DNA of 59,715 bases, taken from the IMG/VR virus record IMGVR_UViG_3300042507_007513, positions 1 through 59,715 of that record, one strand, 5' to 3'. Under the pieces are notes generated by a model. That model was given only the letters and a program-made list of their open reading frames with translations, did no database searches and was not told the DNA's origin. A program made the translations under genes and the position numbers. Source of the stretch: a virus. Shown piece after piece: positions 1 to 59,715 of the stretch (its first letter is position 1; each line of letters opens with the position of its first letter).

Positions 1-145
1 TAATGCAAAATTCTGGAATTGTTTTTGATATTTCGTAATCCGAGTAATTAAGTGTTACTGCAGCTATTTGAACTATCTCGGCACCGTTTTCATAATCTAG
101 ACCAGTGGTTTCAATATCGTAAACAACGAAATTCCTCTTGTTCAT
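1..145 (-). CDS. DnaQ-like 3'-5' exonuclease, N-terminal part
   Basis: Partial gene whose start lies in the window and which runs off the left edge. The first codons read MNKRNFVVYDIETTGLDYEN, which contains the ExoI motif DIETTGL (Asp and Glu bind the catalytic metal) of the DnaQ/epsilon exonuclease family, followed by EIVQIAAVTL, the usual second strand. It probably proofreads for the phage polymerase or trims DNA ends. A TACAAT hexamer sits exactly 5 nt before the ATG, so the mRNA may be leaderless. The gene is divergent from the gene at 177. The full domain and any fusion cannot be seen. Confidence 0.85.
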   Translation of the reverse strand, partial: MNKRNFVVYDIETTGLDYENGAEIVQIAAVTLNYSDYEISKTIPEFCI

Positions 146-176
146 GTAGGATTGTAGTGTTCGTGTATTTAATTTT
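146..176. promoter_or_regulatory. divergent promoter pair
   Basis: The plus strand has GTG-TATTTA ending 5 nt before the ATG at 177 (hexamer at 166-171). The minus strand has TACAAT ending 5 nt before the exonuclease ATG at 145. No Shine-Dalgarno sequence precedes either start, so both transcripts would be leaderless or nearly so. The plus-strand box matches boxes at several other unit starts in this window. Confidence 0.55.
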
Positions 177-839
177 ATGGATCAAATGCGGTTGGGCATA
201 ATAAAACACATTAACGCGGCAGCTGCGGATTTTCCTACGCGTTTTGATGAGCCAAGTGTGCCAATAGAGGGAACACCAACCCACTCTTTGTCAGCACCAT
301 CAAAATTTGATACGTGGATGTCGGATATACTTGATTCAATAATTCGAAGGTTTGGTGGTATAAATGATGCAATCGTTTATTTTTTGATGTACCACCTTGG
401 ATTTACACGACCATTGGCAGAAATGCTTGTTGTGCATCTTACGCTTGTTGAAAACATCTTGTGGGATCTGTCTGTATGGTTTTATTTGGGAAGACAAACA
501 GATGTAGTCTCAGAGATTGTCAGGTCAATAATATGGAGTTTTGTAAATGCTCTTAATCTTCCACTTGGGTCTGACGCAGAGCAGCTTGTTGTAAGAGTCG
601 CAATTTCTATACAAGATGGCCTAACAGAAAACTTATGGACACCAACTGTTGTTGGAGAGGTTTGTGCTGCTTTACAACGAGGATGGACTTTGCAGCAGAT
701 ACTAAGCTGGATGCAGCATCTAAGCCGTGGTGGTACTTACTATCACTGGCCTGACACTTGGTTAGAAGCTGAATACGAAATACGGGAAAGAGAAGAAGAA
801 GACAGAGAAAACAGCGAGGCGGGGCTAGAAAATGAGTAA
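177..839 (+). CDS. hypothetical protein, putative virion component
   Basis: A 220-residue protein I do not recognise. The first ~17 residues form a short basic amphipathic segment (MDQMRLGIIKHINAAAADF) resembling the N-termini of several other putative virion proteins here. The middle (about residues 55-150) is rich in hydrophobic and aromatic residues, and the C-terminus is a highly charged Glu/Arg tail. It overlaps the next gene by 8 nt, so the two are co-transcribed, and it belongs to the plus-strand virion group. The start follows a promoter box with no ribosome-binding site. Confidence 0.65.
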   Translation: MDQMRLGIIKHINAAAADFPTRFDEPSVPIEGTPTHSLSAPSKFDTWMSDILDSIIRRFGGINDAIVYFLMYHLGFTRPLAEMLVVHLTLVENILWDLSVWFYLGRQTDVVSEIVRSIIWSFVNALNLPLGSDAEQLVVRVAISIQDGLTENLWTPTVVGEVCAALQRGWTLQQILSWMQHLSRGGTYYHWPDTWLEAEYEIREREEEDRENSEAGLENE

Positions 840-1389
840 ACTAGAAAGATTAATTAAAAAACACATTATGTTGTTTGCGCGGCAAGACACGCAAATTGCG
901 CCAGGTACAAAATCACCAACTAGTCTTTCGTGCAACTGCTGCATAGAAGGCACAAATCAACTAAGTATAACTAAAATATGTGAGGCTGTTAAACAACTGT
1001 CTGGATCTGTTGGAAGCCCTGGATCTAATCAGTGCGCAAAAGACATTAAAAGGAATAATAACAACCCTTGCTCAACAAAAAAGTTTACGAAGGGTGACAT
1101 AATAATTGCAAAATGCCAATCGTATGCAAACTCTGTGGTTGCAGCATTGCCACAAAACGCAACCCCAGCGCAAAGAGCAGAAGCCTCAAGAAAAGCCGAA
1201 TGCGACTGTTTGAACAATGCTATTTCAGGCACGCCAAGTGTAAACAATTTAGGCTTCAGTCAAGCCGTAATGGGCCAGCAAATTTTAGATTTTTATACAG
1301 ACGGATGCTCTTATACTTGGATTAGTACCGTGTGTGGAGAGAGACAAAAGGTTATCGATAGAAAAGGCTTACAGCATCTTATGTGCTGA
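832..1389 (+). CDS. Cys-rich putative virion protein
   Basis: A 185-residue protein with about ten cysteines, including CNCC near residue 34 and CDC near residue 123, which suggest disulfide or metal binding. It begins with the basic helix-like segment MSKLERLIKKHIMLFARQDT, similar to other putative virion proteins in this window. No known family recognised. It is translationally coupled to the upstream gene and ends 11 nt inside the convergent metallopeptidase gene; a plus-strand hairpin with a T-run lies about 40 nt downstream. Confidence 0.65.
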   Translation: MSKLERLIKKHIMLFARQDTQIAPGTKSPTSLSCNCCIEGTNQLSITKICEAVKQLSGSVGSPGSNQCAKDIKRNNNNPCSTKKFTKGDIIIAKCQSYANSVVAALPQNATPAQRAEASRKAECDCLNNAISGTPSVNNLGFSQAVMGQQILDFYTDGCSYTWISTVCGERQKVIDRKGLQHLMC

Positions 1390-2017
1390 TGTGTGAAAAA
1401 GCCACCTCTATTTCTTTCGGCACACAATTAAACCGCCCCTTTAGGGACGGTTTTACTTTATTTATGAGCGATCTTTTTCTCTCAAAAGAATCACCAATCC
1501 ACTTACCAGTATTACAAAGAACCCAGTATTTGTAGAGGGTTATTGCCGCAGATCTTTTGTAATTTTCAACATTTATCGGCAGTCCAAATTTTCTTATAGT
1601 TTTAACGGCTCGCCTTTCGCAGTCAAGCTCGCAGGCAATAGTTTTTTTAGTGTAGACACGGCGTAAACGCTTGTTGTAGTTTGCTTCGCCGTTTTCAAGA
1701 AGGGAAAGCTTGTAAGTTGCGTCCTCACCGCCTTTAAGAAACGTGTTCGTGTAAGCCGGAGATCGCTCTATCCACTGCATCATGTGGCAGTACTCGTGCA
1801 CAAGAAACCCAAGCCATTCGTGAAGCGGCCTGTCGCCCCTGGCAACCACTATGGTTTTTTCGTTATCAGAATCTAAAAAGTATCCACAGCAAAGGGTGTT
1901 ACCAGCAGGCTCCCTGACGTTGTTGCTATTTTTTATTTTTACAACTACTCCGTGCTCTTTTGCCACAGCCTTAACGTGAGCGATAAAATCTTTAACCCTG
2001 CTTTCATTGCTCCCCAT
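1379..2017 (-). CDS. zinc metallopeptidase-like protein
   Basis: A 212-residue protein with the zincin motif HEYCH at residues 74-78 (FLVHEYCHMM), the HExxH signature whose two His bind zinc and whose Glu is catalytic. The flanking HEWLGFLVHEYCHMMQW is typical of small phage SprT/M-type domains; a third ligand cannot be assigned. It could process virion proteins or act on host proteins. It is a single-gene unit, with a GTG-TATTAT box ending 5 nt before the ATG and no Shine-Dalgarno site. Its 3' end is convergent with the Cys-rich gene and contains that unit's terminator. Confidence 0.7.
   Translation of the reverse strand: MGSNESRVKDFIAHVKAVAKEHGVVVKIKNSNNVREPAGNTLCCGYFLDSDNEKTIVVARGDRPLHEWLGFLVHEYCHMMQWIERSPAYTNTFLKGGEDATYKLSLLENGEANYNKRLRRVYTKKTIACELDCERRAVKTIRKFGLPINVENYKRSAAITLYKYWVLCNTGKWIGDSFERKRSLINKVKPSLKGRFNCVPKEIEVAFSHIST
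1430..1454 (+). terminator. rho-independent terminator inside convergent gene
   Basis: Stem AAACCGCCCC / GGGACGGTTT with one C-A mismatch and a TTTA loop, followed by TTTTACTTT on the plus strand. It would end transcription of the 177-1389 unit. It lies entirely within the 3' coding part of the minus-strand metallopeptidase gene. Confidence 0.6.
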
Positions 2018-2033
2018 ATGCTATAATACACTT
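2018..2033 (-). promoter_or_regulatory. GTGTATWWW box, leaderless start
   Basis: On the minus strand, AAGTG-TATTAT is followed by 5 nt and then the ATG at 2017. This is one of the cleanest examples of the repeated box. Confidence 0.55.
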
Positions 2034-2075
2034 AGACGGATCTTGTAGATCTGTAAAGTGCTCAGCGGTAATTTC

Positions 2076-2091
2076 GTGTATATTTAATGTA
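2076..2091 (+). promoter_or_regulatory. GTGTAT-type box before tail fibre gene
   Basis: GTGTATATTTAATGTA directly precedes the ATG at 2092. Counting TATTTA (2081-2086) as the hexamer leaves 5 nt to the start codon. No Shine-Dalgarno site is present. Confidence 0.5.
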
Positions 2092-4602
2092 ATGCCAAGA
2101 ATAAAGACAAAAAACTCCACAACATCTACGTCAACGCCAACAAGCGGATCGTTGCTGCAGGGCGAGCTTGCGGTAAACATAACAGACAAAAGACTTTTTG
2201 TTGGTAATGCATCGGGAAATCCAGTAGAAATCACAAACCAGGGCGTTACCGCTGTATACGGCTCAACAAGCGGTATTTACGTTACGCAAGCAACAGGATC
2301 AACAACAATAGGACTTGATCCAGACATTTACGTAAGCGGATCGATGCACGTTAGTGGCGTATTAACTGATACTACTTCAGCATTAAACATTTTTGCATCA
2401 GAAGATCCAACAACTTCGTGGAGTCATTGGATAAACGCAAAAACATACAATGGTCTTTATTCAGAAGTTGCTGGAACAGACGGCGGTGACTTGGTCTTTA
2501 GAACAGACTCAAACACCATAAGAATTGAGCCTACTGGATCTCTTGCTGTTACTCTTGATACACTTGCTGCTTCGACAGGATACCTTTACCCAACGCCAAA
2601 TGATGTTCGTATCGGAAACAGCAACACAACCACAACCTTCCCTGGAAACGTAACAATCACAAAGGCGCTAACTGTAGACCACATTACAGGTGACATGGAC
2701 GGCGCTGTTTTAAAAGCATGCAAAAACACAGACTCAGTAACGCTACGTAAAGGTGATCCAGTTTTCATATCAGGAAACGTTGGGGCTAGTGATGTTATTG
2801 AAATTCAGCTTGCTCGTGCTGATACCACTGCAAAAATGCCAGCGGTTGGGTTGTGTGCCCAGTCTTTGGCCGTAAACGCAACTGGTTATATCGTAATAGT
2901 TGGTGTTTTAAGTGATACTGACACATCGGCGTTTACTGTTGGTAATAGCGTTTACGTTAATTCAACTGGATGGGTAACAAATGTCAGACCGACTGGCGCA
3001 AGCATTTTGGTGCAAAACATTGGTCGTGTTGGAAGAGTTAACTCAAACAATGGGCAAATCATAGTACTTGGTCCAGGCAGAACAAACGATGTTCCAAACA
3101 ACATTTTGGCGTCTGGAACACTCACTCTAGGAACCCCTGACATAATTACGCCTCTTGCTGGTACTGCAAGCGTTTTTGATACTAACATAGTAACAGCAAA
3201 CGCATTTACGTCAGCGAGTAACGTTAACATTGCAACAGGAAATATTTTTGATCCGCAGCAGAAAATAATTAAAATAGGAACAACTGCTGGGGGTGATGGA
3301 ACTGTTACAATAAGCCTGGGTTCTTCCTCTGCTGGAACAACCACAATAAACAGTCCATCAACTGTTTTGGGGGGAGACATTGCTGTAAACGGTGGTGATA
3401 TAACAACGTCAAACTCTTCAGCTACAATTTTTAATACAACAGCTGCCCGTGTTAATATTGGCGGTGGCGCTAGTGGTGTACAGATTGGGCATCCAACTGG
3501 AACCGTTGTGATGGGCAACATTGCAGCGAACAGCGGAACCATTTCAACAACCGCTACAAGTGCAAACATATTTAACACTACAGCTGCCCGTGTTAATATT
3601 GGCGGTGGTGCAAGCGGTGTGCAGATCGGTCATCCGACTGGCGTCGTCACAGTTGGTGATATCGCGGTTAATGATGGAACTATAACAACAACCGCGGCAT
3701 CTGTAACTGTATTTAATACAACAGCCACTACACTTTCAATGGGCGGGGCCGCTACAACAATGACTATTGGTGGCGCCACATCAGCAAGCACTTTAAACAT
3801 TGGTACTGGCGCAAACGGAGCAGGTGTAACAAAAACAATAAACATAGGAACGGGGGCCTCTGTTGGTTCAGCAACAACAAACATAACGATAGGTCCAAGC
3901 ACAGCCTCTACAGGCACAATAACAATAAACGGAAGAACAAACGTAATAGGGTCAACCGCAACAGGTATAACAATCGGTGGCCTAACACTAGACACTACTG
4001 TTGGCAGCAGCACTGGATTCATAGACATTGGAACGAATTCGATTGTTGGCGGTCATAAGATAATAAATATTGGTACAAACGGATCTTTCGGTAACAGCCA
4101 AATAACAATCGGAAACACTCTAGGTGGGCTTGTCCTTAAAGGATCTTCGGCAAGCGGAGTGATACTTGATTCCGGCCCACTAAGAGCAATAGGTCAGTCA
4201 ATACTAACAAGCTCTGATGTTAGAGCGACTGGTGCGGCTATTGGCTGGTCAAGCGTTCAGTCAACTGGGCATATGCTAGCTGCAAGCGGCTACAGAATAA
4301 CATCAAACGCAATAAACGCACAAACAGCAACTGGCTACACACTACAGGCATCGGACAATGGAAGAGTAATAACTTTTAACAGCGCAGCAAGCCACACGCT
4401 GCGAATACCAACTGGCCTTGACGTTGGTTTCAATGCGACAATAATTCAGCTAGGAACTGGACAGGTAACCTGCACTGGTCTTTCTGGCGCAACATTAAAC
4501 TGCTACGCGTCTGGAAACAAGATAAGCGGTCAGTTTGGTGCTGCGAGTATAATTTGCTACACTACAGACACATACAATTTGGCAGGAACACTCACAGTAT
4601 GA
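2092..4602 (+). CDS. tail fibre / receptor-binding structural protein
   Basis: An 836-residue protein dominated by Gly, Thr, Ser, Asn and Ala in short beta-strand-like repeats (for example NIGGGASGVQIGHPTG, twice), the composition of trimeric beta-helical phage fibres. The N-terminal LLQGELAVNITDKRLFVGN resembles the conserved fibre segment found in many aquatic phages, probably an attachment region. Residues ~220-330 (DPVFISGNVG, MPAVGLCAQSL) look like a small globular domain repeated in phage fibres. The C-terminal ~100 residues are a different, likely tip-proximal domain. The gene overlaps the LRR gene by 4 nt (ATGA). Confidence 0.85.
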   Translation: MPRIKTKNSTTSTSTPTSGSLLQGELAVNITDKRLFVGNASGNPVEITNQGVTAVYGSTSGIYVTQATGSTTIGLDPDIYVSGSMHVSGVLTDTTSALNIFASEDPTTSWSHWINAKTYNGLYSEVAGTDGGDLVFRTDSNTIRIEPTGSLAVTLDTLAASTGYLYPTPNDVRIGNSNTTTTFPGNVTITKALTVDHITGDMDGAVLKACKNTDSVTLRKGDPVFISGNVGASDVIEIQLARADTTAKMPAVGLCAQSLAVNATGYIVIVGVLSDTDTSAFTVGNSVYVNSTGWVTNVRPTGASILVQNIGRVGRVNSNNGQIIVLGPGRTNDVPNNILASGTLTLGTPDIITPLAGTASVFDTNIVTANAFTSASNVNIATGNIFDPQQKIIKIGTTAGGDGTVTISLGSSSAGTTTINSPSTVLGGDIAVNGGDITTSNSSATIFNTTAARVNIGGGASGVQIGHPTGTVVMGNIAANSGTISTTATSANIFNTTAARVNIGGGASGVQIGHPTGVVTVGDIAVNDGTITTTAASVTVFNTTATTLSMGGAATTMTIGGATSASTLNIGTGANGAGVTKTINIGTGASVGSATTNITIGPSTASTGTITINGRTNVIGSTATGITIGGLTLDTTVGSSTGFIDIGTNSIVGGHKIINIGTNGSFGNSQITIGNTLGGLVLKGSSASGVILDSGPLRAIGQSILTSSDVRATGAAIGWSSVQSTGHMLAASGYRITSNAINAQTATGYTLQASDNGRVITFNSAASHTLRIPTGLDVGFNATIIQLGTGQVTCTGLSGATLNCYASGNKISGQFGAASIICYTTDTYNLAGTLTV
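3431..3641 (+). repeat. intragenic direct repeat in the fibre gene
   Basis: Two ~70-bp copies, starting near 3431 and 3572, encode the same fibre repeat (TAARVNIGGGASGVQIGHPTG type). They are highly similar in DNA, with mainly third-base differences, so the second copy is a fairly recent internal duplication. Confidence 0.7.
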
Positions 4603-5504
4603 TTGTTTTACCAAGCGCTAAATATTTTTCTTCGGTACCTAGTGTTGCTGAAATAGCTAGGTTTACAACACCGAAATCGAGCGGAACGTTTGGTGCTCTT
4701 AATACCGCCTACGTTTATACGACAACTGGATACGTCGCTGTAAAATGGTGGGACGGCGTTACTACGGTTTACGGAAATGGCATTCCAATCAGTATTCAGT
4801 ATATTACAAAATTGGTTGCAGCACCATACAATACATCCGCCGAAAAAGAATTTTCTATGTATGCCTGCGATTCAACAGGAAAAATAATTGGCCACATAAC
4901 CACAATCGGGTTTGGAAACTACACGAGATCGCAGATAAACTTTGTAGATATTTACTCTTTATCACAGCTAGGTATTTTTGCGTGCGATTCTGGGTCTGGG
5001 CTTACTTCTTATAAACACAACGGAAGAATAGGAACTCTTGCCTTAACTAATACTGGATTAACGAGTCTTGATCTATCTAATGGCTTTAGATTGATTGAAT
5101 TGAACCTAGCATATAGCACTGTCCTGGCTTCAATTACAGGAGTGTCTAGTTTACGAAATATTTTAAATTTTGATTGTAGAATAACATCTGTTACATCTCT
5201 TGAGTTTTCAGCTGCTAATAATCCGTATCTCTATAATATAAATGTTAGTAACTGCGCCTCTTTAACGTCTTTACGGGCTGTTGGTTGTATTTTATACTCT
5301 GACTATTATTCAACATACAGTCTTTTCAAGGGTGGCGCGAGCCTACAATCCTGTGGACTAGGAACAGCAGCAATAGAGCAATTTTTTACAGATCTTGGAA
5401 ACGGAAATGGATATATAAATATTACTTGTGCGTCGGGGGTTCCAGTAAACGATTCAATAGCAACAAACAAGGGGTATACGGTTATTGGCAACACACCGTG
5501 CTAA
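4599..5504 (+). CDS. leucine-rich-repeat protein, likely distal fibre or adhesin
   Basis: A 301-residue protein with start ATG at 4599 overlapping the fibre stop (ATGA). The N-terminal half has a beta-rich domain (YVAVKWWDGVTTVYG). Residues ~140-250 carry irregular leucine-rich repeats (LTNTGLTSLDLSNG, LIELNLAYST, LYNINVSNCASLTSL), as in BspA/internalin-like surface proteins. Position right after the fibre suggests a tip or accessory receptor-binding protein. It could instead be a chaperone, but the LRR pattern argues for binding. No signal peptide is visible. Confidence 0.65.
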   Translation: MIVLPSAKYFSSVPSVAEIARFTTPKSSGTFGALNTAYVYTTTGYVAVKWWDGVTTVYGNGIPISIQYITKLVAAPYNTSAEKEFSMYACDSTGKIIGHITTIGFGNYTRSQINFVDIYSLSQLGIFACDSGSGLTSYKHNGRIGTLALTNTGLTSLDLSNGFRLIELNLAYSTVLASITGVSSLRNILNFDCRITSVTSLEFSAANNPYLYNINVSNCASLTSLRAVGCILYSDYYSTYSLFKGGASLQSCGLGTAAIEQFFTDLGNGNGYINITCASGVPVNDSIATNKGYTVIGNTPC

Positions 5505-5506
5505 AA

Positions 5507-6163
5507 ATGGGATATTTTGTAACACCAAACTACAGTCTAGCCTTTATTCCTAAATCTGGATGCTCAACACTGTCTAGGTGCGTGATAAAGGCATTTCAGC
5601 CAGAAGAAGAAGCGCTTATAACAGGCGCAGCGTACCCAAACGGAAAAACGGCTGATAACTCAATGTGGCAGAGCTTTGTAAAAAGAGAGAAGTATCCATC
5701 GAAGCCAATACTTGCTATGATACGAGACCCAATTGAAAGATTTAGATCAGCAGTCGCTCAATTTAAGCTTTCGGATGTTGATTACGTTATTGAGGCGCTT
5801 GTAAATGAATCTACAATTGTCTCTAACACAAGACGCCATCGTGAAATAAATATTTCAAAGAATCAACACTTCATGCCACAGATTCTGTGGGTTGATGTAA
5901 ACACAAAGCTTTACAAGTTCCCAGAACACATAAACGAGGCCTCTGCAGAGATAGGTTTTATGCTACCATTGCCTCAAATAAACGCAGCGTCTTATCCAAA
6001 GCCAACTTTTACGGCCGAGCAGACAGCTGTTTTGGAGGAGTATTACGCAGAGGATATTGCGCTATTTGAGTCAATTGTTTCTCCTGGAATAATAACAGGG
6101 GTGATTTCGGCAAATCCAGTGAGTCTAGTTCCTCCAGTTATTCCTGATGATGAGGAGCCTTAA
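5507..6163 (+). CDS. sulfotransferase-family protein
   Basis: A 218-residue protein with start ATG at 5507, two bases after the LRR stop. It has both PAPS-binding signatures of the cytosolic/Golgi sulfotransferase fold: the 5'-phosphosulfate loop PKSGCST (residues 15-21, in LAFIPKSGCSTLSR) and the 3'-phosphate motif IRDPIERFRSA (about 72-82). The family moves sulfate from PAPS to sugars or proteins. Placed after the fibre genes, it may sulfate a fibre, a capsid glycan or a host surface glycan. The C-terminus is a Pro/Val-rich acidic tail (VPPVIPDDEEP). Activity is inferred from motifs only. Confidence 0.75.
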   Translation: MGYFVTPNYSLAFIPKSGCSTLSRCVIKAFQPEEEALITGAAYPNGKTADNSMWQSFVKREKYPSKPILAMIRDPIERFRSAVAQFKLSDVDYVIEALVNESTIVSNTRRHREINISKNQHFMPQILWVDVNTKLYKFPEHINEASAEIGFMLPLPQINAASYPKPTFTAEQTAVLEEYYAEDIALFESIVSPGIITGVISANPVSLVPPVIPDDEEP

Positions 6164-6168
6164 AATTT

Positions 6169-6182
6169 GTGTATAATAATAC
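6169..6182 (+). promoter_or_regulatory. GTGTATWWW box, leaderless start
   Basis: GTG-TATAAT (hexamer 6172-6177) is followed by exactly 5 nt and the ATG at 6183. The hexamer matches the ideal bacterial -10. No Shine-Dalgarno site is present. Confidence 0.6.
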
Positions 6183-6464
6183 ATGGGCTTAGCCAATAAT
6201 AAGATCAAGAGTGCACTGAGAAAATTGCAAATAGCAATGGGGACAGAAATAACCTCGTACAAAGGTATAAAGGTTGGCGATCGCGTAAAAGACGTAAATC
6301 AGCAGTGCATGCATTACGGCAGCGTAGGGGTCGTTACTATGATTGAGGCCCTGCCAGAAAACAGCGGATACCTTATTCATTATACCGTAGAAAATGACGG
6401 ACCTTCGTATGGCCCAGGAACAGTGCTCAAAAAGACAGAAGATCAATTGGAAAAACTATCATGA
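6183..6464 (+). CDS. small SH3/KOW-like protein
   Basis: A 93-residue protein. After a basic N-terminal segment (NNKIKSALRKLQIAMG) it has a compact beta-barrel-like sequence (IKVGDRVKDVN, YGSVGVVTMIEALP, YLIHYTVENDG) resembling KOW/SH3-like folds. The next gene encodes a similar domain (AGDIVSCGN, WGEVLEINSGVASIKI). Its function is unknown. It is the first gene of a three-gene unit with 4-nt overlaps. Confidence 0.65.
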   Translation: MGLANNKIKSALRKLQIAMGTEITSYKGIKVGDRVKDVNQQCMHYGSVGVVTMIEALPENSGYLIHYTVENDGPSYGPGTVLKKTEDQLEKLS

Positions 6465-6694
6465 ACGAAGAAGAAAACGATTACGATTACACACCACAGC
6501 AGCCAGAAGAGGCTAGCATTTCAGCTGGCGACATAGTTAGCTGCGGAAACAAGGACTCGGTTAACTTTGGTGTTTGGGGCGAAGTTTTAGAAATTAATTC
6601 TGGTGTTGCGTCAATTAAAATAATGAATCCAGAGTTTCCGCACAATACCGGCTGGAGCGTAACGGAGCGCGTCGAGGGTCTGGAGAAGCTATGA
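6461..6694 (+). CDS. small acidic SH3-like protein
   Basis: A 77-residue protein with an acidic N-terminus (MNEEENDYDY) followed by a beta-rich domain similar in pattern to the preceding product. It overlaps both neighbours by 4 nt, so it is translationally coupled. No specific function can be given. Confidence 0.6.
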   Translation: MNEEENDYDYTPQQPEEASISAGDIVSCGNKDSVNFGVWGEVLEINSGVASIKIMNPEFPHNTGWSVTERVEGLEKL

Positions 6695-7080
6695 CCGACT
6701 CGGAACTTGACGTAATTTTTGCTTCAGAGAAAGCCCAGGCAGTTGAGTATCAGGGTAAAAAAGTAACCCTAAATCAACCAAGACGAATAGGTAAGGGCGA
6801 TCCTGGCTACGGGAAGAAGAAATTCTACGTTTACGTCAAGAACGATCGTGGAAATGTTGTCCGCGTAATGTTCGGTGATCCAAACATGGAAATACGTCGT
6901 GACGACCCAAAAAGAAGAAAAAATTACAGATCACGTCACGGGTGCAGTAATCCTGGTCCAAAATGGAAGGCTAACTACTGGTCTTGTAAGATGTGGGAAG
7001 CTAAGAAGTCTGTTACTGACTACACAAGCAGCTCAGTAATTTCTTCTTTTATTAAAGCAATAAACGAAGCTTCTATTTAG
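6691..7080 (+). CDS. conserved phage protein with RRKNYRSRHGC motif
   Basis: A 129-residue protein. Residues ~60-107 contain VMFGDPNMEIRRDDPKRRKN followed by a RSRHGC...NPGPKWKANYWSC motif, a conserved signature I recall from many tailed phages, where the domain is often attached to or encoded near head-assembly protease/scaffold proteins. The two Cys and the His suggest a small metal-bound fold. A head-assembly role is inference. It ends at the convergent membrane-protein gene, overlapping it by 4 nt. Confidence 0.6.
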   Translation: MTDSELDVIFASEKAQAVEYQGKKVTLNQPRRIGKGDPGYGKKKFYVYVKNDRGNVVRVMFGDPNMEIRRDDPKRRKNYRSRHGCSNPGPKWKANYWSCKMWEAKKSVTDYTSSSVISSFIKAINEASI

Positions 7081-7883
7081 GCTTCCATCCCGCCACCAGC
7101 ATCTTGCGGGGGATCTTGATTTAGCCAAGCCAATAGGGCCATAAGTATAACTCCAGTAGCTCCAGATGCAATTCCGACTGGAAGTCCAACGCCGCTAAGT
7201 GCAGCAGCGAGACCGAATAACACAGCAGCACTAGCGATTACCCAAAGCACAGTTCTATTTGTTTCTGCCCACGCTGCTATTTCTGCCGCAATACTAGGAC
7301 TTGAGCCGGGCTGATTTAAAGCCCAAAGATAAACGGCTGCTACTGTTGCCGCAGAGGTTCCGTAGTTTACTAGCCATCTCAGGGCGTCGTCCTGATTTTT
7401 TTGCATAATGTATTTGCCAATCAAGTCCTCAATGGTTATAGCCATACCGTCTGAGATTCTTCTAAGCTCGGCAACAAACTCTGGATTTTCCAAAACTCCA
7501 TCTCTGCAGTTTTTAGGTAATGATTGAAATATTTGCCGTAGAGCCTCTGCTGCCGCAGCAAACTCATTTTGGCCAGCCGCTTCATTTAATTTTTTCATCG
7601 CTGCGCTTAAAGACTCAAGAACTCCAGCTAGTCTTCTTTTGCAGAACGGATCAAGGTATTTCCAAAGAGATCTCAATGCCCAAACTAGAATTGGGGCAAG
7701 CGAAAGCCCAGTAATCCATTTTTCCCAGGCTATTTCGGTTTCTTTATCTGGTTTTTCTGCTGGTTCGCTAACAGGACCTATGTCTTCAAATGTTTGGGTC
7801 TGGCCTGGCGCTAAAACAGTATCGCCTCTTTTTGCTGCGACTTTTGCTATGTAATTAAAAAGCTTTACGTCTTTACTGTTCAT
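7077..7883 (-). CDS. membrane-rich putative virion protein
   Basis: A 268-residue protein with two hydrophobic hairpin-like segments in its C-terminal third (about residues 170-190 and 212-258) and a helical charged middle. The N-terminus, MNSKDVKLFNYIAKVAAKRG, resembles the shared N-terminal peptide of other putative virion proteins. It overlaps the upstream 321-residue membrane protein by 4 nt, and the two have similar composition. Possible roles are DNA-ejection pore or tail protein. It is not a recognisable holin. Confidence 0.6.
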   Translation of the reverse strand: MNSKDVKLFNYIAKVAAKRGDTVLAPGQTQTFEDIGPVSEPAEKPDKETEIAWEKWITGLSLAPILVWALRSLWKYLDPFCKRRLAGVLESLSAAMKKLNEAAGQNEFAAAAEALRQIFQSLPKNCRDGVLENPEFVAELRRISDGMAITIEDLIGKYIMQKNQDDALRWLVNYGTSAATVAAVYLWALNQPGSSPSIAAEIAAWAETNRTVLWVIASAAVLFGLAAALSGVGLPVGIASGATGVILMALLAWLNQDPPQDAGGGMEA

Positions 7884-8845
7884 GTGGCTGGCAATACTTG
7901 TCTAGCTATTTGCTGAATTATTTCATTTATTCTCTGAATAGCTGCTGAACTCAAACCAGCGCCAGCAGCAGCAGTAGATATTATCCCGCTAGCTGTGGAG
8001 CTAAGCCAAGCAGCAATACCAGCTAAAGTGCCACCAGCTAAGAAAAACGCACTGAGACCAATAAAAACTGCGGTTAGAACACCAACAATTACAGTATAAC
8101 CAACGCCATACTCTGCTACAAAACCCTGACCAAGCACTTCTGCAGCCAGAACATACGCTGCCTCTCCTGCTCCAGCACCAAATTGATAGACAGCTGCTGC
8201 AATCGCAGCACCAAATGCATACAAATCCCCATTGTTTAAAAACGAATCCCAGAAACGCTTAATTGCTTCAAGTAGCTCTTTTGGTAGATTCGGGAACTTT
8301 GATACAAATGTGGCGTACATTAGATCTTTTATGAATTTGTCTAGGGTTCCATCAGCAATGCATCTTCTTAATTGCCGCTTAACGTCCTCAATATTTGGAT
8401 CAGAAGAATAAAGATTGTCTACTGCCCTATTTAAAGTGTCTCTGTAGTTTGATGATTGCCATTTTTGCCAAAGCTCTCTAGCCTTCATCAAGGTATCACC
8501 AGTAGATGGATCTCTGCTTAAGTAGCTTCCTATGGTGCCACCAAAAACGCCTTGAACCATTCCGTTTAGTAGTTGAAGGAAAGGACCTTTGAGATATCTA
8601 CCGAAAAGCTTAAGGCATTCTTTGTTCTTTCCTAGATATTCTAAAACTTTGTCAACGATCTTATTTAAGCCAGCAAATACTCCCATTCCGCCCAAAATAC
8701 TGATGGCCCACCAGTCTGATTCGCCAAGACCTAAAAAAGAACCACCTTCCTTAGCCTCGCCAGGAACACCAGTGGCTAGTTGAGTCTGGTCCTCTATTGC
8801 TAAAGCAATTTGATTAAGCGTTTTTATAAAACGAAAGTTTTCCAT
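7880..8845 (-). CDS. membrane-rich putative virion or ejection protein
   Basis: A 321-residue protein with an N-terminal amphipathic peptide (MENFRFIKTLNQIALAIEDQ), a helical middle, and a long Ala/Gly-rich hydrophobic C-terminal third with several potential membrane helices (VIVGVLTAVFIGLSAFFLAG). It starts its own unit: GTG-TATTAC lies 5 nt before the ATG with no Shine-Dalgarno site. It is followed with a 4-nt overlap by a related membrane protein. An internal virion protein inserted in the host membrane during DNA entry is plausible, not shown. Confidence 0.6.
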   Translation of the reverse strand: MENFRFIKTLNQIALAIEDQTQLATGVPGEAKEGGSFLGLGESDWWAISILGGMGVFAGLNKIVDKVLEYLGKNKECLKLFGRYLKGPFLQLLNGMVQGVFGGTIGSYLSRDPSTGDTLMKARELWQKWQSSNYRDTLNRAVDNLYSSDPNIEDVKRQLRRCIADGTLDKFIKDLMYATFVSKFPNLPKELLEAIKRFWDSFLNNGDLYAFGAAIAAAVYQFGAGAGEAAYVLAAEVLGQGFVAEYGVGYTVIVGVLTAVFIGLSAFFLAGGTLAGIAAWLSSTASGIISTAAAGAGLSSAAIQRINEIIQQIARQVLPAT

Positions 8846-8860
8846 ATAGCGTAATACACG
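8846..8860 (-). promoter_or_regulatory. GTGTATWWW box, leaderless start
   Basis: The minus strand reads CGTG-TATTAC, 5 nt, then ATG at 8845. It falls in the gap after the stop of the gene at 8861-9067. Confidence 0.55.
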
Positions 8861-9067
8861 CTAATCTTTTAGTGTGAAAAACTTTTTCTTGTGATGCGCA
8901 AGCTTTGCGTACTTTAATACATCAATAACACTGTCTATTTCTTCAATAGAAGATAGGAAAACAGAGCTGCTATCAGACTTAAGCTCTATGCTGTATTCTC
9001 TTTCAATTATTTCAATTCCGCGAACTTTATGACGTGCTTTTACGGTTCCAAAGTTATTGAAATTCAT
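8861..9067 (-). CDS. small hypothetical protein
   Basis: A 68-residue protein taken from ATG 9067 (MNFNNFGTVKARHKVRGIEI), overlapping the upstream gene by 14 nt. A longer reading from 9106 would overlap that gene much more. It is lysine-rich with a predicted beta/alpha pattern; no family is recognised. Confidence 0.55.
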   Translation of the reverse strand: MNFNNFGTVKARHKVRGIEIIEREYSIELKSDSSSVFLSSIEEIDSVIDVLKYAKLAHHKKKFFTLKD

Positions 9068-9251
9068 TTTTTTCTCTAGGGTCGCAGTTAATCTCAACCC
9101 CATCAACCTTTGTAAATGTCTTTGCGTAATCTATGGCTCTAGTCCAAAGCTCGTAGTCCATCTCTTTAGTGTATTCGGCAAACTTAAGACCAAATATTAT
9201 CATAGCCTTTGCAAGCCTTGGGTCCATATCGCGCATGTCTATATCATCCAT
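9054..9251 (-). CDS. small hypothetical protein
   Basis: A 65-residue, acidic, helical protein (DPRLAKAMIIFGLKFAEYTK). A GATACTTAATTAAA sequence lies just before its ATG, resembling the TATACTTAA boxes at other starts, although the gap is 8 nt. It lies directly downstream of the methyltransferase gene. No function is recognised. Confidence 0.55.
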   Translation of the reverse strand: MDDIDMRDMDPRLAKAMIIFGLKFAEYTKEMDYELWTRAIDYAKTFTKVDGVEINCDPREKNEFQ

Positions 9252-9252
9252 T

Positions 9253-10128
9253 TTAATTAAGTATCCATGTTTGAGGTCTATTATTCCATAGACCAGTATT
9301 TAATTGCGAATATCCTAAGTCTTTCATCGCCCTTGAAAAAAAAGAACCCATCGATGTTGATTTTATTTTAACATTGTTTCTTTTGTAAACATCAAAGTGA
9401 CCAATTGCTTTTGCGGTAAAGGCGTTTGCGATAATCATTCTTTTTGGTTTAATTGCTTTAAATATATCGTTAAGATGATCAATTGGGTCTTCGAAGTGCT
9501 CAAAATACTCAGAAGCAAACGCAACATCTACATTGGTGGCTATATCTGCAGCGCTTTCAACAAGACCGAAATCATATTCATTTGATAAAAAGCTAGCTAC
9601 CCTCCATTGATCTGATGCTATGATATTTGTTCCAATCACAGAAGCGTCTGGAAAGGCTTGTTTAAAGGCTGCGCTTGTTATACCAATCCCATTGCCAAGA
9701 TCAGCTATAATAGAGCCTTTGTTGATCTCGCCAAAAATTCCTCTAGGTATACAAACTGTTGGACTCGCAATTTCTTTTATGTACTTTCTTGAGTACACTA
9801 ACCAACAAGCCCAAACCTCACTTAAATACTCTTTTTTGCTGTATATCTCATACGCAGGACTACCGCTAGATAAGCAATCGTACCAATCTAGCATAAGAAC
9901 CTCTAGCTCTTTTGACTTATTTCTTTTGTCCTTTGGGTTTTTAAGATGATCAATAGTTTGCTTTGCAATTTTTAAAAGATGGTCTGTGTCATCTATGCCA
10001 GAGCATTCTAGGATGCTCCTAAAAAACATTAGACCCTGTGAAGATGTCATATTCCAAAGCTTATAGCTAGGTTTAGAAAAAGAACATGCGTTTGTTTTTC
10101 TCTCAATATTGTTTTGAGTGGTCTTCAT
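9253..10128 (-). CDS. SAM-dependent methyltransferase
   Basis: A 291-residue protein. Residues ~140-160 carry class I methyltransferase motif I (SIIADLGNGIGITSAAFKQA), binding S-adenosylmethionine, and EYFEHFEDPIDHLNDI further on matches the post-motif region of small-molecule/sugar methyltransferases. The N-terminal ~130 residues are helical and may bind substrate. The start is supported by AAGGACAAC before the ATG. It follows the Pol III alpha gene but is separated by a terminator. The target may be a sugar, nucleotide or protein and cannot be told from sequence. Confidence 0.75.
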   Translation of the reverse strand: MKTTQNNIERKTNACSFSKPSYKLWNMTSSQGLMFFRSILECSGIDDTDHLLKIAKQTIDHLKNPKDKRNKSKELEVLMLDWYDCLSSGSPAYEIYSKKEYLSEVWACWLVYSRKYIKEIASPTVCIPRGIFGEINKGSIIADLGNGIGITSAAFKQAFPDASVIGTNIIASDQWRVASFLSNEYDFGLVESAADIATNVDVAFASEYFEHFEDPIDHLNDIFKAIKPKRMIIANAFTAKAIGHFDVYKRNNVKIKSTSMGSFFSRAMKDLGYSQLNTGLWNNRPQTWILN

Positions 10129-10137
10129 GTTGTCCTT

Positions 10138-10172
10138 AAAAAGCCCATCAGAACAGTTACGAACTGATGGGC
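10138..10172 (-). terminator. rho-independent terminator
   Basis: A perfect 9-bp stem (GCCCATCAG / CTGATGGGC, 12-nt loop) is followed on the minus strand by TTTTT. It ends transcription from the replication operon and/or from the candidate small RNA. Confidence 0.75.
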
Positions 10173-10218
10173 AACTACGCGTAACTCAGACGGGCCTAAG
10201 ATGCCCGAATAGCGTAAT
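10138..10218 (-). ncRNA. candidate small RNA between Pol III alpha and methyltransferase
   Basis: On the minus strand a GTGTATATATA box overlaps the Pol III alpha stop codon. About 80 nt of non-coding sequence with two hairpins follows, then a T-run. Hairpin 1 is CGGGC-CTAAGAT-GCCCG as read on the plus strand (10191-10207); hairpin 2 is GCCCATCAG-12 nt-CTGATGGGC (10143-10172). Promoter box, two stem-loops and terminator in 100 bp is the layout of a small RNA gene. It could instead be a terminator plus a promoter for the methyltransferase. Confidence 0.4.
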
Positions 10219-10236
10219 CACCTATATATACACTTA
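10219..10236 (-). promoter_or_regulatory. GTGTAT box overlapping the Pol III alpha stop
   Basis: The minus strand reads TTAAGTG-TATATATAGG; the TAA stop of Pol III alpha is part of it. No coding sequence starts within 90 nt, so it would drive the hairpin region. Confidence 0.45.
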
Positions 10237-12117
10237 ATCGTAGTACGAGTAAGAAAACTCCCCAAACTCAATTTCATCAAGCTTAAAATTAACCATACGT
10301 TGTATTTGAAAAACTTTTTCTAGTGCGGTTACGCCAAGTATATCAAATTTAACGCCTCCTAAATATTCTATGTCGGCACCTTCTACATCTATCACCATAG
10401 CATCAAGTTTTTCAGAGTACACCATTGGAAACAGATTACTAAGTGGCTGATCAGCAATAATGATTCCAGCGGCGTGTACGCTCTCATTTCTAGGCACTTC
10501 TTCTATTCTTAAAGCATAGTCAAAGGCCTCCTTGAACTGCTCGTAATATTCAGCAATTGATTTAATATTGTCTATGTTCCATCGGATAATTCCGTAAGAC
10601 GGGTCTTCTTTCTGCATTTCTACAAGATCGTCTGAGATCTTTGCTTCTTCAGCAAACTTTTTTGTGATTTGATTTGAAACATCAAAATAATCTGGTGTCG
10701 GTTTTAAAAGCTTAAATACCTCTTTTATTGCGCCACGGCCTTTAAATCTTGAGTGAGTAATAATGTGACCAACACAATCACTTCCGTATTTTTTGCTAAT
10801 ATACCCAATAAGTGACTCTCTGAAAGATGGTGGCACATCCATATCGATATCTGGTAAGGAAACGTTTTCTTTTGTGTTTCTGCCTTCATTGTAAAATCTT
10901 TCAAATGGAAGCTCTCTCCCTGGATCATAGCCAAGTGTTGGGTCTGGTCGCATCGGATCAACGGAAGAAATACCGATGAGATACGAGATCATGCAGCCAG
11001 AAGATGAGCCTCTAATGTCTGCCGGAACACCCTTTGATCGAAGACTGTTTATGATATCATGAACAATCAAAAAGTACGCTGACATGCCAGCTTGCTTGAA
11101 TACCTCAAGTTCGTGTTGTATTCTTTTTACATAAGCTTCTTTAAGAGATGGGTCTTGCTTAAACTCTTGAAGAAGACCAGTTGACTTAAAACCAGATCTG
11201 CAAAGTTCGCGCAGATACTCATGTGGATCAACTATTTTGTGGTCTCCAACTTTAAAGCTTGCAAGAATTGGTCGTTCTTGAATTGAGTAGTCTTCAATAA
11301 GATCTAAAAGCTTAAGGGTTTTTTCTCCTCGCTTAAGCTCCTTTGATAGATATCCACGAGACCATCGCTTGTCAAATATGCGAGAATCGTTCATTGCCTC
11401 GCAGCAAGATCCGCCATCTTCCTTAGCCTTTGTTAAAAGCTCGTGAAGCTCAATATCTTCCTTATTAAGGTAATGGATATTATGAGAAGGCAGGGCCTCT
11501 TCAAAAGATTCGCTTATTCTCTTGCCAAGAACAAAATGGGCTGGAAGAAGACTGACGTCATAAAACAAAAATACGTTTTCGTATATCTTCTTATAATTCT
11601 CTAGAACTTTTTCAATACGAGACTTCCAGTCTTTGTGCAGCAGTGTTTCGCACTCTTCAACAGAGTCGCTTGAGTAAGCCATTTCGTGGTTTACAAAAGC
11701 GCTTGAATAAATTTGGCTTTTAAGATCGCCAACGAGACAGATAAGACCAGCTTTATATGGATAAAGTGACTCTACTTGTGTTCTAGGCATTCCATTAAAA
11801 GAAAGGGCCTCCTTTGTCCGGGCCATAGACACAAGTTTAACTATGTTTTTATAGCCTGTTTTATTTTTTGCAAGAAGGGTTATTCGCCCAACAAAATTAT
11901 CACCACTGTAAGTGTCAAGTTCTACCCCAATTATTGGTTTGATACCAGAGGCCTTGCATTCTTTGAAGAATGGAACAACGCCCTTGATATTGTTGTGGTC
12001 TGTCATGCATATTGCTGGTATGCCGTACTCTTTGCTCTTTGCAACAAGAGAATCAATTGTTACAACGCTATCAAGAAGCGACCACGCGGTGTGCACATGA
12101 ACAGGAATATAGCTCAT
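10234..12117 (-). CDS. dnaE: DNA polymerase III alpha, PHP and palm half only
   Basis: A 627-residue protein. An N-terminal PHP domain (HVHTAW at 7-12, TDHNN at 39-43) is followed by the C-family polymerase palm: RGSSSGC (369-375), the catalytic LPDIDMD (D423, D425) and the third catalytic Asp D592 in VKFDILG. It ends 35 residues later, where cellular DnaE (about 1,160 residues) enters the fingers, beta-binding and OB domains. None of these is encoded nearby, and no intein sequence is seen. It is the last gene of the replication operon. The C-terminal half must lie elsewhere, or the protein is not a complete polymerase. Confidence 0.9.
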   Translation of the reverse strand: MSYIPVHVHTAWSLLDSVVTIDSLVAKSKEYGIPAICMTDHNNIKGVVPFFKECKASGIKPIIGVELDTYSGDNFVGRITLLAKNKTGYKNIVKLVSMARTKEALSFNGMPRTQVESLYPYKAGLICLVGDLKSQIYSSAFVNHEMAYSSDSVEECETLLHKDWKSRIEKVLENYKKIYENVFLFYDVSLLPAHFVLGKRISESFEEALPSHNIHYLNKEDIELHELLTKAKEDGGSCCEAMNDSRIFDKRWSRGYLSKELKRGEKTLKLLDLIEDYSIQERPILASFKVGDHKIVDPHEYLRELCRSGFKSTGLLQEFKQDPSLKEAYVKRIQHELEVFKQAGMSAYFLIVHDIINSLRSKGVPADIRGSSSGCMISYLIGISSVDPMRPDPTLGYDPGRELPFERFYNEGRNTKENVSLPDIDMDVPPSFRESLIGYISKKYGSDCVGHIITHSRFKGRGAIKEVFKLLKPTPDYFDVSNQITKKFAEEAKISDDLVEMQKEDPSYGIIRWNIDNIKSIAEYYEQFKEAFDYALRIEEVPRNESVHAAGIIIADQPLSNLFPMVYSEKLDAMVIDVEGADIEYLGGVKFDILGVTALEKVFQIQRMVNFKLDEIEFGEFSYSYYD

Positions 12118-13112
12118 TGTTCGTCTTTAAAAGTGTTTCTTCTGTCAGATGTTTTAAGTGCCTTTTCCTCGGCCTTTGTCTTACGAACCTCTCCGACTCT
12201 AAGTATAGTTTTGTCGATTCCGTTAGCAACAAGATAGTTGAAAACATTATCGCATACGCTGCAACCATTTGCGGTTTTTGTCTTTCCGAAATGGCATGTT
12301 GTCTTGCATTTCCACGCCTGTGAACCGTTAACCTCTTTAATCCTGGTTGGAAGATGATTACCCTTTATGGTATTGAAGTGGTCTTTGATAATTGACAAAG
12401 TTTCCTTTCTTTGCTCGTCATCAAAACATACCGTAAATGGCCCACCGTCGTTTACAAAGTGTATCGTCAAAAGTCTAGTCTTGTACTGCGGATACAGCAT
12501 CGAAACAGCCAAATCGTACATTCTTAGCTGTATATCTTTGCTTGCAAAATAATCATATTCTTTAAGCTCGCCTGTCTCCCAAGATTTTCTTGATCCTGTT
12601 TTCCAATCAATTATCTCTAGGGTGCTGTCATCAAGCTTAGTTATTAGATCAATCGTGCCACGGATTTCGTAGTTTCCAGAAGTAGTTTTCTTGCTGAGTA
12701 CATCGTAATACTCAAAGGTAAAGCCTGGCATTGTTAAAGGTATTCTGAATTGACGCTCCGTGTGCAGAACCTTCAGGTTTCTTGGATCGTACTTCGTGCC
12801 TAGAACCTTTTCAATAGACTTAAGGCAAAACCTTTTATCGGCACCATCAGCCAAATCAATTCTTCCAGCGTTTTCAGCTTTGTAACGCTTCCAGCATATA
12901 TCTAGCAAAAGCACGTGATCAAGCAGAAGGCCATCTTTGTGACCAAGCTTTGTGGCTTTTGCCATTATTTCAAGTACGTGATGCACAATTGTACCAAGAA
13001 GGGCCTTTTTCCCAGACCCGCTTGGTATTTCAAGTATTGAGTCAAGGAAGAACTGAAACTGACAACCCTCGTAGGTTTTTATTGAAGACGCTCTTAAATA
13101 CTGGATGTTCAT
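12114..13112 (-). CDS. PD-(D/E)XK exonuclease, RecB/Cas4-like, Fe-S type
   Basis: A 332-residue protein of the RecB-nuclease/Cas4 superfamily. It begins SIKTYEGCQFQFFLD, the usual N-terminal motif with a first cluster Cys, has the core RGTIDLITK...LEIIDWKTG (Asp, then Asp-x-Lys catalytic site, about residues 148-172), and a C-terminal Cys cluster (CKTTCHF and CSVC) fitting a 4Fe-4S cluster as in AddB/Cas4. It probably resects double-strand ends for the phage RecA. It overlaps both Pol III alpha and the SLOG gene by 4 nt. Confidence 0.85.
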   Translation of the reverse strand: MNIQYLRASSIKTYEGCQFQFFLDSILEIPSGSGKKALLGTIVHHVLEIMAKATKLGHKDGLLLDHVLLLDICWKRYKAENAGRIDLADGADKRFCLKSIEKVLGTKYDPRNLKVLHTERQFRIPLTMPGFTFEYYDVLSKKTTSGNYEIRGTIDLITKLDDSTLEIIDWKTGSRKSWETGELKEYDYFASKDIQLRMYDLAVSMLYPQYKTRLLTIHFVNDGGPFTVCFDDEQRKETLSIIKDHFNTIKGNHLPTRIKEVNGSQAWKCKTTCHFGKTKTANGCSVCDNVFNYLVANGIDKTILRVGEVRKTKAEEKALKTSDRRNTFKDEQ

Positions 13113-13564
13113 TTCGTGGCCTTTTCAATCTGATCCTCAACCCTCACAATTGGTTGATTAAATATACGTTCTGAGTTTTTAACAACAACAAGAGTGTTTG
13201 CTGTTGACTCTATAAAGTCCTGAGTAGATTTTATCTTTTTAGGTGAGTAGCCTCCACCGTTTTTTACAAACTTCTGCTTAGAAAGCTTAAGAATCTCCTT
13301 GTAGACCTTTTGTATTTGTGGTGGCCATCTTTCTTCTATGCCCTTGAATGGTATGTAAACTATATACGGTATCTCAGTCTCCTGGCAGGCGTATATAAAA
13401 TCAAGCTCAAATCCTATTGAAGCTCTTGATATACAAATAGAACCATCTACTTCTATAGAGCTGAGTTGTGAGATAATTTGATTTCTAACAAATAGCCTGG
13501 CTGGATCGTTAAGATCGTATGCTCCATTAAAATTTACGGCTTCAGCTTTTATACCAATAATCAT
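13109..13564 (-). CDS. SLOG/YpsA-like nucleotide-binding protein
   Basis: A 151-residue protein matching the DUF1273/YpsA layout of the SLOG superfamily: the IGFELDFIYACQ segment, then YIVYIPFKGIEERWPPQIQ (the PF-G-E-x-x-W-P signature) and GGGYSPKKI...LVVVKN near the C-terminus. SLOG proteins bind nucleotide ligands, and some act as sensors in conflict systems. The setting between a dNMP kinase and a RecB-like nuclease suggests a nucleotide-related role. It overlaps neighbours by ATGA junctions. Confidence 0.65.
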   Translation of the reverse strand: MIIGIKAEAVNFNGAYDLNDPARLFVRNQIISQLSSIEVDGSICISRASIGFELDFIYACQETEIPYIVYIPFKGIEERWPPQIQKVYKEILKLSKQKFVKNGGGYSPKKIKSTQDFIESTANTLVVVKNSERIFNQPIVRVEDQIEKATK

Positions 13565-14199
13565 ATATAATGACTCAGTATTGACTTGATGGATTCGTTT
13601 TTCTCATCCATATTCATATCATCGTTTCTGATTGTATGAAATTTCTTTATATTGCTAAAGTCATAGTTATCAAGGGCCGTTTCGCTTTCATGCTGGTTGT
13701 TCAGTGGGTTTCTTGTAAACTTGATAACTATAGGCTCGTAAAAGGTAGCATAGTTAATCTCATTTGGAAATCTCGCGTCTGATATGAGAGCAAAATCCAG
13801 ACCCTCTTCCTTTATTTTTTTAATTGTCGCTTGTACCCAGCAGTCTTGGTAAAATCGTCTAAATATATTTGTGCCAAAGACCTGCATGACATCTCTTGCG
13901 GTCATGTAATCATCGCATCTTGATCCTGGCTTGTTTTGCATTATCATTGCTATATCAGTGCTGCACATGGGCAAGTCGCACCACTTGAATCTAGTGTTTG
14001 TGTTTTTGTCGGAGTTCTCACCCCAGCATTGATTATATTCAAGACCCAAAACATTTATGCATACCTGTTTTAGCGCGTCTGCAAATGGATAAACTTTTGA
14101 TGAATAACCGTGCTCTTTTAGAAAGCCGCGAACGTAAGAACAAGCAGTGTCTTTTCCGCTCTGCGCTTTGCCCGTCATTATAATTATTTGTGTCTTCAT
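13561..14199 (-). CDS. deoxynucleoside monophosphate kinase
   Basis: A 212-residue protein with start ATG 14199 overlapping the primase stop (ATGA). It begins MKTQIIIMTGKAQSGKDTA, a Walker A P-loop. TARDVMQVFGTNIFRRFY and ALISDARFPNEI match the T4 gp1-type dNMP kinase family, whose DxRFPNE motif is characteristic. It phosphorylates dNMPs to dNDPs for phage DNA synthesis and works with the reductase, ThyX and dUTPase encoded nearby. Confidence 0.85.
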   Translation of the reverse strand: MKTQIIIMTGKAQSGKDTACSYVRGFLKEHGYSSKVYPFADALKQVCINVLGLEYNQCWGENSDKNTNTRFKWCDLPMCSTDIAMIMQNKPGSRCDDYMTARDVMQVFGTNIFRRFYQDCWVQATIKKIKEEGLDFALISDARFPNEINYATFYEPIVIKFTRNPLNNQHESETALDNYDFSNIKKFHTIRNDDMNMDEKNESIKSILSHYI

Positions 14200-15233
14200 T
14201 TTGATAGAACTTTTATTTGTGGCAAAACTTTGCAATTAAATTCTTCCAAAGACAGCATGTCTGGGTCTTTGTTGTCGGTAAGAATTTTAGATATAGAGAA
14301 TCGTGAATTAAACAAGGATTTTATTTTTGAGGCAGCTTTTGTTCCAGCTTCGTCAGAATCAAGCATGAGGCCAAGTTTTACAGCGCCAACCGAATGCAGA
14401 AGGTCTGCTTGCCTGTTTGACATCGATGAACCCATTATACCAACAACGTTTTTTATGCCGTACATGTGCATTCTCCAGCAATCAAAAGGACCCTCAACAA
14501 CAACCGCAAATCCAGATGATTTGATTTCGTCGGCCGCATTGTTTATGTTGTAGATTTCAATCGATTTGTTGAATCCCTTTGGGTAGTGTCTCCATTTTGC
14601 GTAAAGTTTTCTATACGTTTCATCTATCGTATATTTTTCTGGAAAATACCATCCTAGCTTGTTCTTTTCAAATATTGATCTTCCAGTTATACCAACCAAG
14701 TCACCGTTAATATTCCTGATTGGAATCATTAATCTATGGTGGTAGGTCTTTCCATTTAGGGAGACACCAGCTTCGAAAAACTCGCAAACCTTTTCAGTAA
14801 ATCCCCTTGATTTGATAAACTGATGACTTTTATCAAGTTTTGAAAGCCTACCGTCTGATATAACTTTGTTGCTGACAATTTCTTGACGGTTTCTAGTTAT
14901 TGAAAAATCATTGAAATCGTCTGACTCTATTACTGATTGTATCCACTCTATTGCTTCGGCAAAGCTTATTTGCTTTAGCCCACGAACAAGCCCAATAATA
15001 TCATTGCCGTATTTTTGATGACATCCATGTGTAAAGCAAGACCAACAGCACTTACCAAAGTGATAACTAAAAGCTGTTGGGTTGTCTCCACCGTGAACGG
15101 GGCATTCTTGTTGGACAGAAGAGTTTCCATTGAATTCAAAACCAAGAGCCTGCAAGATTTTGTAGTCATTCTCGCAGGCAATCTTTTTAAAGATTTTTAT
15201 TTCTTCAGAACTCAATATCGTCTTCGTCGTCAT
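14196..15233 (-). CDS. dnaG: DnaG-like DNA primase
   Basis: A 345-residue protein from ATG 15233. An N-terminal CHC2-type zinc finger (CPVH...CCWSCFTHGC, about residues 44-72) is followed by a TOPRIM domain: VVVEGPFDCW with the conserved Glu, and LGLMLDSDEAGTKAA with DxD. It makes RNA primers. It is shorter than bacterial DnaG and lacks the C-terminal helicase-binding domain. It overlaps the helicase gene by 29 nt, so the two are co-expressed. Confidence 0.88.
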   Translation of the reverse strand: MTTKTILSSEEIKIFKKIACENDYKILQALGFEFNGNSSVQQECPVHGGDNPTAFSYHFGKCCWSCFTHGCHQKYGNDIIGLVRGLKQISFAEAIEWIQSVIESDDFNDFSITRNRQEIVSNKVISDGRLSKLDKSHQFIKSRGFTEKVCEFFEAGVSLNGKTYHHRLMIPIRNINGDLVGITGRSIFEKNKLGWYFPEKYTIDETYRKLYAKWRHYPKGFNKSIEIYNINNAADEIKSSGFAVVVEGPFDCWRMHMYGIKNVVGIMGSSMSNRQADLLHSVGAVKLGLMLDSDEAGTKAASKIKSLFNSRFSISKILTDNKDPDMLSLEEFNCKVLPQIKVLSK

Positions 15234-16644
15234 TTTGATCAATGTTATTATTCGATTCTAGTATCTCAAAATTAAACTTGCCCTCAATCATTTCGGATCT
15301 TTCTAGATTAGATACGATATTTATGTACTCAGAAGAGGCGTCCATTCCTCCACCGTATCTAGTATCTATCACAATTAGCTTTCTGTCACCGTTTGTTTTG
15401 CTGTCTCCAGCAGCAACATCCTCATCTGTTTTCTTTTTAAGATAGGCAAGGCTAGAGCAAAGCCACAAGATTCTATCGCTTCCAGAAACAACGCTACTGT
15501 CTTCTTTGCTAATTCCGTCACGATTAAGCTGAACTGTAGCAAGAACTGGGACGTCATTTTTAACCGCAAAGTTGTGCAGCTTTGTTATAAAGTCACCTAG
15601 GTATTGGTACTCTTGGAAATCGCCAACGTCAGCAAGATCCATAGTCTTCAAGTAGTCAAGCATTATTAGGCAGTCTTTGGTGTTTCCGCCTTCGTCACGA
15701 CCAACAACAGAGGAAATCCAACGGCGAGCTATCGACATTATCTCTTCTGGCTTTTTGCCAGCAATGCTAATGTGATAAAACGGCATCTTCTTAATGGAGT
15801 CTAGGGCTTGTTCGATGGAAAACTTTAGGTTCTCCTTTTGGGAAAATTGACCAGTTTCAATTGAACCTTGATCAACACCAGAGTGGAGAGATACCCATTT
15901 AACAGACTGGGTTTCTTTTTTCATTTCTGTATCAAGATACAAAACTGGTATTCCCTGCTTTGCCATGTTAGCAGCGACGTTCAGACAAAATGTGCTTTTA
16001 CCAACCTTTGGTCTAGCACCAACAACATTCACTGTTCCTCGTCTATATCCACCGCCAATAGTTTGGTCGTATCGGGGATAACCTGTCGGAATCCCAGCTG
16101 ACTTTACTGGATTTTCAGCCAGATATTTTATATGACCTTCTGCAAATTCACCAATTTGAACAAGGTCGTTTTCACTAGTGACCTCTGGTATAAACTCAAA
16201 AACAGAAGACTCAACAGCCGAAGCAACGTCAACTATGCTTTCTGATCCGCTTAGATCGCCAATTGATTTTATGCCAGACTCTAGCTTCTTTTTTAGTAAA
16301 CGGCAAAGACTCCAGAACTTTACCTGTCTTGCAAAGTGTTGATAATCGCCCTTTTCAGATTCAATTGCCTGTATTGCTTGGATTGACTGTGATTCTTTTG
16401 ATGAAACCTGCCCAGTTTTTGACAGCTCGGAAACCAAAAGCTGTGGGCTTATTTTGCCTGAGTTTCCAGATTCGGCAAGGGAGGCAATTGCAAAGAAGCA
16501 TTTCCCCAAAAGGGCGTCACCGAAATCAGAATCGGAAATAGCAATATCGCTTGAGTAAATAACATCAGCGCCATTGTTCATGGCGCATGATATCAAGCTT
16601 TCTTCACAGACAGACTGGTTGTAAGATTTTACTTTGCTCTGCAT
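15205..16644 (-). CDS. dnaB: DnaB-family replicative helicase
   Basis: A 479-residue protein. The N-terminal helical domain (ESLISCAMNN, as in the DnaB N-domain) is followed by the RecA-like core with Walker A GARPKVGKST (209-218), the LYLDTEM motif, Walker B CLIMLDYLKTM and an arginine-finger region near DTRYGGGM. It unwinds the fork and stimulates the primase encoded just downstream. The C-terminus is strongly acidic (DQNDDEDDIEF). No separate loader is recognised. Confidence 0.9.
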   Translation of the reverse strand: MQSKVKSYNQSVCEESLISCAMNNGADVIYSSDIAISDSDFGDALLGKCFFAIASLAESGNSGKISPQLLVSELSKTGQVSSKESQSIQAIQAIESEKGDYQHFARQVKFWSLCRLLKKKLESGIKSIGDLSGSESIVDVASAVESSVFEFIPEVTSENDLVQIGEFAEGHIKYLAENPVKSAGIPTGYPRYDQTIGGGYRRGTVNVVGARPKVGKSTFCLNVAANMAKQGIPVLYLDTEMKKETQSVKWVSLHSGVDQGSIETGQFSQKENLKFSIEQALDSIKKMPFYHISIAGKKPEEIMSIARRWISSVVGRDEGGNTKDCLIMLDYLKTMDLADVGDFQEYQYLGDFITKLHNFAVKNDVPVLATVQLNRDGISKEDSSVVSGSDRILWLCSSLAYLKKKTDEDVAAGDSKTNGDRKLIVIDTRYGGGMDASSEYINIVSNLERSEMIEGKFNFEILESNNNIDQNDDEDDIEF

Positions 16645-17120
16645 TTATTGCACTTTATCTTGATTGAGCTGTCAGATTGTAGCATGCCAGCAGGATACTC
16701 TTTGTTGAAATCAAATGTTGTCGCACAAACCTCGCACTTTTTCATATTTGGTCTATAGGCGTCACGATAATGTTTTTTTCGAGAGCTAAGCTTTTTGACT
16801 TCTTCTTGGTAGTTTGGTAGCGCGTCTTCGGGAAGCTCAAACTCTTTGCTTGATATGAATCTTTGGTCTCTAGACTGAGCATCATCTTCATGCTCGTCTT
16901 GCTCCTGGGCTTGAGTATCATACTCGTAGCCACGATCCTCAATAACATCTTCGAGAAGTATTTTTTTAATGGCCTCAATTTTTTGAGTGTCAATATTGGT
17001 GCCTTGCTGCATAACACTTATCGGGGCTGTCTCTCCAAATATTGTGGTGTAAAACTCACGAACGGACTCCATATCATTTGTAATGATGGCCTTTTGCAGA
17101 AAACCTTTAAGATCTTTCAT
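16629..17120 (-). CDS. zinc-finger protein next to helicase
   Basis: A 163-residue protein. The helical N-terminal half includes a charged low-complexity segment (QAQEQDEHEDDAQSRDQ), and the C-terminus has two CxxC knuckles (CEVC and CNKC), a likely single zinc site. Overlap with the helicase gene and with the RecA-side gene suggests a replication accessory role (loader or DNA-binding factor). This is inference from position only. Confidence 0.6.
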   Translation of the reverse strand: MKDLKGFLQKAIITNDMESVREFYTTIFGETAPISVMQQGTNIDTQKIEAIKKILLEDVIEDRGYEYDTQAQEQDEHEDDAQSRDQRFISSKEFELPEDALPNYQEEVKKLSSRKKHYRDAYRPNMKKCEVCATTFDFNKEYPAGMLQSDSSIKIKCNKCRAK

Positions 17121-17574
17121 TTGTTATTCCTCTCTTTTCAAAGCAAAGATTTTTTATAGATGAGGCCATAAACTCAATTTTTTTGTCTATGTCCTCGATT
17201 GTTTTTAGTTGAACTTCGCAGAGTGTTTTTATTGACTCTAGCTGCTTTGCCACTGGATCGTTCCTTTTAATTACAAGTGACTTTTCAGCTATACCGTAGC
17301 CGTTTGTGTTTGGTAGCTCTCGGCCGACAATAGAGTTGATGTTTGCGTCGCACCAAGAAATATTCGAACGAAGCCTGTTTGCTTCGGTTTTAATGTAAAG
17401 GCCGTATTGAGAAAGTCGTATACAGTCAATAGCAAGATCTTCTCTGTTTGCAGACTTTAAATAATCCCTTGTCATACCAAGAAGCCTATCGACTTCTGGT
17501 GGAACCATAATAGCCGCAAACTTAAAGTGGTCACGAAACTCAGCCATCTTCTTTTGAATTTCAGACCGATCCAT
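17107..17574 (-). CDS. coiled-coil protein, possible recombination mediator
   Basis: A 155-residue protein from ATG 17574; a TTG 18 nt upstream is less likely. It is helical throughout with a C-terminal coiled-coil-like stretch (QLESIKTLCEVQLKTIEDID). Size, helical nature and closeness to the recA-like gene resemble UvsY-type mediators, but there is no diagnostic motif. It overlaps both neighbours by 14 nt. Confidence 0.5.
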   Translation of the reverse strand: MDRSEIQKKMAEFRDHFKFAAIMVPPEVDRLLGMTRDYLKSANREDLAIDCIRLSQYGLYIKTEANRLRSNISWCDANINSIVGRELPNTNGYGIAEKSLVIKRNDPVAKQLESIKTLCEVQLKTIEDIDKKIEFMASSIKNLCFEKRGITNERS

Positions 17575-17980
17575 CAGATTTTGTGATTCCAAAATATTTC
17601 TCCGCTTCTTTGATTGAGTGTAGCTTGATCAGTCTTATGTTATTAAGTTCGCAAAAAAGTTCTTTCATTTCATCACGCTGCTTTTGATTTTCAAAGTCAG
17701 CGATGCTGTCATGAAAAAAGGGGTTCATTTCACTGTGCTGCTCGCCCTGTATCTCAAAGGCAATTTTGCGCTGAGGCAGATAAAAATCAAGAGATAGCCT
17801 AGTGTCTGGTATTGTTATGTCCTCTAGGATCGGATCAAGAGGATATTTTTTTGATATCATTTGCCCAATACTGTGCTGTATTTTTGATCTGCAAGTCGCC
17901 TTGCTTTTCATTGGCCAAGTCGTCGGGCGTAAATCCCATGCAATTCTTTTTGATGGATTATTTATTGAAATTACTTGCAT
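17561..17980 (-). CDS. PD-(D/E)XK (DUF559/Vsr-like) nuclease
   Basis: A 139-residue protein. The central SLDFYLPQRKIAFEIQGEQH has the pattern of DUF559/Vsr-type nucleases (D, then E-x-Q/K-G-x-x-H), and FENQKQRDEMKELFCELNN continues the family helix. It probably cuts branched or mismatched DNA, working with RecA. It overlaps the recA-like gene by 10 nt. Confidence 0.7.
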   Translation of the reverse strand: MQVISINNPSKRIAWDLRPTTWPMKSKATCRSKIQHSIGQMISKKYPLDPILEDITIPDTRLSLDFYLPQRKIAFEIQGEQHSEMNPFFHDSIADFENQKQRDEMKELFCELNNIRLIKLHSIKEAEKYFGITKSDGSV

Positions 17981-18951
17981 GGCATAGCCATTTGCTCTAC
18001 CTGAGATAGAAGAGAAGAGTAAAGCTTTTCGTCTTTTCTTAGCAGCTCAACAACAGCTAGTTGGCCTTGAATTTTTTCTTTTGCGCCACCAATGCTATAC
18101 CAAGCCCCAGCTTTTTGAATAAGACCAAGTTCGCAGCAAATATTGAACAAATCCATATGCTCATCAACGCCTCTTCCGTAAATTATTGGCACTGTTACTT
18201 CTGCGCCAGGGGCGCCAAGCGCTGAAGCAATAACATTGAAGTGTGCGTTCTGACCAATAGTCTTGTTAGCGGAGTCATTAATGTCTTGCTTCCATGCAGC
18301 CTCTAGCCAAACAGATGCTCCGTACTGAGGAGCATTGCCACCAACCGCATAGCTCTTCTTTCCAGGCCCTGGGTTTGGATTTGCAATCATGTGAGTCAAG
18401 GCAATAAATGTGCTATGCGTAACCGGCAGGATCTGGCTGACTCTCTTAAATATCTTGTACATAAGCGTGGCGGTTCCAGCCATTTTAACAGAGTCGCCAA
18501 TATTAGAAGACAGCTCACCCTCCGGGCAAAGCGCAGCAATGGAGTCAAGAATGCATATTGAGTGCTCATTATCTTTTAGAGTTTGAAATATAAGATTTAG
18601 ATAGTCTTCAGCGCTCAATATTTTTGTGCTGTTAGATCTAACGATGTTTAGATTCTCTTTATTTATATCTGGAAAGCAGTCAACTAGCTCAGTGCGCAAA
18701 CGGCCCTCTACGTCAAAGAAGAAAGCCTTTTTAGAGGGGTCTTTTCTGTGGCATTGCTGCACATAGTGCAGTGCTAGAGTTGTTTTACCGATTTTTGGCT
18801 TACCGCTTAGAAGAACGCTAGTTCCTTCTGGAATACCACCAGACAGAGCAATGTCCATTGATATGGTTGTTCTGAATACTCGGCCTTCTTCTTCACGAAG
18901 CAGATTTGCTGGAATTAAAAAATCTTCGACAACTAGCGGTTTTGTGCTCAT
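17971..18951 (-). CDS. recA: RecA/UvsX-like recombinase
   Basis: A 326-residue protein with the RecA core: Walker A GKPKIGKT (50-57), FFFDVEGRL after the first strand, Walker B ICILDSIAAL, and a THMIANPNPGPGKKSYAVGG segment corresponding to loop L2 and its conserved flank. It pairs homologous strands in phage recombination and recombination-dependent replication. It is shorter than bacterial RecA because the C-terminal domain is reduced. It is flanked by nuclease and putative mediator genes in one operon. Confidence 0.88.
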   Translation of the reverse strand: MSTKPLVVEDFLIPANLLREEEGRVFRTTISMDIALSGGIPEGTSVLLSGKPKIGKTTLALHYVQQCHRKDPSKKAFFFDVEGRLRTELVDCFPDINKENLNIVRSNSTKILSAEDYLNLIFQTLKDNEHSICILDSIAALCPEGELSSNIGDSVKMAGTATLMYKIFKRVSQILPVTHSTFIALTHMIANPNPGPGKKSYAVGGNAPQYGASVWLEAAWKQDINDSANKTIGQNAHFNVIASALGAPGAEVTVPIIYGRGVDEHMDLFNICCELGLIQKAGAWYSIGGAKEKIQGQLAVVELLRKDEKLYSSLLSQVEQMAMPCK

Positions 18952-19427
18952 ACAAGTCCTTTACGTAGTTTAGGAGCGCGACGAGTGTCTTCAACGGTTA
19001 TAATGGTCTCATCAAATTTGTTTTTCTTGTTTTCAGCTTTTGCTTTTTCAAAATCAACCTGCTCATTAAAAAGATTAAAGACCATGGCTTTTTGCTTGTC
19101 TGAAGTAAGAAACCTTATCGTTATAATACCGCGCTCTTTAATATACTTTATTAAGACCGGGGCGCTAAAAACATGAAGCAGATTTTTTACATAGCTAAGC
19201 TCAAGTCTAAACTTCTCTGCAAGTGTTTTAAGCTCTGGCGTAGTTTGCGCGTTTTTTCTCCAAAACGGAGAAATTGGCTTTGAGGCCAAAATACCTTTTT
19301 TAATCTTCCACTCTATGTCGTTTAGTATAATCAGCTCAGTGATATAAGCTGATGTTTTAATTTTTAAGCCTGAGACGAAATTGCTGTCGTGTTCTTGTTC
19401 TTGCATCTTATAAGAGAGAATCCGCAT
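18948..19427 (-). CDS. hypothetical protein upstream of RecA
   Basis: A 159-residue basic protein of unknown function. An ATG at 19406 is an alternative start that would reduce the overlap with the upstream gene from 64 to 43 nt. The central part (TPELKTLAEKFRLELSYVKN) looks helical and possibly DNA-binding. Its stop overlaps the recA-like start by 4 nt. Confidence 0.55.
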   Translation of the reverse strand: MRILSYKMQEQEHDSNFVSGLKIKTSAYITELIILNDIEWKIKKGILASKPISPFWRKNAQTTPELKTLAEKFRLELSYVKNLLHVFSAPVLIKYIKERGIITIRFLTSDKQKAMVFNLFNEQVDFEKAKAENKKNKFDETIITVEDTRRAPKLRKGLV

Positions 19428-19804
19428 TCTTGCGGAGGGCGCTCCTCAAACATAGTAGCTTCGAGTAAATTGTTATACCAAGTAATTTTCACGATATCAT
19501 TTTCAAGATATCCAGCGCCGATAAACTCTTGGGCGTTGCCGTCACCAAAAGTAATTGATGCGCGCTTTCCAAAAAAGTAACCGTCTTTATTCTGAGCGAC
19601 TGGAACAGAGGTTATATGTGGCTCTGGAAACTTTTTGTGAACCCAAAGAGCCATTGATTGTATTTCTTCTGCTCCAAATTCTATTGCGTCTGAAAGCTTA
19701 AACCACTCAGCGCCATCATCATTTAGCTTATCAAACCATGTCTTTTCTGATTTAAGATTTACTGACCAGAAAATGTTTAGCTTTGGATCAATAGAGGTGT
19801 TCAT
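19364..19804 (-). CDS. hypothetical protein
   Basis: A 146-residue protein with many aromatic residues and an alpha/beta pattern (HITSVPVAQNKDGYFFGKRA). No recognised family. It is part of the replication operon; the large overlap with the following gene suggests coupling. Confidence 0.55.
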   Translation of the reverse strand: MNTSIDPKLNIFWSVNLKSEKTWFDKLNDDGAEWFKLSDAIEFGAEEIQSMALWVHKKFPEPHITSVPVAQNKDGYFFGKRASITFGDGNAQEFIGAGYLENDIVKITWYNNLLEATMFEERPPQECGFSLIRCKNKNTTAISSQA

Positions 19805-19806
19805 TT

Positions 19807-20094
19807 TTATCTACCGTTCATTTGATCAAATTTTTCTGATGCTGACTTAGTATGAACATACGCGCCTCTTTCATCTGAAGTAGCACCTGTCTTAAAAACA
19901 TGAGACTTGATTGGTGCTGGTTTTTCTAGATCGGCGTTTTCCTTGTTGGTTTCGCCCTCTATTTTTCTTGAAATAAGAGCGATTACTTCTTCCATCTGAT
20001 CTTTACTAAGCCTAGCCGCTTCAGCATCATCAAAGATTGTGTTTATTGATTTCTTGCATTGGCTAAGAATGGATTTTACTTTTGCCTTGTTCAT
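19807..20094 (-). CDS. hypothetical small protein
   Basis: A 95-residue protein from ATG 20094, which overlaps the upstream stop as ATGA; an upstream in-frame TTG is not needed. The first ~55 residues are helical (MNKAKVKSILSQCKKSINTI), followed by a flexible polar tail. Function unknown. Confidence 0.55.
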   Translation of the reverse strand: MNKAKVKSILSQCKKSINTIFDDAEAARLSKDQMEEVIALISRKIEGETNKENADLEKPAPIKSHVFKTGATSDERGAYVHTKSASEKFDQMNGR

Positions 20095-20426
20095 CTTTTT
20101 ACGCAAATCTCCGCTTTTTTAAGCATTAAAGGATTTTTTGTTTTTAGATAATCCGCGTAGGCGTCGAATGCTTCTTTTGAGCATTCAGTCAGTTTAAACT
20201 CATGCTCTGACCTGCCAGGAAGCTTTTTGTGAAAATCGTCAATTATTGGGTTAAATATCTTTCTTTGGGCGTTGCTTTGTAGTATGTAGTATCTAGTTCC
20301 AGTGTCTGACGACTGCACTTTTGCGCAGGCTCTAGACTCTTCACTAGCATTACCGTATTCGTTTAGATACTCATTAGAGTATTTCTTTTCGCCACCAAGC
20401 TGATCTATTGAGTTTATAAATTTCAT
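20091..20426 (-). CDS. hypothetical protein
   Basis: A 111-residue alpha/beta protein in the replication operon with 4-nt overlaps on both sides. No motif recognised. Confidence 0.55.
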   Translation of the reverse strand: MKFINSIDQLGGEKKYSNEYLNEYGNASEESRACAKVQSSDTGTRYYILQSNAQRKIFNPIIDDFHKKLPGRSEHEFKLTECSKEAFDAYADYLKTKNPLMLKKAEICVKR

Positions 20427-20722
20427 TTTTGTTTTACAAAAGCCGTTAGCTTTACGTCTCCAGATATTTCATCGGTCATAAAGTCTACTATCTCTGTGTT
20501 AAATCTTGAATCATCAATTGGTGTACAAGATAAAACGCCCTCTATTTCAAATGGCCCAGAACCTGCATATCCGCTGCTAAACCATTTTGCCTCAACTGTT
20601 TGCACTGGTGTTTTTCCAACAATAGATCGAGACCAAACATTTAGCATTCTTTTTCCAGTATCATCACAAATGAATGTGTAACATGAAAGCTCGTCATCTA
20701 TTTTTTTAATTTCAACACTCAT
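20423..20722 (-). CDS. hypothetical protein
   Basis: A 99-residue, probably beta-rich protein (TFICDDTGKRMLNVWSRS). It is coupled to its neighbours by ATGA overlaps. Function unknown. Confidence 0.55.
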   Translation of the reverse strand: MSVEIKKIDDELSCYTFICDDTGKRMLNVWSRSIVGKTPVQTVEAKWFSSGYAGSGPFEIEGVLSCTPIDDSRFNTEIVDFMTDEISGDVKLTAFVKQK

Positions 20723-21069
20723 GGCATTTTGCCTGTCATAATATAGTCTGTTTTTTGTTGCTGAGTCATTTCTGATATTTTCTTTGCTCGATTTTTTACT
20801 TCTCGTTTTTTCTTTTTATTTGATTCCCAATCAAGGGCACTTTTTGGAAGCTCGCCTCTCTTAACCGCATCTTCTGTGTTTTTGTTAGCCAAATCGCCTA
20901 TTGTTTTTGGCTGGTTGGAATCAACAACTGTGTTTATTCCAGAAAAATCACGAGCCAAGCATCCATCACATCCACAAGATGGGCATTGTGTTGGTCTTTC
21001 ATCTGACATTTTAAGCCAGATCTCAAAGTGGTGCTGGCACGCTTGGCAATCAAATGGGTATATAGGCAT
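20719..21069 (-). CDS. FmdB-type zinc-ribbon protein
   Basis: A 116-residue protein. The N-terminus MPIYPFDCQACQHHFEIWL with a later CPSCGCDGC forms the CxxC...CxxC zinc ribbon of the FmdB family, common in phages and often annotated as a transcriptional regulator. The C-terminal half is lysine-rich and likely nucleic-acid binding. The stop of the upstream gene and this start share a base. Confidence 0.65.
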   Translation of the reverse strand: MPIYPFDCQACQHHFEIWLKMSDERPTQCPSCGCDGCLARDFSGINTVVDSNQPKTIGDLANKNTEDAVKRGELPKSALDWESNKKKKREVKNRAKKISEMTQQQKTDYIMTGKMP

Positions 21070-21437
21070 TACTTGCCCTTAACGTATTTCTTAAATTTAG
21101 GAATTATTTTAAAATCCCAATCAATTATAGCCTCATATGTATCGCCGGTTCTTGTTAATTTACCGGCTTTTACAAATTCTTCGCACAGCATGATGCTATA
21201 AAGCTCCTCTACAATTTGACTATCTTTTGGTTTTAAAAAGGCAAGATTGATCGGAAAATCAACCTCGCCATTTAAATATTTATGAACGACTATAGTCTTT
21301 CTACAAAGATCTTTTTTAGTTTTGTCATCAACTCTTTTTTCGAATACCTCGCAGGAAAGCTCTTCTGCAGACAATATTTGTGAGTATATTGAAAGCAGCG
21401 AACTACGATTTTCATTTACATATTTCTCTGCGCTCAT
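21069..21437 (-). CDS. hypothetical protein
   Basis: A 122-residue protein from ATG 21437. It is helical at the N-terminus with a mixed C-terminal half (DTYEAIIDWDFKIIPKFKKY). A GTGTATTTA box lies 6 nt before the ATG and overlaps the dUTPase stop codon, so this gene probably starts a sub-operon covering the distal replication genes. Confidence 0.6.
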   Translation of the reverse strand: MSAEKYVNENRSSLLSIYSQILSAEELSCEVFEKRVDDKTKKDLCRKTIVVHKYLNGEVDFPINLAFLKPKDSQIVEELYSIMLCEEFVKAGKLTRTGDTYEAIIDWDFKIIPKFKKYVKGK

Positions 21438-21455
21438 CAATCATAAATACACTAG
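21438..21455 (-). promoter_or_regulatory. GTGTATWWW box inside replication operon
   Basis: The minus strand reads TAGTG-TATTTA, 6 nt, ATG (21437). TAG is the dUTPase stop. It would give the downstream replication block its own start of transcription. Confidence 0.5.
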
Positions 21456-21880
21456 ACACCAGTGTGCCCAAACCCGCCCTCTCCTCTTGATGTTGTGGAA
21501 AGGTCTGAGGACTCTGAGAAAGCAGGCTTGATGACTTTTGCAAACACCATCTGGGCGATCCTATCACCAACTTTTACATCAAATGCATTATCACTAAAAT
21601 TTGCTAAGATGACACCAACGTCACCGCGATAGTCAGAGTCAATAGTTCCAGGTGCGTTTAAAACAAAAATACCATTCTTAAAAGCAAGGCCGCTTCTCGA
21701 TCTTATCTGAGCCTCAATGTTTTGAGGCGTTTCAATAGATATGTTTGTTTTTATAAGTGCGATCTTTCCTGGTTCTATTGTAGTTGAAATTGCCGAGCAA
21801 AGATCTACACCAGCTGAGCCTGGTGTTGCGTATTCCGGTATTTTAGCGTTATCTGAAAGTTTTTTAATTTTTACTATCAT
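21452..21880 (-). CDS. dut: dUTP diphosphatase
   Basis: A 142-residue trimeric-type dUTPase from ATG 21880. All five family motifs are present: PGSAGVDL, RSRSGLA, GTIDSDYRGDVGV, GDRIAQMVFA and the C-terminal RGEGGFGHTG glycine-rich arm. It hydrolyses dUTP to dUMP, keeping uracil out of DNA and supplying ThyX. It lies 8 nt downstream of the ribonucleotide reductase gene. Confidence 0.95.
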   Translation of the reverse strand: MIVKIKKLSDNAKIPEYATPGSAGVDLCSAISTTIEPGKIALIKTNISIETPQNIEAQIRSRSGLAFKNGIFVLNAPGTIDSDYRGDVGVILANFSDNAFDVKVGDRIAQMVFAKVIKPAFSESSDLSTTSRGEGGFGHTGV

Positions 21881-21888
21881 GGTTTTTC

Positions 21889-23808
21889 TCAAGATGTAAT
21901 ATCTACAAGCTCACACTTATCGCCGCTGCACGCAAAAGTCTGTGTTCCGACAGTTGAGTCAGTCTTTTCGTAATCCTTTAGCAAGGACCAATCAAAATTG
22001 CTTGGCATTGACTTACTTAGCTTTTCGTATTCTTCTTTCGTGCAGTCTTGATATGGCGCCTGTCTGTAAGAATGGTCAGAGTGTGGCAAGAAGGAAATGC
22101 CGCTGATTTCATCGAAGTGTGCATATACCCAAGCACCTACATCCATCCACTCATTTTCTTTAACAGTCACAGTAATTGATGGTTTGTGCTCGCACCAATA
22201 TCTTTGGTACATTAGCCAAACCTCAAGATGCTTGATTGCTGAAAGCGAGTTTCTCGTCAAAGATCCTTCGGCCTTCACTGGAAACGAGAAAACCATTGTT
22301 GAGTCTGGCTTCATGACACAAGGCTCATGTGGAAAGCCGTGATCAATCATTAGCTTACAAAGCGGATCTTTTCTGTCAGCGCGGACTGTTCTGATGTAGT
22401 AGTTGTTGTGTCTTGGGTGAATTCCAGAAGCGGCATCGACTAGCTGAGAAACAGTACCGCTTGGTTTTACACAAGTGATTGCTGCTGCTGGCTTTATGCC
22501 AATGCTGTTTGCGTATTTTTTGTTTGTGTCTATAGCTACTTTCTTAAGTCTAGCCAACATCATTTCTGTTTCTTTGCGGGCGGTTGCTGTAGAAGGATTG
22601 TCCATTATGCCAGTCAAAGAAACGCCCAACAGGGCCTCTTCTTCACAATTGTTTTTCCATTCAGATGAAAGGTACGGAAAGTGAGTCAAAGACGCCTGAA
22701 AAGTTCCAAGGATAGTTGCAAGTCTAACCTTTCTCTCAAGCGACTCTTCTGTATCGTTGTTCCGAACAACAACCTCAGTTAGATTACAGAACTCGCGGTC
22801 TCGCAGAATAATTTCAGAGCATGGATTTGTTCCAAACTCATATGAGGCGTCTCTTCTTTCCCCTAGCTTTTCCACAGTTTTTTTGCAAGCTTCACGATTA
22901 AAGATGCCACGCTCGCCGCTTTTACTCTTGTAAAGCGAAACCCACTCTTCCATGAAGATACCAATGTCTGGTCTTTCTTTATAGGCGACGGAGTTGTTTG
23001 CAAGACCGCGTTGGGGATTTTCGTTCCACCAAGCTCCTGATTTTGCATCCCGCATTCTTTCATCAGTGAGATTGCTGAGCGATATAAGTGCAGATCTTCG
23101 CACACCTCCAACCACGACAACTTCTGCAATTTTACAGACCACATCATGGCATTCGATTGAAGTGAGTTTTCTTCCTGCAGCCTTTTTAAAAGTATCAATA
23201 GTGAATCTAAAGAGATCCTCCAATGGCCCCGGACCAGACGCACGCCCACCAAATGTCTTGAGTCTTGCGCCAGCAAGACGAACCTTTGAGACGTCCCATT
23301 TTGGAATTTGGCCTCCAATAAGTAAGGACACCAGCTCTCTGTATGCCTTAGCCCAGCCAGCCTTGCTATCTTGAACGACAATAGTAGTTTCGCTGTTTGT
23401 AAACTCTTCAGCGATAGTTGGTAGCTTTTCGACGTATTGTCGCTCAACAGAGAATCCAACTCCTGTGCCGCACAGGAGAACGTATAGTATTTCATCAAAC
23501 GCGCGGACTCTGCTGACTGTGACATAAGAACAATTATACCCTGCAACGTTGTCTCTCTGCAAAGCTTCGCCAGCAGTCATTAGAGCGCGCATGCTTGGCA
23601 TGATTTCAAGATTAAGAACTGCAGATTTTAGTTCGGATAAAAGCTGCTTGTCAAGATTAAAAGAGCAGTTTGTCTTTAGGTGGTTTGAAAAAAACTCAAA
23701 GTATCTGTTAACAGTTTCGTCCCAAGACTCACGCCGACCAATCGCGTCTTGAAATCTTGAGTATCGTGACAAATGAATAAACTGCTGGTACTGTGTTGGT
23801 AGACTCAT
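21889..23808 (-). CDS. nrdJ: class II (B12-dependent) ribonucleoside triphosphate reductase
   Basis: A 639-residue monomeric class II reductase resembling the Lactobacillus-type RTPR. Seen are the YNCSYV active-site Cys region, CGTGVGFSVERQYV, the radical-Cys loop NPCSEIIL, VKPSGTVSQL, and a C-terminal redox pair in CSGDKC. It makes dNTPs from NTPs using adenosylcobalamin, so the host must supply B12. It sits upstream of dut with no companion subunit, as expected for this class. Confidence 0.92.
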   Translation of the reverse strand: MSLPTQYQQFIHLSRYSRFQDAIGRRESWDETVNRYFEFFSNHLKTNCSFNLDKQLLSELKSAVLNLEIMPSMRALMTAGEALQRDNVAGYNCSYVTVSRVRAFDEILYVLLCGTGVGFSVERQYVEKLPTIAEEFTNSETTIVVQDSKAGWAKAYRELVSLLIGGQIPKWDVSKVRLAGARLKTFGGRASGPGPLEDLFRFTIDTFKKAAGRKLTSIECHDVVCKIAEVVVVGGVRRSALISLSNLTDERMRDAKSGAWWNENPQRGLANNSVAYKERPDIGIFMEEWVSLYKSKSGERGIFNREACKKTVEKLGERRDASYEFGTNPCSEIILRDREFCNLTEVVVRNNDTEESLERKVRLATILGTFQASLTHFPYLSSEWKNNCEEEALLGVSLTGIMDNPSTATARKETEMMLARLKKVAIDTNKKYANSIGIKPAAAITCVKPSGTVSQLVDAASGIHPRHNNYYIRTVRADRKDPLCKLMIDHGFPHEPCVMKPDSTMVFSFPVKAEGSLTRNSLSAIKHLEVWLMYQRYWCEHKPSITVTVKENEWMDVGAWVYAHFDEISGISFLPHSDHSYRQAPYQDCTKEEYEKLSKSMPSNFDWSLLKDYEKTDSTVGTQTFACSGDKCELVDITS

Positions 23809-23859
23809 ATTGGTTTTTATTGTAGGATTAGTAGCTTCGCATACACATGGTTTTTAGAT

Positions 23860-24837
23860 TCAGTTACGGTATTCTTGTTCGATTTTTTGGGCGTAAATGT
23901 CCACACCGTACTTCTTGTAGAGATCGAAATTCTTCATGCCAATAGTTTGTCGATCTTGCGCCGAAGTGCTAGCCATCTTTTTTGTCAATTCTAACAAAGA
24001 TTCAAAGTCGTCACACAGCCATTCGTCTGTCTCAAGCATTTCTGGTATAGCAGAGTTTCTGTATGAGATGACTGGTTTTCCGCAAGAAAAAGCCTCAAGT
24101 ATTGAAAAACAAAAGGCCTCGTTAGAAGATGGATAATGATAAACATCACAGGAGTTAATAATCTCCTGCTTTTGTTCATCGCTCACATTGGCAAATATAT
24201 TAGTGTTTTTCGCGTCTGTGTAATTTAGGTAGGCTGTAATACCATCAAAATACTGTCGATCAAGAATCTCGCCGCCAATTATAAAATTATTGTTTGGCAT
24301 GCGCGCAGAACAATAAATTGTGTCGTGAATCATTTTTGATGGGCAGAAGCTTGAAACGCGGCCAAAAACAGGCGCTTCTCGTTGCTGGGTTATTGACTCT
24401 GTGGAGCAAATACCGTACTTAACAATTTCAAAATTGCTAACGTTGGGGCTGAGTGAGCGCTGATACTCAGAGCTGAAAAAAATCTTGTTAAATTTCGATG
24501 TATCAAAACCGACAGTCTGCCCACATAAAACACTTGCGAAAAGCTTGCACTTTGGTAATGTGCCAATGAAAGACAGCTGTTGTGAGCCAGGCACAAATAT
24601 GTGGATAACATCTGGGGAAAACCTGTTTAGATGATCCGTAAGATTTTGATCGTACTCAAAGTTATTATTTGCAAACAGATACGTTTGCCCAAGCTTAGAG
24701 AACTTTTCCCTAAAAGGACCGTCAACACATCCAGCAAACATCATTTCGTGGTTTTTTGAAAGTGTCTGGGCTAAATTAAAAGACGCAAGAGACGACCCTC
24801 CCGCGTTAAAGAAGTTGTTTATAAAAGCTATTCGCAT
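23860..24837 (-). CDS. glycosyltransferase family 4-like
   Basis: A 325-residue protein from ATG 24837. It starts MRIAFINNFFNAGGSS, the glycine loop of GT-B enzymes, and ends with SNEAFCFSILEAFSCGKPVI, the E-x7-E nucleotide-sugar signature of GT4. A role in glycosylating virion proteins, phage DNA or host surface is possible. TATACT lies 5 nt before the ATG, giving a leaderless start. It is read toward the reductase gene with a 51-nt gap. Confidence 0.82.
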   Translation of the reverse strand: MRIAFINNFFNAGGSSLASFNLAQTLSKNHEMMFAGCVDGPFREKFSKLGQTYLFANNNFEYDQNLTDHLNRFSPDVIHIFVPGSQQLSFIGTLPKCKLFASVLCGQTVGFDTSKFNKIFFSSEYQRSLSPNVSNFEIVKYGICSTESITQQREAPVFGRVSSFCPSKMIHDTIYCSARMPNNNFIIGGEILDRQYFDGITAYLNYTDAKNTNIFANVSDEQKQEIINSCDVYHYPSSNEAFCFSILEAFSCGKPVISYRNSAIPEMLETDEWLCDDFESLLELTKKMASTSAQDRQTIGMKNFDLYKKYGVDIYAQKIEQEYRN

Positions 24838-24871
24838 AATTAAGTATAGGTGTATAAATAAAAGTACAGTT
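24838..24871. promoter_or_regulatory. overlapping divergent promoters
   Basis: On the minus strand TATACT is 5 nt before the glycosyltransferase ATG. On the plus strand GTG-TATAAATA lies 11 nt before the ATG at 24872 (13 nt after the TATAAA hexamer). The boxes are packed in about 25 bp, so the two units may compete or be co-controlled. TATAAATA also equals the T4 late promoter core. Confidence 0.5.
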
Positions 24872-25474
24872 ATGGATACCAAAGAACCAGATTATATTTT
24901 TACAACTCGTGAGGCCGCAGAAAACATGGCTAAAAAACTAGGCTGTGGCGGAACACAAGAGTTTTATAATATAGATGGAAAACAGGCTGGATTAAAGGCC
25001 GATACTACTTATTATTTGCCCTGTTCTTCGCGTGAAGCCCTGCACAACAATCTTTCCAAATACAAGAAGAAGATGTCCAAGGCTGAAGAGCTAAGTATAG
25101 ACGATATCGATTTTCTAGAGTGTGAAGGCCCAGTTTCTTTTGATGCTTTCCTTAAGTCGTATTTTACACAGGGTGGAGATTACGTAAGCGATTCTGTTCG
25201 CAGCACGCTAAAGAAAAAAGCTGACGACTACAATAAAAAAGGAAAACATAAAATAAGAGTCTCCACTTTAATTACTGTTTTCAGAAGAGGTATCGGCGCT
25301 TACAAAACAAATCCGCAAAGCGTAAGACCAAATGTACGAAGCGCAGACCAGTGGGGATACGGAAGGGTGAACGGTTTTTTACACGCACTTAGAACTGGGT
25401 CTTTCAAAAGAAAGCCGTTTGACACAGATCTACTACCGGGAACGCACAGGCTTTCTAGCAAGGGGAAAAAGTGA
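24872..25474 (+). CDS. conserved phage protein (DUF5824-like)
   Basis: A 200-residue protein from ATG 24872. The C-terminal half (VSDSVRSTLKKKADDYNKKG, then ADQWGYGRVNGFLHAL and KPFDTDLLPGTH) fits a conserved domain I associate with DUF5824 of phages and large viruses, usually near virion genes. Function unknown. It is the first gene of the plus-strand Cys-rich cluster and overlaps the next gene by 4 nt (GTGA). Confidence 0.6.
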   Translation: MDTKEPDYIFTTREAAENMAKKLGCGGTQEFYNIDGKQAGLKADTTYYLPCSSREALHNNLSKYKKKMSKAEELSIDDIDFLECEGPVSFDAFLKSYFTQGGDYVSDSVRSTLKKKADDYNKKGKHKIRVSTLITVFRRGIGAYKTNPQSVRPNVRSADQWGYGRVNGFLHALRTGSFKRKPFDTDLLPGTHRLSSKGKK

Positions 25475-26412
25475 ATAACAAATTAGAACAAAAAATAAAA
25501 CGTCTTTTGGTTGCAAACAAAGCCACCGCCGCTGATTGTCGGAGGCCAGAGGGTCGATTTCAGGTTGTAGCAAATCCAACAACTAAAACCGAGGACGAGC
25601 GCGGAAATCCTATAGAAGTTGCAACAGATCCTTTGAATTACGTGTACAGAGACGCTACGGCAAAAGATCTGTGTCCAACATGCACTTCAGCCTCATCATC
25701 ACAGGTATGCCAGTGCCTAGACGCTTATTTGCAGTACGATTATTACAAGTGGTATTGCTCTAGTGGCGGTGGGTTTGGTGACGTACACGAGCCGGCACCA
25801 AGACAGCTTCCAGCTGGATGTCCGTCTTTTGCAAGCCTTGGAATGGCTGGTGTGATTAGTAATTATGCTGGATCAGTAGATAATCCGCTTGAGGCGGTCC
25901 CTAGAACATACAGAATGCTTATTGAGTATCTTACTGGTCGATACCCAGCGGATACGACGATCCCAGGAAACTGGGTAAACGTATTCGGGCCAACGCGATT
26001 AACAGAGCCTGACATGCAGGCTCCGACAACCCCAGCCATATGGCAGCAGTTTTGGGATGGTACTCACCCGTACTCACGCTCTATTACATCTAGCCCGTTC
26101 TTTACGCCTGGAGGGCTGCAGCTCGCAAAAATGATGTTTGATGCTAGATGCGGTATACGAGCAGAGGCTACATCTGGGGCATGTTGTTCTGTTGCTGGAG
26201 ATTTCGGAGGTTTCTCGTGTACGCAGGTTGGTGGGCCAGGAGAATGTCAAAACGGAACGTTTTATTCTGGAAAAACCTGCGAACAAATCGGAGGCGACAA
26301 CTGCGGGAAAAGCAAAGTCAGCGTAATAGCTCCTTCGAAAAGAGAAAACACGCAGCTTGGTACGGCTTCGATAACTGATATGATAATAAAAGCCCTAAGG
26401 GGTGGTGTATAA
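25471..26412 (+). CDS. Cys-rich putative virion protein, module family member 1
   Basis: A 313-residue protein starting with GTG after a strong AAGGGGAAAAA site. The N-terminus MNNKLEQKIKRLLVANKATA resembles the shared N-terminal peptide. The C-terminal ~45 residues hold the Cys module ACCSVAGDFGGFSC then GTFYSGKTC and IGGDNCG, which recurs in the next three genes. Other Cys pairs (CPTC, CQC) lie near residues 68-81. It is more diverged and longer than the other three. Likely extracellular on the virion; disulfides are inferred. Confidence 0.7.
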   Translation: MNNKLEQKIKRLLVANKATAADCRRPEGRFQVVANPTTKTEDERGNPIEVATDPLNYVYRDATAKDLCPTCTSASSSQVCQCLDAYLQYDYYKWYCSSGGGFGDVHEPAPRQLPAGCPSFASLGMAGVISNYAGSVDNPLEAVPRTYRMLIEYLTGRYPADTTIPGNWVNVFGPTRLTEPDMQAPTTPAIWQQFWDGTHPYSRSITSSPFFTPGGLQLAKMMFDARCGIRAEATSGACCSVAGDFGGFSCTQVGGPGECQNGTFYSGKTCEQIGGDNCGKSKVSVIAPSKRENTQLGTASITDMIIKALRGGV

Positions 26413-26421
26413 GGTGTTATA

Positions 26422-27189
26422 ATGAACAAATCAATAGAAGATAAGATCAGACTAATCGCTTTGAAACAAGCGGTTCCGCCACCGCCAACCGTATTAAAAA
26501 CACCAGAGTCTACAGAAGAAAGTTTAATGGGTGGCGGCTCAAACAATCAAGTTTGCGGGATAACAATACCATCAAGATACGCAGATATCGTTATTAAAGT
26601 ATACACTATTATGGTAGAGTCTATGTATTGTAGGATGGGTCTTAATCCTGGTAATCCTAGTGTGTGCAATGGACTATCCCTTGCAGAGCCTATAGATGGA
26701 ACAATGCCTATAGACGTAACTGTAACGGATAGGGATCTGCCTTTGCTTTGGCAAAGAATACATCCAGAGTTTGATCCTATAAACCCTGAAACATGGGGTT
26801 CTTTGTTTGGGTCTAGTGAATATGTTGAAGATCAAGTAAGGTGGTTTGCTTGCCCAGGTCCACCCGGTGGCCCCGATATCGAAGGCGGGCCGTGCCCACA
26901 AGATCAAATAAATGCAATGGTTGATCTTGTTCGCCAGCTTTATATTCGTAAATGTGGATTTATTGTATCTCAAGCTGGTGCCTGCTGCACAGTAGTTGGT
27001 GATTTTGGTGGGTTTGCATGCACTGAAACTGCTGGTTTTGGGTGTGAGGGAACATTTTACCCTGGAAAAAGCTGCCAACAAATTGGTGGTAACAACTGTG
27101 GTCTGGCGGCAAACCCATTGAATATGCAAAAAGAAAATAAAAAAGCTATGGATCTTGTGTCTGCTGTAATGAAAAAGATAAAAGGTTGA
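26422..27189 (+). CDS. Cys-rich putative virion protein, module family member 2
   Basis: A 255-residue paralogue of the two following genes. It shares the N-terminus MNKSIEDKIRLIALKQ, a proline hinge and STEESLMGGG linker, a central globular region (DRDLPLLWQRIHPEFDPINP) and the C-terminal Cys module ACCTVVGDFGGFAC...GTFYPGKSCQQIGGNNCG. It overlaps the next gene by 4 nt. Probably a decoration or fibre-associated protein. Confidence 0.7.
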   Translation: MNKSIEDKIRLIALKQAVPPPPTVLKTPESTEESLMGGGSNNQVCGITIPSRYADIVIKVYTIMVESMYCRMGLNPGNPSVCNGLSLAEPIDGTMPIDVTVTDRDLPLLWQRIHPEFDPINPETWGSLFGSSEYVEDQVRWFACPGPPGGPDIEGGPCPQDQINAMVDLVRQLYIRKCGFIVSQAGACCTVVGDFGGFACTETAGFGCEGTFYPGKSCQQIGGNNCGLAANPLNMQKENKKAMDLVSAVMKKIKG

Positions 27190-27974
27190 ATATGAAAAAG
27201 TCAATAGAAGAAAAAATTAGATTAACGGCACTAAAACAAACACCACCACCGCCAACGCTTTTAAAAAAGCCTGACAGTGCAAATGAAGATCTTATGGGTG
27301 GTGGAGGGGGTGAAACATTTGATATCTGTGGTGTGAGTATCCCAGCGCGGATGGACTATAGTTACACAATCAGGACGGCGTACGATTGGATTATTACTAG
27401 TATGTACTGTCAGCCGAACCCGCTAGGTCTTGAATACGGGTGCACCCCAGTATATGCTGGCCCGCCACTAGGCTCAGTTGTGGGCGTTGGTCAAGTTACC
27501 GATAGAGATGAGCCATTAACTTGGATTAGGAGTCACCCTGAGTTTAACCCAACAGACCCAGCAACATGGGGTTCTGTGTGGGGTCCAGGTGGTCTAGCTG
27601 AAAGATTCGTACGATACCTTAATTGCCAAATGGGTGAAGACGGCGTGTACGGAACTGGTCCGTGCGGCAATATTACTGATGCACAAATTAACGAAATGGT
27701 TGACTTGCTCAAGCAGCTATGGGTTCGCAAATGTGGTTTTGCTGTATCTCAAGCCGGTGCTTGCTGCTCTGTAGTTGGAGACTTCGGCGGATTTGCGTGC
27801 ACAGAAGTTGCTGGAACAGCTAATTGCCAAGGAACTTTTTACCCGGGACAAAGCTGCCAGCAGATAGGTGGCGACAATTGCGGTTTAGCACCAAATCCAC
27901 TTCAGAAAAACAACCAAGCGAAAAAGCAAAAAGAAGTAATGGATATGGTAATGTCCATGCTTAAGCGGAAGTAA
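27186..27974 (+). CDS. Cys-rich putative virion protein, module family member 3
   Basis: A 262-residue paralogue with the same layout: KSIEEKIRLTALKQ start, PPPPTLLKKP hinge, MGGGGG linker, DRDEPLTWIRSHPEFNPTDP core and the C-terminal ACCSVVGDFGGFAC module. The strong similarity to the flanking genes shows tandem duplication. Confidence 0.7.
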   Translation: MNMKKSIEEKIRLTALKQTPPPPTLLKKPDSANEDLMGGGGGETFDICGVSIPARMDYSYTIRTAYDWIITSMYCQPNPLGLEYGCTPVYAGPPLGSVVGVGQVTDRDEPLTWIRSHPEFNPTDPATWGSVWGPGGLAERFVRYLNCQMGEDGVYGTGPCGNITDAQINEMVDLLKQLWVRKCGFAVSQAGACCSVVGDFGGFACTEVAGTANCQGTFYPGQSCQQIGGDNCGLAPNPLQKNNQAKKQKEVMDMVMSMLKRK

Positions 27975-27975
27975 A

Positions 27976-28716
27976 ATGAAAAGATCAATAGAAGATACTA
28001 TTAAATTAATCGCTTTAAAACAACCAATACCAACAGTCTTAAAAAGACCAGAGTCTACCGAAGAAAGTTTAACGGGTGGTGGTTCAACAACTACGCTTTG
28101 CGGAGTAACAATTCCGCTAAGATATCTTTCCTTAGTGCAACAAACATACGCTACCATGGTAGACTGGATGTATTGCCGACATCAATTATCCCTTGGCCCG
28201 CCTGCTGGTGATGGCTCAATGCCAGCAGACCAATGGGTAACGGATAGAGATAAACCACTTTCTTGGCAAAGGATGCACCCAGATTTTAATCCAGACGATC
28301 CTGCAACCTGGGGTTCTTTATTTGGGCCTGGTGCGTTTGTTGACAGAGAGTTAAGATATTACCTTGCCTACGCGGGTGAAGACGGCCAATATGGAACTGG
28401 TCAATTAAGACCTGGTGTTACTCAGGCGGACATAGACGCACAGATTGAGCTTATTCGTCAACTTTACATTGCTAGGTGTTCTTTTGCTGTTGCCCAAACT
28501 GGAGCTTGCTGCAAAGTAGCTGGAGATTTTGGTGGCTTTACATGTGTTCCAACCACTGGTGCTGAATGTGATGGAAATTTTTATCCTGGAAAAAGCTGTG
28601 GAGATATCGGCGGCGACAATTGTGGCTTAGCACGAAATCCCATTCAACAAAGCGATCAAGTGAAAAGACCAAAAGAAATAATGGATACAGTAATGTCAAT
28701 TCTTAAGGTTAAATAA
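27976..28716 (+). CDS. Cys-rich putative virion protein, module family member 4
   Basis: A 246-residue paralogue of the two preceding genes. It starts KRSIEDTIKLIALKQ, has the STEESLTGGGS linker, the DRDKPLSWQRMHPDFNPDDP core and the C-terminal ACCKVAGDFGGFTC module ending GGDNCG. One base separates it from both neighbours. Confidence 0.7.
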   Translation: MKRSIEDTIKLIALKQPIPTVLKRPESTEESLTGGGSTTTLCGVTIPLRYLSLVQQTYATMVDWMYCRHQLSLGPPAGDGSMPADQWVTDRDKPLSWQRMHPDFNPDDPATWGSLFGPGAFVDRELRYYLAYAGEDGQYGTGQLRPGVTQADIDAQIELIRQLYIARCSFAVAQTGACCKVAGDFGGFTCVPTTGAECDGNFYPGKSCGDIGGDNCGLARNPIQQSDQVKRPKEIMDTVMSILKVK

Positions 28717-28717
28717 A

Positions 28718-29173
28718 ATGAACTACATATCAAAACTAAATATCGTTGCTGCAGAGTATCTTGCTAAAGCTGGGATGGAAAGAAGAGCGTGTGTAACTTG
28801 TGCGTTTCAAGGTTTGCCATCTGGTATGGCAAGCGGAACATATAATTACAGACCAGTTTCTGTGAAACCTGTTGAGCTTTATAGGGCTTGCCGGCCAGGA
28901 CCAAACGGTCAAGTGCACAGCCAGACAGAGCCGTATATTGGGGCAAGTGGAACATATGTTGCCTTTGTTGATTTTTTTGGATCTACAAACTGCCAATACG
29001 TGACATGTGCGGCAAAAATTTATCCAGGAAACCCACAGAGAACACAGTCTTATGCTCAAGGATTTACGACAAACTGCCAGTGGACAAACCCTGCGTGGGC
29101 AAAAGTTCCAGACCTAATGAGCGGTCCTGTTGGACAGCCGACAGGATCTGGCACACCACCTTCCGGAACTTAA
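28718..29173 (+). CDS. small Cys-containing putative virion protein
   Basis: A 151-residue protein. The amphipathic N-terminus (NYISKLNIVAAEYLAKAG) is followed by a Gly/Tyr/Pro-rich body with CVTC and CQYVTC pairs and a Pro/Gly/Ser tail. It is the last gene of the cluster. Function unknown; its position suggests a virion component. Confidence 0.6.
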   Translation: MNYISKLNIVAAEYLAKAGMERRACVTCAFQGLPSGMASGTYNYRPVSVKPVELYRACRPGPNGQVHSQTEPYIGASGTYVAFVDFFGSTNCQYVTCAAKIYPGNPQRTQSYAQGFTTNCQWTNPAWAKVPDLMSGPVGQPTGSGTPPSGT

Positions 29174-29694
29174 AAACACGCTTTAATCTTTTCTACGGGC
29201 TTGAGCGCAGACTGCTCAAGTCCGTATGTTTTTCCGTAACCAAGATCTAAAAGATTGCTGTCTTTAATAAGATCTGATCCACTACACCATCCAGCTATTT
29301 TATATGAAGGGCACTGACCAACAACTAAAACATAAAGCTCAGAAGGCGTCTCGTTTTTTGAATGCCTGGCTAGTAGCTTGCCGGTTTTGTATTTTGTCGT
29401 TTTAACGTCTATTGTTTTACCAAAGGCAAATACATCATGTGAGCCTTTTCTCGGACTTATGGACATATCTGGATATAAATTAAGAGCTTTGCAAAAAGCA
29501 AACTCACCACAAATTCCTTCAAGATCGGTTTCTTCGCAGGACTGTGGTCCGATTTTCCCATCTGCAACACCACCACTCCTGTTTGAAGAGTGGCGCTGTT
29601 TTGCAAGCCATTGGCAAATTCTGACCTCTGGCTCAGTTAGTTTTGTTTCGTTACTTGCTAAGTAAGTAGCTGGCTTTTGTTTTGCTTGTGCCAT
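29170..29694 (-). CDS. PD-(D/E)XK nuclease-like protein
   Basis: A 174-residue protein from ATG 29694. GICGEFAFCKAL, then SHDVFAFGKTIDVKTTKYK gives the E...D...D-x-K layout of restriction-endonuclease-fold phage enzymes (the GE, D and DVK residues). The substrate is unknown. TTTACT lies 5 nt before the ATG, within the 3' end of the upstream methyltransferase gene (44-nt overlap), suggesting an own leaderless transcript. Its 3' end holds the terminator of the convergent unit. Confidence 0.65.
   Translation of the reverse strand: MAQAKQKPATYLASNETKLTEPEVRICQWLAKQRHSSNRSGGVADGKIGPQSCEETDLEGICGEFAFCKALNLYPDMSISPRKGSHDVFAFGKTIDVKTTKYKTGKLLARHSKNETPSELYVLVVGQCPSYKIAGWCSGSDLIKDSNLLDLGYGKTYGLEQSALKPVEKIKACF
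29195..29233 (+). terminator. strong rho-independent terminator inside convergent gene
   Basis: A 12-bp stem (ACGGGCTTGAGC / GCTCAAGTCCGT, one G-T pair) with a GCAGACT loop, followed by ATG and TTTTT on the plus strand. It ends the 24872-29173 unit. It lies in the coding 3' end of the minus-strand nuclease-like gene. Confidence 0.8.
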
Positions 29695-30328
29695 ATTTAA
29701 GTAAAGAAAATCCATTATTGAAAAGCGTGTTTTCTATTTCACTGTGGTTATAAGATTCTATATCGTCATAAACAAATATAGATCCATTGACAGCTCTTTC
29801 TATAAAGAAATTTGTTTCTTTGATAACCGCCTCTGTTGAGTGCGGACCGTCGAAAAAAACTAAAGAATATTTTGTTTCTATTTTTTTATGCTCGTTGTAA
29901 AACGGAACACCGTCTGCGAATCTTTGCATAAACTCTGTGTCTTCTAGGGTGAGAATTACTAAGTTTACTGGAGCGTTTAATACATACCTGTACAGATTAG
30001 ATGAGGCAAAGCACCTCATATTATTTGTGTAGTCAAGTTTTGCTTTTTTATTTTTTTCTGATACTTCGTATTCTACATTTCCATAAGGGTCTATTGAAAT
30101 TATATTTTTACCATAGGATCCAGATGAAATCAATGCTTTTATTATAATCTTCAGGCTTCCACCAAGCCTTGTGCCAATTTCGCATATCATTCCATCTGTG
30201 TTTTTGGATAAATAAACGGCCTGAGACAAAACATCGTAATCTCTACTGTCTGATTCAAGTAGGTCTTCGACGTCTAAATCTAAACAATCAAAAATATCTG
30301 TATTATTTTCGTCTTGATTTTTATTCAT
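29651..30328 (-). CDS. class I SAM methyltransferase (Methyltransf_24-like)
   Basis: A 225-residue protein. Motif I MICEIGTRLGGSLKIIIKAL, the acidic NIISIDPYG, and LVFFDGPHSTEAVIKET with the following SIFVYDDIE match the family of sugar/cephalosporin-hydroxylase-type methyltransferases found in glycan clusters. It resembles the second half of the upstream bidomain protein. It probably modifies a sugar added by neighbouring glycosyltransferases. Confidence 0.75.
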   Translation of the reverse strand: MNKNQDENNTDIFDCLDLDVEDLLESDSRDYDVLSQAVYLSKNTDGMICEIGTRLGGSLKIIIKALISSGSYGKNIISIDPYGNVEYEVSEKNKKAKLDYTNNMRCFASSNLYRYVLNAPVNLVILTLEDTEFMQRFADGVPFYNEHKKIETKYSLVFFDGPHSTEAVIKETNFFIERAVNGSIFVYDDIESYNHSEIENTLFNNGFSLLKYGTSKTKASYLLSK

Positions 30329-30330
30329 TT

Positions 30331-31524
30331 TTAAGCCTTAGATTTATTAAATACGGCAGGAAGATTTATAACACAAAGATTTTCGTCTACGCCCTCTGCA
30401 AAGATTGGAGCACGACCATTTATTGTTGCGATATCAAAAAATCCAATAACGGCAGCTCTAATATTTGACCACTTAAAATCATCAACTATTATTAGCACCT
30501 CGCCATCAAAAAGCAAGCAATTTTTTAAATCAGTAAGGGTGGTTTCAAATGAATGACCTCCATCAACAAACACAAAAAGCTTTTTATCAGCTGAGTTAAT
30601 TTTATTTACTACATCTAGCAAAGTTGATGAAGAGTATCCTTGTAGTAAATACACAGATGATTTTAAAAAAGCACCACAGTCTTCAATTATGCTTTTTGCT
30701 TCAGATAGGGTCAAAGATCGTTCTTTTGGCGCGCCTTCGTGGGTAGGAGCTTTGTCAAAAAGATCTAATAAAAAATGCGCCTCTGCATGAGACTCAAACA
30801 TCACATCAATCGCAGTGCCAAGCCTATAGCAGCCAATCTCTACGTAATAGTTTGGTTTAAACCATCTAAAGTACAATAAAATGGTTTTAATTTTTTCGCC
30901 AATAATAGTTTTTATTTTTTTAGCATCCTCATTCTTCTTAAAGAGAATATCTGCTTGAATAATGATGTCTGTTAAGCTAACCGTATTTGTTTTAATTACT
31001 TCATGCGGCAAGAAACCAAGGGTCATCATTTTTTTAATGATATCTGCTGCCTTTGCAGCGCCAGAATTGTAATCAATAACAGGAACTTCAAGAAGGACCC
31101 ATTTTGCTTTTTCGATTACTGATTCGCCTCCTTTAATAATTGACATTTCAGAACCTTGAGTGTCAATTTTGATAAAGTCAAAAACGCAATCGCCCAAGAG
31201 ATCATCAAGCCTGATTGTCTCCATACTGATTGTATTGTAATTTCCTTCGCTGTAAAAACTAGTGCATTCTTTAAATGCAGAAGCCCCCTGGCAAGTAGGT
31301 TCGTTTTTGTTTACGAAAAACTCAACTGTCTTTTTTTCATCACCAAGTGCGCAAATCATATAATCCGCGCCGCATTCTATGAGCGCGTCTTCACAGGCTG
31401 GATTAGCTTCTATTGAGAGAATTTTTGCTTCTGGATTTAATACCTTGAATTTTAAAAACGACTGGCCGACATTTGCCCCAATGTCAAGTATTTTCTTAGA
31501 GTCTTTTATAATCTGCTCAAGCAT
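30331..31524 (-). CDS. bidomain FkbM plus class I methyltransferase
   Basis: A 397-residue fusion. Residues ~10-190 are an FkbM-family methyltransferase (ILDIGANVGQS, SIEANPAC, FDFIKIDTQGSEMSII). Residues ~220-390 are a second Rossmann methyltransferase (NYYVEIGCYRLGTAI, FVFVDGGHSFETTL, EVLIIVDDF), similar to the next gene product. Each domain has an own SAM motif. It likely O-methylates a glycan at two positions, or the second domain is a hydroxylase-like relative. It overlaps the glycosyltransferase gene by 8 nt. Confidence 0.78.
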   Translation of the reverse strand: MLEQIIKDSKKILDIGANVGQSFLKFKVLNPEAKILSIEANPACEDALIECGADYMICALGDEKKTVEFFVNKNEPTCQGASAFKECTSFYSEGNYNTISMETIRLDDLLGDCVFDFIKIDTQGSEMSIIKGGESVIEKAKWVLLEVPVIDYNSGAAKAADIIKKMMTLGFLPHEVIKTNTVSLTDIIIQADILFKKNEDAKKIKTIIGEKIKTILLYFRWFKPNYYVEIGCYRLGTAIDVMFESHAEAHFLLDLFDKAPTHEGAPKERSLTLSEAKSIIEDCGAFLKSSVYLLQGYSSSTLLDVVNKINSADKKLFVFVDGGHSFETTLTDLKNCLLFDGEVLIIVDDFKWSNIRAAVIGFFDIATINGRAPIFAEGVDENLCVINLPAVFNKSKA

Positions 31525-32416
31525 TTATTTTTCTTTCTTTAAGAATAGACTTCATCTGATTATACGAGTTTATTCCGTGACTTGGATCTGAAATGTCTGC
31601 GTAGCCAAAACTACAGGCGCCAACGTTCTCATTAACTAAAAGCCTGCATCCACACATAGCAGCTTCAACTACTGTTCGCGCAGACGCCTCTTTCCAGTTT
31701 GGTGTGTGTATAAAGAACGTAGCCTTATTCATAACTTCCGCTATTTCTTGCGGAGTTCCAGTTCCTAAATAGTTTTGTTGATCTATGAGATCTAGATTTC
31801 CTCGCCCAATAAACTTTATGTTGTTTCCAAACATATACTGGGCTTCAACAACACCCTTGGCTTCTGTTATTGCCCCGACATATAGAACGTTAATTGGTCT
31901 TTCGTATCCTTTATTATTGAATATATTAGCGTCTATTTTTTGAAAATAGCAGAACGAGTTTGGGATTTGACTACCAATAAACCTACACCATTCGTTATAG
32001 TGAAGTGGGCTTAGAAATATATTAGCAAAGCTTTTTGTCATTAATCCAGCCATAAATGTCTTTATTGCATTTGGCTGATATCTTATGTCTTGTTGTATCA
32101 TCCAGCCGCCATATTCTTCTGGAGTTGCTCCAGTATATGCACACTCAAATACAACAGTCGGCGTTCTAGTATTTAGAAATTGTCTTTGCTCAGCAGGACC
32201 AAACCACTTAGATCCACCTGGGTCATTGAAAAGATCAAAAAACACACAAATATCTGCACCTTCTGGTGGCTGAAACGGGTCATTAGGAGTTATAACATTT
32301 ACAAAATAGCCGGCCTCTTTTAGCGCGCTTATAAGATCTCTTCCTGTTGTATGACCTCCGCTTAAATAGTAATCGCTGCACAAGGGGCTTATAATTGTAT
32401 AAATATTTGCTATCAC
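31517..32416 (-). CDS. glycosyltransferase family 4-like
   Basis: A 299-residue protein starting with GTG at 32416. It has an N-terminal glycine loop (YYLSGGHTTGRDLI) and the C-terminal GT-B signature (INVLYVGAITEAKGV, then SARTVVEAAMCGCRLL with E-A-x-x-C-G). TATACT ends 5 nt before the GTG and follows directly on the upstream terminator. First gene of a glycan-modification unit with the two methyltransferases. Confidence 0.75.
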   Translation of the reverse strand: MIANIYTIISPLCSDYYLSGGHTTGRDLISALKEAGYFVNVITPNDPFQPPEGADICVFFDLFNDPGGSKWFGPAEQRQFLNTRTPTVVFECAYTGATPEEYGGWMIQQDIRYQPNAIKTFMAGLMTKSFANIFLSPLHYNEWCRFIGSQIPNSFCYFQKIDANIFNNKGYERPINVLYVGAITEAKGVVEAQYMFGNNIKFIGRGNLDLIDQQNYLGTGTPQEIAEVMNKATFFIHTPNWKEASARTVVEAAMCGCRLLVNENVGACSFGYADISDPSHGINSYNQMKSILKERKINA

Positions 32417-32428
32417 ATTTAAGTATAG
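32417..32428 (-). promoter_or_regulatory. TATACTTAAAT box, leaderless GTG start
   Basis: The minus strand reads GC-TATACT-TAAAT-GTG. It starts at the end of the T-run of the preceding terminator, so units abut without a gap. Confidence 0.5.
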
Positions 32429-32429
32429 C

Positions 32430-32452
32430 AAAAACCGGCATTGCTGCCGGTT
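32430..32452 (-). terminator. rho-independent terminator of putative virion operon
   Basis: Stem AACCGGCA / TGCCGGTT with a 4-nt loop, followed by TTTTT on the minus strand. It closes the 32478-34104 unit. Confidence 0.8.
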
Positions 32453-32477
32453 CTTACTTTTACGTTGTTTTATTTAT

Positions 32478-32861
32478 TTACTTATCACCAACAAAATTAT
32501 CACGAACTGCAGAGATATAATCTGCGGCTAATGTTATTTTGCCAAGCATCCAAGCCTCAATTTGCTTGCCCTGAGAAACGTGATTAGCAATATCGCCAGC
32601 ATTTGCAATAAGAGCATTAATATCGCTCATGAACATTTCTTTGGTTTCCTCATCAACCTCAGATGTGTCCATTTCTTCCATCATTGGTTCTTCTTCGCCC
32701 ATCATTTCCATCTCTGGCATTTCGGGCATTTCGGCAGGAGCTGATTGCATACCACCACCCATCTCTGGCTGCTGCATCATCATGGGCATCTGAGTCATAC
32801 CCATTTCGTCTTGGCCAACAGCCTTTTGTAGTTTCGATAGTAAATTTTTAATGTTTGACAT
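32478..32861 (-). CDS. Met/Glu-rich putative head or scaffold protein
   Basis: A 127-residue protein. The N-terminal basic helix MSNIKNLLSKLQKAVGQDEM is followed by a Met/Pro/Glu low-complexity segment (residues ~22-66) and a helical C-terminal domain ending EAWMLGKITLAADYISAVRD, a motif I recall from small structural proteins of aquatic phages. The acidic low-complexity part suggests scaffold or assembly function. An AAGGATAAAA site precedes the ATG. Confidence 0.6.
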   Translation of the reverse strand: MSNIKNLLSKLQKAVGQDEMGMTQMPMMMQQPEMGGGMQSAPAEMPEMPEMEMMGEEEPMMEEMDTSEVDEETKEMFMSDINALIANAGDIANHVSQGKQIEAWMLGKITLAADYISAVRDNFVGDK

Positions 32862-32869
32862 TTTTATCC

Positions 32870-33478
32870 TTATTCTAGGTAGTTGTCGAATCTTGTTCCT
32901 GGAATTACGCGTCTAGCCTTGACGCTAAAAAGTACGCCAGAAGCCTGATCGGGTGTGCCGGTAAATACTAGACCAACAGATTGTCCCCTTGCTACAGTTC
33001 TAGCAGTATCTGAGACCAAAGCGCCAGTTGCAACGGTGTGAGCCGCTGTTGTTAAATCCATCGCAGCAGTAATGGCTGTACCAGCAGCAAAACCGGTTCC
33101 GCTATTTGCCTTATAAAGTGTTGCTGTAAGTGCACCAACGTTTGGGCTGCTTGATCTAAATTTTATACTGTCAATAATATAATCGTGCTCTGATATAAAC
33201 ATTCCACCATTACCAGTAAAGCATTCTGATGGAGAGTTAAACTTAATGGCAATAGTTTGATCATCATCATCAATTTGCATTGCTCTAGCATTGAATACTT
33301 CTGTGGTTCCAGCTGAAATTTGCAGTTGTTTTGGGCCTCTAAAGGTTGTAAATTGGTTGTTTGGTTGAGTTGGTCTTATGTCGTTGTGCTGAATATCACC
33401 AGCCGCAGGGCCAACATCTCTACCGCCGCCTTTAAAAACGCTCTTGTTATTATTTAGTGTTGTTATGTTTGTTGACAT
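32870..33478 (-). CDS. putative virion decoration protein
   Basis: A 202-residue, mainly beta protein with Thr/Ala/Gly-rich composition (NSGTGFAAGTAITAAMDLT) and no predicted membrane segment. It resembles head-decoration or minor capsid proteins, but no family match is certain. It has an AGAGGTTTAAAA ribosome site and lies between two other putative virion genes. Confidence 0.5.
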   Translation of the reverse strand: MSTNITTLNNNKSVFKGGGRDVGPAAGDIQHNDIRPTQPNNQFTTFRGPKQLQISAGTTEVFNARAMQIDDDDQTIAIKFNSPSECFTGNGGMFISEHDYIIDSIKFRSSSPNVGALTATLYKANSGTGFAAGTAITAAMDLTTAAHTVATGALVSDTARTVARGQSVGLVFTGTPDQASGVLFSVKARRVIPGTRFDNYLE

Positions 33479-33492
33479 TTTTAAACCTCTTA

Positions 33493-34104
33493 TTATTTAC
33501 CAACGTCGTATTTATCGCCGCCACCTGGACCCTTGAATCCGCCAGTCATCTTTGTGTAGTAAGTAACGCCCTTGTTCTTATCGTAGGTTTCGTTGCCTGG
33601 GGCCTTGTCTGCAGCAAATGTTGTGCTAGTTATTTCTGCGTTAGCAGCCTTATCATTGAGAATCGCTATATTTGAACCGTTTACCTCAAGAACACGACCG
33701 TAAAGGTCCATCCATTTTGTTGCTTCGCCACCTTGCTGGGTTTCTTTGAGGTCGTATTGTTTAATTAGAGAATAAGTTCTTAACCCACCATCTGGAACCC
33801 TTGCCGCAATACCAGCTAGGGCTTGGGCGGAAGCGAGGGTGGTGTCTCCAGGATCTCTTCTGAATTGTGATTGGGCAAAGCCTGCGACTCTCGCTGTGAA
33901 AGCCCCTGCCGCAAATGTAGTCTCTACATAGCTTGGTACAGAGACGTCAGCCTTTGAAAGGCTTGCAAAGTTTCCAAGCTTATCAAATGTTGTGCTTGGT
34001 GGGGTGTCTTGGTTTCTTCTGATACCAAGACCGCGAGCAGCTTGAACGTAATTCGATTCAGCTGTTGTATATGTGGTTGCACTAGAAGTTGATTTGGTTG
34101 CCAT
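33493..34104 (-). CDS. putative virion protein
   Basis: A 203-residue Ala/Thr/Gly-rich protein with a disordered N-terminus (MATKSTSSATTYTTAESNYV) and tail (GGFKGPGGGDKYDVGK). It is the first gene of the three-gene virion unit, preceded by AAGAGGATATAC and a GTGTATTTT box. High expression would fit such a leader. No known fold assigned. Confidence 0.5.
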   Translation of the reverse strand: MATKSTSSATTYTTAESNYVQAARGLGIRRNQDTPPSTTFDKLGNFASLSKADVSVPSYVETTFAAGAFTARVAGFAQSQFRRDPGDTTLASAQALAGIAARVPDGGLRTYSLIKQYDLKETQQGGEATKWMDLYGRVLEVNGSNIAILNDKAANAEITSTTFAADKAPGNETYDKNKGVTYYTKMTGGFKGPGGGDKYDVGK

Positions 34105-34120
34105 GTATATCCTCTTGTTT

Positions 34121-34136
34121 TAAAATACACTAGTTT
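34121..34136 (-). promoter_or_regulatory. GTGTATWWW box with short SD leader
   Basis: The minus strand reads CTAGTG-TATTTT about 20 nt before the ATG at 34104, leaving a short leader that includes AAGAGGATA. Unlike most other boxes it gives a leadered mRNA. Confidence 0.5.
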
Positions 34137-34151
34137 GTTTTTTAATACCAA

Positions 34152-34829
34152 TCATAATTTATCTAGCAAAAGCTTTGGAATTGCCTGTGATGGCGTACCA
34201 ACTAGCTTGTAACCCATATCGAATATTGAGAATATGTTGGATATCTTGTTTGGAACTGATCCAAAGTACTCGTAATTATCAAAGCCAGAGACCTTGCATA
34301 TTTTGGCGGCTTGCTTTAATTCTTTAAGGTCTTTCGGGTTTGATAAAAATCCAGAAAAAACTAGACGCACTTCTTCATACGGCGCAACAACGCTCAACAG
34401 TTTTGACAAATGCTCGTCGGACTTAAGCCAAGAAAACTCAACAGCGACTCTTTTTTCCACCGCTGAAAGCTCAGAAAGCTCTAGAAGAAACTCCCTCATT
34501 TTTTCGTAATTACCAGACTCGACATCACTTTTATCTAGACTTGTTATTACGCCCATACAAGAACTATTCATAATTGAAAAGGTCTTAACAAGGCAGTCAA
34601 GCGCGCTGTCCTTGCTAAGACCCTGATATGGGTAGTTTATTGCTGATATTAATCTATTATTTTGTGGTAGCCCAGGCTCAAAAAGATCCAAAGAAGCCGT
34701 ATCAATAACACAACCGTAAAAACCGTGCTCATTTACAAAAGCGTAGTCGTATACAATTTTATTGCTGTTCGACTTTAGAGACAGGCTTGTTATGATTATT
34801 TTCTCTAGCAGTTCCTGACGTTTTGACAT
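34152..34829 (-). CDS. DeoC-like TIM-barrel protein without catalytic Lys (tentative)
   Basis: A 225-residue protein. SAINYPYQGLSKDSALDCLV, VRLVFSGFLSNPKDLKELKQ and MGYKLVGTPSQAIPKLL follow the order of deoxyribose-phosphate aldolase segments. The region that should hold the Schiff-base Lys reads GFDNYEYFGS with no Lys, so aldolase activity is unlikely. It overlaps the thyX 3' end by 71 nt. The family call is weak; it may be an unrelated alpha/beta protein. Confidence 0.4.
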   Translation of the reverse strand: MSKRQELLEKIIITSLSLKSNSNKIVYDYAFVNEHGFYGCVIDTASLDLFEPGLPQNNRLISAINYPYQGLSKDSALDCLVKTFSIMNSSCMGVITSLDKSDVESGNYEKMREFLLELSELSAVEKRVAVEFSWLKSDEHLSKLLSVVAPYEEVRLVFSGFLSNPKDLKELKQAAKICKVSGFDNYEYFGSVPNKISNIFSIFDMGYKLVGTPSQAIPKLLLDKL

Positions 34830-35538
34830 TTGTTAAGCACTCCCAAGAAACCGGAAAAAGCGGCCCGATTATCTTGTCAAAAGCGTCAGCGTACTGTCTA
34901 ACTTCCCATTGCGCGTGAGGATCCGATCTTTGTGAATACACGCGAGCGTATGCTGCAAGAGATCCTGTCCACCACCATTCTGTGTAGGCGCCTTGTGGTA
35001 AAATAGAGCGAGCCTGCTCTGGCGCAACGCCTTTTTGAAGAAGGGTTTTATAAACTGTCATCGCCTCCTCAACAGCCATTGAATATGAGCGATTGATGTA
35101 ATTATAATCATCGTTTATTTCGATAAAGTCCTCTGAACCCTGCTTGGCACCATTTGTAGGCTTTCCTCGCCATCTTGGATGGTAAATATCTGGATCTTCT
35201 TGGACGTATCGTCTAGAAACTTCATTTTCGGTGAACCCAACTTTATGCTTAAAGAGCTGGGTGCGCACAAATATCGGAGCCTTGACCCTCAAAGTAATCT
35301 GTGGATGAGAAAATGGAGTCCAGTGCTTGTGCTCGGCTAGATATTTAATTAGCGCCCTGTCTTTTTGAGAAAGTGTTTTAACTGGACTTTCATCGCTTTC
35401 ACCAAAAGGATAGTCCATTGTCCATGAGCTTTCCTTGTTGAATGAAACGCGAGCAGAATTAACGACCGTCAGATCGTTTCCCATATGATCAACAAGCTCA
35501 ACGTGTCCGTAATCAAGAACTCTGATTCTCATTTTCAT
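34759..35538 (-). CDS. thyX: flavin-dependent thymidylate synthase
   Basis: A 259-residue ThyX. KHKVGFTENEVSRRYVQ is the phage form of the RHRxxSxNExSxRY signature that binds FAD and dUMP; HKHWTPFSHPQITLRVKAPI and GAYTEWWWTGSL also fit. It makes dTMP from dUMP. Its C-terminal ~25 residues extend past the usual end and overlap the next gene. An ATG at 35532 is an alternative start. Confidence 0.93.
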   Translation of the reverse strand: MKMRIRVLDYGHVELVDHMGNDLTVVNSARVSFNKESSWTMDYPFGESDESPVKTLSQKDRALIKYLAEHKHWTPFSHPQITLRVKAPIFVRTQLFKHKVGFTENEVSRRYVQEDPDIYHPRWRGKPTNGAKQGSEDFIEINDDYNYINRSYSMAVEEAMTVYKTLLQKGVAPEQARSILPQGAYTEWWWTGSLAAYARVYSQRSDPHAQWEVRQYADAFDKIIGPLFPVSWECLTNVKTSGTARENNHNKPVSKVEQQ

Positions 35539-35956
35539 TTGCCTTTTCTAGAACGTGATCTCTGTAGCATTTGTTAAAGTATTGTTTTATTTGTGGTTCG
35601 TCAAATTGTTCAGCGATAGTTACAAACATTCTGTATGGCGACTTAACTATTATTTTTTCAACGCCATCAATAGATCCTAGCGCGTCAGCCATATCGTATG
35701 TTATAGGAAAGTTTACAAAGACGAGAAATTCATTACTTTTTCTAAAAGCGCACTGTGGACTAAAAAGCGGTAGTATATCACCGTTTATTTCAATTGTTTT
35801 TGGAAATGGCGCGTCCTCGTCTGAGGAATCAAATATTCGCTTTGAGTTTGGATCATGGCATTTGCTCATTTCCCCAGTTGGCTCATTGCAAATTGGACAT
35901 AGGCGCTTTTCCCAGCGTATCTCTGGTTTTTTGGTCCAGTCAACTTTTTTCTTCAC
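35513..35956 (-). CDS. conserved zinc-finger phage protein
   Basis: A 147-residue protein with a GTG start. The N-terminal CPIC...C and a later single Cys suggest a metal site. The C-terminal domain (FLVFVNFPITYDMADALGSI, GVEKIIVKSPYRMFVTIAEQ) is a ferredoxin-like fold I associate with small conserved phage proteins of unknown function. It overlaps both neighbours (17 and 26 nt). Confidence 0.55.
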   Translation of the reverse strand: MKKKVDWTKKPEIRWEKRLCPICNEPTGEMSKCHDPNSKRIFDSSDEDAPFPKTIEINGDILPLFSPQCAFRKSNEFLVFVNFPITYDMADALGSIDGVEKIIVKSPYRMFVTIAEQFDEPQIKQYFNKCYRDHVLEKANENENQSS

Positions 35957-37115
35957 TATTTGTCTTTCTTCTGTATAGTCTCATGCCGTATTCATTATCA
36001 GTCGAAGATGGTACAACACCTTCTTTAAAAATAGGAGTATTGTTTTTAAAAGGAGAGTAGTCAACTTGGTGATGCCATCTTCCAAATTTCCAAATAACAT
36101 CAACAACATCTGGGTGTTGCTCTTTTAGAGAGTTAGCAAATGACCATCTGTTATCTCCAGTATTATAGACATTGTCTGTATTTCCGCCGCTCAAAGCCTT
36201 TTTGCCTTTTGATCCAAAGGTCGCGCCCTTTTGCATCATTAGCGAACAAAATACGGCTGTACAGTATCCGTCCTTTAATAGTCTCAAAGAAAGGTCTGTG
36301 TCTTCATTGTATCGCCCTCTCCACTGATACGGCACGTTTGTGTCAAGGAGTATGCAGGAATATACTCTAGTATTAAAAAGCACCGGGGAATGTGCTGTCC
36401 ATCCAACTTTTACAAAGCCAGAGTGGTGTGGCCCAGCCATGGCAATATTTTCATATCTGTCAACAAAATCCTCCATAGCATTAAAAAATCCACCACCACC
36501 AACCTGTATCCTTCTTGTTAGGTTAGCTCTGTAAAAATGATAAATATTATCATCAACAACCCAGTGTCTTTTGTGCTCTCTCTCTTTTGCCCAATTCCAT
36601 ATAAAATTACGAGCTGGTATTGATCCTTTTCCAAGGTCGTGGAAAGGCATTACAACAACCCTATCTTCTCCGAGTGCTTCTTTGTACTGGTCTTCTTCTG
36701 TTTCTTCAACAAAAAACTTATAGTCAACACCAAGTCCGTCTAGCGTTTTTCCAGTTACCTGTAACGCAGCCCTTCCTTTGCTAGGTATGCAAACTGGATA
36801 TCTAGAGTTTGTCTTTGGTCCAAGATATTTGTACTCGCCAGGATCTGGTCCTGTTTGCTGTGGAAACCAAATTGATTTTTGTTTTGATCCACCAGAAAGG
36901 CCAAGCTTTTTGTAAAAAGCGCGCCTGTCTTCTGCTGTCAAAAAACTGACCGTTATCTGAGAATACGGCTTAATATTTTCATTATTAAATGCTGGCATTC
37001 CCCACCAATGGGACTTCCAGTTTGGTCCGACATTAAACAAAGAACCATCATCTTTTTTGATTGATTTTCTAGACAGCTTTTCTAAATCATCACTATTGGC
37101 TTCAAAAAATTCCAT
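35940..37115 (-). CDS. TET-associated glycosyltransferase-type protein
   Basis: A 391-residue protein. After an N-terminal ~100-residue DNA-binding-like part (HWWGMPAFNNENIKPYSQIT), residues ~105-330 match the TAGT family of phage glycosyltransferases: YPVCIPSKGRA, RHWVVDDNIYHFYR with the DD metal site, and YNEDTDLSLRLL. Known relatives work in phages whose TET-like oxygenases make hydroxymethylcytosine that is then glycosylated. No TET gene is in the window, so the substrate is inferred. It lies next to thyX. Confidence 0.7.
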   Translation of the reverse strand: MEFFEANSDDLEKLSRKSIKKDDGSLFNVGPNWKSHWWGMPAFNNENIKPYSQITVSFLTAEDRRAFYKKLGLSGGSKQKSIWFPQQTGPDPGEYKYLGPKTNSRYPVCIPSKGRAALQVTGKTLDGLGVDYKFFVEETEEDQYKEALGEDRVVVMPFHDLGKGSIPARNFIWNWAKEREHKRHWVVDDNIYHFYRANLTRRIQVGGGGFFNAMEDFVDRYENIAMAGPHHSGFVKVGWTAHSPVLFNTRVYSCILLDTNVPYQWRGRYNEDTDLSLRLLKDGYCTAVFCSLMMQKGATFGSKGKKALSGGNTDNVYNTGDNRWSFANSLKEQHPDVVDVIWKFGRWHHQVDYSPFKNNTPIFKEGVVPSSTDNEYGMRLYRRKTNSEEKS

Positions 37116-37175
37116 TTAACGCTTTCTTGATTTGGTTTATTATTTAATCATGTACATTGTAGGTATCTTTTATTT

Positions 37176-37529
37176 TCAAAAACCAAGTTCTTCATCAAGT
37201 TTTGCGAGTCTATCCATAGCCTTTTGCTGTTCCGTTTTTGGCTTTTCAAAGCAATCCCATCCACGAATCTTGGCAACATCTTCTGACTTCTGTCCCGTAT
37301 CTAGTCCTTGCCAGAGACAAACTTCTTTCCTCGCCTCGTCACGCTCGGCGGTAAGTTCAAGAATCTTTTCAGAGCGCATATCACACATATGAATACGCTC
37401 GGTCAATTCATCACGAAGAAGTTGCATATACTCATAAGCCTCACAGATATCCCGCAGAACATCAGGGGGAAGATCGGTGCGCTTGCTATGGCAGCGTAGG
37501 CGGTAGTCTAGGGGTTCGTAGTCGGGCAT
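37176..37529 (-). CDS. small protein with TAERDEAR...WDCFE motif
   Basis: A 117-residue, mostly helical protein. ILELTAERDEARKEVC and RGWDCFEKP are shared with the gene at 57606-58124, so the two are distant paralogues. Charged coiled-coil character. Function unknown. Confidence 0.6.
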   Translation of the reverse strand: MPDYEPLDYRLRCHSKRTDLPPDVLRDICEAYEYMQLLRDELTERIHMCDMRSEKILELTAERDEARKEVCLWQGLDTGQKSEDVAKIRGWDCFEKPKTEQQKAMDRLAKLDEELGF

Positions 37530-37699
37530 TAATTTCCAAATGTAATTGTTATTTTCTTAGCCAACTGAACGCACAACATCATCATCATGAAAGCTGTACC
37601 AAGGAACATGACAGTAGTGGCAACATCAATTAGCAGGCCCAAGACACCGCGTTCTGGAAACAGGCTGAGAGTCTTGGTTTTATTTGAGGTTTTAGTCAT
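37529..37699 (-). CDS. small single-pass membrane protein
   Basis: A 56-residue protein from ATG 37699; ATG 37720 is possible but lacks a ribosome site. A basic N-terminus is followed by one long hydrophobic segment (LLIDVATTVMFLGTAFMMMM), so probably N-in. Candidate membrane regulator or lysis-related peptide; unproven. Confidence 0.55.
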   Translation of the reverse strand: MTKTSNKTKTLSLFPERGVLGLLIDVATTVMFLGTAFMMMMLCVQLAKKITITFGN

Positions 37700-37970
37700 T
37701 GTTTTTCTCTTTGTTGGCATTTTTGTCTTCCATCCAGTCAGCTAGACACGAAATTACTGATGAGATTCTTCTTAGGCGCTCTGGTGAATAAAAAGAAACC
37801 GCTAGTCCTGCGGAACCGCTGTTTGACAAAATATCTGATCTTATGTCAACCACCTTTTCTTTTCTTGTAGCGCTGTACCACGGAACTATTTCCAACTCAC
37901 CATCGTAGCCGTTTCCAACAATTGTTGGTTGATATTCGCTGCCGTCTTTTGTTTTTTTAGCCTTTGGCAT
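37692..37970 (-). CDS. hypothetical protein
   Basis: A 92-residue protein from ATG 37970, preceded by AAGGAACAAG. Alpha/beta pattern with GLAVSFYSPERLRRISSVIS. No family recognised. Confidence 0.55.
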   Translation of the reverse strand: MPKAKKTKDGSEYQPTIVGNGYDGELEIVPWYSATRKEKVVDIRSDILSNSGSAGLAVSFYSPERLRRISSVISCLADWMEDKNANKEKNND

Positions 37971-38397
37971 CTTGTTCCTTACTAAAAAATCCCTTGCCAC
38001 CAGCCTCTTTCCAGGCTTCGTACGCTGGCCTAATTTCGTGAATGTTTAAGCTAACGTGGTTAGATCCAGCCATCAACCACGCAAACTGCTCTGATTCAAG
38101 CACCTCCATTGCGATTTTGTATTTACGAGGTATGCCATCTGCAAGGCAGTTTCTGTCTGTCTGAAGATGATCACAGGTGTTTTGAAGCACCTCTATTTCA
38201 TCCACAAGACGATCGTGCTGTAGCTCCGCGGTGTGCAGCAAAAGGTATTCGTGGTTAAAAGGAAAGTGCTTTGAAACACGCCGCGCCCTTTGCCTTATTT
38301 CTTTTGGAACCCTTGGGGTTTTTCCAGGGTTCATAAGATCTAGCAAAAAACTATATGCGCTATCAATCGCCCTCATCATTTCTTCTGTTGTCGTCAT
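37957..38397 (-). CDS. helical hypothetical protein
   Basis: A 146-residue helical protein with a central coiled-coil-like part (HDRLVDEIEVLQNTCDHLQ). It overlaps both neighbours. Function unknown. Confidence 0.55.
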   Translation of the reverse strand: MTTTEEMMRAIDSAYSFLLDLMNPGKTPRVPKEIRQRARRVSKHFPFNHEYLLLHTAELQHDRLVDEIEVLQNTCDHLQTDRNCLADGIPRKYKIAMEVLESEQFAWLMAGSNHVSLNIHEIRPAYEAWKEAGGKGFFSKEQDAKG

Positions 38398-38674
38398 TTT
38401 TTAGAAAAAGGGTTGGTATGACAGTGTCTTCTTTATCAGGTCTTGAGCTTGTAAGAGTTGATGATCTTTCAAGTATTCCATTAACCATCGCCTGTGTCTT
38501 TTCAAGACCAATTATTTCTGCAATGGCGTCTGCGGAATCAAGAAAGCACTCCTTAGATATCTGGGAGCAGTAGAGAATCTTATACGCGATTTCGTCTGAT
38601 ATCTCTGATTGATCGTCGTATTGTATTTCAGTTGATGAATCTTCTTCATCAATTATAAACTGAATAGTTATCAT
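38363..38674 (-). CDS. acidic hypothetical protein
   Basis: A 103-residue acidic protein (IDEEDSSTEIQYDDQSEISD), partly helical, overlapping the next gene by 35 nt. No known family. Confidence 0.5.
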   Translation of the reverse strand: MITIQFIIDEEDSSTEIQYDDQSEISDEIAYKILYCSQISKECFLDSADAIAEIIGLEKTQAMVNGILERSSTLTSSRPDKEDTVIPTLFLKNDDNRRNDEGD

Positions 38675-38897
38675 CTATTGGTTCACCTTTAGAAACAAAG
38701 CAGTGTGCAATTACTGTTTCTTTATAGTTGATGTCTACCCATTTGTGCACTGGATTAGCGCTATAGCTTTTGCCGATCTCTGGCGCAATTCCATCAAAAA
38801 TACAGTACAGCTCATGATGTCCGTTGTTGTACTTTGCTGGCTGGTCAACGCAGAATACATGCGGATTTTCTGTTTCGCTCTTTACCTTGATAATCAT
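38649..38897 (-). CDS. small hypothetical protein
   Basis: An 82-residue protein from ATG 38897, supported by TGGAGAATAAA. Probably beta-rich (YNNGHHELYCIFDG). Function unknown. Confidence 0.55.
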   Translation of the reverse strand: MIIKVKSETENPHVFCVDQPAKYNNGHHELYCIFDGIAPEIGKSYSANPVHKWVDINYKETVIAHCFVSKGEPIDDNYSVYN

Positions 38898-38898
38898 T

Positions 38899-39519
38899 TT
38901 ATTCTCCAAAAATTGCTGATGAATTAAGTGCTGAGTACTTGTAAGGCTTACTGAGCTTGTCGCTCCAAAACTTTGGCAATCCCATCTTTACCTTCTGTGG
39001 TCTGTCTATTTGATTCGGGCAATACAATATAGCCTCTTCTTGCGCTAGCTTAAAAGTAGAAGGCATGATATTGTGGTTCTTTTGGGCAATAATCTTTTTG
39101 ATTATGCTGCCTTGCTTTACCATGTTAAAATCAAGATTTTTGATAAGCCAGGTATCAACATACGACTCCATTCCCTTGTTGATCCATCGCGTATCGCTTG
39201 TGGAAAAAACAAGAGTAATGTCTCTCTGTCTAGCCAGGGAACACATCATTAAGAGAGCATCGTTGTTTCGTCTTTCGTATTTCGGAAATACAAGCTGTGG
39301 CTCATCAACCCAAATCACGCAGTCTGAAACCTCCTCAAAAGATATTGAGGGGATGTTTTCAACGCCAGTACCGTCTAGTGCTTCTGGAAACGGGTGATCT
39401 ACTATGTAGGTCTTTTTATCCTTTACGGAAGCTAAAATATTAAAACAAGCAGCGGTTTTTCCGCTGCCTGTGTTTCCAACAACCGATACGACTTTGCAAT
39501 TTTTCCAGCTGAAGTTCAT
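38899..39519 (-). CDS. P-loop ATPase
   Basis: A 206-residue protein from ATG 39519. VVSVVGNTGSGKTAACFNIL is a Walker A motif, SDCVIWVDEPQLVF a Walker B motif, and LARQRDITLVFSTSDTRWI a sensor-like strand. The layout resembles small packaging/partition-type ATPases (FtsK/Zot-like), but no DNA-binding domain is attached. The ATG stands 2 nt from the upstream stop. Confidence 0.7.
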   Translation of the reverse strand: MNFSWKNCKVVSVVGNTGSGKTAACFNILASVKDKKTYIVDHPFPEALDGTGVENIPSISFEEVSDCVIWVDEPQLVFPKYERRNNDALLMMCSLARQRDITLVFSTSDTRWINKGMESYVDTWLIKNLDFNMVKQGSIIKKIIAQKNHNIMPSTFKLAQEEAILYCPNQIDRPQKVKMGLPKFWSDKLSKPYKYSALNSSAIFGE

Positions 39520-39520
39520 G

Positions 39521-40078
39521 TTACATTGTAGGCTGAGGGACTGCGGACTTAAATCGAACTCCACCGTTCTTGCCGCGCTTGAATTCAATCTTCTCTCCAT
39601 ACTTTGCGATAATCATATCTCGCATATCATTTGGATAAACATTGTATGATTGCGCAAGAGCAACAAGTTTTGCTGTTCCATTTGAGACCATTGTTTCAAA
39701 CTCTGACCAGTTAATCTGTACCGAAGCGGGATCGTTCTTTGATGTTCTCTTCTTCATCTTAATCTCCTTTGTGTTATTAGGTGACTCAATCCAAGCGATA
39801 TCGCGTAAACACTTTACGCATATTGGACTTACATACTTTCCATAAGAAAACGGTAAATGGTCCAGTTTCTGAAAGCAGTGCCTGCACAAACAGCCCTCTG
39901 GCTTGCCTTCGTCGTTGGTGGTGACGAGTACCGTACTCCCGTCACCTTTGTTCATATCAGTATAGCTAAATTGCTGAGCAAGTTTTTTATTTTCGCTTTT
40001 TCTTTGCTCGAATTCTTCCAAGATTTGGTCCAGTGAACGGTATATCCACGCGGATTTTGTGCCTAGAATGACTGTCAT
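39521..40078 (-). CDS. zinc-finger protein with internal start
   Basis: A 185-residue reading frame with Cys pairs CLCRHC and CVKC in the middle (one or two zinc sites) and a basic C-terminal domain (NVYPNDMRDMIIAKYGEKIE) that looks DNA-binding. A strong AAAGGAGATTAAG site lies right before an in-frame ATG at 39757, so a 78-residue C-terminal product may be made separately. Another ATG at 39955 follows a TATACT hexamer. The true N-terminus is unsure. Confidence 0.55.
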   Translation of the reverse strand: MTVILGTKSAWIYRSLDQILEEFEQRKSENKKLAQQFSYTDMNKGDGSTVLVTTNDEGKPEGCLCRHCFQKLDHLPFSYGKYVSPICVKCLRDIAWIESPNNTKEIKMKKRTSKNDPASVQINWSEFETMVSNGTAKLVALAQSYNVYPNDMRDMIIAKYGEKIEFKRGKNGGVRFKSAVPQPTM

Positions 40079-40505
40079 TTATTGAAATCTCGCTTGAGAT
40101 ATGGCTAACGGATTCCCACGAAAATAAATACCACGAGTCCGTGATCGGATTGTATACGGCCAGGAAATCAAAATCGCCGTCTTCATAAGGTACTTTCTTG
40201 TTGCCGGATGACTTTTTGCGGACATCGCACCTGAATGATTCTTTTTTTCTGTCATAATAGCACTGCTTCACTTGAACTGTTGAAAACTTGTCTCCGTCGA
40301 ATCCGCGAACAACAAAGTCGTAATGAAGCTCCTCTAGTAGAGGTCTTGCGCACTCCCACCCATTTAAGTGGCAGATGGATGGGAAAAGCATTTGCGCGTA
40401 CATGCCGCTATTGAATTTTAGCTTTTTGCTTTTCGCTTTGGTTTTTGCTGTTTTGATTCGCTGCTTACTTCGTCTAGTAGAAGAAAAATTAGTGCTGCTC
40501 GCCAT
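39987..40505 (-). CDS. PD-(D/E)XK endonuclease-like protein
   Basis: A 172-residue protein. HYDFVVRGFDGDKFSTVQVKQ and EDGDFDFLAVYNPITDSWYL match the PDDEXK group that includes I-SspI-type homing enzymes and resolvase-like proteins (D...QVK site). The N-terminus is highly basic. A role in DNA repair or junction cleavage is likely. It overlaps both neighbours by about 90 nt. Confidence 0.7.
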   Translation of the reverse strand: MASSTNFSSTRRSKQRIKTAKTKAKSKKLKFNSGMYAQMLFPSICHLNGWECARPLLEELHYDFVVRGFDGDKFSTVQVKQCYYDRKKESFRCDVRKKSSGNKKVPYEDGDFDFLAVYNPITDSWYLFSWESVSHISSEISINDSHSRHKIRVDIPFTGPNLGRIRAKKKRK

Positions 40506-40885
40506 TTGTATCCTGGTTTATTGGCACGATATGTGCCACTCTTATATTGTAGAGCGGTCCAGTCCAAAATGCACTCAATATCTTTCGCTTTTTCCTCCGA
40601 AATACCTTCTTGCTGAGACATGGCGAATGCTTCAACTGCAAGCATTGCTGCAGATACCGTGATCTGCTTTTCCCATTCCTTGTTGAACAACACTATCGAC
40701 TCAAGCACCGTGTAAATGAAAGAGAAGTTCTTTTTGAGCTGCTTGCTGATAAGGCCGTATTCTCTTTCGGCAGCGCTCATTGTGGTTTTATTGCTAACAA
40801 CTGACTGCATCTGCATAGCAAGGTTCGTTGTGATATGAACAAACAAAACCTCGGTTGGTACGGATTTGTTGCATCGCTCAATCAT
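40418..40885 (-). CDS. helical hypothetical protein
   Basis: A 155-residue helical protein with a lysine-rich C-terminal tail that reads through the start of the next gene. One hydrophobic helix (AAMLAVEAFAMSQQE) is probably buried, not membrane. Function unknown. Confidence 0.5.
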   Translation of the reverse strand: MIERCNKSVPTEVLFVHITTNLAMQMQSVVSNKTTMSAAEREYGLISKQLKKNFSFIYTVLESIVLFNKEWEKQITVSAAMLAVEAFAMSQQEGISEEKAKDIECILDWTALQYKSGTYRANKPGYKWRAALIFLLLDEVSSESKQQKPKRKAKS

Positions 40886-40886
40886 T

Positions 40887-41291
40887 TTAATCTCTTACGT
40901 CTTTCTTGAGTCTTTTCGAAACCTCTTTACCTTTGTCCGTGAGGTTTATTACGGTTGTGCCGTCCTGGTTTCTTACAACAGAAGCCAGCCCGTTTATCTC
41001 AAGGTCATGTATCTTACTCTCTATCAGAATTGCTATGGCAAGCTCGTTGTCTATCTCAGTAAGAACTATATCAAGGTTTTGCTTGATAAACTTCTCAATT
41101 GACGACACCATCGGAGAAACGCCCTCAAGATATCTCCATACAACAGTATAATATGCTGCCTTTGCTGATATTTGATCTGGGCTTAGATCATTTTCTTGAA
41201 ATTCAATCTGGGTACAAATGAGGCTATACGCAGACATAATGTTTTTGTAGTCTGCGAATAGTATTTTTTTTGCATCATTGTACCGTTTCAT
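40887..41291 (-). CDS. hypothetical protein downstream of sigma factor
   Basis: A 134-residue protein from ATG 41291, which shares bases with the sigma factor stop (ATGA). It is helical with a C-terminal winged-helix-like part (IHDLEINGLASVVRNQDGTT, then NLTDKGKEVSKRL). It could be a transcription or sigma partner; inference. Confidence 0.5.
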   Translation of the reverse strand: MKRYNDAKKILFADYKNIMSAYSLICTQIEFQENDLSPDQISAKAAYYTVVWRYLEGVSPMVSSIEKFIKQNLDIVLTEIDNELAIAILIESKIHDLEINGLASVVRNQDGTTVINLTDKGKEVSKRLKKDVRD

Positions 41292-41845
41292 CAAATATTA
41301 ATACACCTTTTACTCTCTTCGCAGGCCCTAGAAATTACCTGATAGACTTTTTGCTTGCTGCAATTAATCCTCTTTGCGATTGCATCAATTGTCATGTCTT
41401 CAATAAATCGCATTTTCATTATTTGAGCGTACTCTGGTCTGATCTTTTTGAGTATTTTTTCTACCTGCTCAACATCTTCGCTACCGTTTTTAGAAACATA
41501 GTAGCTCTTTGGCTTTTCTTCAAAAATCTTAGAAGCGACACGATACGTCTTGTTCTTTTTTGTCATCAGATCTTTGACAACACCGCGACCGCGATTAAAA
41601 GCATAGGTAGAAAAATCTGCCTTTGTGGGGTCGTATGAAAATCTGTTTTCCCAAAGGTCAATGTAAATCTCTTGAACCGCGTCATCTCTTTCCGACACTG
41701 GCAGCTTTCCGATTAGTGGGCCACTTCTTGGAAATCTGTTTTCAATGTAGCAAACAATATATTCATTTGCCTGACCATCGTTCATTTCAGAAAACAAAGG
41801 CCTTCTCTCAAGTGCCGGCATTTTTTTGCCCTTCTTTCTTTTCAT
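41291..41845 (-). CDS. phage sigma-70 family factor
   Basis: A 184-residue protein with the two conserved sigma domains. Region 2 (about residues 50-95) includes DDAVQEIYIDLWENRFSYDP and DFSTYAFNRGRG; region 4 (about 135-180) includes MKMRFIEDMTIDAIAKRINC and QKVYQVISRACEES, the helix-turn-helix. No region 1.1 or 3 is visible. It would direct host RNA polymerase to phage promoters, perhaps the GTGTATWWW boxes. It overlaps both flanking genes by 1-4 nt. Confidence 0.82.
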   Translation of the reverse strand: MKRKKGKKMPALERRPLFSEMNDGQANEYIVCYIENRFPRSGPLIGKLPVSERDDAVQEIYIDLWENRFSYDPTKADFSTYAFNRGRGVVKDLMTKKNKTYRVASKIFEEKPKSYYVSKNGSEDVEQVEKILKKIRPEYAQIMKMRFIEDMTIDAIAKRINCSKQKVYQVISRACEESKRCINI

Positions 41846-42291
41846 CGGATTCTTTTTCTAGCTGCAAAAACTAAAGCCCCAACCGCAAGTGCTGAAATTA
41901 CTGATGGGCCTGGTACTGGCGGTCTGACAGGCCCGTCATATGGAATTGATTCTGCAGCAAAGGACATGGAGACGCTTTCCACAAAATCGTGCTGTATTGC
42001 GATAAACAGCTGCTGATTAACGCCCTGTGTTGTATAAACTAGATGGCCGTCTCTGTAAATGTTATGAACCCAAAAACCAGAAAAGTTGCCCATGAAGTAA
42101 TTATTTGAAGGGGCGGAATAATTAACTACTGTTGGAGGATTTAATGCTAGCCCTCTTGGTTCAGTGATAGAGTAATTGTAATTAAAGTTAAGTGGTGATG
42201 TGAAAGAAAATCCAAGATATGTCGATCCTTGGTCGATAGTTGTGTAGAAGTGCTGTCCTTCGCCATAAATTGTAGAGAATGAGTAGTCCAT
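41842..42291 (-). CDS. protein with PEP-CTERM-like C-terminal anchor
   Basis: A 149-residue protein. The body is beta-rich and aromatic (FYTTIDQGSTYLGFSFTSP). The last ~25 residues, VPGPSVISALAVGALVFAAR plus KRIR, have the P-x-P motif, one membrane helix and basic end of PEP-CTERM sorting tails, which exosortase recognises in some Gram-negative bacteria. No N-terminal signal peptide is visible, which is unusual. A strong AAAGGA site precedes the ATG. It may be host-derived. Confidence 0.55.
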   Translation of the reverse strand: MDYSFSTIYGEGQHFYTTIDQGSTYLGFSFTSPLNFNYNYSITEPRGLALNPPTVVNYSAPSNNYFMGNFSGFWVHNIYRDGHLVYTTQGVNQQLFIAIQHDFVESVSMSFAAESIPYDGPVRPPVPGPSVISALAVGALVFAARKRIR

Positions 42292-42308
42292 TTTTTCCTT
42301 TGGTTTAG

Positions 42309-42382
42309 CGTTCCCGGAGGGATTCGAACCCGCGACCTAGTGCTTAGAAGGCACTTGCTCTATCCAACTGAGCTACGGGAAC
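42309..42382 (-). tRNA. tRNA-Arg(TCT)
   Basis: A complete cloverleaf: acceptor GTTCCCG/CGGGAAC, D-arm GCTC...GAGC, anticodon loop CTTCTAA with TCT, T-loop TTCGAAT. CCA is not encoded. It reads AGA codons, which are common in this AT-rich phage. Confidence 0.95.
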
Positions 42383-42388
42383 ATTGTT

Positions 42389-42598
42389 TTAGTACGCTAC
42401 TACGCGGCAGCTGTCAAAAGTATTTCTCCAAAAATCTCTTATTCTTGATAGCTCCCTCTTTGTGCAGTTATATGAAACGGTTGAATAACCGTAGCTTGAT
42501 GAAACATTTAGGTGCTCAATATCAAACTGCTTTATTGCATTTCCAAAAGTAACCATGTCCTCTGGTGTGTTTATTTTAACTTCTACTATTGCTGTCAT
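42389..42598 (-). CDS. small hypothetical protein
   Basis: A 69-residue alpha/beta protein (EVKINTPEDMVTFGNAIKQF). The start overlaps the stop of the preceding 46-residue gene (ATGA). No function known. Confidence 0.6.
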   Translation of the reverse strand: MTAIVEVKINTPEDMVTFGNAIKQFDIEHLNVSSSYGYSTVSYNCTKRELSRIRDFWRNTFDSCRVVAY

Positions 42599-42735
42599 AC
42601 AATTCGTCCAGTCATTTTGTTAAAGATGATGCAAAACAAGACAACCTTACCAACAAATATTGTCGTATGAAGAAGAAAAGCGGTGAACATTTCAAGACCA
42701 GTCCACTTCTTCCCATTTTGATCAGTAAACTCCAT
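42595..42735 (-). CDS. short membrane peptide gene
   Basis: A 46-residue gene. It starts MEFTDQNGKKWTGLEMFTAF and has one hydrophobic segment (HTTIFVGKVVLFCIIFNK). Start and stop both overlap the adjacent genes (TAATG and ATGA), strong support for translation. Probably a single-pass membrane peptide. Function unknown. Confidence 0.65.
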   Translation of the reverse strand: MEFTDQNGKKWTGLEMFTAFLLHTTIFVGKVVLFCIIFNKMTGRIV

Positions 42736-43301
42736 TAGCTGTTCTCCATTCCAATTTTGTCCATAATCTGCATAAGAGAAATCGGCATGTAATTATTACT
42801 ATCGACACCAACGTCGTATCTGTTTTTGATCGTTGAAAAAAGCTTTCCGTGCGTGTGCCCGTGAAGATGAATTGATCCGTAGTTTTGGCTACTCCAAGAC
42901 TCAATTGGGTAGTGCATCAAAATAATTTTTGTGTTTCGCCTATTTTCTGGCATTGATAGAAATAGGTGCTTAGCTGATAGCTCATGGTAATCAAAAACGT
43001 CCTTGAATCCAGTCATACGATTTTTTGCGTATGATGCGGAAGGGTCGTGGTTTCCACAAACCAGATAAACGTTTTTGCACTTGATCTTGTCGAGAATCTT
43101 GTTAACCTCTGTTTCCCATTTCTTGCCGTTAGAGTAGAAACAAAAATCACCAAGATGGTAAAGCTCATCTCTTTCACCAACCATTGAGTTGATGTTGTTG
43201 ATGATGACTTCTTCCATTTGCTCGGCTGAAGAAAATGGTCTATCGCAGTACTTAATAATATTTGCGTGACCAAAGTGTGTGTCGGATGTAAGCCAGATCA
43301 T
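42735..43301 (-). CDS. calcineurin-like metallophosphoesterase
   Basis: A 188-residue protein from ATG 43301. All metallophosphoesterase motifs are present: WLTSDTHFGH, YHLGDFCF, VCGNHDPS, ILMHYPIESW and HLHGHTHGK. It may dephosphorylate nucleotides or hydrolyse cyclic nucleotides; phage members often have unclear substrates. Its stop overlaps the next start. Confidence 0.85.
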   Translation of the reverse strand: MIWLTSDTHFGHANIIKYCDRPFSSAEQMEEVIINNINSMVGERDELYHLGDFCFYSNGKKWETEVNKILDKIKCKNVYLVCGNHDPSASYAKNRMTGFKDVFDYHELSAKHLFLSMPENRRNTKIILMHYPIESWSSQNYGSIHLHGHTHGKLFSTIKNRYDVGVDSNNYMPISLMQIMDKIGMENS

Positions 43302-43302
43302 G

Positions 43303-43551
43303 TTATTTTGGAAATTTAAAACCAGCAGCAATAACCGCAGCAGCAACAAGCAGCAGTGGAATTATTGCAAACAGTAGTGTGATGATTATAGCAGTATAAG
43401 ACACAAAAGATTCAGCGATTTCTGATTTTGTCTTTTTTCTTCGGATATCCTGGATATCCCCAGTCTCGCGGTTCTGTAACTCCCTTTTCTTGATCACAGA
43501 ATCCACATATTCCTGTATGGTATGTTGATAGTCGTATTGCTTTTTTCGCAT
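43303..43551 (-). CDS. small membrane protein
   Basis: An 82-residue protein: a charged N-terminal half then a long hydrophobic segment (AIIITLLFAIIPLLLVAAAV). It overlaps the zinc-finger gene by 140 nt in another frame, so the start may be further in. Possible holin-like or exclusion protein; unproven. Confidence 0.45.
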   Translation of the reverse strand: MRKKQYDYQHTIQEYVDSVIKKRELQNRETGDIQDIRRKKTKSEIAESFVSYTAIIITLLFAIIPLLLVAAAVIAAGFKFPK

Positions 43552-43615
43552 TCATTTCTTTCGCACAGTCGTTGCAAATCCATGCTGGATAGTTTTCTTC
43601 TGTAAATTTTTTCAT
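43412..43615 (-). CDS. small zinc-finger protein
   Basis: A 67-residue protein from ATG 43615 with CNDC and CGFC knuckles (one zinc site) followed by VTEPRDWGYPGY, a tail conserved in small phage zinc proteins. It directly follows a tRNA gene. Function unknown. Confidence 0.6.
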   Translation of the reverse strand: MKKFTEENYPAWICNDCAKEMNAKKAIRLSTYHTGICGFCDQEKGVTEPRDWGYPGYPKKKDKIRNR

Positions 43616-43618
43616 AAA

Positions 43619-43691
43619 TAGGGCCGGTGGGATTCGAACCCACACTTTATTGATTTTGAGTCAATTGACTCTGCCGTTGGTCTACGACCCC
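43619..43691 (-). tRNA. tRNA with CAA anticodon, Gln-like body
   Basis: A cloverleaf with acceptor GGGGTCG/CGGCCCT, a 3-bp D-stem (GAC/GTC), anticodon stem ATTGA/TCAAT with loop CTCAAAA (anticodon CAA, Leu), and T-loop TTCGAAT. The variable region is only 5 nt, whereas Leu tRNAs have a long one. The D-arm and acceptor look Gln-like. The amino acid identity is therefore uncertain. A 17-bp palindrome lies just upstream. Confidence 0.8.
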
Positions 43692-43720
43692 ATGTGGCTG
43701 TAATTTACAGCCTTTGGTTT

Positions 43721-43978
43721 TTAATCTGCGGACAGCTCTTCTTCAGTATATCTAGTTACTTTGAATTTTGTGTAGTTTCGTTTTGTAAAAGCCTTGATTA
43801 CTTTAAACTGGTCTGATGTGCAATACCAGTGAACATCAATTCCACTAACTCCAAGACCGCATCCGTAAAAGTGATTTGGATATTGATCCTCAAGTCCGCG
43901 AGTAATCTTAAAGTAATCACCTCTTTTAAAGTCCATAAAGTAATGGTATTTCTTTTTGCTAACAGTCTTCTTTTTCAT
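43721..43978 (-). CDS. small hypothetical protein
   Basis: An 85-residue protein from ATG 43978 with an AAAGGTAATAAC site. Basic N-terminus, then aromatic alpha/beta domain (YFKITRGLEDQYPNHFYGCG). It overlaps the SpoU gene by 4 nt. Confidence 0.6.
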   Translation of the reverse strand: MKKKTVSKKKYHYFMDFKRGDYFKITRGLEDQYPNHFYGCGLGVSGIDVHWYCTSDQFKVIKAFTKRNYTKFKVTRYTEEELSAD

Positions 43979-44463
43979 GTTATTACCTTTGAGCAATAGT
44001 CGTACATGGCAATTCCACTTGCCGTGCCGACATTTAAGCTTCTTACTGAGCCGTACTGCTCAATATAGATCAAATCGTGACACACTTCAAGGACTTCTTT
44101 GTCAATACCAATTTGTTCTTGACCAAAGACCATGATAACGTGTTCGTTCTTGGGCCACTGGTATTTGTTTACTGGGCGAGCGTTATAAACATTGTCAACT
44201 CCGACGATTCTGATATGTTTCTTGTCTTTGCCAAGTAGATTTATTGTGTTTTTAAGATCGTCAATTTTTGCTACATGATTAAAATGAGTATACAGATGAG
44301 TGCCAACAGTTCCTCGTCTGTCGTATCTTTTGTTTCCGTAGATAAAAACTTTTTCTGCAAGGAAGGCATTTGAGTTTCGTACAACTGTAGCGATATTAAA
44401 GTCGTTTGCAAGATTGCAGCATAGGACACTGAAGTTATTCCTTCTTGTGTCCAGGTCTGTCAT
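43975..44463 (-). CDS. SpoU/TrmH-family RNA 2'-O-methyltransferase
   Basis: A 162-residue protein from ATG 44463; an in-frame start at 44535 would overlap uvsE. NIATVVRNSNAF, RRGTVGTHLYTHF, MVFGQEQIGIDKEVL and SVRSLNVGTASGIAMYDY are the SPOUT-fold motifs (N-x-x-R and S-L-N-x-x-x-A). It would methylate ribose in tRNA or rRNA, possibly the phage tRNAs nearby or host tRNAs. It lacks an extra N-terminal RNA domain. Confidence 0.85.
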   Translation of the reverse strand: MTDLDTRRNNFSVLCCNLANDFNIATVVRNSNAFLAEKVFIYGNKRYDRRGTVGTHLYTHFNHVAKIDDLKNTINLLGKDKKHIRIVGVDNVYNARPVNKYQWPKNEHVIMVFGQEQIGIDKEVLEVCHDLIYIEQYGSVRSLNVGTASGIAMYDYCSKVIT

Positions 44464-44470
44464 TATTGCT

Positions 44471-45430
44471 TCATGCGTCCAGTACTTGTAGTGGTCGATC
44501 AGATTTCTTGTTTCCGAAGAGGTTTCTGTAAGCAATCAATGCCTCGTCTTTCATCTTGGTTTCAAGCATTACATCGTATTCAATCGTTTCACTGAGCACT
44601 GGAATTTTTGAAGCAATCCAGTTGCTGTGAGCCTGTGGTCTTTTATCTGTGGCGCTTTCAGAGTAGTGAATTTTTGGTATTTCGCAAAAGCCATCCCATG
44701 TACTGAAAGCCATTTGCGCCGCGTCAGTAAGGCTTTCTTTTTGGCAGAATCGGTGATGATGGATGTCAAGAACAAGCTTGACGCTGCAACGAGACGCAAT
44801 CATCTCGTAAAGCTCTGTGATGCTCCACATACTTTCTTTATCATCGTTTTCAAGAGTAATTCTATTTTTTAGTTTATCGTCTAGCGACTGAAAGTTTTCA
44901 ACAAAACGAGTAGATGTCGATTGCTTGTCTCCGTAAACACCGCCAACATGGATGTTAATCGCAAAGTCATCACCAAGGCCAAGCAAATCCCCTATGAGGC
45001 TGTGCATATTAAGGCACATTACGCTTTTTGCAACAACCATTTGGCTTGGAGAACAAATGCAAGTATACGGACCTGGGTGGCAAGAAAGACGCATTCCTTT
45101 ATCTTTTGCGAATTCTCCGGCCTTCTTCATGCTTTCTTTGATTGAGTGTTTGTGCGACGAATCAATATCATCAAGTGTCCAGCCAAGTGTTGGGTGATCC
45201 ATGAACGGAAACATCCCGCTTCCAATCCTAAAAAACTTTATTCCGTTTTGTTCATTCCATTTTAGGATCTTGATGAGGTCTGCTGCATTTTTAGAGGCTA
45301 GATCACCAACCCTAGACAAAGAAAACCCGTCCATTCGGAGGGTTCTATCTGTAAAGATCTTATCTTTCTTTTTTGCGATAGTTTTTTGAATACCAAGACA
45401 CTGGCAAGCGTATCCAAGATGTCTAATCAT
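44471..45430 (-). CDS. uvsE: UV-damage DNA endonuclease (UvsE/UVDE)
   Basis: A 319-residue protein of the UvsE TIM-barrel family. MIRHLGYACQCLGI, then LSCHPGPYTC, NIHVGGVYGDKQST, ITLENDDK and LDIHHHRFC give the metal-binding His/Glu/Asp set. It nicks 5' to pyrimidine dimers and other lesions. In a phage it would repair sunlight damage after entry. A full-length match, with the SpoU gene 7 nt downstream. Confidence 0.9.
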   Translation of the reverse strand: MIRHLGYACQCLGIQKTIAKKKDKIFTDRTLRMDGFSLSRVGDLASKNAADLIKILKWNEQNGIKFFRIGSGMFPFMDHPTLGWTLDDIDSSHKHSIKESMKKAGEFAKDKGMRLSCHPGPYTCICSPSQMVVAKSVMCLNMHSLIGDLLGLGDDFAINIHVGGVYGDKQSTSTRFVENFQSLDDKLKNRITLENDDKESMWSITELYEMIASRCSVKLVLDIHHHRFCQKESLTDAAQMAFSTWDGFCEIPKIHYSESATDKRPQAHSNWIASKIPVLSETIEYDVMLETKMKDEALIAYRNLFGNKKSDRPLQVLDA

Positions 45431-45608
45431 TAATTAGCCTTGTTTCGTAAGTATCTTTGTGGACTGTGTGGTTTTTTCTAAAAGACTCTGCCTCTTTTTC
45501 ACTTGACCAAGACGCGATTGTCTTTCTGTCTTCCATTAGCCAGTCATTTATTGTCTTGCACCAAAGGCCCCAGCTTTCACTTGATGTCTTCGATTGAGTG
45601 TGACGCAT
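45423..45608 (-). CDS. small hypothetical protein
   Basis: A 61-residue polar protein (EAESFRKNHTVHKDTYETRL), overlapping the lipoprotein gene by 32 nt and uvsE by 8 nt. Function unknown. Confidence 0.5.
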   Translation of the reverse strand: MRHTQSKTSSESWGLWCKTINDWLMEDRKTIASWSSEKEAESFRKNHTVHKDTYETRLIND

Positions 45609-45816
45609 ACAGATGAATCTCTTCGTTTTGCGGCATCAAACAAACATCAACGTCGATGAATGTAGTTTTGTCAAGCCAACCCATTTGCACAGTGTAAGCA
45701 TCTGAGTTTTCAACAACAACCTGATGCCTGTATTCGTCATAGTATGCATTTGGTTCGTCTTGGTTGTTTGAGCAAGAACAAGCAATGACTGTACACAGTA
45801 GAATACATTTTTTCAT
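45577..45816 (-). CDS. small lipoprotein
   Basis: A 79-residue protein. The short N-terminal signal MKKCILLCTVIACSCSNNQD has a lipobox (VIAC), so the mature part would be lipid-anchored outside the inner membrane. The remaining ~60 residues are acidic. Phage lipoproteins of this size often block superinfection; that is inference. It directly follows the tRNA-Lys gene. Confidence 0.65.
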   Translation of the reverse strand: MKKCILLCTVIACSCSNNQDEPNAYYDEYRHQVVVENSDAYTVQMGWLDKTTFIDVDVCLMPQNEEIHLYASHSIEDIK

Positions 45817-45818
45817 AA

Positions 45819-45891
45819 TGCCTCCAGTAGGGATCGAACCTACGACCTATCGGTTAAAAGCCGAATGCTCTACCATCTGAGCTATAGAGGC
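45819..45891 (-). tRNA. tRNA-Lys(TTT)
   Basis: A complete cloverleaf: acceptor GCCTCTA/TGGAGGC, D-arm GCTC...GAGC, anticodon loop CTTTTAA with TTT, T-loop TTCGATC. No encoded CCA. It reads AAA/AAG. Confidence 0.95.
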
Positions 45892-45895
45892 GTAA

Positions 45896-45966
45896 TGCGT
45901 AGTCCCAGTGCTGCCCTGGTTTGAGCCGATTATAAGTCGGCCTGCGAAGCTGTCCGCCCACTACGC
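45896..45966 (-). ncRNA. tRNA-like element with TAT anticodon, abnormal T-loop
   Basis: A perfect 7-bp acceptor (GCGTAGT/ACTACGC), anticodon stem GCCGA/TCGGC with canonical loop CTTATAA (TAT, Ile AUA), but a T-loop GGCAGCA in place of TTCRANY, only four T-stem pairs, no U8 and no GG in the D-loop. It lies 5 nt past tRNA-Lys. Either a degenerate tRNA-Ile or a tRNA mimic with another role. Confidence 0.5.
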
Positions 45967-45981
45967 GAAGTAACTATTAAA

Positions 45982-46076
45982 GCGCACCGAAGGTCTTGCA
46001 CCTCTTCTCAATTTTCGGCCCTAGGAGCCTTAATCCATATAAGCCTGGCCTTTTATCTTTGGCTGCTTAAGTGCGC
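45982..46076 (-). ncRNA. tRNA-like element, class II shape
   Basis: A 95-nt element. Acceptor GCGCACT/GGTGCGC (7 bp with one G-T), D-like stem GCC/GGC, a CTTA/TAAG arm with a 7-nt loop TATGGAT (no U33), a long variable-like arm GGCTC-CTA-GGGCC, and a T-arm loop TGCAAGA. The shape resembles a class II tRNA but breaks several rules. No amino acid can be assigned. Confidence 0.4.
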
Positions 46077-46088
46077 TTGTGTTCTATT

Positions 46089-46343
46089 TTAGATTTCTGC
46101 TTCAGGACTTTCTTCATCAACAAGGACAATCTTGCTCTTTTTGTTGTTTACGTGTCCGCTAGCATTGGTTATGAAGTAATTTGACTTTTGTCGATCCTCG
46201 TCATGACCAAGACGATAGTTGATTTGATCAATTCCCATAGCTTTGATAGATTCCTTATCAAGCATTTGGATTATTGACAAAGAAAGCGACTTTGCGTCGC
46301 TCTCTGTAAACGGCATCGGAATATCAATATGAAGTCTATACAT
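46089..46343 (-). CDS. small hypothetical protein
   Basis: An 84-residue alpha/beta protein (MYRLHIDIPMPFTESDAKSL) with an acidic tail. It overlaps the next gene upstream by 8 nt. No family recognised. Confidence 0.6.
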   Translation of the reverse strand: MYRLHIDIPMPFTESDAKSLSLSIIQMLDKESIKAMGIDQINYRLGHDEDRQKSNYFITNASGHVNNKKSKIVLVDEESPEAEI

Positions 46344-46533
46344 TTTGCTGTGTTACAAAAGATACAGTAATTGGACCAATACGAGTCTCAAATACGCCAT
46401 TCGACTTGGCTACATTCAGACCCCAAACGAAAGGCCATACCTGGATAGTGCAAGCAAAAACCTTATTACCAAAGCCAATACCAAAATTAAAAGTTGCTAT
46501 ATGTTGCATTACATTATTAAGCGGTTTGATCAT
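46336..46533 (-). CDS. small hypothetical protein
   Basis: A 65-residue, beta-rich, hydrophobic protein (FNFGIGFGNKVFACTIQVWP). Overlaps both neighbours. Function unknown; no clear membrane helix. Confidence 0.55.
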   Translation of the reverse strand: MIKPLNNVMQHIATFNFGIGFGNKVFACTIQVWPFVWGLNVAKSNGVFETRIGPITVSFVTQQNV

Positions 46534-47029
46534 TTTCCATCTCCTTTGTTAGTTCGTCTATCTCTTCTTCTGAAGACACCACATCTTTTACGGCCTGTGC
46601 TGTAGCGTTTACCATTTCAGTTTGCTCGTCTGGGTTTGACACTCCAGCTGCCTCAGCCAAGGTTGCCTTTGTAAACGCAACAAGTTGCTTGATTTTGCCA
46701 CCAATTGGCGCGTAGTTACTAGTGCCTTCTTCGTCTTTATGAAGACCCTTCGGGCAATTAGACTTTGGCATCCAAAGCCTAGGACTGTAGTCTTTTTCAA
46801 GATCTACCGTTGGATCGAATAGCGCCGCCAAATCTCTTGTTCCGCAACCACAAGAACCACAGAACATCTTGCCGTCGCGTGGTCTCTTTTGAACCTGGTC
46901 ACATGTTTCGCAAGCCTTTCTTCTGTCTTGGTAGACTTGAAGTGAAACACATCCATTTTTCATTAGTCCAGAAAAAGACTGAAGAAGTTGTGTTGCTTTG
47001 GCAATACTAAACTTTGTATCATCTGACAT
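46517..47029 (-). CDS. Cys-rich metal-binding protein
   Basis: A 170-residue protein. Residues ~27-65 carry a Cys cluster (CETCDQVQKRPRDGKMFCGS then CGCG) plus CPKG near 92, fitting two zinc or one Fe-S site. The C-terminal third is helical and acidic. This pattern is common in phage proteins of unknown role. No function assigned. Confidence 0.6.
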   Translation of the reverse strand: MSDDTKFSIAKATQLLQSFSGLMKNGCVSLQVYQDRRKACETCDQVQKRPRDGKMFCGSCGCGTRDLAALFDPTVDLEKDYSPRLWMPKSNCPKGLHKDEEGTSNYAPIGGKIKQLVAFTKATLAEAAGVSNPDEQTEMVNATAQAVKDVVSSEEEIDELTKEMENDQTA

Positions 47030-47040
47030 GACAGCTTATT

Positions 47041-48132
47041 TTAGCAACTAGAGCACGCCTTTAGCAACGACCAAAGGAAAAATTTATTTGCTTCGTAAAC
47101 ATTTAGACCAGTATATATTGCTGATGGTCCTGTAAAGCAGTTAATTGTAGTTGGGAATGTGGTATTGGGAACTCCGCATGGCGTTAGAGATGGGACGATA
47201 GCAGCCCCCTCAAGACTTCTCTGCCAAGCAAACATATTCCTGTCTCCAATATAGATAATGTATCCCTTTTCTATTTTTTCGTAAGCAAAAGGTCTTAGTG
47301 TTGATGTCGTTGCGGGGCAGCAAAGCGCAGGATCCGGAGGGACCGCGCTACATCCAGGATTGCTACTTTGAAATGAGGCAGAGATATTATTTGTAAGCGA
47401 AATGCCGCCAGACGAATGTCCAACGCCGAATGCAGATATCCAGTGCTCACTTGCGTCTTCGGAAGACTTAAATATGTCTCCATCAGGATCGCCTGACGGC
47501 ACTGAAACACTTCCTGTCCAGTATCTATTAATCGGTTGTGCGCCGCAAAAACAACCAAGATTTGCTTGGGTGCAGCGTGAAAGATTTGCATCATCGACAT
47601 CTGGAAGTATTGTAAGACCAGTTGAAACGCCACCTCTAAAAGCGGTAAAGGTAGAGTTCATTGTGTCTAGATTGGCTTTTAATGTACCAGCAGCTACGTT
47701 ATATGTAGTTCTAGATACTGTGTCTCCAATAGCCACAACTTTTCCACCGTTTTTAACGTACTCATTAAGCTTTACGTTTAGTGCAGCGGCACTTCCTGTG
47801 CCAAGGTGATTATCGTAGCTAGGATAAAGTGAAGCGATCTGGCTTGATGCCCCTTGAAGTCTTACAATTCCAAAGAAAACAACAGAACAAGAGTTCAGGG
47901 TCTCAATGCTATCAACCCGAATAACATTGGCCTTTCCCTCGTACATCTTTTCAAAGTCTGTTTTGCATGGCGCCGTAACAGAACCATTAAAAGTTGTTAG
48001 GTCTGTAAGAATGCCAATATTGTTGCAACAACAAACCCTGTGAGTGCTCATGCTATTGTATACACTGTTATATTGTGGGCATGAGCTTGCCAATACTAAA
48101 CTAGTCAGTCCAACGATTGTCTTAATAAACAT
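47041..48132 (-). CDS. secreted Cys-rich protein
   Basis: A 363-residue protein from ATG 48132. A signal peptide (MFIKTIVGLTSLVLASSC) is followed by a large domain with many cysteines (RVCCCNN, CFCG, PALCCPA, ACSSC end) and alternating strands (GGKVVAIGDTVSRTTYNVAA) like a flavodoxin or ThuA/GATase-type sheet (SCSVVFFGIVRL, IIYIGDRNMFAWQ). It would be exported from the infected cell and form disulfides. Function unknown; unusual for a phage. Confidence 0.65.
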   Translation of the reverse strand: MFIKTIVGLTSLVLASSCPQYNSVYNSMSTHRVCCCNNIGILTDLTTFNGSVTAPCKTDFEKMYEGKANVIRVDSIETLNSCSVVFFGIVRLQGASSQIASLYPSYDNHLGTGSAAALNVKLNEYVKNGGKVVAIGDTVSRTTYNVAAGTLKANLDTMNSTFTAFRGGVSTGLTILPDVDDANLSRCTQANLGCFCGAQPINRYWTGSVSVPSGDPDGDIFKSSEDASEHWISAFGVGHSSGGISLTNNISASFQSSNPGCSAVPPDPALCCPATTSTLRPFAYEKIEKGYIIYIGDRNMFAWQRSLEGAAIVPSLTPCGVPNTTFPTTINCFTGPSAIYTGLNVYEANKFFLWSLLKACSSC

Positions 48133-48538
48133 CTGATTTCCTCGCGTAAAGTCCGTATTGCGTAAAGTATACAACGCTTGCGCCTTTTAGCGCAATCCCT
48201 TTTGGGCTTCCAAAGATGTAGAATCCTTGGCTAATATAGGGATCGTAAGTTATCTTTACGATATCGTCTGGTAGAGTAAACCCACTAGGGAGCTTTTCAA
48301 AATAGCCACGAATACCAGCGTGTACGTTCTTTTGTCCAGAACGAAGAACGCGATTTCTGCCAGCCTGAGAAACTTTAAACTCAGCAGCGTTTATGGCAAA
48401 CTGACCAGTGTCGTAGCCAACAACTCTCTTTGTTCTTTCATTTCTTACAGAGAAGCACTTTCGGTGTAGATTTCTGTAGATAAAAACTAGCTCATCTTGT
48501 GGAATTGTTTTGTTATTAACCGCTGAAGTTAGTGTCAT
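48122..48538 (-). CDS. conserved phage hypothetical protein
   Basis: A 138-residue protein from ATG 48538, supported by TTGGAGTTGACC. It contains AEFKVSQAGRNRVLRSGQKN followed by VHAGIRGYF, a motif common in small phage proteins. Basic and beta-rich. Function unknown. It overlaps the secreted protein gene by 11 nt. Confidence 0.65.
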   Translation of the reverse strand: MTLTSAVNNKTIPQDELVFIYRNLHRKCFSVRNERTKRVVGYDTGQFAINAAEFKVSQAGRNRVLRSGQKNVHAGIRGYFEKLPSGFTLPDDIVKITYDPYISQGFYIFGSPKGIALKGASVVYFTQYGLYARKSDVY

Positions 48539-48764
48539 GGTCAACTCCAAGCTCAATAGTAAGAACAAGGTGTGCAACCTGGCTCATTTCAACAGGAGTA
48601 TCGCCGTAATTCCTCATCACCCACTCAAAGACATCTTTTACCGATGAGAAATAATGGCTTTCATTTCCTGTGAAAGGCTCTCCAATCATAAGAACATATT
48701 TACCGTCACCAAAGTAATCAATTTGTAGTGATTGTTCTGCATTAAGCATATTCGTACCATCCAT
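48516..48764 (-). CDS. small hypothetical protein
   Basis: An 82-residue protein; an ATG at 48749 is an alternative start. Alpha/beta (LQIDYFGDGKYVLMIGEPFT). It overlaps both neighbours by about 23 nt. Function unknown. Confidence 0.55.
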   Translation of the reverse strand: MDGTNMLNAEQSLQIDYFGDGKYVLMIGEPFTGNESHYFSSVKDVFEWVMRNYGDTPVEMSQVAHLVLTIELGVDHDTNFSG

Positions 48765-49227
48765 TGTCTGTGCTGTAAATAACCTTCTTTATTTCAGGAC
48801 AAGCCAGAATAAGCCTTTGGCAAGACTGGCACGGCTTTGAGTTTCGCAGTATTGGGGTTCTAGCTGTTAGAGATGACGAGCTAAGTCTAACATTAACAAG
48901 TGTTGCGTTGTAAAATTCGTTTGACTTCTTTGCTTTCAAAATTGCGGAAAGCTCGGAGTGCATTGTTCCAAACCTGCAATTCAGCTTGAATGCAAGGGGG
49001 TGTGTCTGCATACTTCTGTTGACACCAAGAGCAATGATCTTGCTGCGTCTAAGAACAAATGAAACATGCTTTGAGTCAGAGTCGATGTCTTCAATCAGAG
49101 ACATTGAAAGGTCAACGCACTTATTCAACCTTCTGATCATAGCAGAATCAAGAAGTAGCGATCCTTTCGCGGTTTTGTCGCGGTTTTTGTCGTCAGAATT
49201 CAGGGTATTCAACATCTGGTGGCTCAT
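48742..49227 (-). CDS. CMP/dCMP deaminase-like protein
   Basis: A 161-residue protein from ATG 49227. HSELSAIL and KPCQSCQRLILACPEIKKVI are the HxE and PCxxC zinc/catalytic motifs of cytidine/deoxycytidylate deaminases. The first ~70 residues are an extra helical part. It would deaminate dCMP to dUMP for ThyX, or act on another base. The start is uncertain because the frame stays open further upstream, overlapping the next gene. Confidence 0.7.
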   Translation of the reverse strand: MSHQMLNTLNSDDKNRDKTAKGSLLLDSAMIRRLNKCVDLSMSLIEDIDSDSKHVSFVLRRSKIIALGVNRSMQTHPLAFKLNCRFGTMHSELSAILKAKKSNEFYNATLVNVRLSSSSLTARTPILRNSKPCQSCQRLILACPEIKKVIYSTDNGWYEYA

Positions 49228-49471
49228 ATGGCTTATATTCTGCTGTGAAGTCAGGGTCTTCGTTAATAAAGTTATAGTCTTCGCTAGTCTCTCCAACCTT
49301 TTGAAGCTTGTAATACTCCCAAACAGGACCAGAAGAGCAATTCCACTGCCACAAAACTTCACGCATCACCTTGATCTTGTTTTCAAGATCAGCGATCTTG
49401 TTAAGTACAGAATTTGGATCTGCCAGATTAATGTTGAACTTTCTGAGATCTAGTGGTTCGTTTTCGCTCAT
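49193..49471 (-). CDS. acidic small protein
   Basis: A 92-residue acidic protein with a helical middle (SVLNKIADLENKIKVMREVL) and a Tyr/Pro/Glu-rich tail. An AAAGGTGCGATAA site precedes the ATG. Function unknown. Confidence 0.6.
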   Translation of the reverse strand: MSENEPLDLRKFNINLADPNSVLNKIADLENKIKVMREVLWQWNCSSGPVWEYYKLQKVGETSEDYNFINEDPDFTAEYKPYEPPDVEYPEF

Positions 49472-49696
49472 TTATCGCACCTTTAGGAATTGTAGACCAA
49501 CAATCACATTATTGTCAAGAACCGCAGAACAAAGCCACTTTTTATTTCCAACAGTTATTTGCTTTTCGCTGATGTAATCAGCAACATTAGCGGTAATCCA
49601 AGTGCCGTCTGGAAGATTGAATCTTGAATCTTTAGATATGTTTGTTTTATACCAGACACCATCCATTGACATAACGTGTCTTAGATAGTTCATCAT
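49472..49696 (-). CDS. small hypothetical protein
   Basis: A 74-residue protein. The start is ATG 49696 or 49693 (two ATGs in a row after AAAGGTGCT), overlapping the upstream stop. Beta-rich (WYKTNISKDSRFNLPDGTWI). Function unknown. Confidence 0.55.
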   Translation of the reverse strand: MMNYLRHVMSMDGVWYKTNISKDSRFNLPDGTWITANVADYISEKQITVGNKKWLCSAVLDNNVIVGLQFLKVR

Positions 49697-50301
49697 AGCA
49701 CCTTTCCCCATTGTTCAGCCATTGCCTTTGCGATTCCTGGAAAGGTTTTAGATCTGAGCTTTGCCCTTTCGAAAGGAGACAGCTTAGCTGCGTCAGAATA
49801 CCACTTGGGCATGGTTTTTCCGCTTTTGAACTTAACGCGCTCTCCTGATGAAACAATATTCGTTGGCTTTAGCAATGGTAGATTTTTCAACCAAAGGCAT
49901 GTTCTCTTACTAAATGAATCACCGAACTGGTATGGCTGAATGATTTGGTCTGGCTTTCGCCAAACTCTAGACATTACACCAACAGGATTCTCAATAGCAA
50001 TTTTGTCGCACTTTGCATTGGCAAACTGCATGAAGAAATTTATGCCGTCTTGCTGCCTTCCGTCTTTGCGCTTTTGCTCAAACCATGCAGCACCAGAAAC
50101 TGCTAAATGTGTGCAGGGCGGAAAAGCAATGATCATATCCCAATCATCTTCTAGAAGAGGCAGAACGTCCTGCTGAAGATGCCATTCAGGATTTGCACCG
50201 CTGCATGGCGCAATGTCACATGAAAAAGCCTCATGACCAAGAAGTCTAAGCTCCTTTGTTACCGCCTGACTTTCTTCACAAGCTACAAGGATTTTAGCCA
50301 T
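49693..50301 (-). CDS. C5-cytosine DNA methyltransferase-like protein
   Basis: A 202-residue protein. ILVACEESQAV and CDIAPCSG start a Rossmann fold; IIAFPPCTHLAVSG holds the catalytic PPC motif IV and IAIENPVGVM the ENV/ENP motif VI of C5 methyltransferases. It is far shorter than complete enzymes and lacks a visible target-recognition domain. Such short forms are common in phages and may protect DNA or modify RNA. The start at 50301 sits at the stop of the next gene. Confidence 0.7.
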   Translation of the reverse strand: MAKILVACEESQAVTKELRLLGHEAFSCDIAPCSGANPEWHLQQDVLPLLEDDWDMIIAFPPCTHLAVSGAAWFEQKRKDGRQQDGINFFMQFANAKCDKIAIENPVGVMSRVWRKPDQIIQPYQFGDSFSKRTCLWLKNLPLLKPTNIVSSGERVKFKSGKTMPKWYSDAAKLSPFERAKLRSKTFPGIAKAMAEQWGKVL

Positions 50302-50490
50302 TTACCACCCCATAAAAGGTTCTTTTTTCTGAAGCTCAACGAAGTATTCTTTTTCTGGAAAATCTCTAGATGCAGATGATATTTGCTTTTTAAGCTCTTT
50401 GTCATTGAATACCATTGTGCAAAATACAGCTTCCTTTCTGCTGCTAGTTTTGCGATAAACAACAAACCAAACAGGATATTTGTTTTTCAT
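50302..50490 (-). CDS. small hypothetical protein
   Basis: A 62-residue basic protein (YRKTSSRKEAVFCTMVFNDK). It begins just after a terminator hairpin without a visible ribosome site. No family recognised. Confidence 0.5.
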   Translation of the reverse strand: MKNKYPVWFVVYRKTSSRKEAVFCTMVFNDKELKKQISSASRDFPEKEYFVELQKKEPFMGW

Positions 50491-50492
50491 GA

Positions 50493-50521
50493 AAAATCTA
50501 GCCGCAGTTTCCTGCGACTAG
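50493..50521 (-). terminator. rho-independent terminator
   Basis: Stem CTAG-T-CGCAG / CTGCG-G-CTAG with a GAAA tetraloop on the minus strand, followed by ATTTTTC. It ends the right-hand unit between 50529 and 50490. Confidence 0.7.
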
Positions 50522-50528
50522 ACTGTTA

Positions 50529-50939
50529 TTATAGATTTTCGTAGTGCTGATCAATTATACTAGCAATGTAATCAAAAGATTTGCCAGAGTCATTCATGTC
50601 TGCAAGATGTTCGTAATCAACATCAAGCTCGCAGTCAATTAGAGATCCGATTTCCGTAGACATACCAGCCCATCTCATAACCTCATCTGGAAGAACATCG
50701 TCCTTGCCGTTGTATGAAATAACATTTTTTCCGTCTGATGCACGATCTTCAATGTTTTCTGTGCTAAGTGTCTTCTTTCTTGACTTCTTTTGATTTAGAT
50801 TATAAAGCTCAGTCAAGACACCAAGGCAGCAATAGCACATAGTACCATTGCTTTCAACAGAACACAGGGCGTCTCGTCCCTGCTCCCATCTTCCAGACCT
50901 AAGTTCTTTAGTCCACTTCTTTGCGATATCTTTCTTCAT
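50529..50939 (-). CDS. conserved phage protein (YCCLGVL type)
   Basis: A 136-residue protein from ATG 50939, with AAGGAAGCTTGAT before it. IAKKWTKELRSGRWEQGRDA and MCYCCLGVLTELY match a small conserved phage family of unknown function. The CYCC suggests metal or redox chemistry. Confidence 0.65.
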   Translation of the reverse strand: MKKDIAKKWTKELRSGRWEQGRDALCSVESNGTMCYCCLGVLTELYNLNQKKSRKKTLSTENIEDRASDGKNVISYNGKDDVLPDEVMRWAGMSTEIGSLIDCELDVDYEHLADMNDSGKSFDYIASIIDQHYENL

Positions 50940-50940
50940 A

Positions 50941-51132
50941 TCAAGCTTCCTTAATATCAAAAACGATATAAGAACCTTCTGGCATATCGGCAAGATCGCA
51001 GCTTTCTTCAAGCCAAGACTGCTTCATCCTGACACTTTCTGCGCTTCGACCAGGCTCAACAGTGTCGTGATGATGCTGATCTTCGGTGTAGGCGTAATAG
51101 CAATTGTCCGTTTTTTCAATAATGAGCTTCAT
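50941..51132 (-). CDS. small hypothetical protein
   Basis: A 63-residue protein from ATG 51132 preceded by AAAGGATTTACAC. Contains AYTEDQHHHDTVEPGRSAES. Function unknown. Confidence 0.6.
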   Translation of the reverse strand: MKLIIEKTDNCYYAYTEDQHHHDTVEPGRSAESVRMKQSWLEESCDLADMPEGSYIVFDIKEA

Positions 51133-51156
51133 GTGTAAATCCTTTTGAGGAGTTTT

Positions 51157-51183
51157 GGGGACCGGGCAACGCACCCGGCCCCC
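51157..51183 (-). promoter_or_regulatory. GC-rich intergenic hairpin
   Basis: GGGG-A-CCGGG-CAACGCA-CCCGG-C-CCCC on the plus strand, about 9 bp with one mismatch, between the DUF932 stop and the next ribosome site. Neither strand has a T-run, so it looks like an mRNA-stabilising or processing element, not a terminator. Confidence 0.5.
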
Positions 51184-51193
51184 ATCACTAGAT

Positions 51194-52192
51194 TCAGATA
51201 AGCGCAAGCGCAGCATTAAACGCTTCACGCTTCTTTACGGCCCCTGAAGACATCAGGACGCTGTACATCCTGTTGTTTGCGCGATCAGCGTCATCAGTAC
51301 CCTTTGTGCTGCGCTGGTGATCAACAAACTTAGTCACCGCATTGAACGCAGCCCAAGCAGTACCTTCAATCTGAGCGAATTCCGTTTCTGCCCAGTTCTC
51401 GTAAATCTGCTCGCGCATGTTTTCAGTGCGAGTATTGTTCTTTGCGTTTTCGTTATCAGGGAAAAGAGACTCAATATAGGACTTGAGTTCAGTCTTGTTG
51501 ATATTGCGCTTTGCGAGAGCGTTCATCTGCTCATTGTACTCTTCAACCTGAGAGTTGACAATACCAAGACGCTCACGAGCAATGTCAATCTTCGTTGACA
51601 TATTCTTCGTGTGGCGCATCTTGATGCCTCGCTCAATTGAGAATCCGTTGATGGCAAGAGTGAAAGTGTTGTTGCAAACGACACGAACAAGAGTTGGCAT
51701 CATAGTAACACTCATGCTTCCATCGTGAGAAGTAGCAAGCATGACGTATGCATTGGTTGCATCGTCAGTCTTGGCAACACGCAGCTCAGCAGGAAGCTTG
51801 GCAAGAATCCAAACAATCTTTCCTCCGTGAATAGCACCTGCAGTTTCGTAAATTGCGAGCTTTTCACCAACAACGCTGTCAAAGAACTCAAACGCTTCGC
51901 TGTTCTGGAAAATCTTGTAGTTCTTGCCGACAACACCAAGAACAGCATTGGTGTCTCCGCGAACAACAGCAAAGTTCTCTGGAACATCAATCTTGTTACC
52001 GTCACCATCAATCGTCCAGAGATTGGTCTTGAACAGAGAGTAATCAAGACCAGCATACTTGATGGCGTCTGCTGAAGTTGCTGCGTCTTCCTCAATCACA
52101 GTACCAAGACCGTGCCACGGAACCATTCCGCGAGAGGAGAACATAGCAGCCTTGCCAGTCGTCATGTCAATCTTGTGGCATTCGTTGCTCAT
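51194..52192 (-). CDS. DUF932 family protein
   Basis: A 332-residue protein matching the phage/plasmid DUF932 family (TIGR03299-like): VPWHGLGTVIEE, GVVGKNYKIFQNSEAFEFFD, WILAKLPAE and RVVCNNTFTLA. Members are abundant early proteins of unknown role. A strong AAGGACTTACG site and flanking stable hairpins suggest high expression. Confidence 0.8.
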   Translation of the reverse strand: MSNECHKIDMTTGKAAMFSSRGMVPWHGLGTVIEEDAATSADAIKYAGLDYSLFKTNLWTIDGDGNKIDVPENFAVVRGDTNAVLGVVGKNYKIFQNSEAFEFFDSVVGEKLAIYETAGAIHGGKIVWILAKLPAELRVAKTDDATNAYVMLATSHDGSMSVTMMPTLVRVVCNNTFTLAINGFSIERGIKMRHTKNMSTKIDIARERLGIVNSQVEEYNEQMNALAKRNINKTELKSYIESLFPDNENAKNNTRTENMREQIYENWAETEFAQIEGTAWAAFNAVTKFVDHQRSTKGTDDADRANNRMYSVLMSSGAVKKREAFNAALALI

Positions 52193-52211
52193 CGTAAGTC
52201 CTTAGTGTTGT

Positions 52212-52251
52212 GGGGGAGGCAGAAACAGCTACACGCCGCTCTACCTCCCCC
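52212..52251 (-). promoter_or_regulatory. GC-rich intergenic hairpin
   Basis: GGGGGAGG and CCTCCCCC form a perfect 8-bp stem with a 24-nt loop between the rIIB stop and DUF932 start. No T-run, so a second example of the stable hairpin type seen at 51157-51183. Confidence 0.5.
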
Positions 52252-52299
52252 ATCCCGAAATGATTCTAGCGATTATTCAGTTGCTTGTCTACAGTGTTT

Positions 52300-53157
52300 T
52301 CAGTAATTGTAGTAATCGTACTCGTCACCGCGAGTCTTTGGGGCCTTGCTCGTGCAGCAGTCGTTGCCGCAGCAGTCATCGTCTTCATCCTCAAAATCGT
52401 CTTCCCAAGAGAAGTCGCTACCATCGACAGCGTAGCAAGGGTTGTTCAGCTGCTCCTTGAACTCGGAAAGAACAACATACTCGCAGCAGCGAAGCTTGCG
52501 ACTGTCCTCCGAAGGAACAGAAACAACATCCTTTGGGTTGATCTTGACGATCAGGAACTTAGAGTCAGAGTGACCATATCCGCGAACATAGTCAAGACTA
52601 CCAGCATGGAGGCCATTAGAGCATCCACGATTGCAGTCGTCATCCACGTTACGGCGAGCAACGGAAACGCGAGTGCCGATTCCATTGTAGAACTTGCCGC
52701 TGTAGATGTCGTAATAGTCATTACGGACAGCCTTGTAGGCCAGGAAGTGGCCGTCTTCCGTGATAGGAAGACCTTCATGCTCAAGGAATCCGTAAAGCTC
52801 ATTGCGGGAGCGGAATGACGGATTTTCCATCATGTTATTGATGAAGTTGATGAGAGGCTCAAACGGAAGATTCTCTCGCATGAACTGGAAAACACGATCA
52901 ACAATAAGACCGTGAAGCTGTTCGCCCCTGTAGTAAATCGTCCCATTGGCAACGGTGATATTGCCGTTGTCGGAGACATAAGAACGAACCGCCTCTTCAA
53001 CATTGATCATCTTGTGAAGAGACTGCCAATCACGGTTTCGAATTGCTTCACGGCACTTCTGGAAGTTCGGGTGATTCGAATTGATCACCTTCGGTGACTC
53101 GCCAGAGAAGACAACGGTCATGCTGATATCAGTGCAGATGATGGAAGGAGTGTTCAT
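52300..53157 (-). CDS. rIIB: rIIB-like protein
   Basis: A 285-residue protein from ATG 53157 (AAAGGAAATCACACA site). The C-terminal half matches T4 rIIB: GFLEHEGLPITEDGHFLAYK, YSGKFYNGIGTRVSVAR, CSNGLHAGSLDYVRGYG and KDVVSVPSEDSRKLRCCEYV. The tail is extra: acidic and Cys-rich (DDDCCGNDCC). rIIB with rIIA affects lysis timing and exclusion in T4. It follows rIIA by 19 nt. Confidence 0.85.
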   Translation of the reverse strand: MNTPSIICTDISMTVVFSGESPKVINSNHPNFQKCREAIRNRDWQSLHKMINVEEAVRSYVSDNGNITVANGTIYYRGEQLHGLIVDRVFQFMRENLPFEPLINFINNMMENPSFRSRNELYGFLEHEGLPITEDGHFLAYKAVRNDYYDIYSGKFYNGIGTRVSVARRNVDDDCNRGCSNGLHAGSLDYVRGYGHSDSKFLIVKINPKDVVSVPSEDSRKLRCCEYVVLSEFKEQLNNPCYAVDGSDFSWEDDFEDEDDDCCGNDCCTSKAPKTRGDEYDYYNY

Positions 53158-53176
53158 TGTGTGATTTCCTTTGATC

Positions 53177-55315
53177 TCAGAGCTTTGCGATATAGTTAAC
53201 AATGTGCTTGTTCAGTTCAGTATTGTTGCTGCTAGACCTGTTGATGATAGCAAGAAGCGGGTATTCTTTTTCCATGTTTTGAATTTCTTCTCTGAGTTGT
53301 TCTGGCTCATTCTTGTTATTGGTATCAGCGTTGATTGTGAAGAAGCGGCCAATTTCTCTGATCTTTTCGTACATACCGCCCTTCATCTGCTTTTGGTTTT
53401 CCTCCATGAAGGCTTTGATGTTTTCCCAGAGACAAATAAGGTTTGCAACTCTTGGCTTATCTGCGAATTCGCTAGAACGTGAAGAAATGGCGTTCAACAG
53501 GCTCTTGTTGAAGATTCCGATACCGTAGTAGCCGCCAAGAGACTCGTAAAGATCAGAGTATGATTGCAGATTGGAGTATTTTACGATTGTGCTGCAACCG
53601 TTAAGCTTCTCAATCATGTAATCATTTAGATCAGTCCACTTATCACTGAGCGATTCAGCTTCGCTTGTTCTAAAAACTGGAGTCTTGTTTACGTCGATTG
53701 ACTCTCCAGTAATCTCATTGAAGAGCTTTGCAACACGAACAAAGTCCTTTGCTGCAATTCTGCTTCCGTTAATCTTGACAAGGAAGTGGTCTGCCTTGAT
53801 ATAGAGACCGCCAGCTTTCTTGTCACACTTTCCAGACTCGTAATTTTCAGAAGCTGTTCCCCATGACTTGAGCGACTTCTCGTCCTTGATGAAGTGGCAG
53901 TTGCAATAAGACTGACCCTTTACTCTTGGGAGACGAACAGACTTCGGTGGATCAGCAAGGGTGCTTGCGTTTCTGAAAAGACTCCTTTCAAGCCCGTTTG
54001 CCTTCATCCATGCGTCAGGTGGTGTGGTTCCACCATCATCGTTGGTTCTGTCGTGGAACTGGATAAGGCAGTAGAAGCAGTTCTTGGTCTTTGCGAGGTG
54101 CGCTACCTTTGCGTAGTTTCCACGCTGACCGTCATGGTAAAAGATCTCTTCAACATTCCTGTGGTTGTCGCCCAGGAAAATGTGGTGCACAACTTCGCTT
54201 TTGCCGTTAGGATTGTACAGTCTCGCGGTACAGAATGTGGTGTTGATATCAAGGCTACTGCTGTTAATCGTGATACCGTTCCACTTTACCTTACCGTTGA
54301 TAATCCAGCTAAAATGCCTGTTGAAAGAACCAAACTTCTTCTTGGCTTCAATGATGTTCTTGCAGGCCTTTAGCTGCTTTTCGGTAGATTCGATGATTTC
54401 AGCTTCGATCTCCTTTACCCGATCAAGGATAGCCTTCTTTGTTGCCTCATTGTACTCAAGCTCTTCTCTGTTTGCTGAGATGCTGAGCTTTCCAATTTCA
54501 AAATCAATGCAGATTGGCGATGTTAGTGCGTTTACAGCGTATGTGTTGTTGGTCAGGGTCTGAACATTGATGGGATAACCAATGTTTCCCATAACTGCGA
54601 CAGCCCTGCTCTGATAGTAGGAGCTTACTCCATGTCCGTAAACCTTCCAACCGTTTCCAGAAAGGATCTCTTTTTCGTCAGACTGAAAAGAGATGTCGCT
54701 GATATTAAGAACGCTTGGCTTGACCTTGAAATACTTGACAGCGGTTGCGATTTCGCTCTCGAAAGAGCGAATGTCTGAAATGTTTACGGGAATGACAATC
54801 TCAATACCGTTATCTTCCTTGGTCTTGCTTTCGTCAACCTTTGCAATAGAGCCAAGCCTGGTTTCGTCAATGTACGCGGTATACGTGTGCTTTACGCCGT
54901 CCTTGTAGGAAATGATTGTGAATGAGTCACCGTAAGCAAATCCGCTCTTTGAGCCAAGACCAAGCTGACCAGTATAGTCATTGCTGTTTCGCTTGGTGCT
55001 TCGACCGTACATACAGTAGACATTCCTGATCTCTTCTTCAGTAAGTCCGCGACCAAAGTCACGAACCTTGAATTGTGGGACCATTCTTGTCGGAGCTGTA
55101 ATTACGATTGGCTTATCGCGCAGACCGTTTTCTACATTTGCATCAGCGGCATTTGTAGAGTACTCTCTGACAACAGCAGCGATCTTGTTTGAGTAAAGCT
55201 TGCTGCGAAGAATGTCAAAGATGTAGACAAGATCTTCGCTTGAAGAAATACCGAACTTTGACTCTGTAAATGAACCGAATCGTTCAACGGTGGGAGGGGT
55301 GATATTTGAAATCAT
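53177..55315 (-). CDS. rIIA: rIIA-like GHKL ATPase
   Basis: A 712-residue protein. The N-terminal GHKL ATPase domain shows AAVVREYSTNAADANVENG (N-box with the conserved Glu and Asn), FKVRDFGRGL (G1), and GQLGLGSKSGFAYGDSF (G2). The rest resembles T4 rIIA (725 residues) in length. In T4, rIIA acts with rIIB at the membrane against prophage exclusion. It overlaps the upstream gene by 4 nt. Confidence 0.87.
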   Translation of the reverse strand: MISNITPPTVERFGSFTESKFGISSSEDLVYIFDILRSKLYSNKIAAVVREYSTNAADANVENGLRDKPIVITAPTRMVPQFKVRDFGRGLTEEEIRNVYCMYGRSTKRNSNDYTGQLGLGSKSGFAYGDSFTIISYKDGVKHTYTAYIDETRLGSIAKVDESKTKEDNGIEIVIPVNISDIRSFESEIATAVKYFKVKPSVLNISDISFQSDEKEILSGNGWKVYGHGVSSYYQSRAVAVMGNIGYPINVQTLTNNTYAVNALTSPICIDFEIGKLSISANREELEYNEATKKAILDRVKEIEAEIIESTEKQLKACKNIIEAKKKFGSFNRHFSWIINGKVKWNGITINSSSLDINTTFCTARLYNPNGKSEVVHHIFLGDNHRNVEEIFYHDGQRGNYAKVAHLAKTKNCFYCLIQFHDRTNDDGGTTPPDAWMKANGLERSLFRNASTLADPPKSVRLPRVKGQSYCNCHFIKDEKSLKSWGTASENYESGKCDKKAGGLYIKADHFLVKINGSRIAAKDFVRVAKLFNEITGESIDVNKTPVFRTSEAESLSDKWTDLNDYMIEKLNGCSTIVKYSNLQSYSDLYESLGGYYGIGIFNKSLLNAISSRSSEFADKPRVANLICLWENIKAFMEENQKQMKGGMYEKIREIGRFFTINADTNNKNEPEQLREEIQNMEKEYPLLAIINRSSSNNTELNKHIVNYIAKL

Positions 55316-55611
55316 GTCTTCCTGTAAATCTCATCTTGGGACAAAAGTTCAACTTTGACTGACGCTGTTTTCTTTCCAACTTCTTGAGTTGCCTTGTATT
55401 TTACAGACTGTAGATCTGCATCATTTTGATTTGAGACAGAATCAACAACCTCTGTTTGTACACCAAACGACACGGATATTCTAGCACTTTCAATAGCCGC
55501 AGACCTGAATGATGTGAATGTTTTTGCAGAACCAACAGCAGCAAACGTGTTTCCGTTCCAGAAAAGTCCTAGGCTTTTATCGGACTTGATTTGACGTATT
55601 TGCAGTGCCAT
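55312..55611 (-). CDS. small hypothetical protein upstream of rIIA
   Basis: A 99-residue beta/alpha protein (SAAIESARISVSFGVQTEVV). GTG-TATTAC lies 4 nt before the ATG and overlaps the upstream TAG stop. It is thus probably the first gene of the rIIA-rIIB-DUF932 transcript. Confidence 0.6.
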   Translation of the reverse strand: MALQIRQIKSDKSLGLFWNGNTFAAVGSAKTFTSFRSAAIESARISVSFGVQTEVVDSVSNQNDADLQSVKYKATQEVGKKTASVKVELLSQDEIYRKT

Positions 55612-55626
55612 ATTTGTAATACACTA
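55612..55626 (-). promoter_or_regulatory. GTGTATWWW box before the rII unit
   Basis: The minus strand reads TAGTG-TATTAC-AAAT-ATG; TAG is the stop of the 55624-56013 gene. Confidence 0.5.
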
Positions 55627-56013
55627 GAGCATACTTTTGATCTTTTCGGAGATAATCACAGAAGCAAGCTTGAATTCTTCAAAACTATCTTCTGGATTCT
55701 CTAGTCTTAGACCGTAAGAACTACAAATTTTGAAATTGATCGGTTCAGTCTTGTGGTCTTGAGAATGCCAAAATGATGCACGAAGAATGGTTGGTCTAGA
55801 AACTTGGTTTTTTGACCATGGATTAGTGTACTTGTAAATGCTGTCGCAGACAAAAATTTCGCAACCAACAGTCAGAGTTCCATAAGACCTTGACCAAAAC
55901 TTTACGTAAGTTTCCAATGGAACCATATCTGCTGGTCTTCGTCTTGTGATGTTCTCAAAGCCATCAAGTGAAGCTACAGTCTTGTTGTTGAACATGAATC
56001 TGTTAAATGCCAT
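55624..56013 (-). CDS. hypothetical protein
   Basis: A 129-residue alpha/beta protein (MVPLETYVKFWSRSYGTLTV), preceded by GAGGTGAATC. No family recognised. Confidence 0.6.
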   Translation of the reverse strand: MAFNRFMFNNKTVASLDGFENITRRRPADMVPLETYVKFWSRSYGTLTVGCEIFVCDSIYKYTNPWSKNQVSRPTILRASFWHSQDHKTEPINFKICSSYGLRLENPEDSFEEFKLASVIISEKIKSML

Positions 56014-56054
56014 GATTCACCTCAGTCGGTTGGTTCTGAAGCCAGTTTACAAAA

Positions 56055-56243
56055 TCACATCCCATTGAATCCCCCAATCGAATCAAGGCCAATCTCAACG
56101 ATAGGCTCGAAATCCTTTGCGTCACCACCAGAATCAACAACGCTATTGTATTGTTCTTCTAGAACAACGCAGATGGAGCATCCACGGATGTCGGTAAAGG
56201 TTTCGCCGTCGTTAAGAACAACAATGGTGACAAAGTTTGACAT
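56055..56243 (-). CDS. small hypothetical protein
   Basis: A 62-residue protein (FVTIVVLNDGETFTDIRGCS) with an ideal AGGAGAAACT site. Probably a small beta/alpha fold. Function unknown. Confidence 0.6.
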   Translation of the reverse strand: MSNFVTIVVLNDGETFTDIRGCSICVVLEEQYNSVVDSGGDAKDFEPIVEIGLDSIGGFNGM

Positions 56244-56254
56244 AGTTTCTCCTA

Positions 56255-56407
56255 TTAGGCCTCGGTTGCGTCTTCAATATGCCAGTTGTAGCCAACATTA
56301 TCTTCAAGATTCTTAAGGTCTGCGCTCAGCGCATCAATCCAAAAATCAGCCTCATTTGACTCAACGTCCTTGATGTCAGGAAAATCAAAAACTACTATAA
56401 CCTTCAT
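56255..56407 (-). CDS. short hypothetical protein
   Basis: A 50-residue gene: MKVIVVFDFPDIKDVESNEA then a helix and LEDNVGYNWHIEDATEA. Its ATG overlaps the TGA of the preceding gene (ATGA) and its stop is followed by the next ribosome site, so it is very likely translated. Function unknown. Confidence 0.7.
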   Translation of the reverse strand: MKVIVVFDFPDIKDVESNEADFWIDALSADLKNLEDNVGYNWHIEDATEA

Positions 56408-56763
56408 AGCCAGTAGTCTCCGTAAATGATTTCAGATCCTGTGTTTCCAGATGCGATCCTGTCGTAAACCATCTCTGCAAAATCAAATGAGCTTACAAAA
56501 TCAGCAACCTTCTTGTATTCGCTATTGTCAACAAGTGAAAAACCAACACCCCAGGATGTCTCAACACTAGCCTTGCTGTGCCTAGTGTAGTCAGTAAGCC
56601 TGATTTCCTTGATGTCCCAGACTGAAGAAACAAAATCCATGTGACAATCGTCGTCGTCTTCGTCCTCGTTCAAGAAGTCAACAGAGGCCTCAACTCTGAT
56701 CGTGTACGGAACTGAGTCGTTCGGAACGTAAACGTTCTTGAAAACAAGAGCAACATCTTTCAT
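56404..56763 (-). CDS. acidic hypothetical protein
   Basis: A 119-residue protein with an Asp/Glu run (LNEDEDDDDC) and alpha/beta flanks. Its start overlaps the stop of the GP88-like gene by one base. Function unknown. Confidence 0.6.
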   Translation of the reverse strand: MKDVALVFKNVYVPNDSVPYTIRVEASVDFLNEDEDDDDCHMDFVSSVWDIKEIRLTDYTRHSKASVETSWGVGFSLVDNSEYKKVADFVSSFDFAEMVYDRIASGNTGSEIIYGDYWL

Positions 56764-57521
56764 TAGTGCCTCACATAAGCAATGGTTGGAATAGACCTGT
56801 CCCAGCAGTTTCTGCAGTCTTCGCAGTTTTTACGGTTTTCGTCTGTTGTCACAGGGCAAACATGTTGGTGACCAGAAGGGTCATCTACAACTATTGATGT
56901 GTTAGCGAATCGTCTTGGTGCGTTCTTTCCGACAATATGTGCAGAAACACGAACACAAAGGTTGTCAGGAATGCTGAAATCAACCGAATCAATGATCTCG
57001 TACTCTCTTGTAGGAAGCCAATGAATAGTATTCGGTGTGTTCTCGCAAACCTTGCAGATATTGAAAAAGTGATTAAGCGACTGGAGGTCTCCGCTGTCGT
57101 GCCACCTAAACTCCTTACACTTTCTCTTGAGAATGGTGAAAACGATTGATGGAACCCATTGCTGATTATTCAAAGACTCAAATCGCCTTGCGTTTGCTGA
57201 CTTTACATTGCTCCAGGGATAGTTTGAGTGATGGCCTCCTTGCTTGGCCCAAGCCCAGTCGTCAGCTGCATAGCAAGAAAAGCAAACAGAACCAGCAACA
57301 AACCTCAACTTTCCACCTGTCTTGCACTTGCTTGACGGCAATGCGTATCCCCATCCAGGCATTTTTGACGGGGACGAAAACTTACCGTGAACTAGATCAG
57401 CCTGCTTGATTGTCTTGAACTTCTGTAGATCCGTTGATATTTTCCCCTTGTACCTCTGAATCACTCCTGTCGTTATCACTGGAAGGCTCAGCACAGACTC
57501 TGAAAGTTTGTTCGTAGGCAT
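56763..57521 (-). CDS. GP88-family (mycobacteriophage gp88-like) protein
   Basis: A 252-residue protein from ATG 57521 after a perfect AAGGAGG site. GSVCFSCYAADDWAWA, FRWHDSGDLQSLNHFFNICK and TIHWLPTREYEI are the signatures of the phage Gene product 88 family. A late Cys cluster (CPVTT...CEDCRNC) suggests a metal or Fe-S cluster. Role unknown. The ribosome site lies within the overlapping upstream gene. Confidence 0.75.
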   Translation of the reverse strand: MPTNKLSESVLSLPVITTGVIQRYKGKISTDLQKFKTIKQADLVHGKFSSPSKMPGWGYALPSSKCKTGGKLRFVAGSVCFSCYAADDWAWAKQGGHHSNYPWSNVKSANARRFESLNNQQWVPSIVFTILKRKCKEFRWHDSGDLQSLNHFFNICKVCENTPNTIHWLPTREYEIIDSVDFSIPDNLCVRVSAHIVGKNAPRRFANTSIVVDDPSGHQHVCPVTTDENRKNCEDCRNCWDRSIPTIAYVRH

Positions 57522-57606
57522 CAAAAACCTCCTTCACTGGCTTGTTTGTAAAAATGGCTGTGGAGAGATCAGAAATAAACATATGCATGACAAATTGCTG
57601 ATTCAT
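57397..57606 (-). CDS. small protein overlapping the GP88-like gene out of frame
   Basis: A 69-residue protein whose ATG overlaps the upstream TAA (TAATG). Its last ~40 codons lie inside the GP88-like gene in another frame, and the codons for VKEVFDA contain that gene's ribosome site. The start coupling supports it; the long overlap lowers confidence. Confidence 0.5.
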   Translation of the reverse strand: MNQQFVMHMFISDLSTAIFTNKPVKEVFDAYEQTFRVCAEPSSDNDRSDSEVQGENINGSTEVQDNQAG

Positions 57607-58124
57607 TAGTCAGCACCCTCTTTGTGTTGGCGATAATTAGAATCTGTTTCGCTAAGCTTCTTGAAAACGTTTTCGTATTTATCGCAAATCTTATTCATTG
57701 ATTCGCTCAAATCACCATTATCAACTTCTTCATCTAGACCCTCGTCTTCTCTTGGGTCATAATCGTCTTGGTCATCAAACTCATCTCCGTCTGGACCGTA
57801 ACTATTATCATACCAAGCCTGTCTAGCCTCTTCTTGATTGGCTAAACTCAGATGCTCTTCTCCAGTCTTTTCGCTGTTCGTAGGAGTGTTTTCGATTTCA
57901 AAACAATCCCAGTTTCTGTCTTCTGCAATTCTTTCTGGTTCTCTATAGTTCTCCAAAGAATCAGCTGTTTGTCGGCAATACATCCGCCTTGCCTCGTCGC
58001 GCTCGGCGGTGATGCGGGCGATTTCGATATTTAGATCTTGAATTCGATTCGATGCAATCATATTGATGCTCTGCGATCTTCCGTCAATTCGCATCAATGA
58101 GTTCATGATTTCTGTGTCATTCAT
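57606..58124 (-). CDS. helical protein with TAERDEAR...WDCFE motif
   Basis: A 172-residue protein from ATG 58124 with AAAGGAGCACAAA. ITAERDEARRMYCRQ and RNWDCFEIE match the protein at 37176-37529. The C-terminal half is very acidic and probably disordered (DEFDDQDDYDPREDEGLDEE). Function unknown. Confidence 0.65.
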   Translation of the reverse strand: MNDTEIMNSLMRIDGRSQSINMIASNRIQDLNIEIARITAERDEARRMYCRQTADSLENYREPERIAEDRNWDCFEIENTPTNSEKTGEEHLSLANQEEARQAWYDNSYGPDGDEFDDQDDYDPREDEGLDEEVDNGDLSESMNKICDKYENVFKKLSETDSNYRQHKEGAD

Positions 58125-58140
58125 TTTGTGCTCCTTTTCT

Positions 58141-58371
58141 TTACAGCCCAAGATCCCTGTAATAATTTGCCGTTTGCTCATCAAGAAGAGCCTGGCTTTC
58201 TTCCTCTTCTTCAGTGAGTGAGTTCTTGTAAATGTACTGCATAAGACCTTCTGCAGCCATTTCAATGCTGAAAAAGTCCTCCTCAGACATCTTGGAACTT
58301 GCCATTCTCAGAATCTTATTGACTTCACGAGAAATGTGGTCTGCACAATTCTTATCAATCTTTGGTTCCAT
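58141..58371 (-). CDS. small helical protein
   Basis: A 76-residue acidic helical protein from ATG 58371 with AGGAGGCTTGAA. Function unknown. Confidence 0.65.
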   Translation of the reverse strand: MEPKIDKNCADHISREVNKILRMASSKMSEEDFFSIEMAAEGLMQYIYKNSLTEEEEESQALLDEQTANYYRDLGL

Positions 58372-58372
58372 T

Positions 58373-58750
58373 TCAAGCCTCCTCGTACCTGTCGGGCTGG
58401 TTCCTATTGCGAGCCTCTTCAACAAACTCCACAACTACATTTGGGTTTTCTGAGCATTCGTTAAAACACAGACCAATTATGTGCCTGTATCCGTTTTCGC
58501 TCAGTGCGTCTTGTGGATCTTCGTATTCAACGTAATCTTCTGTTTCGGTATTTGTGGCATAAACACTGTGAACAAGGATTTCCTTTGCTTCGTATGTATA
58601 ATGCCTTGGAGATTCAAGGAAAGAACGCCATTTGGTAACAGAAAACTGAACGGCGATCTTGTTAAAGTCCCCAAACTCACGCCGCATCACATCACAGAAT
58701 GGTTTGTTCTTGAGGGTCTTCGTATCAAATTCAACTTCGTGTGTAAGCAT
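58373..58750 (-). CDS. hypothetical protein
   Basis: A 125-residue alpha/beta protein from ATG 58750 (CGGAGGTTTTCTG). Its start overlaps the upstream stop (TGATG). No family known. Confidence 0.65.
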   Translation of the reverse strand: MLTHEVEFDTKTLKNKPFCDVMRREFGDFNKIAVQFSVTKWRSFLESPRHYTYEAKEILVHSVYATNTETEDYVEYEDPQDALSENGYRHIIGLCFNECSENPNVVVEFVEEARNRNQPDRYEEA

Positions 58751-59034
58751 CAGAAAACCTCCGGCTCTCGCCGCCAAAAGATACCGTCATTAACAATTCC
58801 TTCGTGGTCGATCTCAATGAAGTCCCAAACATTATCAGATGGCTTTTCTCCAATGATCTTTACTAGAAGGTCCTCAATCTTTGCACGCTCGTCAGTAAGA
58901 CGCCAGGTTCGCTCCATATCGTCATTGGTGTTCCCCCACTTCAAAAGTCCGTGAAGTTCACGCACAATGCACTTCCTGTGGTAGATAAGAGACTCACAAA
59001 TGTTCTTGAGGTCTTCTTTGGTGAGGTCAGTCAT
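58750..59034 (-). CDS. small helical protein
   Basis: A 94-residue helical protein from ATG 59034 (DLTKEDLKNICESLIYHRKC) ending in an alpha/beta part (WDFIEIDHEGIV). It overlaps the next gene by 8 nt. Function unknown. Confidence 0.6.
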   Translation of the reverse strand: MTDLTKEDLKNICESLIYHRKCIVRELHGLLKWGNTNDDMERTWRLTDERAKIEDLLVKIIGEKPSDNVWDFIEIDHEGIVNDGIFWRREPEVF

Positions 59035-59335
59035 TGTTAGCCTTGTCAGCAAAGGTAAAGTGATCCCTTCGGTTTCCGTACATGGCACGAATGACAAGAG
59101 ATGCCTTTGCGCTATCCGTAAGTCCCCCAAGAAGCTTTCTCTGAACAAAGTCCAACTGACCATCAGTCATGTTTCCGTCACGAACCATCATCTCAATGAA
59201 CTCGGAAATCGCCTGACATTGCGTGGCGTAAAGCAGTTCGTAAATAGACAACTGCCTGTCATCATTGGGAGGTCGGACGTCAGTAGACATTAGCTTAACA
59301 GTGGACTTTTGTTGCGTCTTTTCATTACGAGTCAT
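59027..59335 (-). CDS. hypothetical protein
   Basis: A 102-residue protein from ATG 59335, preceded by TGGAGGCTCAAG. The frame stays open upstream to 59599, but the ribosome site marks this start. Mostly helical (SIYELLYATQCQAISEFIEM). Function unknown. Confidence 0.6.
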   Translation of the reverse strand: MTRNEKTQQKSTVKLMSTDVRPPNDDRQLSIYELLYATQCQAISEFIEMMVRDGNMTDGQLDFVQRKLLGGLTDSAKASLVIRAMYGNRRDHFTFADKANND

Positions 59336-59645
59336 CTTGAGCCTCCAGTCAAAATAGAAACCACGAACACGATCCCACAAACGAGACAAAAGGGCGTTTC
59401 TGAGCAGCCAGGGCTGCTTTTTGAGTGAATTACTGCACACAAACACATCCACACTACCTCCCCTAACACTATCAGTATATAGAGGAGAAGAGTGGAGAAG
59501 AAGGTCGGTGTATTGAGGAGTTTCACCAAGGGAATTATTTTTCACAGAAGTCCTCATATCAGCGTGTGGTTTTTCGTGGTCTTGCATGGTATTGCCCATG
59601 TGTTCTGTATGGGGTGGTGTTGGGTTTCTGTGGTTTTTGATGGTT
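59336..59645. promoter_or_regulatory. 310-bp leader region, likely early promoter zone
   Basis: No convincing gene. It contains a minus-strand TATATACT near 59478 and two copies of TGTGGTTTTT on the plus strand (59565 and 59629). An upstream in-frame extension of the 59027 gene is possible. As the longest gap in the right arm it probably holds the promoter for the 50.5-59.3 kb unit. Confidence 0.4.
59403..59422 (+). terminator. plus-strand hairpin with T-run
   Basis: Stem AGCAGC / GCTGCT with a CAGG loop followed by TTTT on the plus strand. No plus-strand gene ends here, so it may stop antisense transcription or be chance. Confidence 0.35.
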
Positions 59646-59715
59646 TTAGTTGGCTACGCGAATACGGATTGATTTGGCCTCTTGATACATGTCATAGGCA
59701 TTTTCACCGTACTTG
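59646..59715 (-). CDS. C-terminus of a gene running off the right edge
   Basis: The minus strand reads KYGENAYDMYQEAKSIRIRV then AN and a TAA stop. Only 23 codons are visible, so no function can be assigned. Confidence 0.55.
   Translation of the reverse strand, partial: KYGENAYDMYQEAKSIRIRVAN

Follow-up and report, generated by a model that had tools for sequence, protein, structure and literature searches.

Elements upstream of genes in the window

The window, a phage stretch of 59,715 nt, contains two kinds of short element before its genes: a GTGTATWWW box (class A), and a TAYAMT hexamer followed after 5 nt by an RTG start codon (class B). These are listed in Table 1 with their retention in five related records (G001, G002, G003, G006 and G011), of which G006 is nearly the same phage as the window. 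The 99 aa product at 55611 is encoded by the gene before RIIA, and the box upstream of the 134 aa coding sequence (CDS) falls in the 3' end of a gene for an ECF-like sigma factor.

Table 1. Elements and the sigma factor gene in the window; class A distances run from the first G of the box to the start codon, and class B hexamers are each followed by 5 nt.
Feature	Sequence	Position	Strand	Start downstream	Conservation or remark
Class A	GTGTATTTA	163..171	+	14 nt, ATG 177 (220 aa)	5/5 relatives
Class A	GTGTATTAT	2023..2031	-	14 nt, ATG 2017 (212 aa)	5/5 relatives
Class A	GTGTATATT	2076..2084	+	16 nt, ATG 2092 (836 aa)	4 relatives; G003 start unaligned
Class A	GTGTATAAT	6169..6177	+	14 nt, ATG 6183 (93 aa)	4 relatives; G011 start unaligned
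Class A	GTGTATTAC	8851..8859	-	14 nt, ATG 8845 (321 aa)	3/3 orthologue matches
Class A	GTGTATATA	10225..10233	-	none within 40 nt	intergenic, conserved
Class A	GTGTATTTA	21444..21452	-	15 nt, ATG 21437 (122 aa)	5/5 relatives
Class A	GTGTATAAA	24850..24858	+	22 nt, ATG 24872 (200 aa)	
Class A	GTGTATAAG	26405..26413	+	17 nt, ATG 26422 (255 aa)	
Class A	GTGTATTTT	34122..34130	-	26 nt, ATG 34104	SD AGAGGA between
Class A	GTGTATTAA	41298..41306	-	15 nt, ATG 41291 (134 aa)	4/4 orthologue matches
Class A	GTGTATTAC	55616..55624	-	13 nt, ATG 55611 (99 aa)	4/4 orthologue matches
Class B	TACAAT	151..156	-	ATG 145 (exonuclease-like)	5/5 relatives
Class B	TATACT	24843..24848	-	ATG 24837 (glycosyltransferase-like)	5/5 relatives, TATACT or TACAAT
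Class B	TATACT	32422..32427	-	GTG 32416	4/4 orthologue matches
Class B	TACAAT (CTACAAT)	39525..39530	-	ATG 39519 (206-codon ORF)	same start in G001
Claimed site	TTTACT	29700..29705	-	ATG 29694	rejected, not conserved
ECF-like sigma gene (184 aa, regions 2 and 4)		41291..41845	-		Pfam; alternative class A reader

The original prediction listed 11 starts at which a TANNNT hexamer lies just before the start codon, and treated them as one motif set. The hexamer is present at all 11, seven of them being GTGTAT sites (177+, 2017-, 2092+, 6183+, 8845-, 21437- and 55611-) and the others TACAAT (145-), TATACT (24837-, and 32416- before a GTG) or TTTACT (29694-). As a single set, the GTGTAT form holds, but TATACT and TACAAT belong to what looks like a different promoter class; nor is bare TANNNT a signal, being found 4-6 nt before an ATG 92 times against 113 in shuffled sequence, with only the specific forms enriched. 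Ten of the sites keep the element in every start-aligned orthologue from the five related records, the flanks drifting while the element stays. The exception, 29694, was rejected: none of its four orthologue matches has the first 16 residues or the box. Absent from that list were 41291- (GTGTAT at 15 nt), 39519- (CTACAAT at 5 nt) and the SD-led box at 34130-.

The enrichment of class A in the window is by position, not by number. The raw count of GTGTAT is at the level of chance (22, against 21.3 in shuffles), whilst GTGTATWWW is found 11 times against 3.7 (maximum of 10 in 200 shuffles), and GTGTAT followed 7-10 nt on by ATG nine times against 1.6 (maximum 7). Six of the 11 GTGTATWWW sites lie 14-16 nt before a start, one at 22 nt and one at 26 nt; one is intergenic (10233-) and two are within genes (30654- and 31706+), so that the claim of near absence from gene interiors was about right. 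As anticipated, the motif is commoner before starts than elsewhere: in the window together with four relatives, no hexamer is more enriched than GTGTAT 13-17 nt upstream of starts, and at 23-32 nt it again ranks first in those four relatives. Across 641 non-redundant starts, 42 have GTGTAT at 13-15 nt (0.55 expected) and 55 have it at 23-32 nt (1.85 expected); no one-letter variant reached the threshold at 13-15 nt, GTATAT, with four against 0.61, being unflagged. Whole-record counts were clearly higher than those of the reversed control in G001 (25/5), G002 (34/10), G003 (31/11) and G006 (23/4), and little or not above it in G004 (15/14), G007 (8/11), G008 (11/7), G010 (5/5) and G011 (16/12).

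Of 274 SD-poor starts, 18 have the class B element at exactly 11 nt, and three or fewer have it at any one of the remaining offsets between 6 and 30; it precedes none of 129 starts with an SD sequence. On this comparison it looks like a second promoter class, whose transcripts would also be leaderless.

Features at a fixed distance from the class A box

In order to avoid the bias of the gene caller, which favours ATG and Shine-Dalgarno (SD) sequences, 185 non-redundant GTGTATW boxes were scored without gene calls. ATG peaks at an offset of exactly 14 nt, counted from the first G (32 of 185 boxes; mean per offset 3.8), accompanied at that offset by seven GTG and one TTG, and ATG almost disappears at offsets 17-21 (1, 1, 0, 1 and 0). 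SD 4-mers peak in the same place, with 12, 26 and 21 at offsets 13-15, and a TTG peak at offset 12 (13 of 185) is as expected from TTGATG. The ATG peak is absent with two reordered control motifs; the control motif TGTGTA overlaps the box and gives shadow peaks.

Among called starts, an SD sequence of four or more bases accompanies 39 of 57 long-spaced starts against one of 52 short-spaced ones, a class in which detection is limited by the few bases left after the box. Start codons are alike in the two classes (ATG/GTG/TTG 47/4/1 short and 52/4/1 long), which counts against the promoter geometry proposed below, these codon and SD counts both carrying the caller's bias. A gap in spacing at 18-22 nt is seen in the gene-call-free scoring and in other counts apart from the 101-site profile, from which those spacings were left out by construction. 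For some starts that were called at 23 nt, among them that of the gene at 177, the true start is probably the ATG at 14 nt. Where 20 families (63 pairs) were compared over their first 12 codons, dropping pairs with fewer than six of the 12 residues identical, changes by codon position numbered 162/113/300, a bias indicating that coding begins at the ATG.

The same box thus precedes two kinds of start, the one at 34122..34130 being an SD-led member of class A. Leaderless and SD-led modes had been expected to coexist, which these counts support, orthologues gaining an SD sequence as spacing grows; that one box would also drive SD-led genes had not been seen. The G003 gene aligned to that at 26422 has a spacing of 24 nt and an SD sequence. 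One family of 640-683 aa has the box at 14 nt without an SD sequence in some phages and at 21-23 nt with one in others, and a 160 aa family has it at 13-14 nt without, or at 23-26 nt where most have one. Judged from these alignments, two gene families switch between the predicted leaderless and SD-led classes among phages. The box is conserved at starts down to 61% TerL identity; in the farthest tier (34-38% identity, 22 loci) it is nearly, though not wholly, gone from starts, with two of 74 occurrences at 14 nt, two at 26 nt and one at 32 nt.

Candidate readers of the boxes

A T4-like identity for the phage, at first assumed from RIIA and UvsX matches, was rejected: the polymerase matches PolIII alpha, the TerL protein is nearest to those of Bacillus phages, at 24-26% identity, and no match was found for the portal protein. 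A search for the host through TerL gave no match in the genome-contig collection; the reductase matched five loci in unrelated bins at 46-63% identity. WhiB was absent over the cut-off from six of six records.

The relatives carry a gene (G001:44515-45111) for s2, a small sigma-like protein of the region-2 type. Of its members, 18 of 18 match the sigma family phrog_1740 at E values up to 0.1 (best 8e-10), and the best 50 matches listed in each structure search were sigma chains or complexes. Its model (pLDDT 73, pTM 0.50) gives a best Z of 8.2 over 71 residues at 2.0 A, and T4 gp55 (7d7c_F) is among the matches listed, with a Z of 7.2 over 89 residues at 6.1 A; values below 13 may, by the structure tool's own warning, reflect a common helical arrangement. 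Foldseek returned no match at an E value of 0.001 or better, the Pfam Sigma70_r2 scores of 17-17.7 bits fall below the cut-off of 24, a profile search of solved-structure sequences gave no sigma factor (13 matches, all unrelated, E 0.29 or worse), and the phage collection contains nothing that s2 members match. s2 is present in each tested TerL-tier record that holds its region (7 of 13 records), and in several phages its own gene lies behind a class B box (TATAAT, 5 nt, GTG). The gene after s2 was considered as a region-4 partner in a split sigma factor, which is not claimed: its HTH matched Sigma70_r4_2 below the cut-off only, in four records, and the G001 copy has no match of this type in Pfam. 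That gene may encode the terminase small subunit.

The likely reader of the class A box is s2, such that a phage-encoded sigma factor beyond the host's own is probably involved, an addition to the original prediction. It is possible, though not what we favour, that the leaderless architecture is the same and class A is read instead by the ECF-like sigma factor or by the host primary sigma factor as an extended -10 element. The ECF-like protein has regions 2 and 4 over the Pfam cut-offs in the window, G001, G002, G003 and G011, with a region-4 match over the cut-off in G012 and G008 also and weak matches only in the phage collection; furthermore TATWWW and the class B hexamer are placed alike with respect to the start. 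However, a sigma factor with region 4 would be expected to use a -35 motif, which is missing from the 101-site profile, whose core was fixed by the search itself: no upstream column exceeds 0.25 bits apart from weak T columns at positions -2 and -20, counted from the first G. The presence of s2 wherever its region is held also argues against this reading, and the usual extended -10 element is TGN, from which a GTG directly against TATWWW differs.

A proposed promoter geometry and its known counterparts

We consider it probable that class A is a promoter consisting of a single -10-type element, with a predicted transcription start some 14 nt beyond the first G, or 5 nt past the 9-mer, where an AUG, GUG or SD sequence stands, and that s2 reads it. 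This agrees with the earlier claim that a -10-type element sets transcription start on the ATG, the support being comparative sequence evidence. A start codon at the predicted start would give a leaderless RNA translated from its 5' AUG or GUG; an SD sequence there would place the start codon 8 nt or more further on, for SD-led translation. Hence the translation mode of a gene would be set by what the phage puts at this position, and would have changed between orthologues. The reader would be host RNA polymerase with s2, and the proposed reason for the missing -35 element is that s2 would have region 2 only. The class B boxes, serving s2 and a few other genes, resemble primary-sigma -10 elements and would be targets of host polymerase in its unmodified form, at a time when s2 has yet to accumulate.

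The fixed distance from box to start codon would also fit an mRNA-level signal, either a translation enhancer or a processing site, but this seems improbable: in the long-spaced class it is the SD sequence, not the start codon, that keeps the distance, 31 of 109 boxes are found between divergently oriented genes, with no upstream transcript to process, and the orientation and AT-rich continuation of the box are -10-like. Against the promoter reading, a simple scan found a terminator-like hairpin directly before only four of the 109 boxes. Least probable of all is that transcripts begin further upstream, the boxes being ordinary AT-rich sequence before starts that merely lack an SD sequence, as the chance-level raw count of GTGTAT might suggest; against this stand the positional enrichment and two-class spacing, pooled over 40 sequences, the element conserved amid drifting flanks, and the orthologue switching of spacing and SD.

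More tentatively, and with a little less than even confidence, the class A promoter may amount to a phage promoter code, in which the start geometry of one sigma factor assigns genes to leaderless or SD-led translation and lineages switch genes between them. If so, the phage could shift expression as the ribosomes or the initiation factors alter in the course of infection, and the many matched orthologues differing only in a leaderless or SD-led start would constitute a natural experiment on the choice of mode. The boxes would provide a map, readable from sequence, of where transcription is predicted to begin in this group of uncultured phages, predicting its late-type sigma specificity, and promoter geometry could correct start positions in such genomes. 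A limited literature survey found no report of a phage-wide box with either an AUG or an SD sequence at the transcription start.

The nearest known systems are phiEco32 gp36 and T4 gp55. The former is described as a sigma factor without region 4 whose promoters consist of one element, tAATGTAtA, and start transcription 6-8 bp beyond it; they share with class A one 9 bp element with TGTATA and no -35 (PMC8948821). Unlike what is predicted for class A, the six phiEco32 genes named in that paper have no start codon at the transcription start site, the annotated starts lying 19, 41, 46, 67, 44 and 47 nt downstream of the first A in AATGTA, and s2 has no detectable similarity to gp36 (hhalign probability 0.3, E 0.24, 13 columns). 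The T4 late promoter element is TATAAATA, from which class A differs in sequence, and the phage group is not T4-like, having a PolIII-type polymerase and a B12 reductase. T4 gp55 itself is described as a small diverged sigma factor with region 2 only, whose late promoters lack a -35 element (PMC2988020).

With regard to translation, the nearest counterparts of the predicted leaderless mode are found in phages and in mycobacteria. Thermus phages are one case of leaderless phage transcripts. Phage transcripts in general are described as 'often leaderless' (PMC5312081), lambda and P2 being named examples (PMC4633059). In mycobacteria, a 5' ATG or GTG is reported to be necessary and sufficient for leaderless translation, whilst TTG fails (PMC4633059), a preference like that at offset 14 here. 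Mycobacterial leaderless mRNAs, however, are bacterial and come from host promoters, whereas here a phage box would serve two modes of translation.

Boxes before start codons

The original prediction had placed TANNNT or GTGTATWWW boxes about 5 nt before eleven starts, implying leaderless transcripts alongside genes led by Shine-Dalgarno (SD) sequences. The window, an entire IMG/VR record of 59,715 bases, was compared with the near-complete related phages G001 (125,471 bp; its reductase is 99% identical to the window's), G002, G003, G006 and G011. The named hexamers are present at all eleven starts, GTGTAT at seven; ten sites are borne out, being conserved where the start aligns, and only 29694 is not conserved. 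In the window, GTGTAT lies 13-17 nt upstream of 7 of the 96 called starts, as against 0.09 expected, and ranks first among all hexamers there, as it does in G001 (15/187 starts), G003 (11/181), G006 (12/99) and G011 (9/124). These four relatives, unlike the window, also have it in first place at 23-32 nt. Pooling 40 sequences with TerL identity of 61% and above gives 641 non-redundant starts, of which 42 have the hexamer at 13-15 nt, where 0.55 would be expected, and 55 have it at 23-32 nt, against an expectation of 1.85; other one-letter variants number 0-1 each at 13-15 nt, save GTATAT (4 against 0.61 expected).

Distances from the first G of GTGTATWWW (class A) to the start codon are bimodal genome by genome, and likewise within every TerL tier with identity of 61% or more. 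Spacings of 13, 14, 15, 16 and 17 nt are found in 5, 16, 5, 5 and 3 gene families, those of 18-20 nt in none, 21 and 22 nt in one each, and each distance from 23 to 29 nt in four to eight. When 185 non-redundant GTGTATW boxes are scored independently of gene calling, ATG is at offset 14 in 32 cases, against a mean of 3.8, and at offsets 17-21 in 1, 1, 0, 1 and 0; SD 4-mers are at offsets 13, 14 and 15 in 12, 26 and 21. An SD of at least four letters precedes 1 of 52 short-spaced starts, compared with 39 of 57 long-spaced ones. The simplest reading of these sequences is a single predicted start site near offset 14, accounting for both spacings: the RNA would begin with either the start codon or the SD, and leaders of about 4-8 nt, which leave no room for an SD, would be avoided.

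Orthologues differ in spacing. Most members of a 640-683-aa family have 14 nt and no SD; three (L132, L131 and L129) have 21 or 23 nt and an SD. In a 160-aa family, spacing is 13-14 nt without an SD in L131, L135, L138 and L147, and 23-26 nt, mostly with an SD, in the remaining box-carrying members. Conservation of the predicted leaderless proteins begins at the first residues, and 300 of 575 changes in their first 12 codons fall in third positions. The comparative evidence supports the leaderless, -10-type interpretation.

A second class of box (class B), TA[CT]A[ACT]T, stands exactly 11 nt before 18 of 274 SD-poor starts, with no more than three at any other offset from 6 to 30, and before none of 129 strong-SD starts. 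The 20 class B starts listed use GTG (11), ATG (8) and TTG (1), and include window 145 (-), the families of 24837 (-) and 32416 (-), and s2, a small sigma-like gene. At 145-177 a class A (+) box and a class B (-) box stand back to back between divergent genes, almost overlapping; the arrangement recurs at s2 and at 24837/24872.

Genes behind class A boxes and their candidate readers

Positions of selected genes and associated features
Feature	Record	Position	Class A box distance	Remarks
Sigma-like protein, regions 2 and 4	window	41291-41845		both over Pfam cut-offs
s2, sigma-like	G001	44515-45111		near terminase, outside window
Portal-like gene	G001	49781	32 nt	
Tape measure	G001	63662	25 nt	
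Tail-fibre-like gene	G001	69993	14 nt	
Lysozyme-like gene	G001	42520	17 nt	
Gene after s2	L124	7317-8156 (+)		N-terminal helix-turn-helix, then long helical part
B12-type ribonucleotide reductase	window	21889-23808 (-)		580 IMG/VR relatives

Since class A boxes in G001 precede the four genes tabulated with a box distance and also some early-side genes, such as that preceding RIIA, the box is late-type, yet not exclusively late. GTGTATACAATAGCATG, at window 48065-48049 (-) and also found in G001 and G002, lies within a 377-aa gene (47041-48174), with an in-frame ATG (48051) 14 nt downstream; it marks either the true start of that gene or an internal promoter. Past the polymerase gene, in the stretch 10233-10129 (-), a conserved class A box has no start within 40 nt, and would give either a leader of about 90 nt for the gene at 10128 (-) or a small RNA. 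The 580 relatives of the reductase mark a large uncultured phage group.

Across 101 distinct class A sites there is A/T after the hexamer and a weak T at -2 and -20, with no conservation at -35. Two sigma-like proteins are encoded by the relatives, and we favour s2 as the reader, because a sigma factor without region 4 would account for the absent -35. It scores 17.7 bits against Sigma70_r2, under the cut-off of 24, and all 18 members match a sigma PHROG at E up to 0.1. The predicted structure (model pLDDT 73) appears to have a region-2-like fold; the matches listed in a structure search were all sigma factors (best Z 8.2 over 71 residues), whilst Foldseek gave no match at E 0.001 and a sequence profile found no sigma factor in the PDB. 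A search of 13 more records found the gene in 7; it is missing from the six reductase-based ones, which may include fragments. Identity of s2 is no more than 20-23% in the distant tier, where the class A box is nearly gone. The gene after s2, with sub-threshold Sigma70_r4_2 matches in four records, may encode the small subunit of a terminase or a region-4 partner.

Comparison with known systems

Phage sigma factors acting without a -35 and leaderless mRNA are each known; their combination we regard as new, a literature search, mostly at listing level, having found no description of it. Excerpts of the relevant papers describe a sigma factor without region 4, and an absent -35, for phiEco32 gp36 (PMC8948821) and T4 gp55 (PMC2988020). 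In phiEco32, an element of this kind is separated by 19-67 nt from the six annotated starts downstream, none of which falls at the transcription start site; leaderlessness is therefore no general property of single-element sigma systems.

Follow-up and report, generated by a model that had tools for sequence, protein, structure and literature searches.

The virus record IMGVR_UViG_3300042507_007513, analysed here over its whole length of 59,715 bases (the window), carries a gene which, as judged from sequence comparison and structure models, very probably encodes an active PAPS sulfotransferase and almost certainly forms a dedicated cassette with the tail adhesin gene located directly in front of it. 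The enzyme family itself is known. New is its recurrent coupling to one class of tail adhesins, which is strongly supported by the data presented below. Since the window carries genes for rIIA, RNR, DnaB, a UvsX-like protein and PolIII-alpha, it represents a fragment of a tailed phage. Near-identical or related records range from 82.9 to 125.5 kb.

The cassette is preceded by the gene of a tail-fibre-like protein (Table 1). The Mtd_N-like N-terminus of this protein was detected with an E-value of 4.9e-4, which is under the cut-off, and the protein matches phrog_21978, a PHROG of unknown function (E=4e-13). Its counterpart in the related locus L005 matches PHROGs of virion structural and tail spike proteins. 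A first, sequence-only reading had placed the sulfotransferase directly behind the fibre and LRR genes. This is indeed the arrangement found, with all three genes on the plus strand and the sulfotransferase ATG separated from the LRR stop by only 2 bp. Both PAPS-binding motifs named in that reading, PKSGCST and RDPIERFRS, are present in the open reading frame (residues 15-21 and 73-81). The three small genes further downstream probably lie outside the cassette. They are followed by two adjoining membrane-rich ORFs of 268 and 321 aa on the minus strand (7077-8845), which are almost without family match and differ strongly from one relative to another (about 30% in L021). At 35940-37115, also on the minus strand, we detected a glycosyltransferase-like ORF matching phrog_842 (beta-glucosyl-HMC-alpha-glucosyltransferase, E=4e-39), for which DNA or surface modification is possible.

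Table 1. Features of the fibre/adhesin/sulfotransferase locus in the window and glycosyltransferase genes at related loci
Feature	Position	Strand	Basis or remark
Tail-fibre-like protein, 836 aa, upstream gene of the cassette	2092..4602	+	Mtd_N-like N-terminus, phrog_21978
LRR adhesin, 301 aa	4599..5504	+	4-bp overlap with fibre stop; AlphaFold and Foldseek
Tyr-rich stretch YSDYYSTY, adhesin residues 233-240	5295..5318	+	last repeat before C-terminal cap
PAPS-sulfotransferase-like protein, 218 aa, ATG start, TAA stop	5507..6163	+	Pfam, AlphaFold, Foldseek, conservation
Predicted 5'-phosphosulfate-binding loop IPKSGCST, residues 14-21, Lys16 invariant	5546..5569	+	alignment of 27 members
Predicted 3'-phosphate-binding motif RDPIERFRS, residues 73-81, Arg73 invariant	5723..5749	+	alignment of 27 members
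His121, candidate catalytic base	5867..5869	+	conserved in 26/27; assigned by analogy only
Recombination junction within the sulfotransferase gene, as observed in the related locus L020	5832..5952	+	identity breakpoint
Three small downstream genes	6183-6464, 6461-6694, 6691-7080	+	conserved only in close relatives
PF03407 glycosyltransferases behind cap adhesins	L079:4593-5216, L085:619-1254, L116:2271-2906, L142:4131-4784, L071:4249-4893		

The identity of the enzyme is borne out by family matches, predicted fold and conservation of the PAPS site. On its own, the window protein scores 20.3 bits with PF03567 (Sulfotransfer_2; E=6.6e-4), slightly short of the cut-off of 22. All of the nine relatives found first match this family (best E=1.8e-6), and eight of them also match phrog_3347 (Galactose-3-O-sulfotransferase, category moron; best E-value 9.2e-5). 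Among the relatives, L034 (27.1 bits), L029 (25.7 bits) and L025 (22.1 bits) reach or exceed the PF03567 cut-off. An AlphaFold model of the protein (pLDDT 86.6, pTM 0.82) was compared with a viral structure library by Foldseek, and the top matches were mainly annotated as "sulfotransferase family" (P-SSM7, E=3.6e-6; ACG-2014f, E=4.1e-6), with gp5.1 of phage SIO1 matched at 2.3e-5. In the PDB the top eleven matches were all sulfotransferases, though weak ones (E>=7.8e-3, TM about 0.3); overall the scores are modest, with TM values of 0.3-0.55. Structure prediction, proposed as a check of the sequence-only reading, thus points to a sulfotransferase-like fold and not to a P-loop kinase. No match to the protein was obtained by tblastn in 50,697 records of cultured phages, and neither its sequence nor its alignment retrieved anything beyond chance matches from the PDB; one weak plasmid match came from Sulfitobacter (E=0.03). 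A weak match to NCBIfam DarG was dismissed as chance. Three loci retrieved by a DNA pattern search for IPKSGCST (L009, L010, L012) turned out to be unrelated reading frames and were dropped.

For the conservation analysis 27 sulfotransferases clustered at 85% were aligned (median pairwise identity 39%, minimum 21%). No variation occurs at Lys16, Arg73, Pro75, Arg78, Phe79, Gln125, Asn159, Tyr180 and Asp183; all 27 proteins have Ser or Thr at position 20, and position 81 is Ser in 26 and Thr in one. Loss of the PAPS pocket, named beforehand as a finding that could overturn the assignment, therefore did not occur in these non-redundant members. Among close relatives with usable dS we obtained dN/dS values of 0.08-0.19, indicating purifying selection. 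Frameshifts in L033 (G004) were not accepted as pseudogenization, because the neighbouring RNR gene is broken in the same way.

The adhesin of the window was modelled as an LRR solenoid (pLDDT 88.2, pTM 0.85), and its top Foldseek matches in the PDB were LRR proteins including internalins (E-values of 6e-3 and up). Pfam gave no LRR match for this protein itself; the related adhesin of L047 matches PF12799 (LRR_4) with E=1.6e-22. Around a common C-terminal cap, the adhesins are built either of LRRs or of LamG-type lectin domains (L057, PF13385, E=1.2e-32). The adhesin ORFs of L050, L052, L057 and L063 are of the latter LamG/concanavalin type with the same cap, as shown for L057. In some LamG-type adhesins the Tyr-rich loop is very marked, e.g. 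TYYYYTYYNRYRWTW in L050.

Searching by the sulfotransferase sequence, we found a homologue of the window LRR adhesin directly upstream in essentially all loci but L034. Beyond the adhesin, the neighbours vary between loci and include small genes, RNR, dUTPase and other fibres. A reverse search using only the adhesin alignment returned 24 loci, of which 21 carry a sulfotransferase, and a search led by the sulfotransferase-less adhesin of L051 returned 80 loci, of which 26 do; since the first adhesin query was built on sulfotransferase-linked loci, these frequencies are biased, whereas the spacing is not. Cap-bearing adhesins with and without a sulfotransferase were found at 30 and 41 non-redundant loci, respectively. 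At 29 of these 30 loci with a sulfotransferase, the two genes are spaced by -4 to +24 bp. Only in L034 does the gap amount to 1,099 bp, the sulfotransferase lacking an adjacent cap adhesin. Together with the exchange observed in L020 (see below), the tight spacing and the reverse search place the link between sulfotransferase and fibre or adhesin on a much stronger footing than in the sequence-only reading. As a separate observation, the RNR gene of L025 (3192-4590) is apparently split by an HNH-type endonuclease ORF, with an intein-like junction between the two RNR pieces.

The backbone genes of L020 are similar to those of the window (gp1379 96%, gp7077 98%, PolIII 96%). Its adhesin, however, shows 92% identity to that of L021 and 45% to that of the window. 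Residues 1-118 of the L020 sulfotransferase are likewise 92% identical to L021, before the protein becomes window-like at residues 119-150 (94% vs 84%). To judge by these identities, the adhesin and the 5' half of the sulfotransferase gene have been exchanged as a unit in L020, so that the PAPS loop travels with the adhesin together with the variable middle, probably the acceptor side of the enzyme. A comparable pattern appears between the window and L003, with 64% identity in the adhesin, 69% in sulfotransferase residues 1-118, 94-97% in the rest and 100% in the next gene. Furthermore, L005 contains a broken second copy of the 3' part of the sulfotransferase gene directly behind the intact one (G012:16767-17024), as expected if the 3' end is a recombination junction.

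Some of the sulfotransferases are fused to further domains. L035, a contig from a Pirellulales MAG, encodes a fusion of the enzyme with DUF4376 (E=2.3e-4, slightly below cut-off), and in L047 and L031 the enzyme carries an extra C-terminal domain (phrog_6034 in L047, E=8e-19), homologues of which adjoin tail-fibre or other tail genes in the cultured phages phiM9, tooticki and Acica. Instead of the sulfotransferase, a PF03407 (Nucleotid_trans) glycosyltransferase lies 5-19 bp downstream of the cap adhesins L079, L085, L116 and L142, with scores over the cut-off. L071, likewise a sulfotransferase-less cap adhesin, shows a weaker match. At these loci a glycosyltransferase takes the place of the absent sulfotransferase, and the site downstream of the adhesin thus seems to serve as a slot for modifying enzymes. 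L122 has a cap adhesin followed at 331 bp by a gene (604-1881) that combines a GT2 glycosyltransferase with a methyltransferase domain.

From sequences and models taken together we propose a mechanism which we rate as about evenly balanced: a PAPS-dependent sulfotransferase of a two-gene adhesin cassette, expressed late, would sulfate hydroxyl groups of the adhesin using PAPS of the host. In this cassette, a tail adhesin of LRR or LamG type with the common cap would precede a sulfotransferase of its own. The two would probably be co-translated late in infection, given the gene overlap, the shared strand and the fibre neighbourhood. PAPS would be supplied by the host, since six phage records, possibly fragments, revealed no gene for an APS kinase or a PAPS reductase. 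The adhesin may receive sulfate while the virion is being assembled or earlier, the variable loop preceding the cap being the most plausible site, and its receptor-binding surface may thereby change in charge and specificity. Sulfotransferase activity, the adhesin as substrate and Tyr or another hydroxyl as acceptor are what we infer here; that an adhesin or fibre protein is the substrate could equally well prove right or wrong.

In the 40 residues before the cap, Tyr makes up 9.1% in sulfotransferase-linked adhesins and 2.4% in unlinked ones (Mann-Whitney 2e-8), a contrast which ignores phylogeny and is confounded by shared ancestry, as linked and unlinked adhesins belong largely to different subfamilies. 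Compared in pairs with the rest of the same adhesin, the loop differs with p=6e-5 in linked and p=0.12 in unlinked adhesins. Six of the 30 linked adhesins possess a single Tyr in the loop. In the window adhesin the YSDYYSTY stretch was modelled as a hairpin with lower confidence. The enrichment of the loop marks Tyr as a possible acceptor. PF03567 relatives of known function act mostly on carbohydrates, which disfavours a Tyr acceptor, and we consider tyrosine a doubtful candidate. A dedicated module in which a cognate enzyme sulfates tyrosines in a hypervariable Tyr-rich adhesin loop appears somewhat less probable still.

The main rival to adhesin sulfation, tentative in itself yet to be taken seriously, is that the target is a glycan on the host surface (O-antigen, capsule or exopolysaccharide), which the enzyme would sulfate during infection, thereby masking the receptor of its own adhesin. 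Progeny would be spared sticking to debris, superinfection by rivals would be blocked, and the pairing would reflect matched glycan specificity. Both PF03567 and the phrog_3347 label indicate carbohydrate acceptors, the glycosyltransferases in the slot of other adhesins could act likewise, and linkage and co-exchange of the adhesin with the 5' half of the enzyme are also expected if the enzyme changed the host receptor recognised by the adhesin. However, inspection of the sulfotransferase sequence by eye revealed no evident signal peptide or membrane anchor, which would limit such sulfation to cytoplasmic precursors. The location behind the fibre implies late expression, and domains occurring beside tail-fibre genes are fused to the enzyme, both of which fit a host-glycan substrate less well. 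The sequence-only reading had put forward sulfation of a fibre or capsid glycan, with a change of the host surface as its alternative. In the first case the enzyme would sulfate a sugar which another enzyme puts on the fibre or adhesin. The preference of the family for carbohydrate and the glycosyltransferase-like gene elsewhere in the window would agree with this, but among the sulfotransferase loci examined no glycosyltransferase gene was noticed adjoining the cassette, and in related adhesins the glycosyltransferase substitutes for the sulfotransferase and does not accompany it. We therefore regard a virion glycan as improbable.

Alternatively, a protein of sulfotransferase fold might have taken on a role without catalysis, as a fibre chaperone or as part of the virion. 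The gene occupies a slot typical of small tail-fibre accessory proteins, and L035, L031 and L047 show fusions to such accessory domains. In a pure chaperone, however, one would not expect Lys and Arg of the PAPS site and S/T81 to be kept throughout 27 divergent members, which makes this explanation quite unlikely. Phage sulfotransferases have been regarded as auxiliary metabolic genes whose function is unclear (PMC10580990; PMC10829341), so the enzyme could also be an unlinked metabolic or a small-molecule- or DNA-modifying sulfotransferase standing beside the fibre by chance. This is contradicted by the 29 of 30 tight adhesin linkages in changing surroundings and by the 21 of 24 loci of the reverse search, and is hardly credible. 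Sulfation of DNA bases in particular found no support in the gene neighbourhood.

Like the carbohydrate sulfotransferases of PF03567 (HNK-1/chondroitin type), the window protein shows the 5' PKxGxS/T loop, the RxPxxRFxS motif, HFxxQ and YxxD near the C-terminus and a match to the profile. It differs from them in its shorter length (218 aa), the lack of an evident signal anchor and the sub-threshold score. PSSM7_018 of Prochlorococcus phage P-SSM7 ("Galactose-3-O-sulfotransferase") was matched by our family profile (E=3e-8) and by Foldseek. It is encoded directly behind the gp5 baseplate hub, but it has no LRR/LamG cap adhesin directly upstream and shares 17% identity in the Foldseek alignment. 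The sulfotransferase of S-T4 is located three genes away from the tail fibres, and that of Sf-CH5 adjoins a putative tail protein on the opposite strand. In Roseobacter phage SIO1, the Foldseek match gp5.1 exhibits PKT and RNP motifs by eye and is encoded beside two tail-fibre genes; unlike the window protein it was not found with the family profile or PF03567, and it lacks a cap adhesin. A precedent for protein-tyrosine sulfation with cytoplasmic PAPS is the bacterial tyrosine sulfotransferase RaxST of Xanthomonas, which belongs to another sulfotransferase subfamily. In phage O-antigen conversion (Gtr), a phage enzyme alters the recognition surface, namely the host O-antigen, from separate operons. 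The enzyme described here would likewise alter a recognition surface, but is fixed behind the adhesin gene.

Sulfotransferases of phages have been described before, their function being called unclear (PMC10580990), and are counted among the auxiliary metabolic genes (PMC12285232; PMC10829341). A literature search for sulfotransferases together with receptor-binding proteins or tail fibres, with most subscription journals and preprints outside its coverage, did not find the adhesin-sulfotransferase pair, and one for tyrosine sulfation together with bacteriophages found nothing relevant. The tight, recurrent coupling to one adhesin class suggests a concrete function for these enzymes, namely the modification of a receptor-binding protein or of its receptor. 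The parallel glycosyltransferase cassettes hint at a general rule, in which an adhesin is accompanied by its own modifying enzyme. If the adhesin is sulfated, host-range prediction from sequence would miss a layer, and recombinant adhesins produced without the enzyme may fail to bind. Were the loop tyrosines the acceptors, phages would possess a sulfated virion protein, and bacterial viruses a counterpart of the sulfotyrosine present in receptors and antibody loops.
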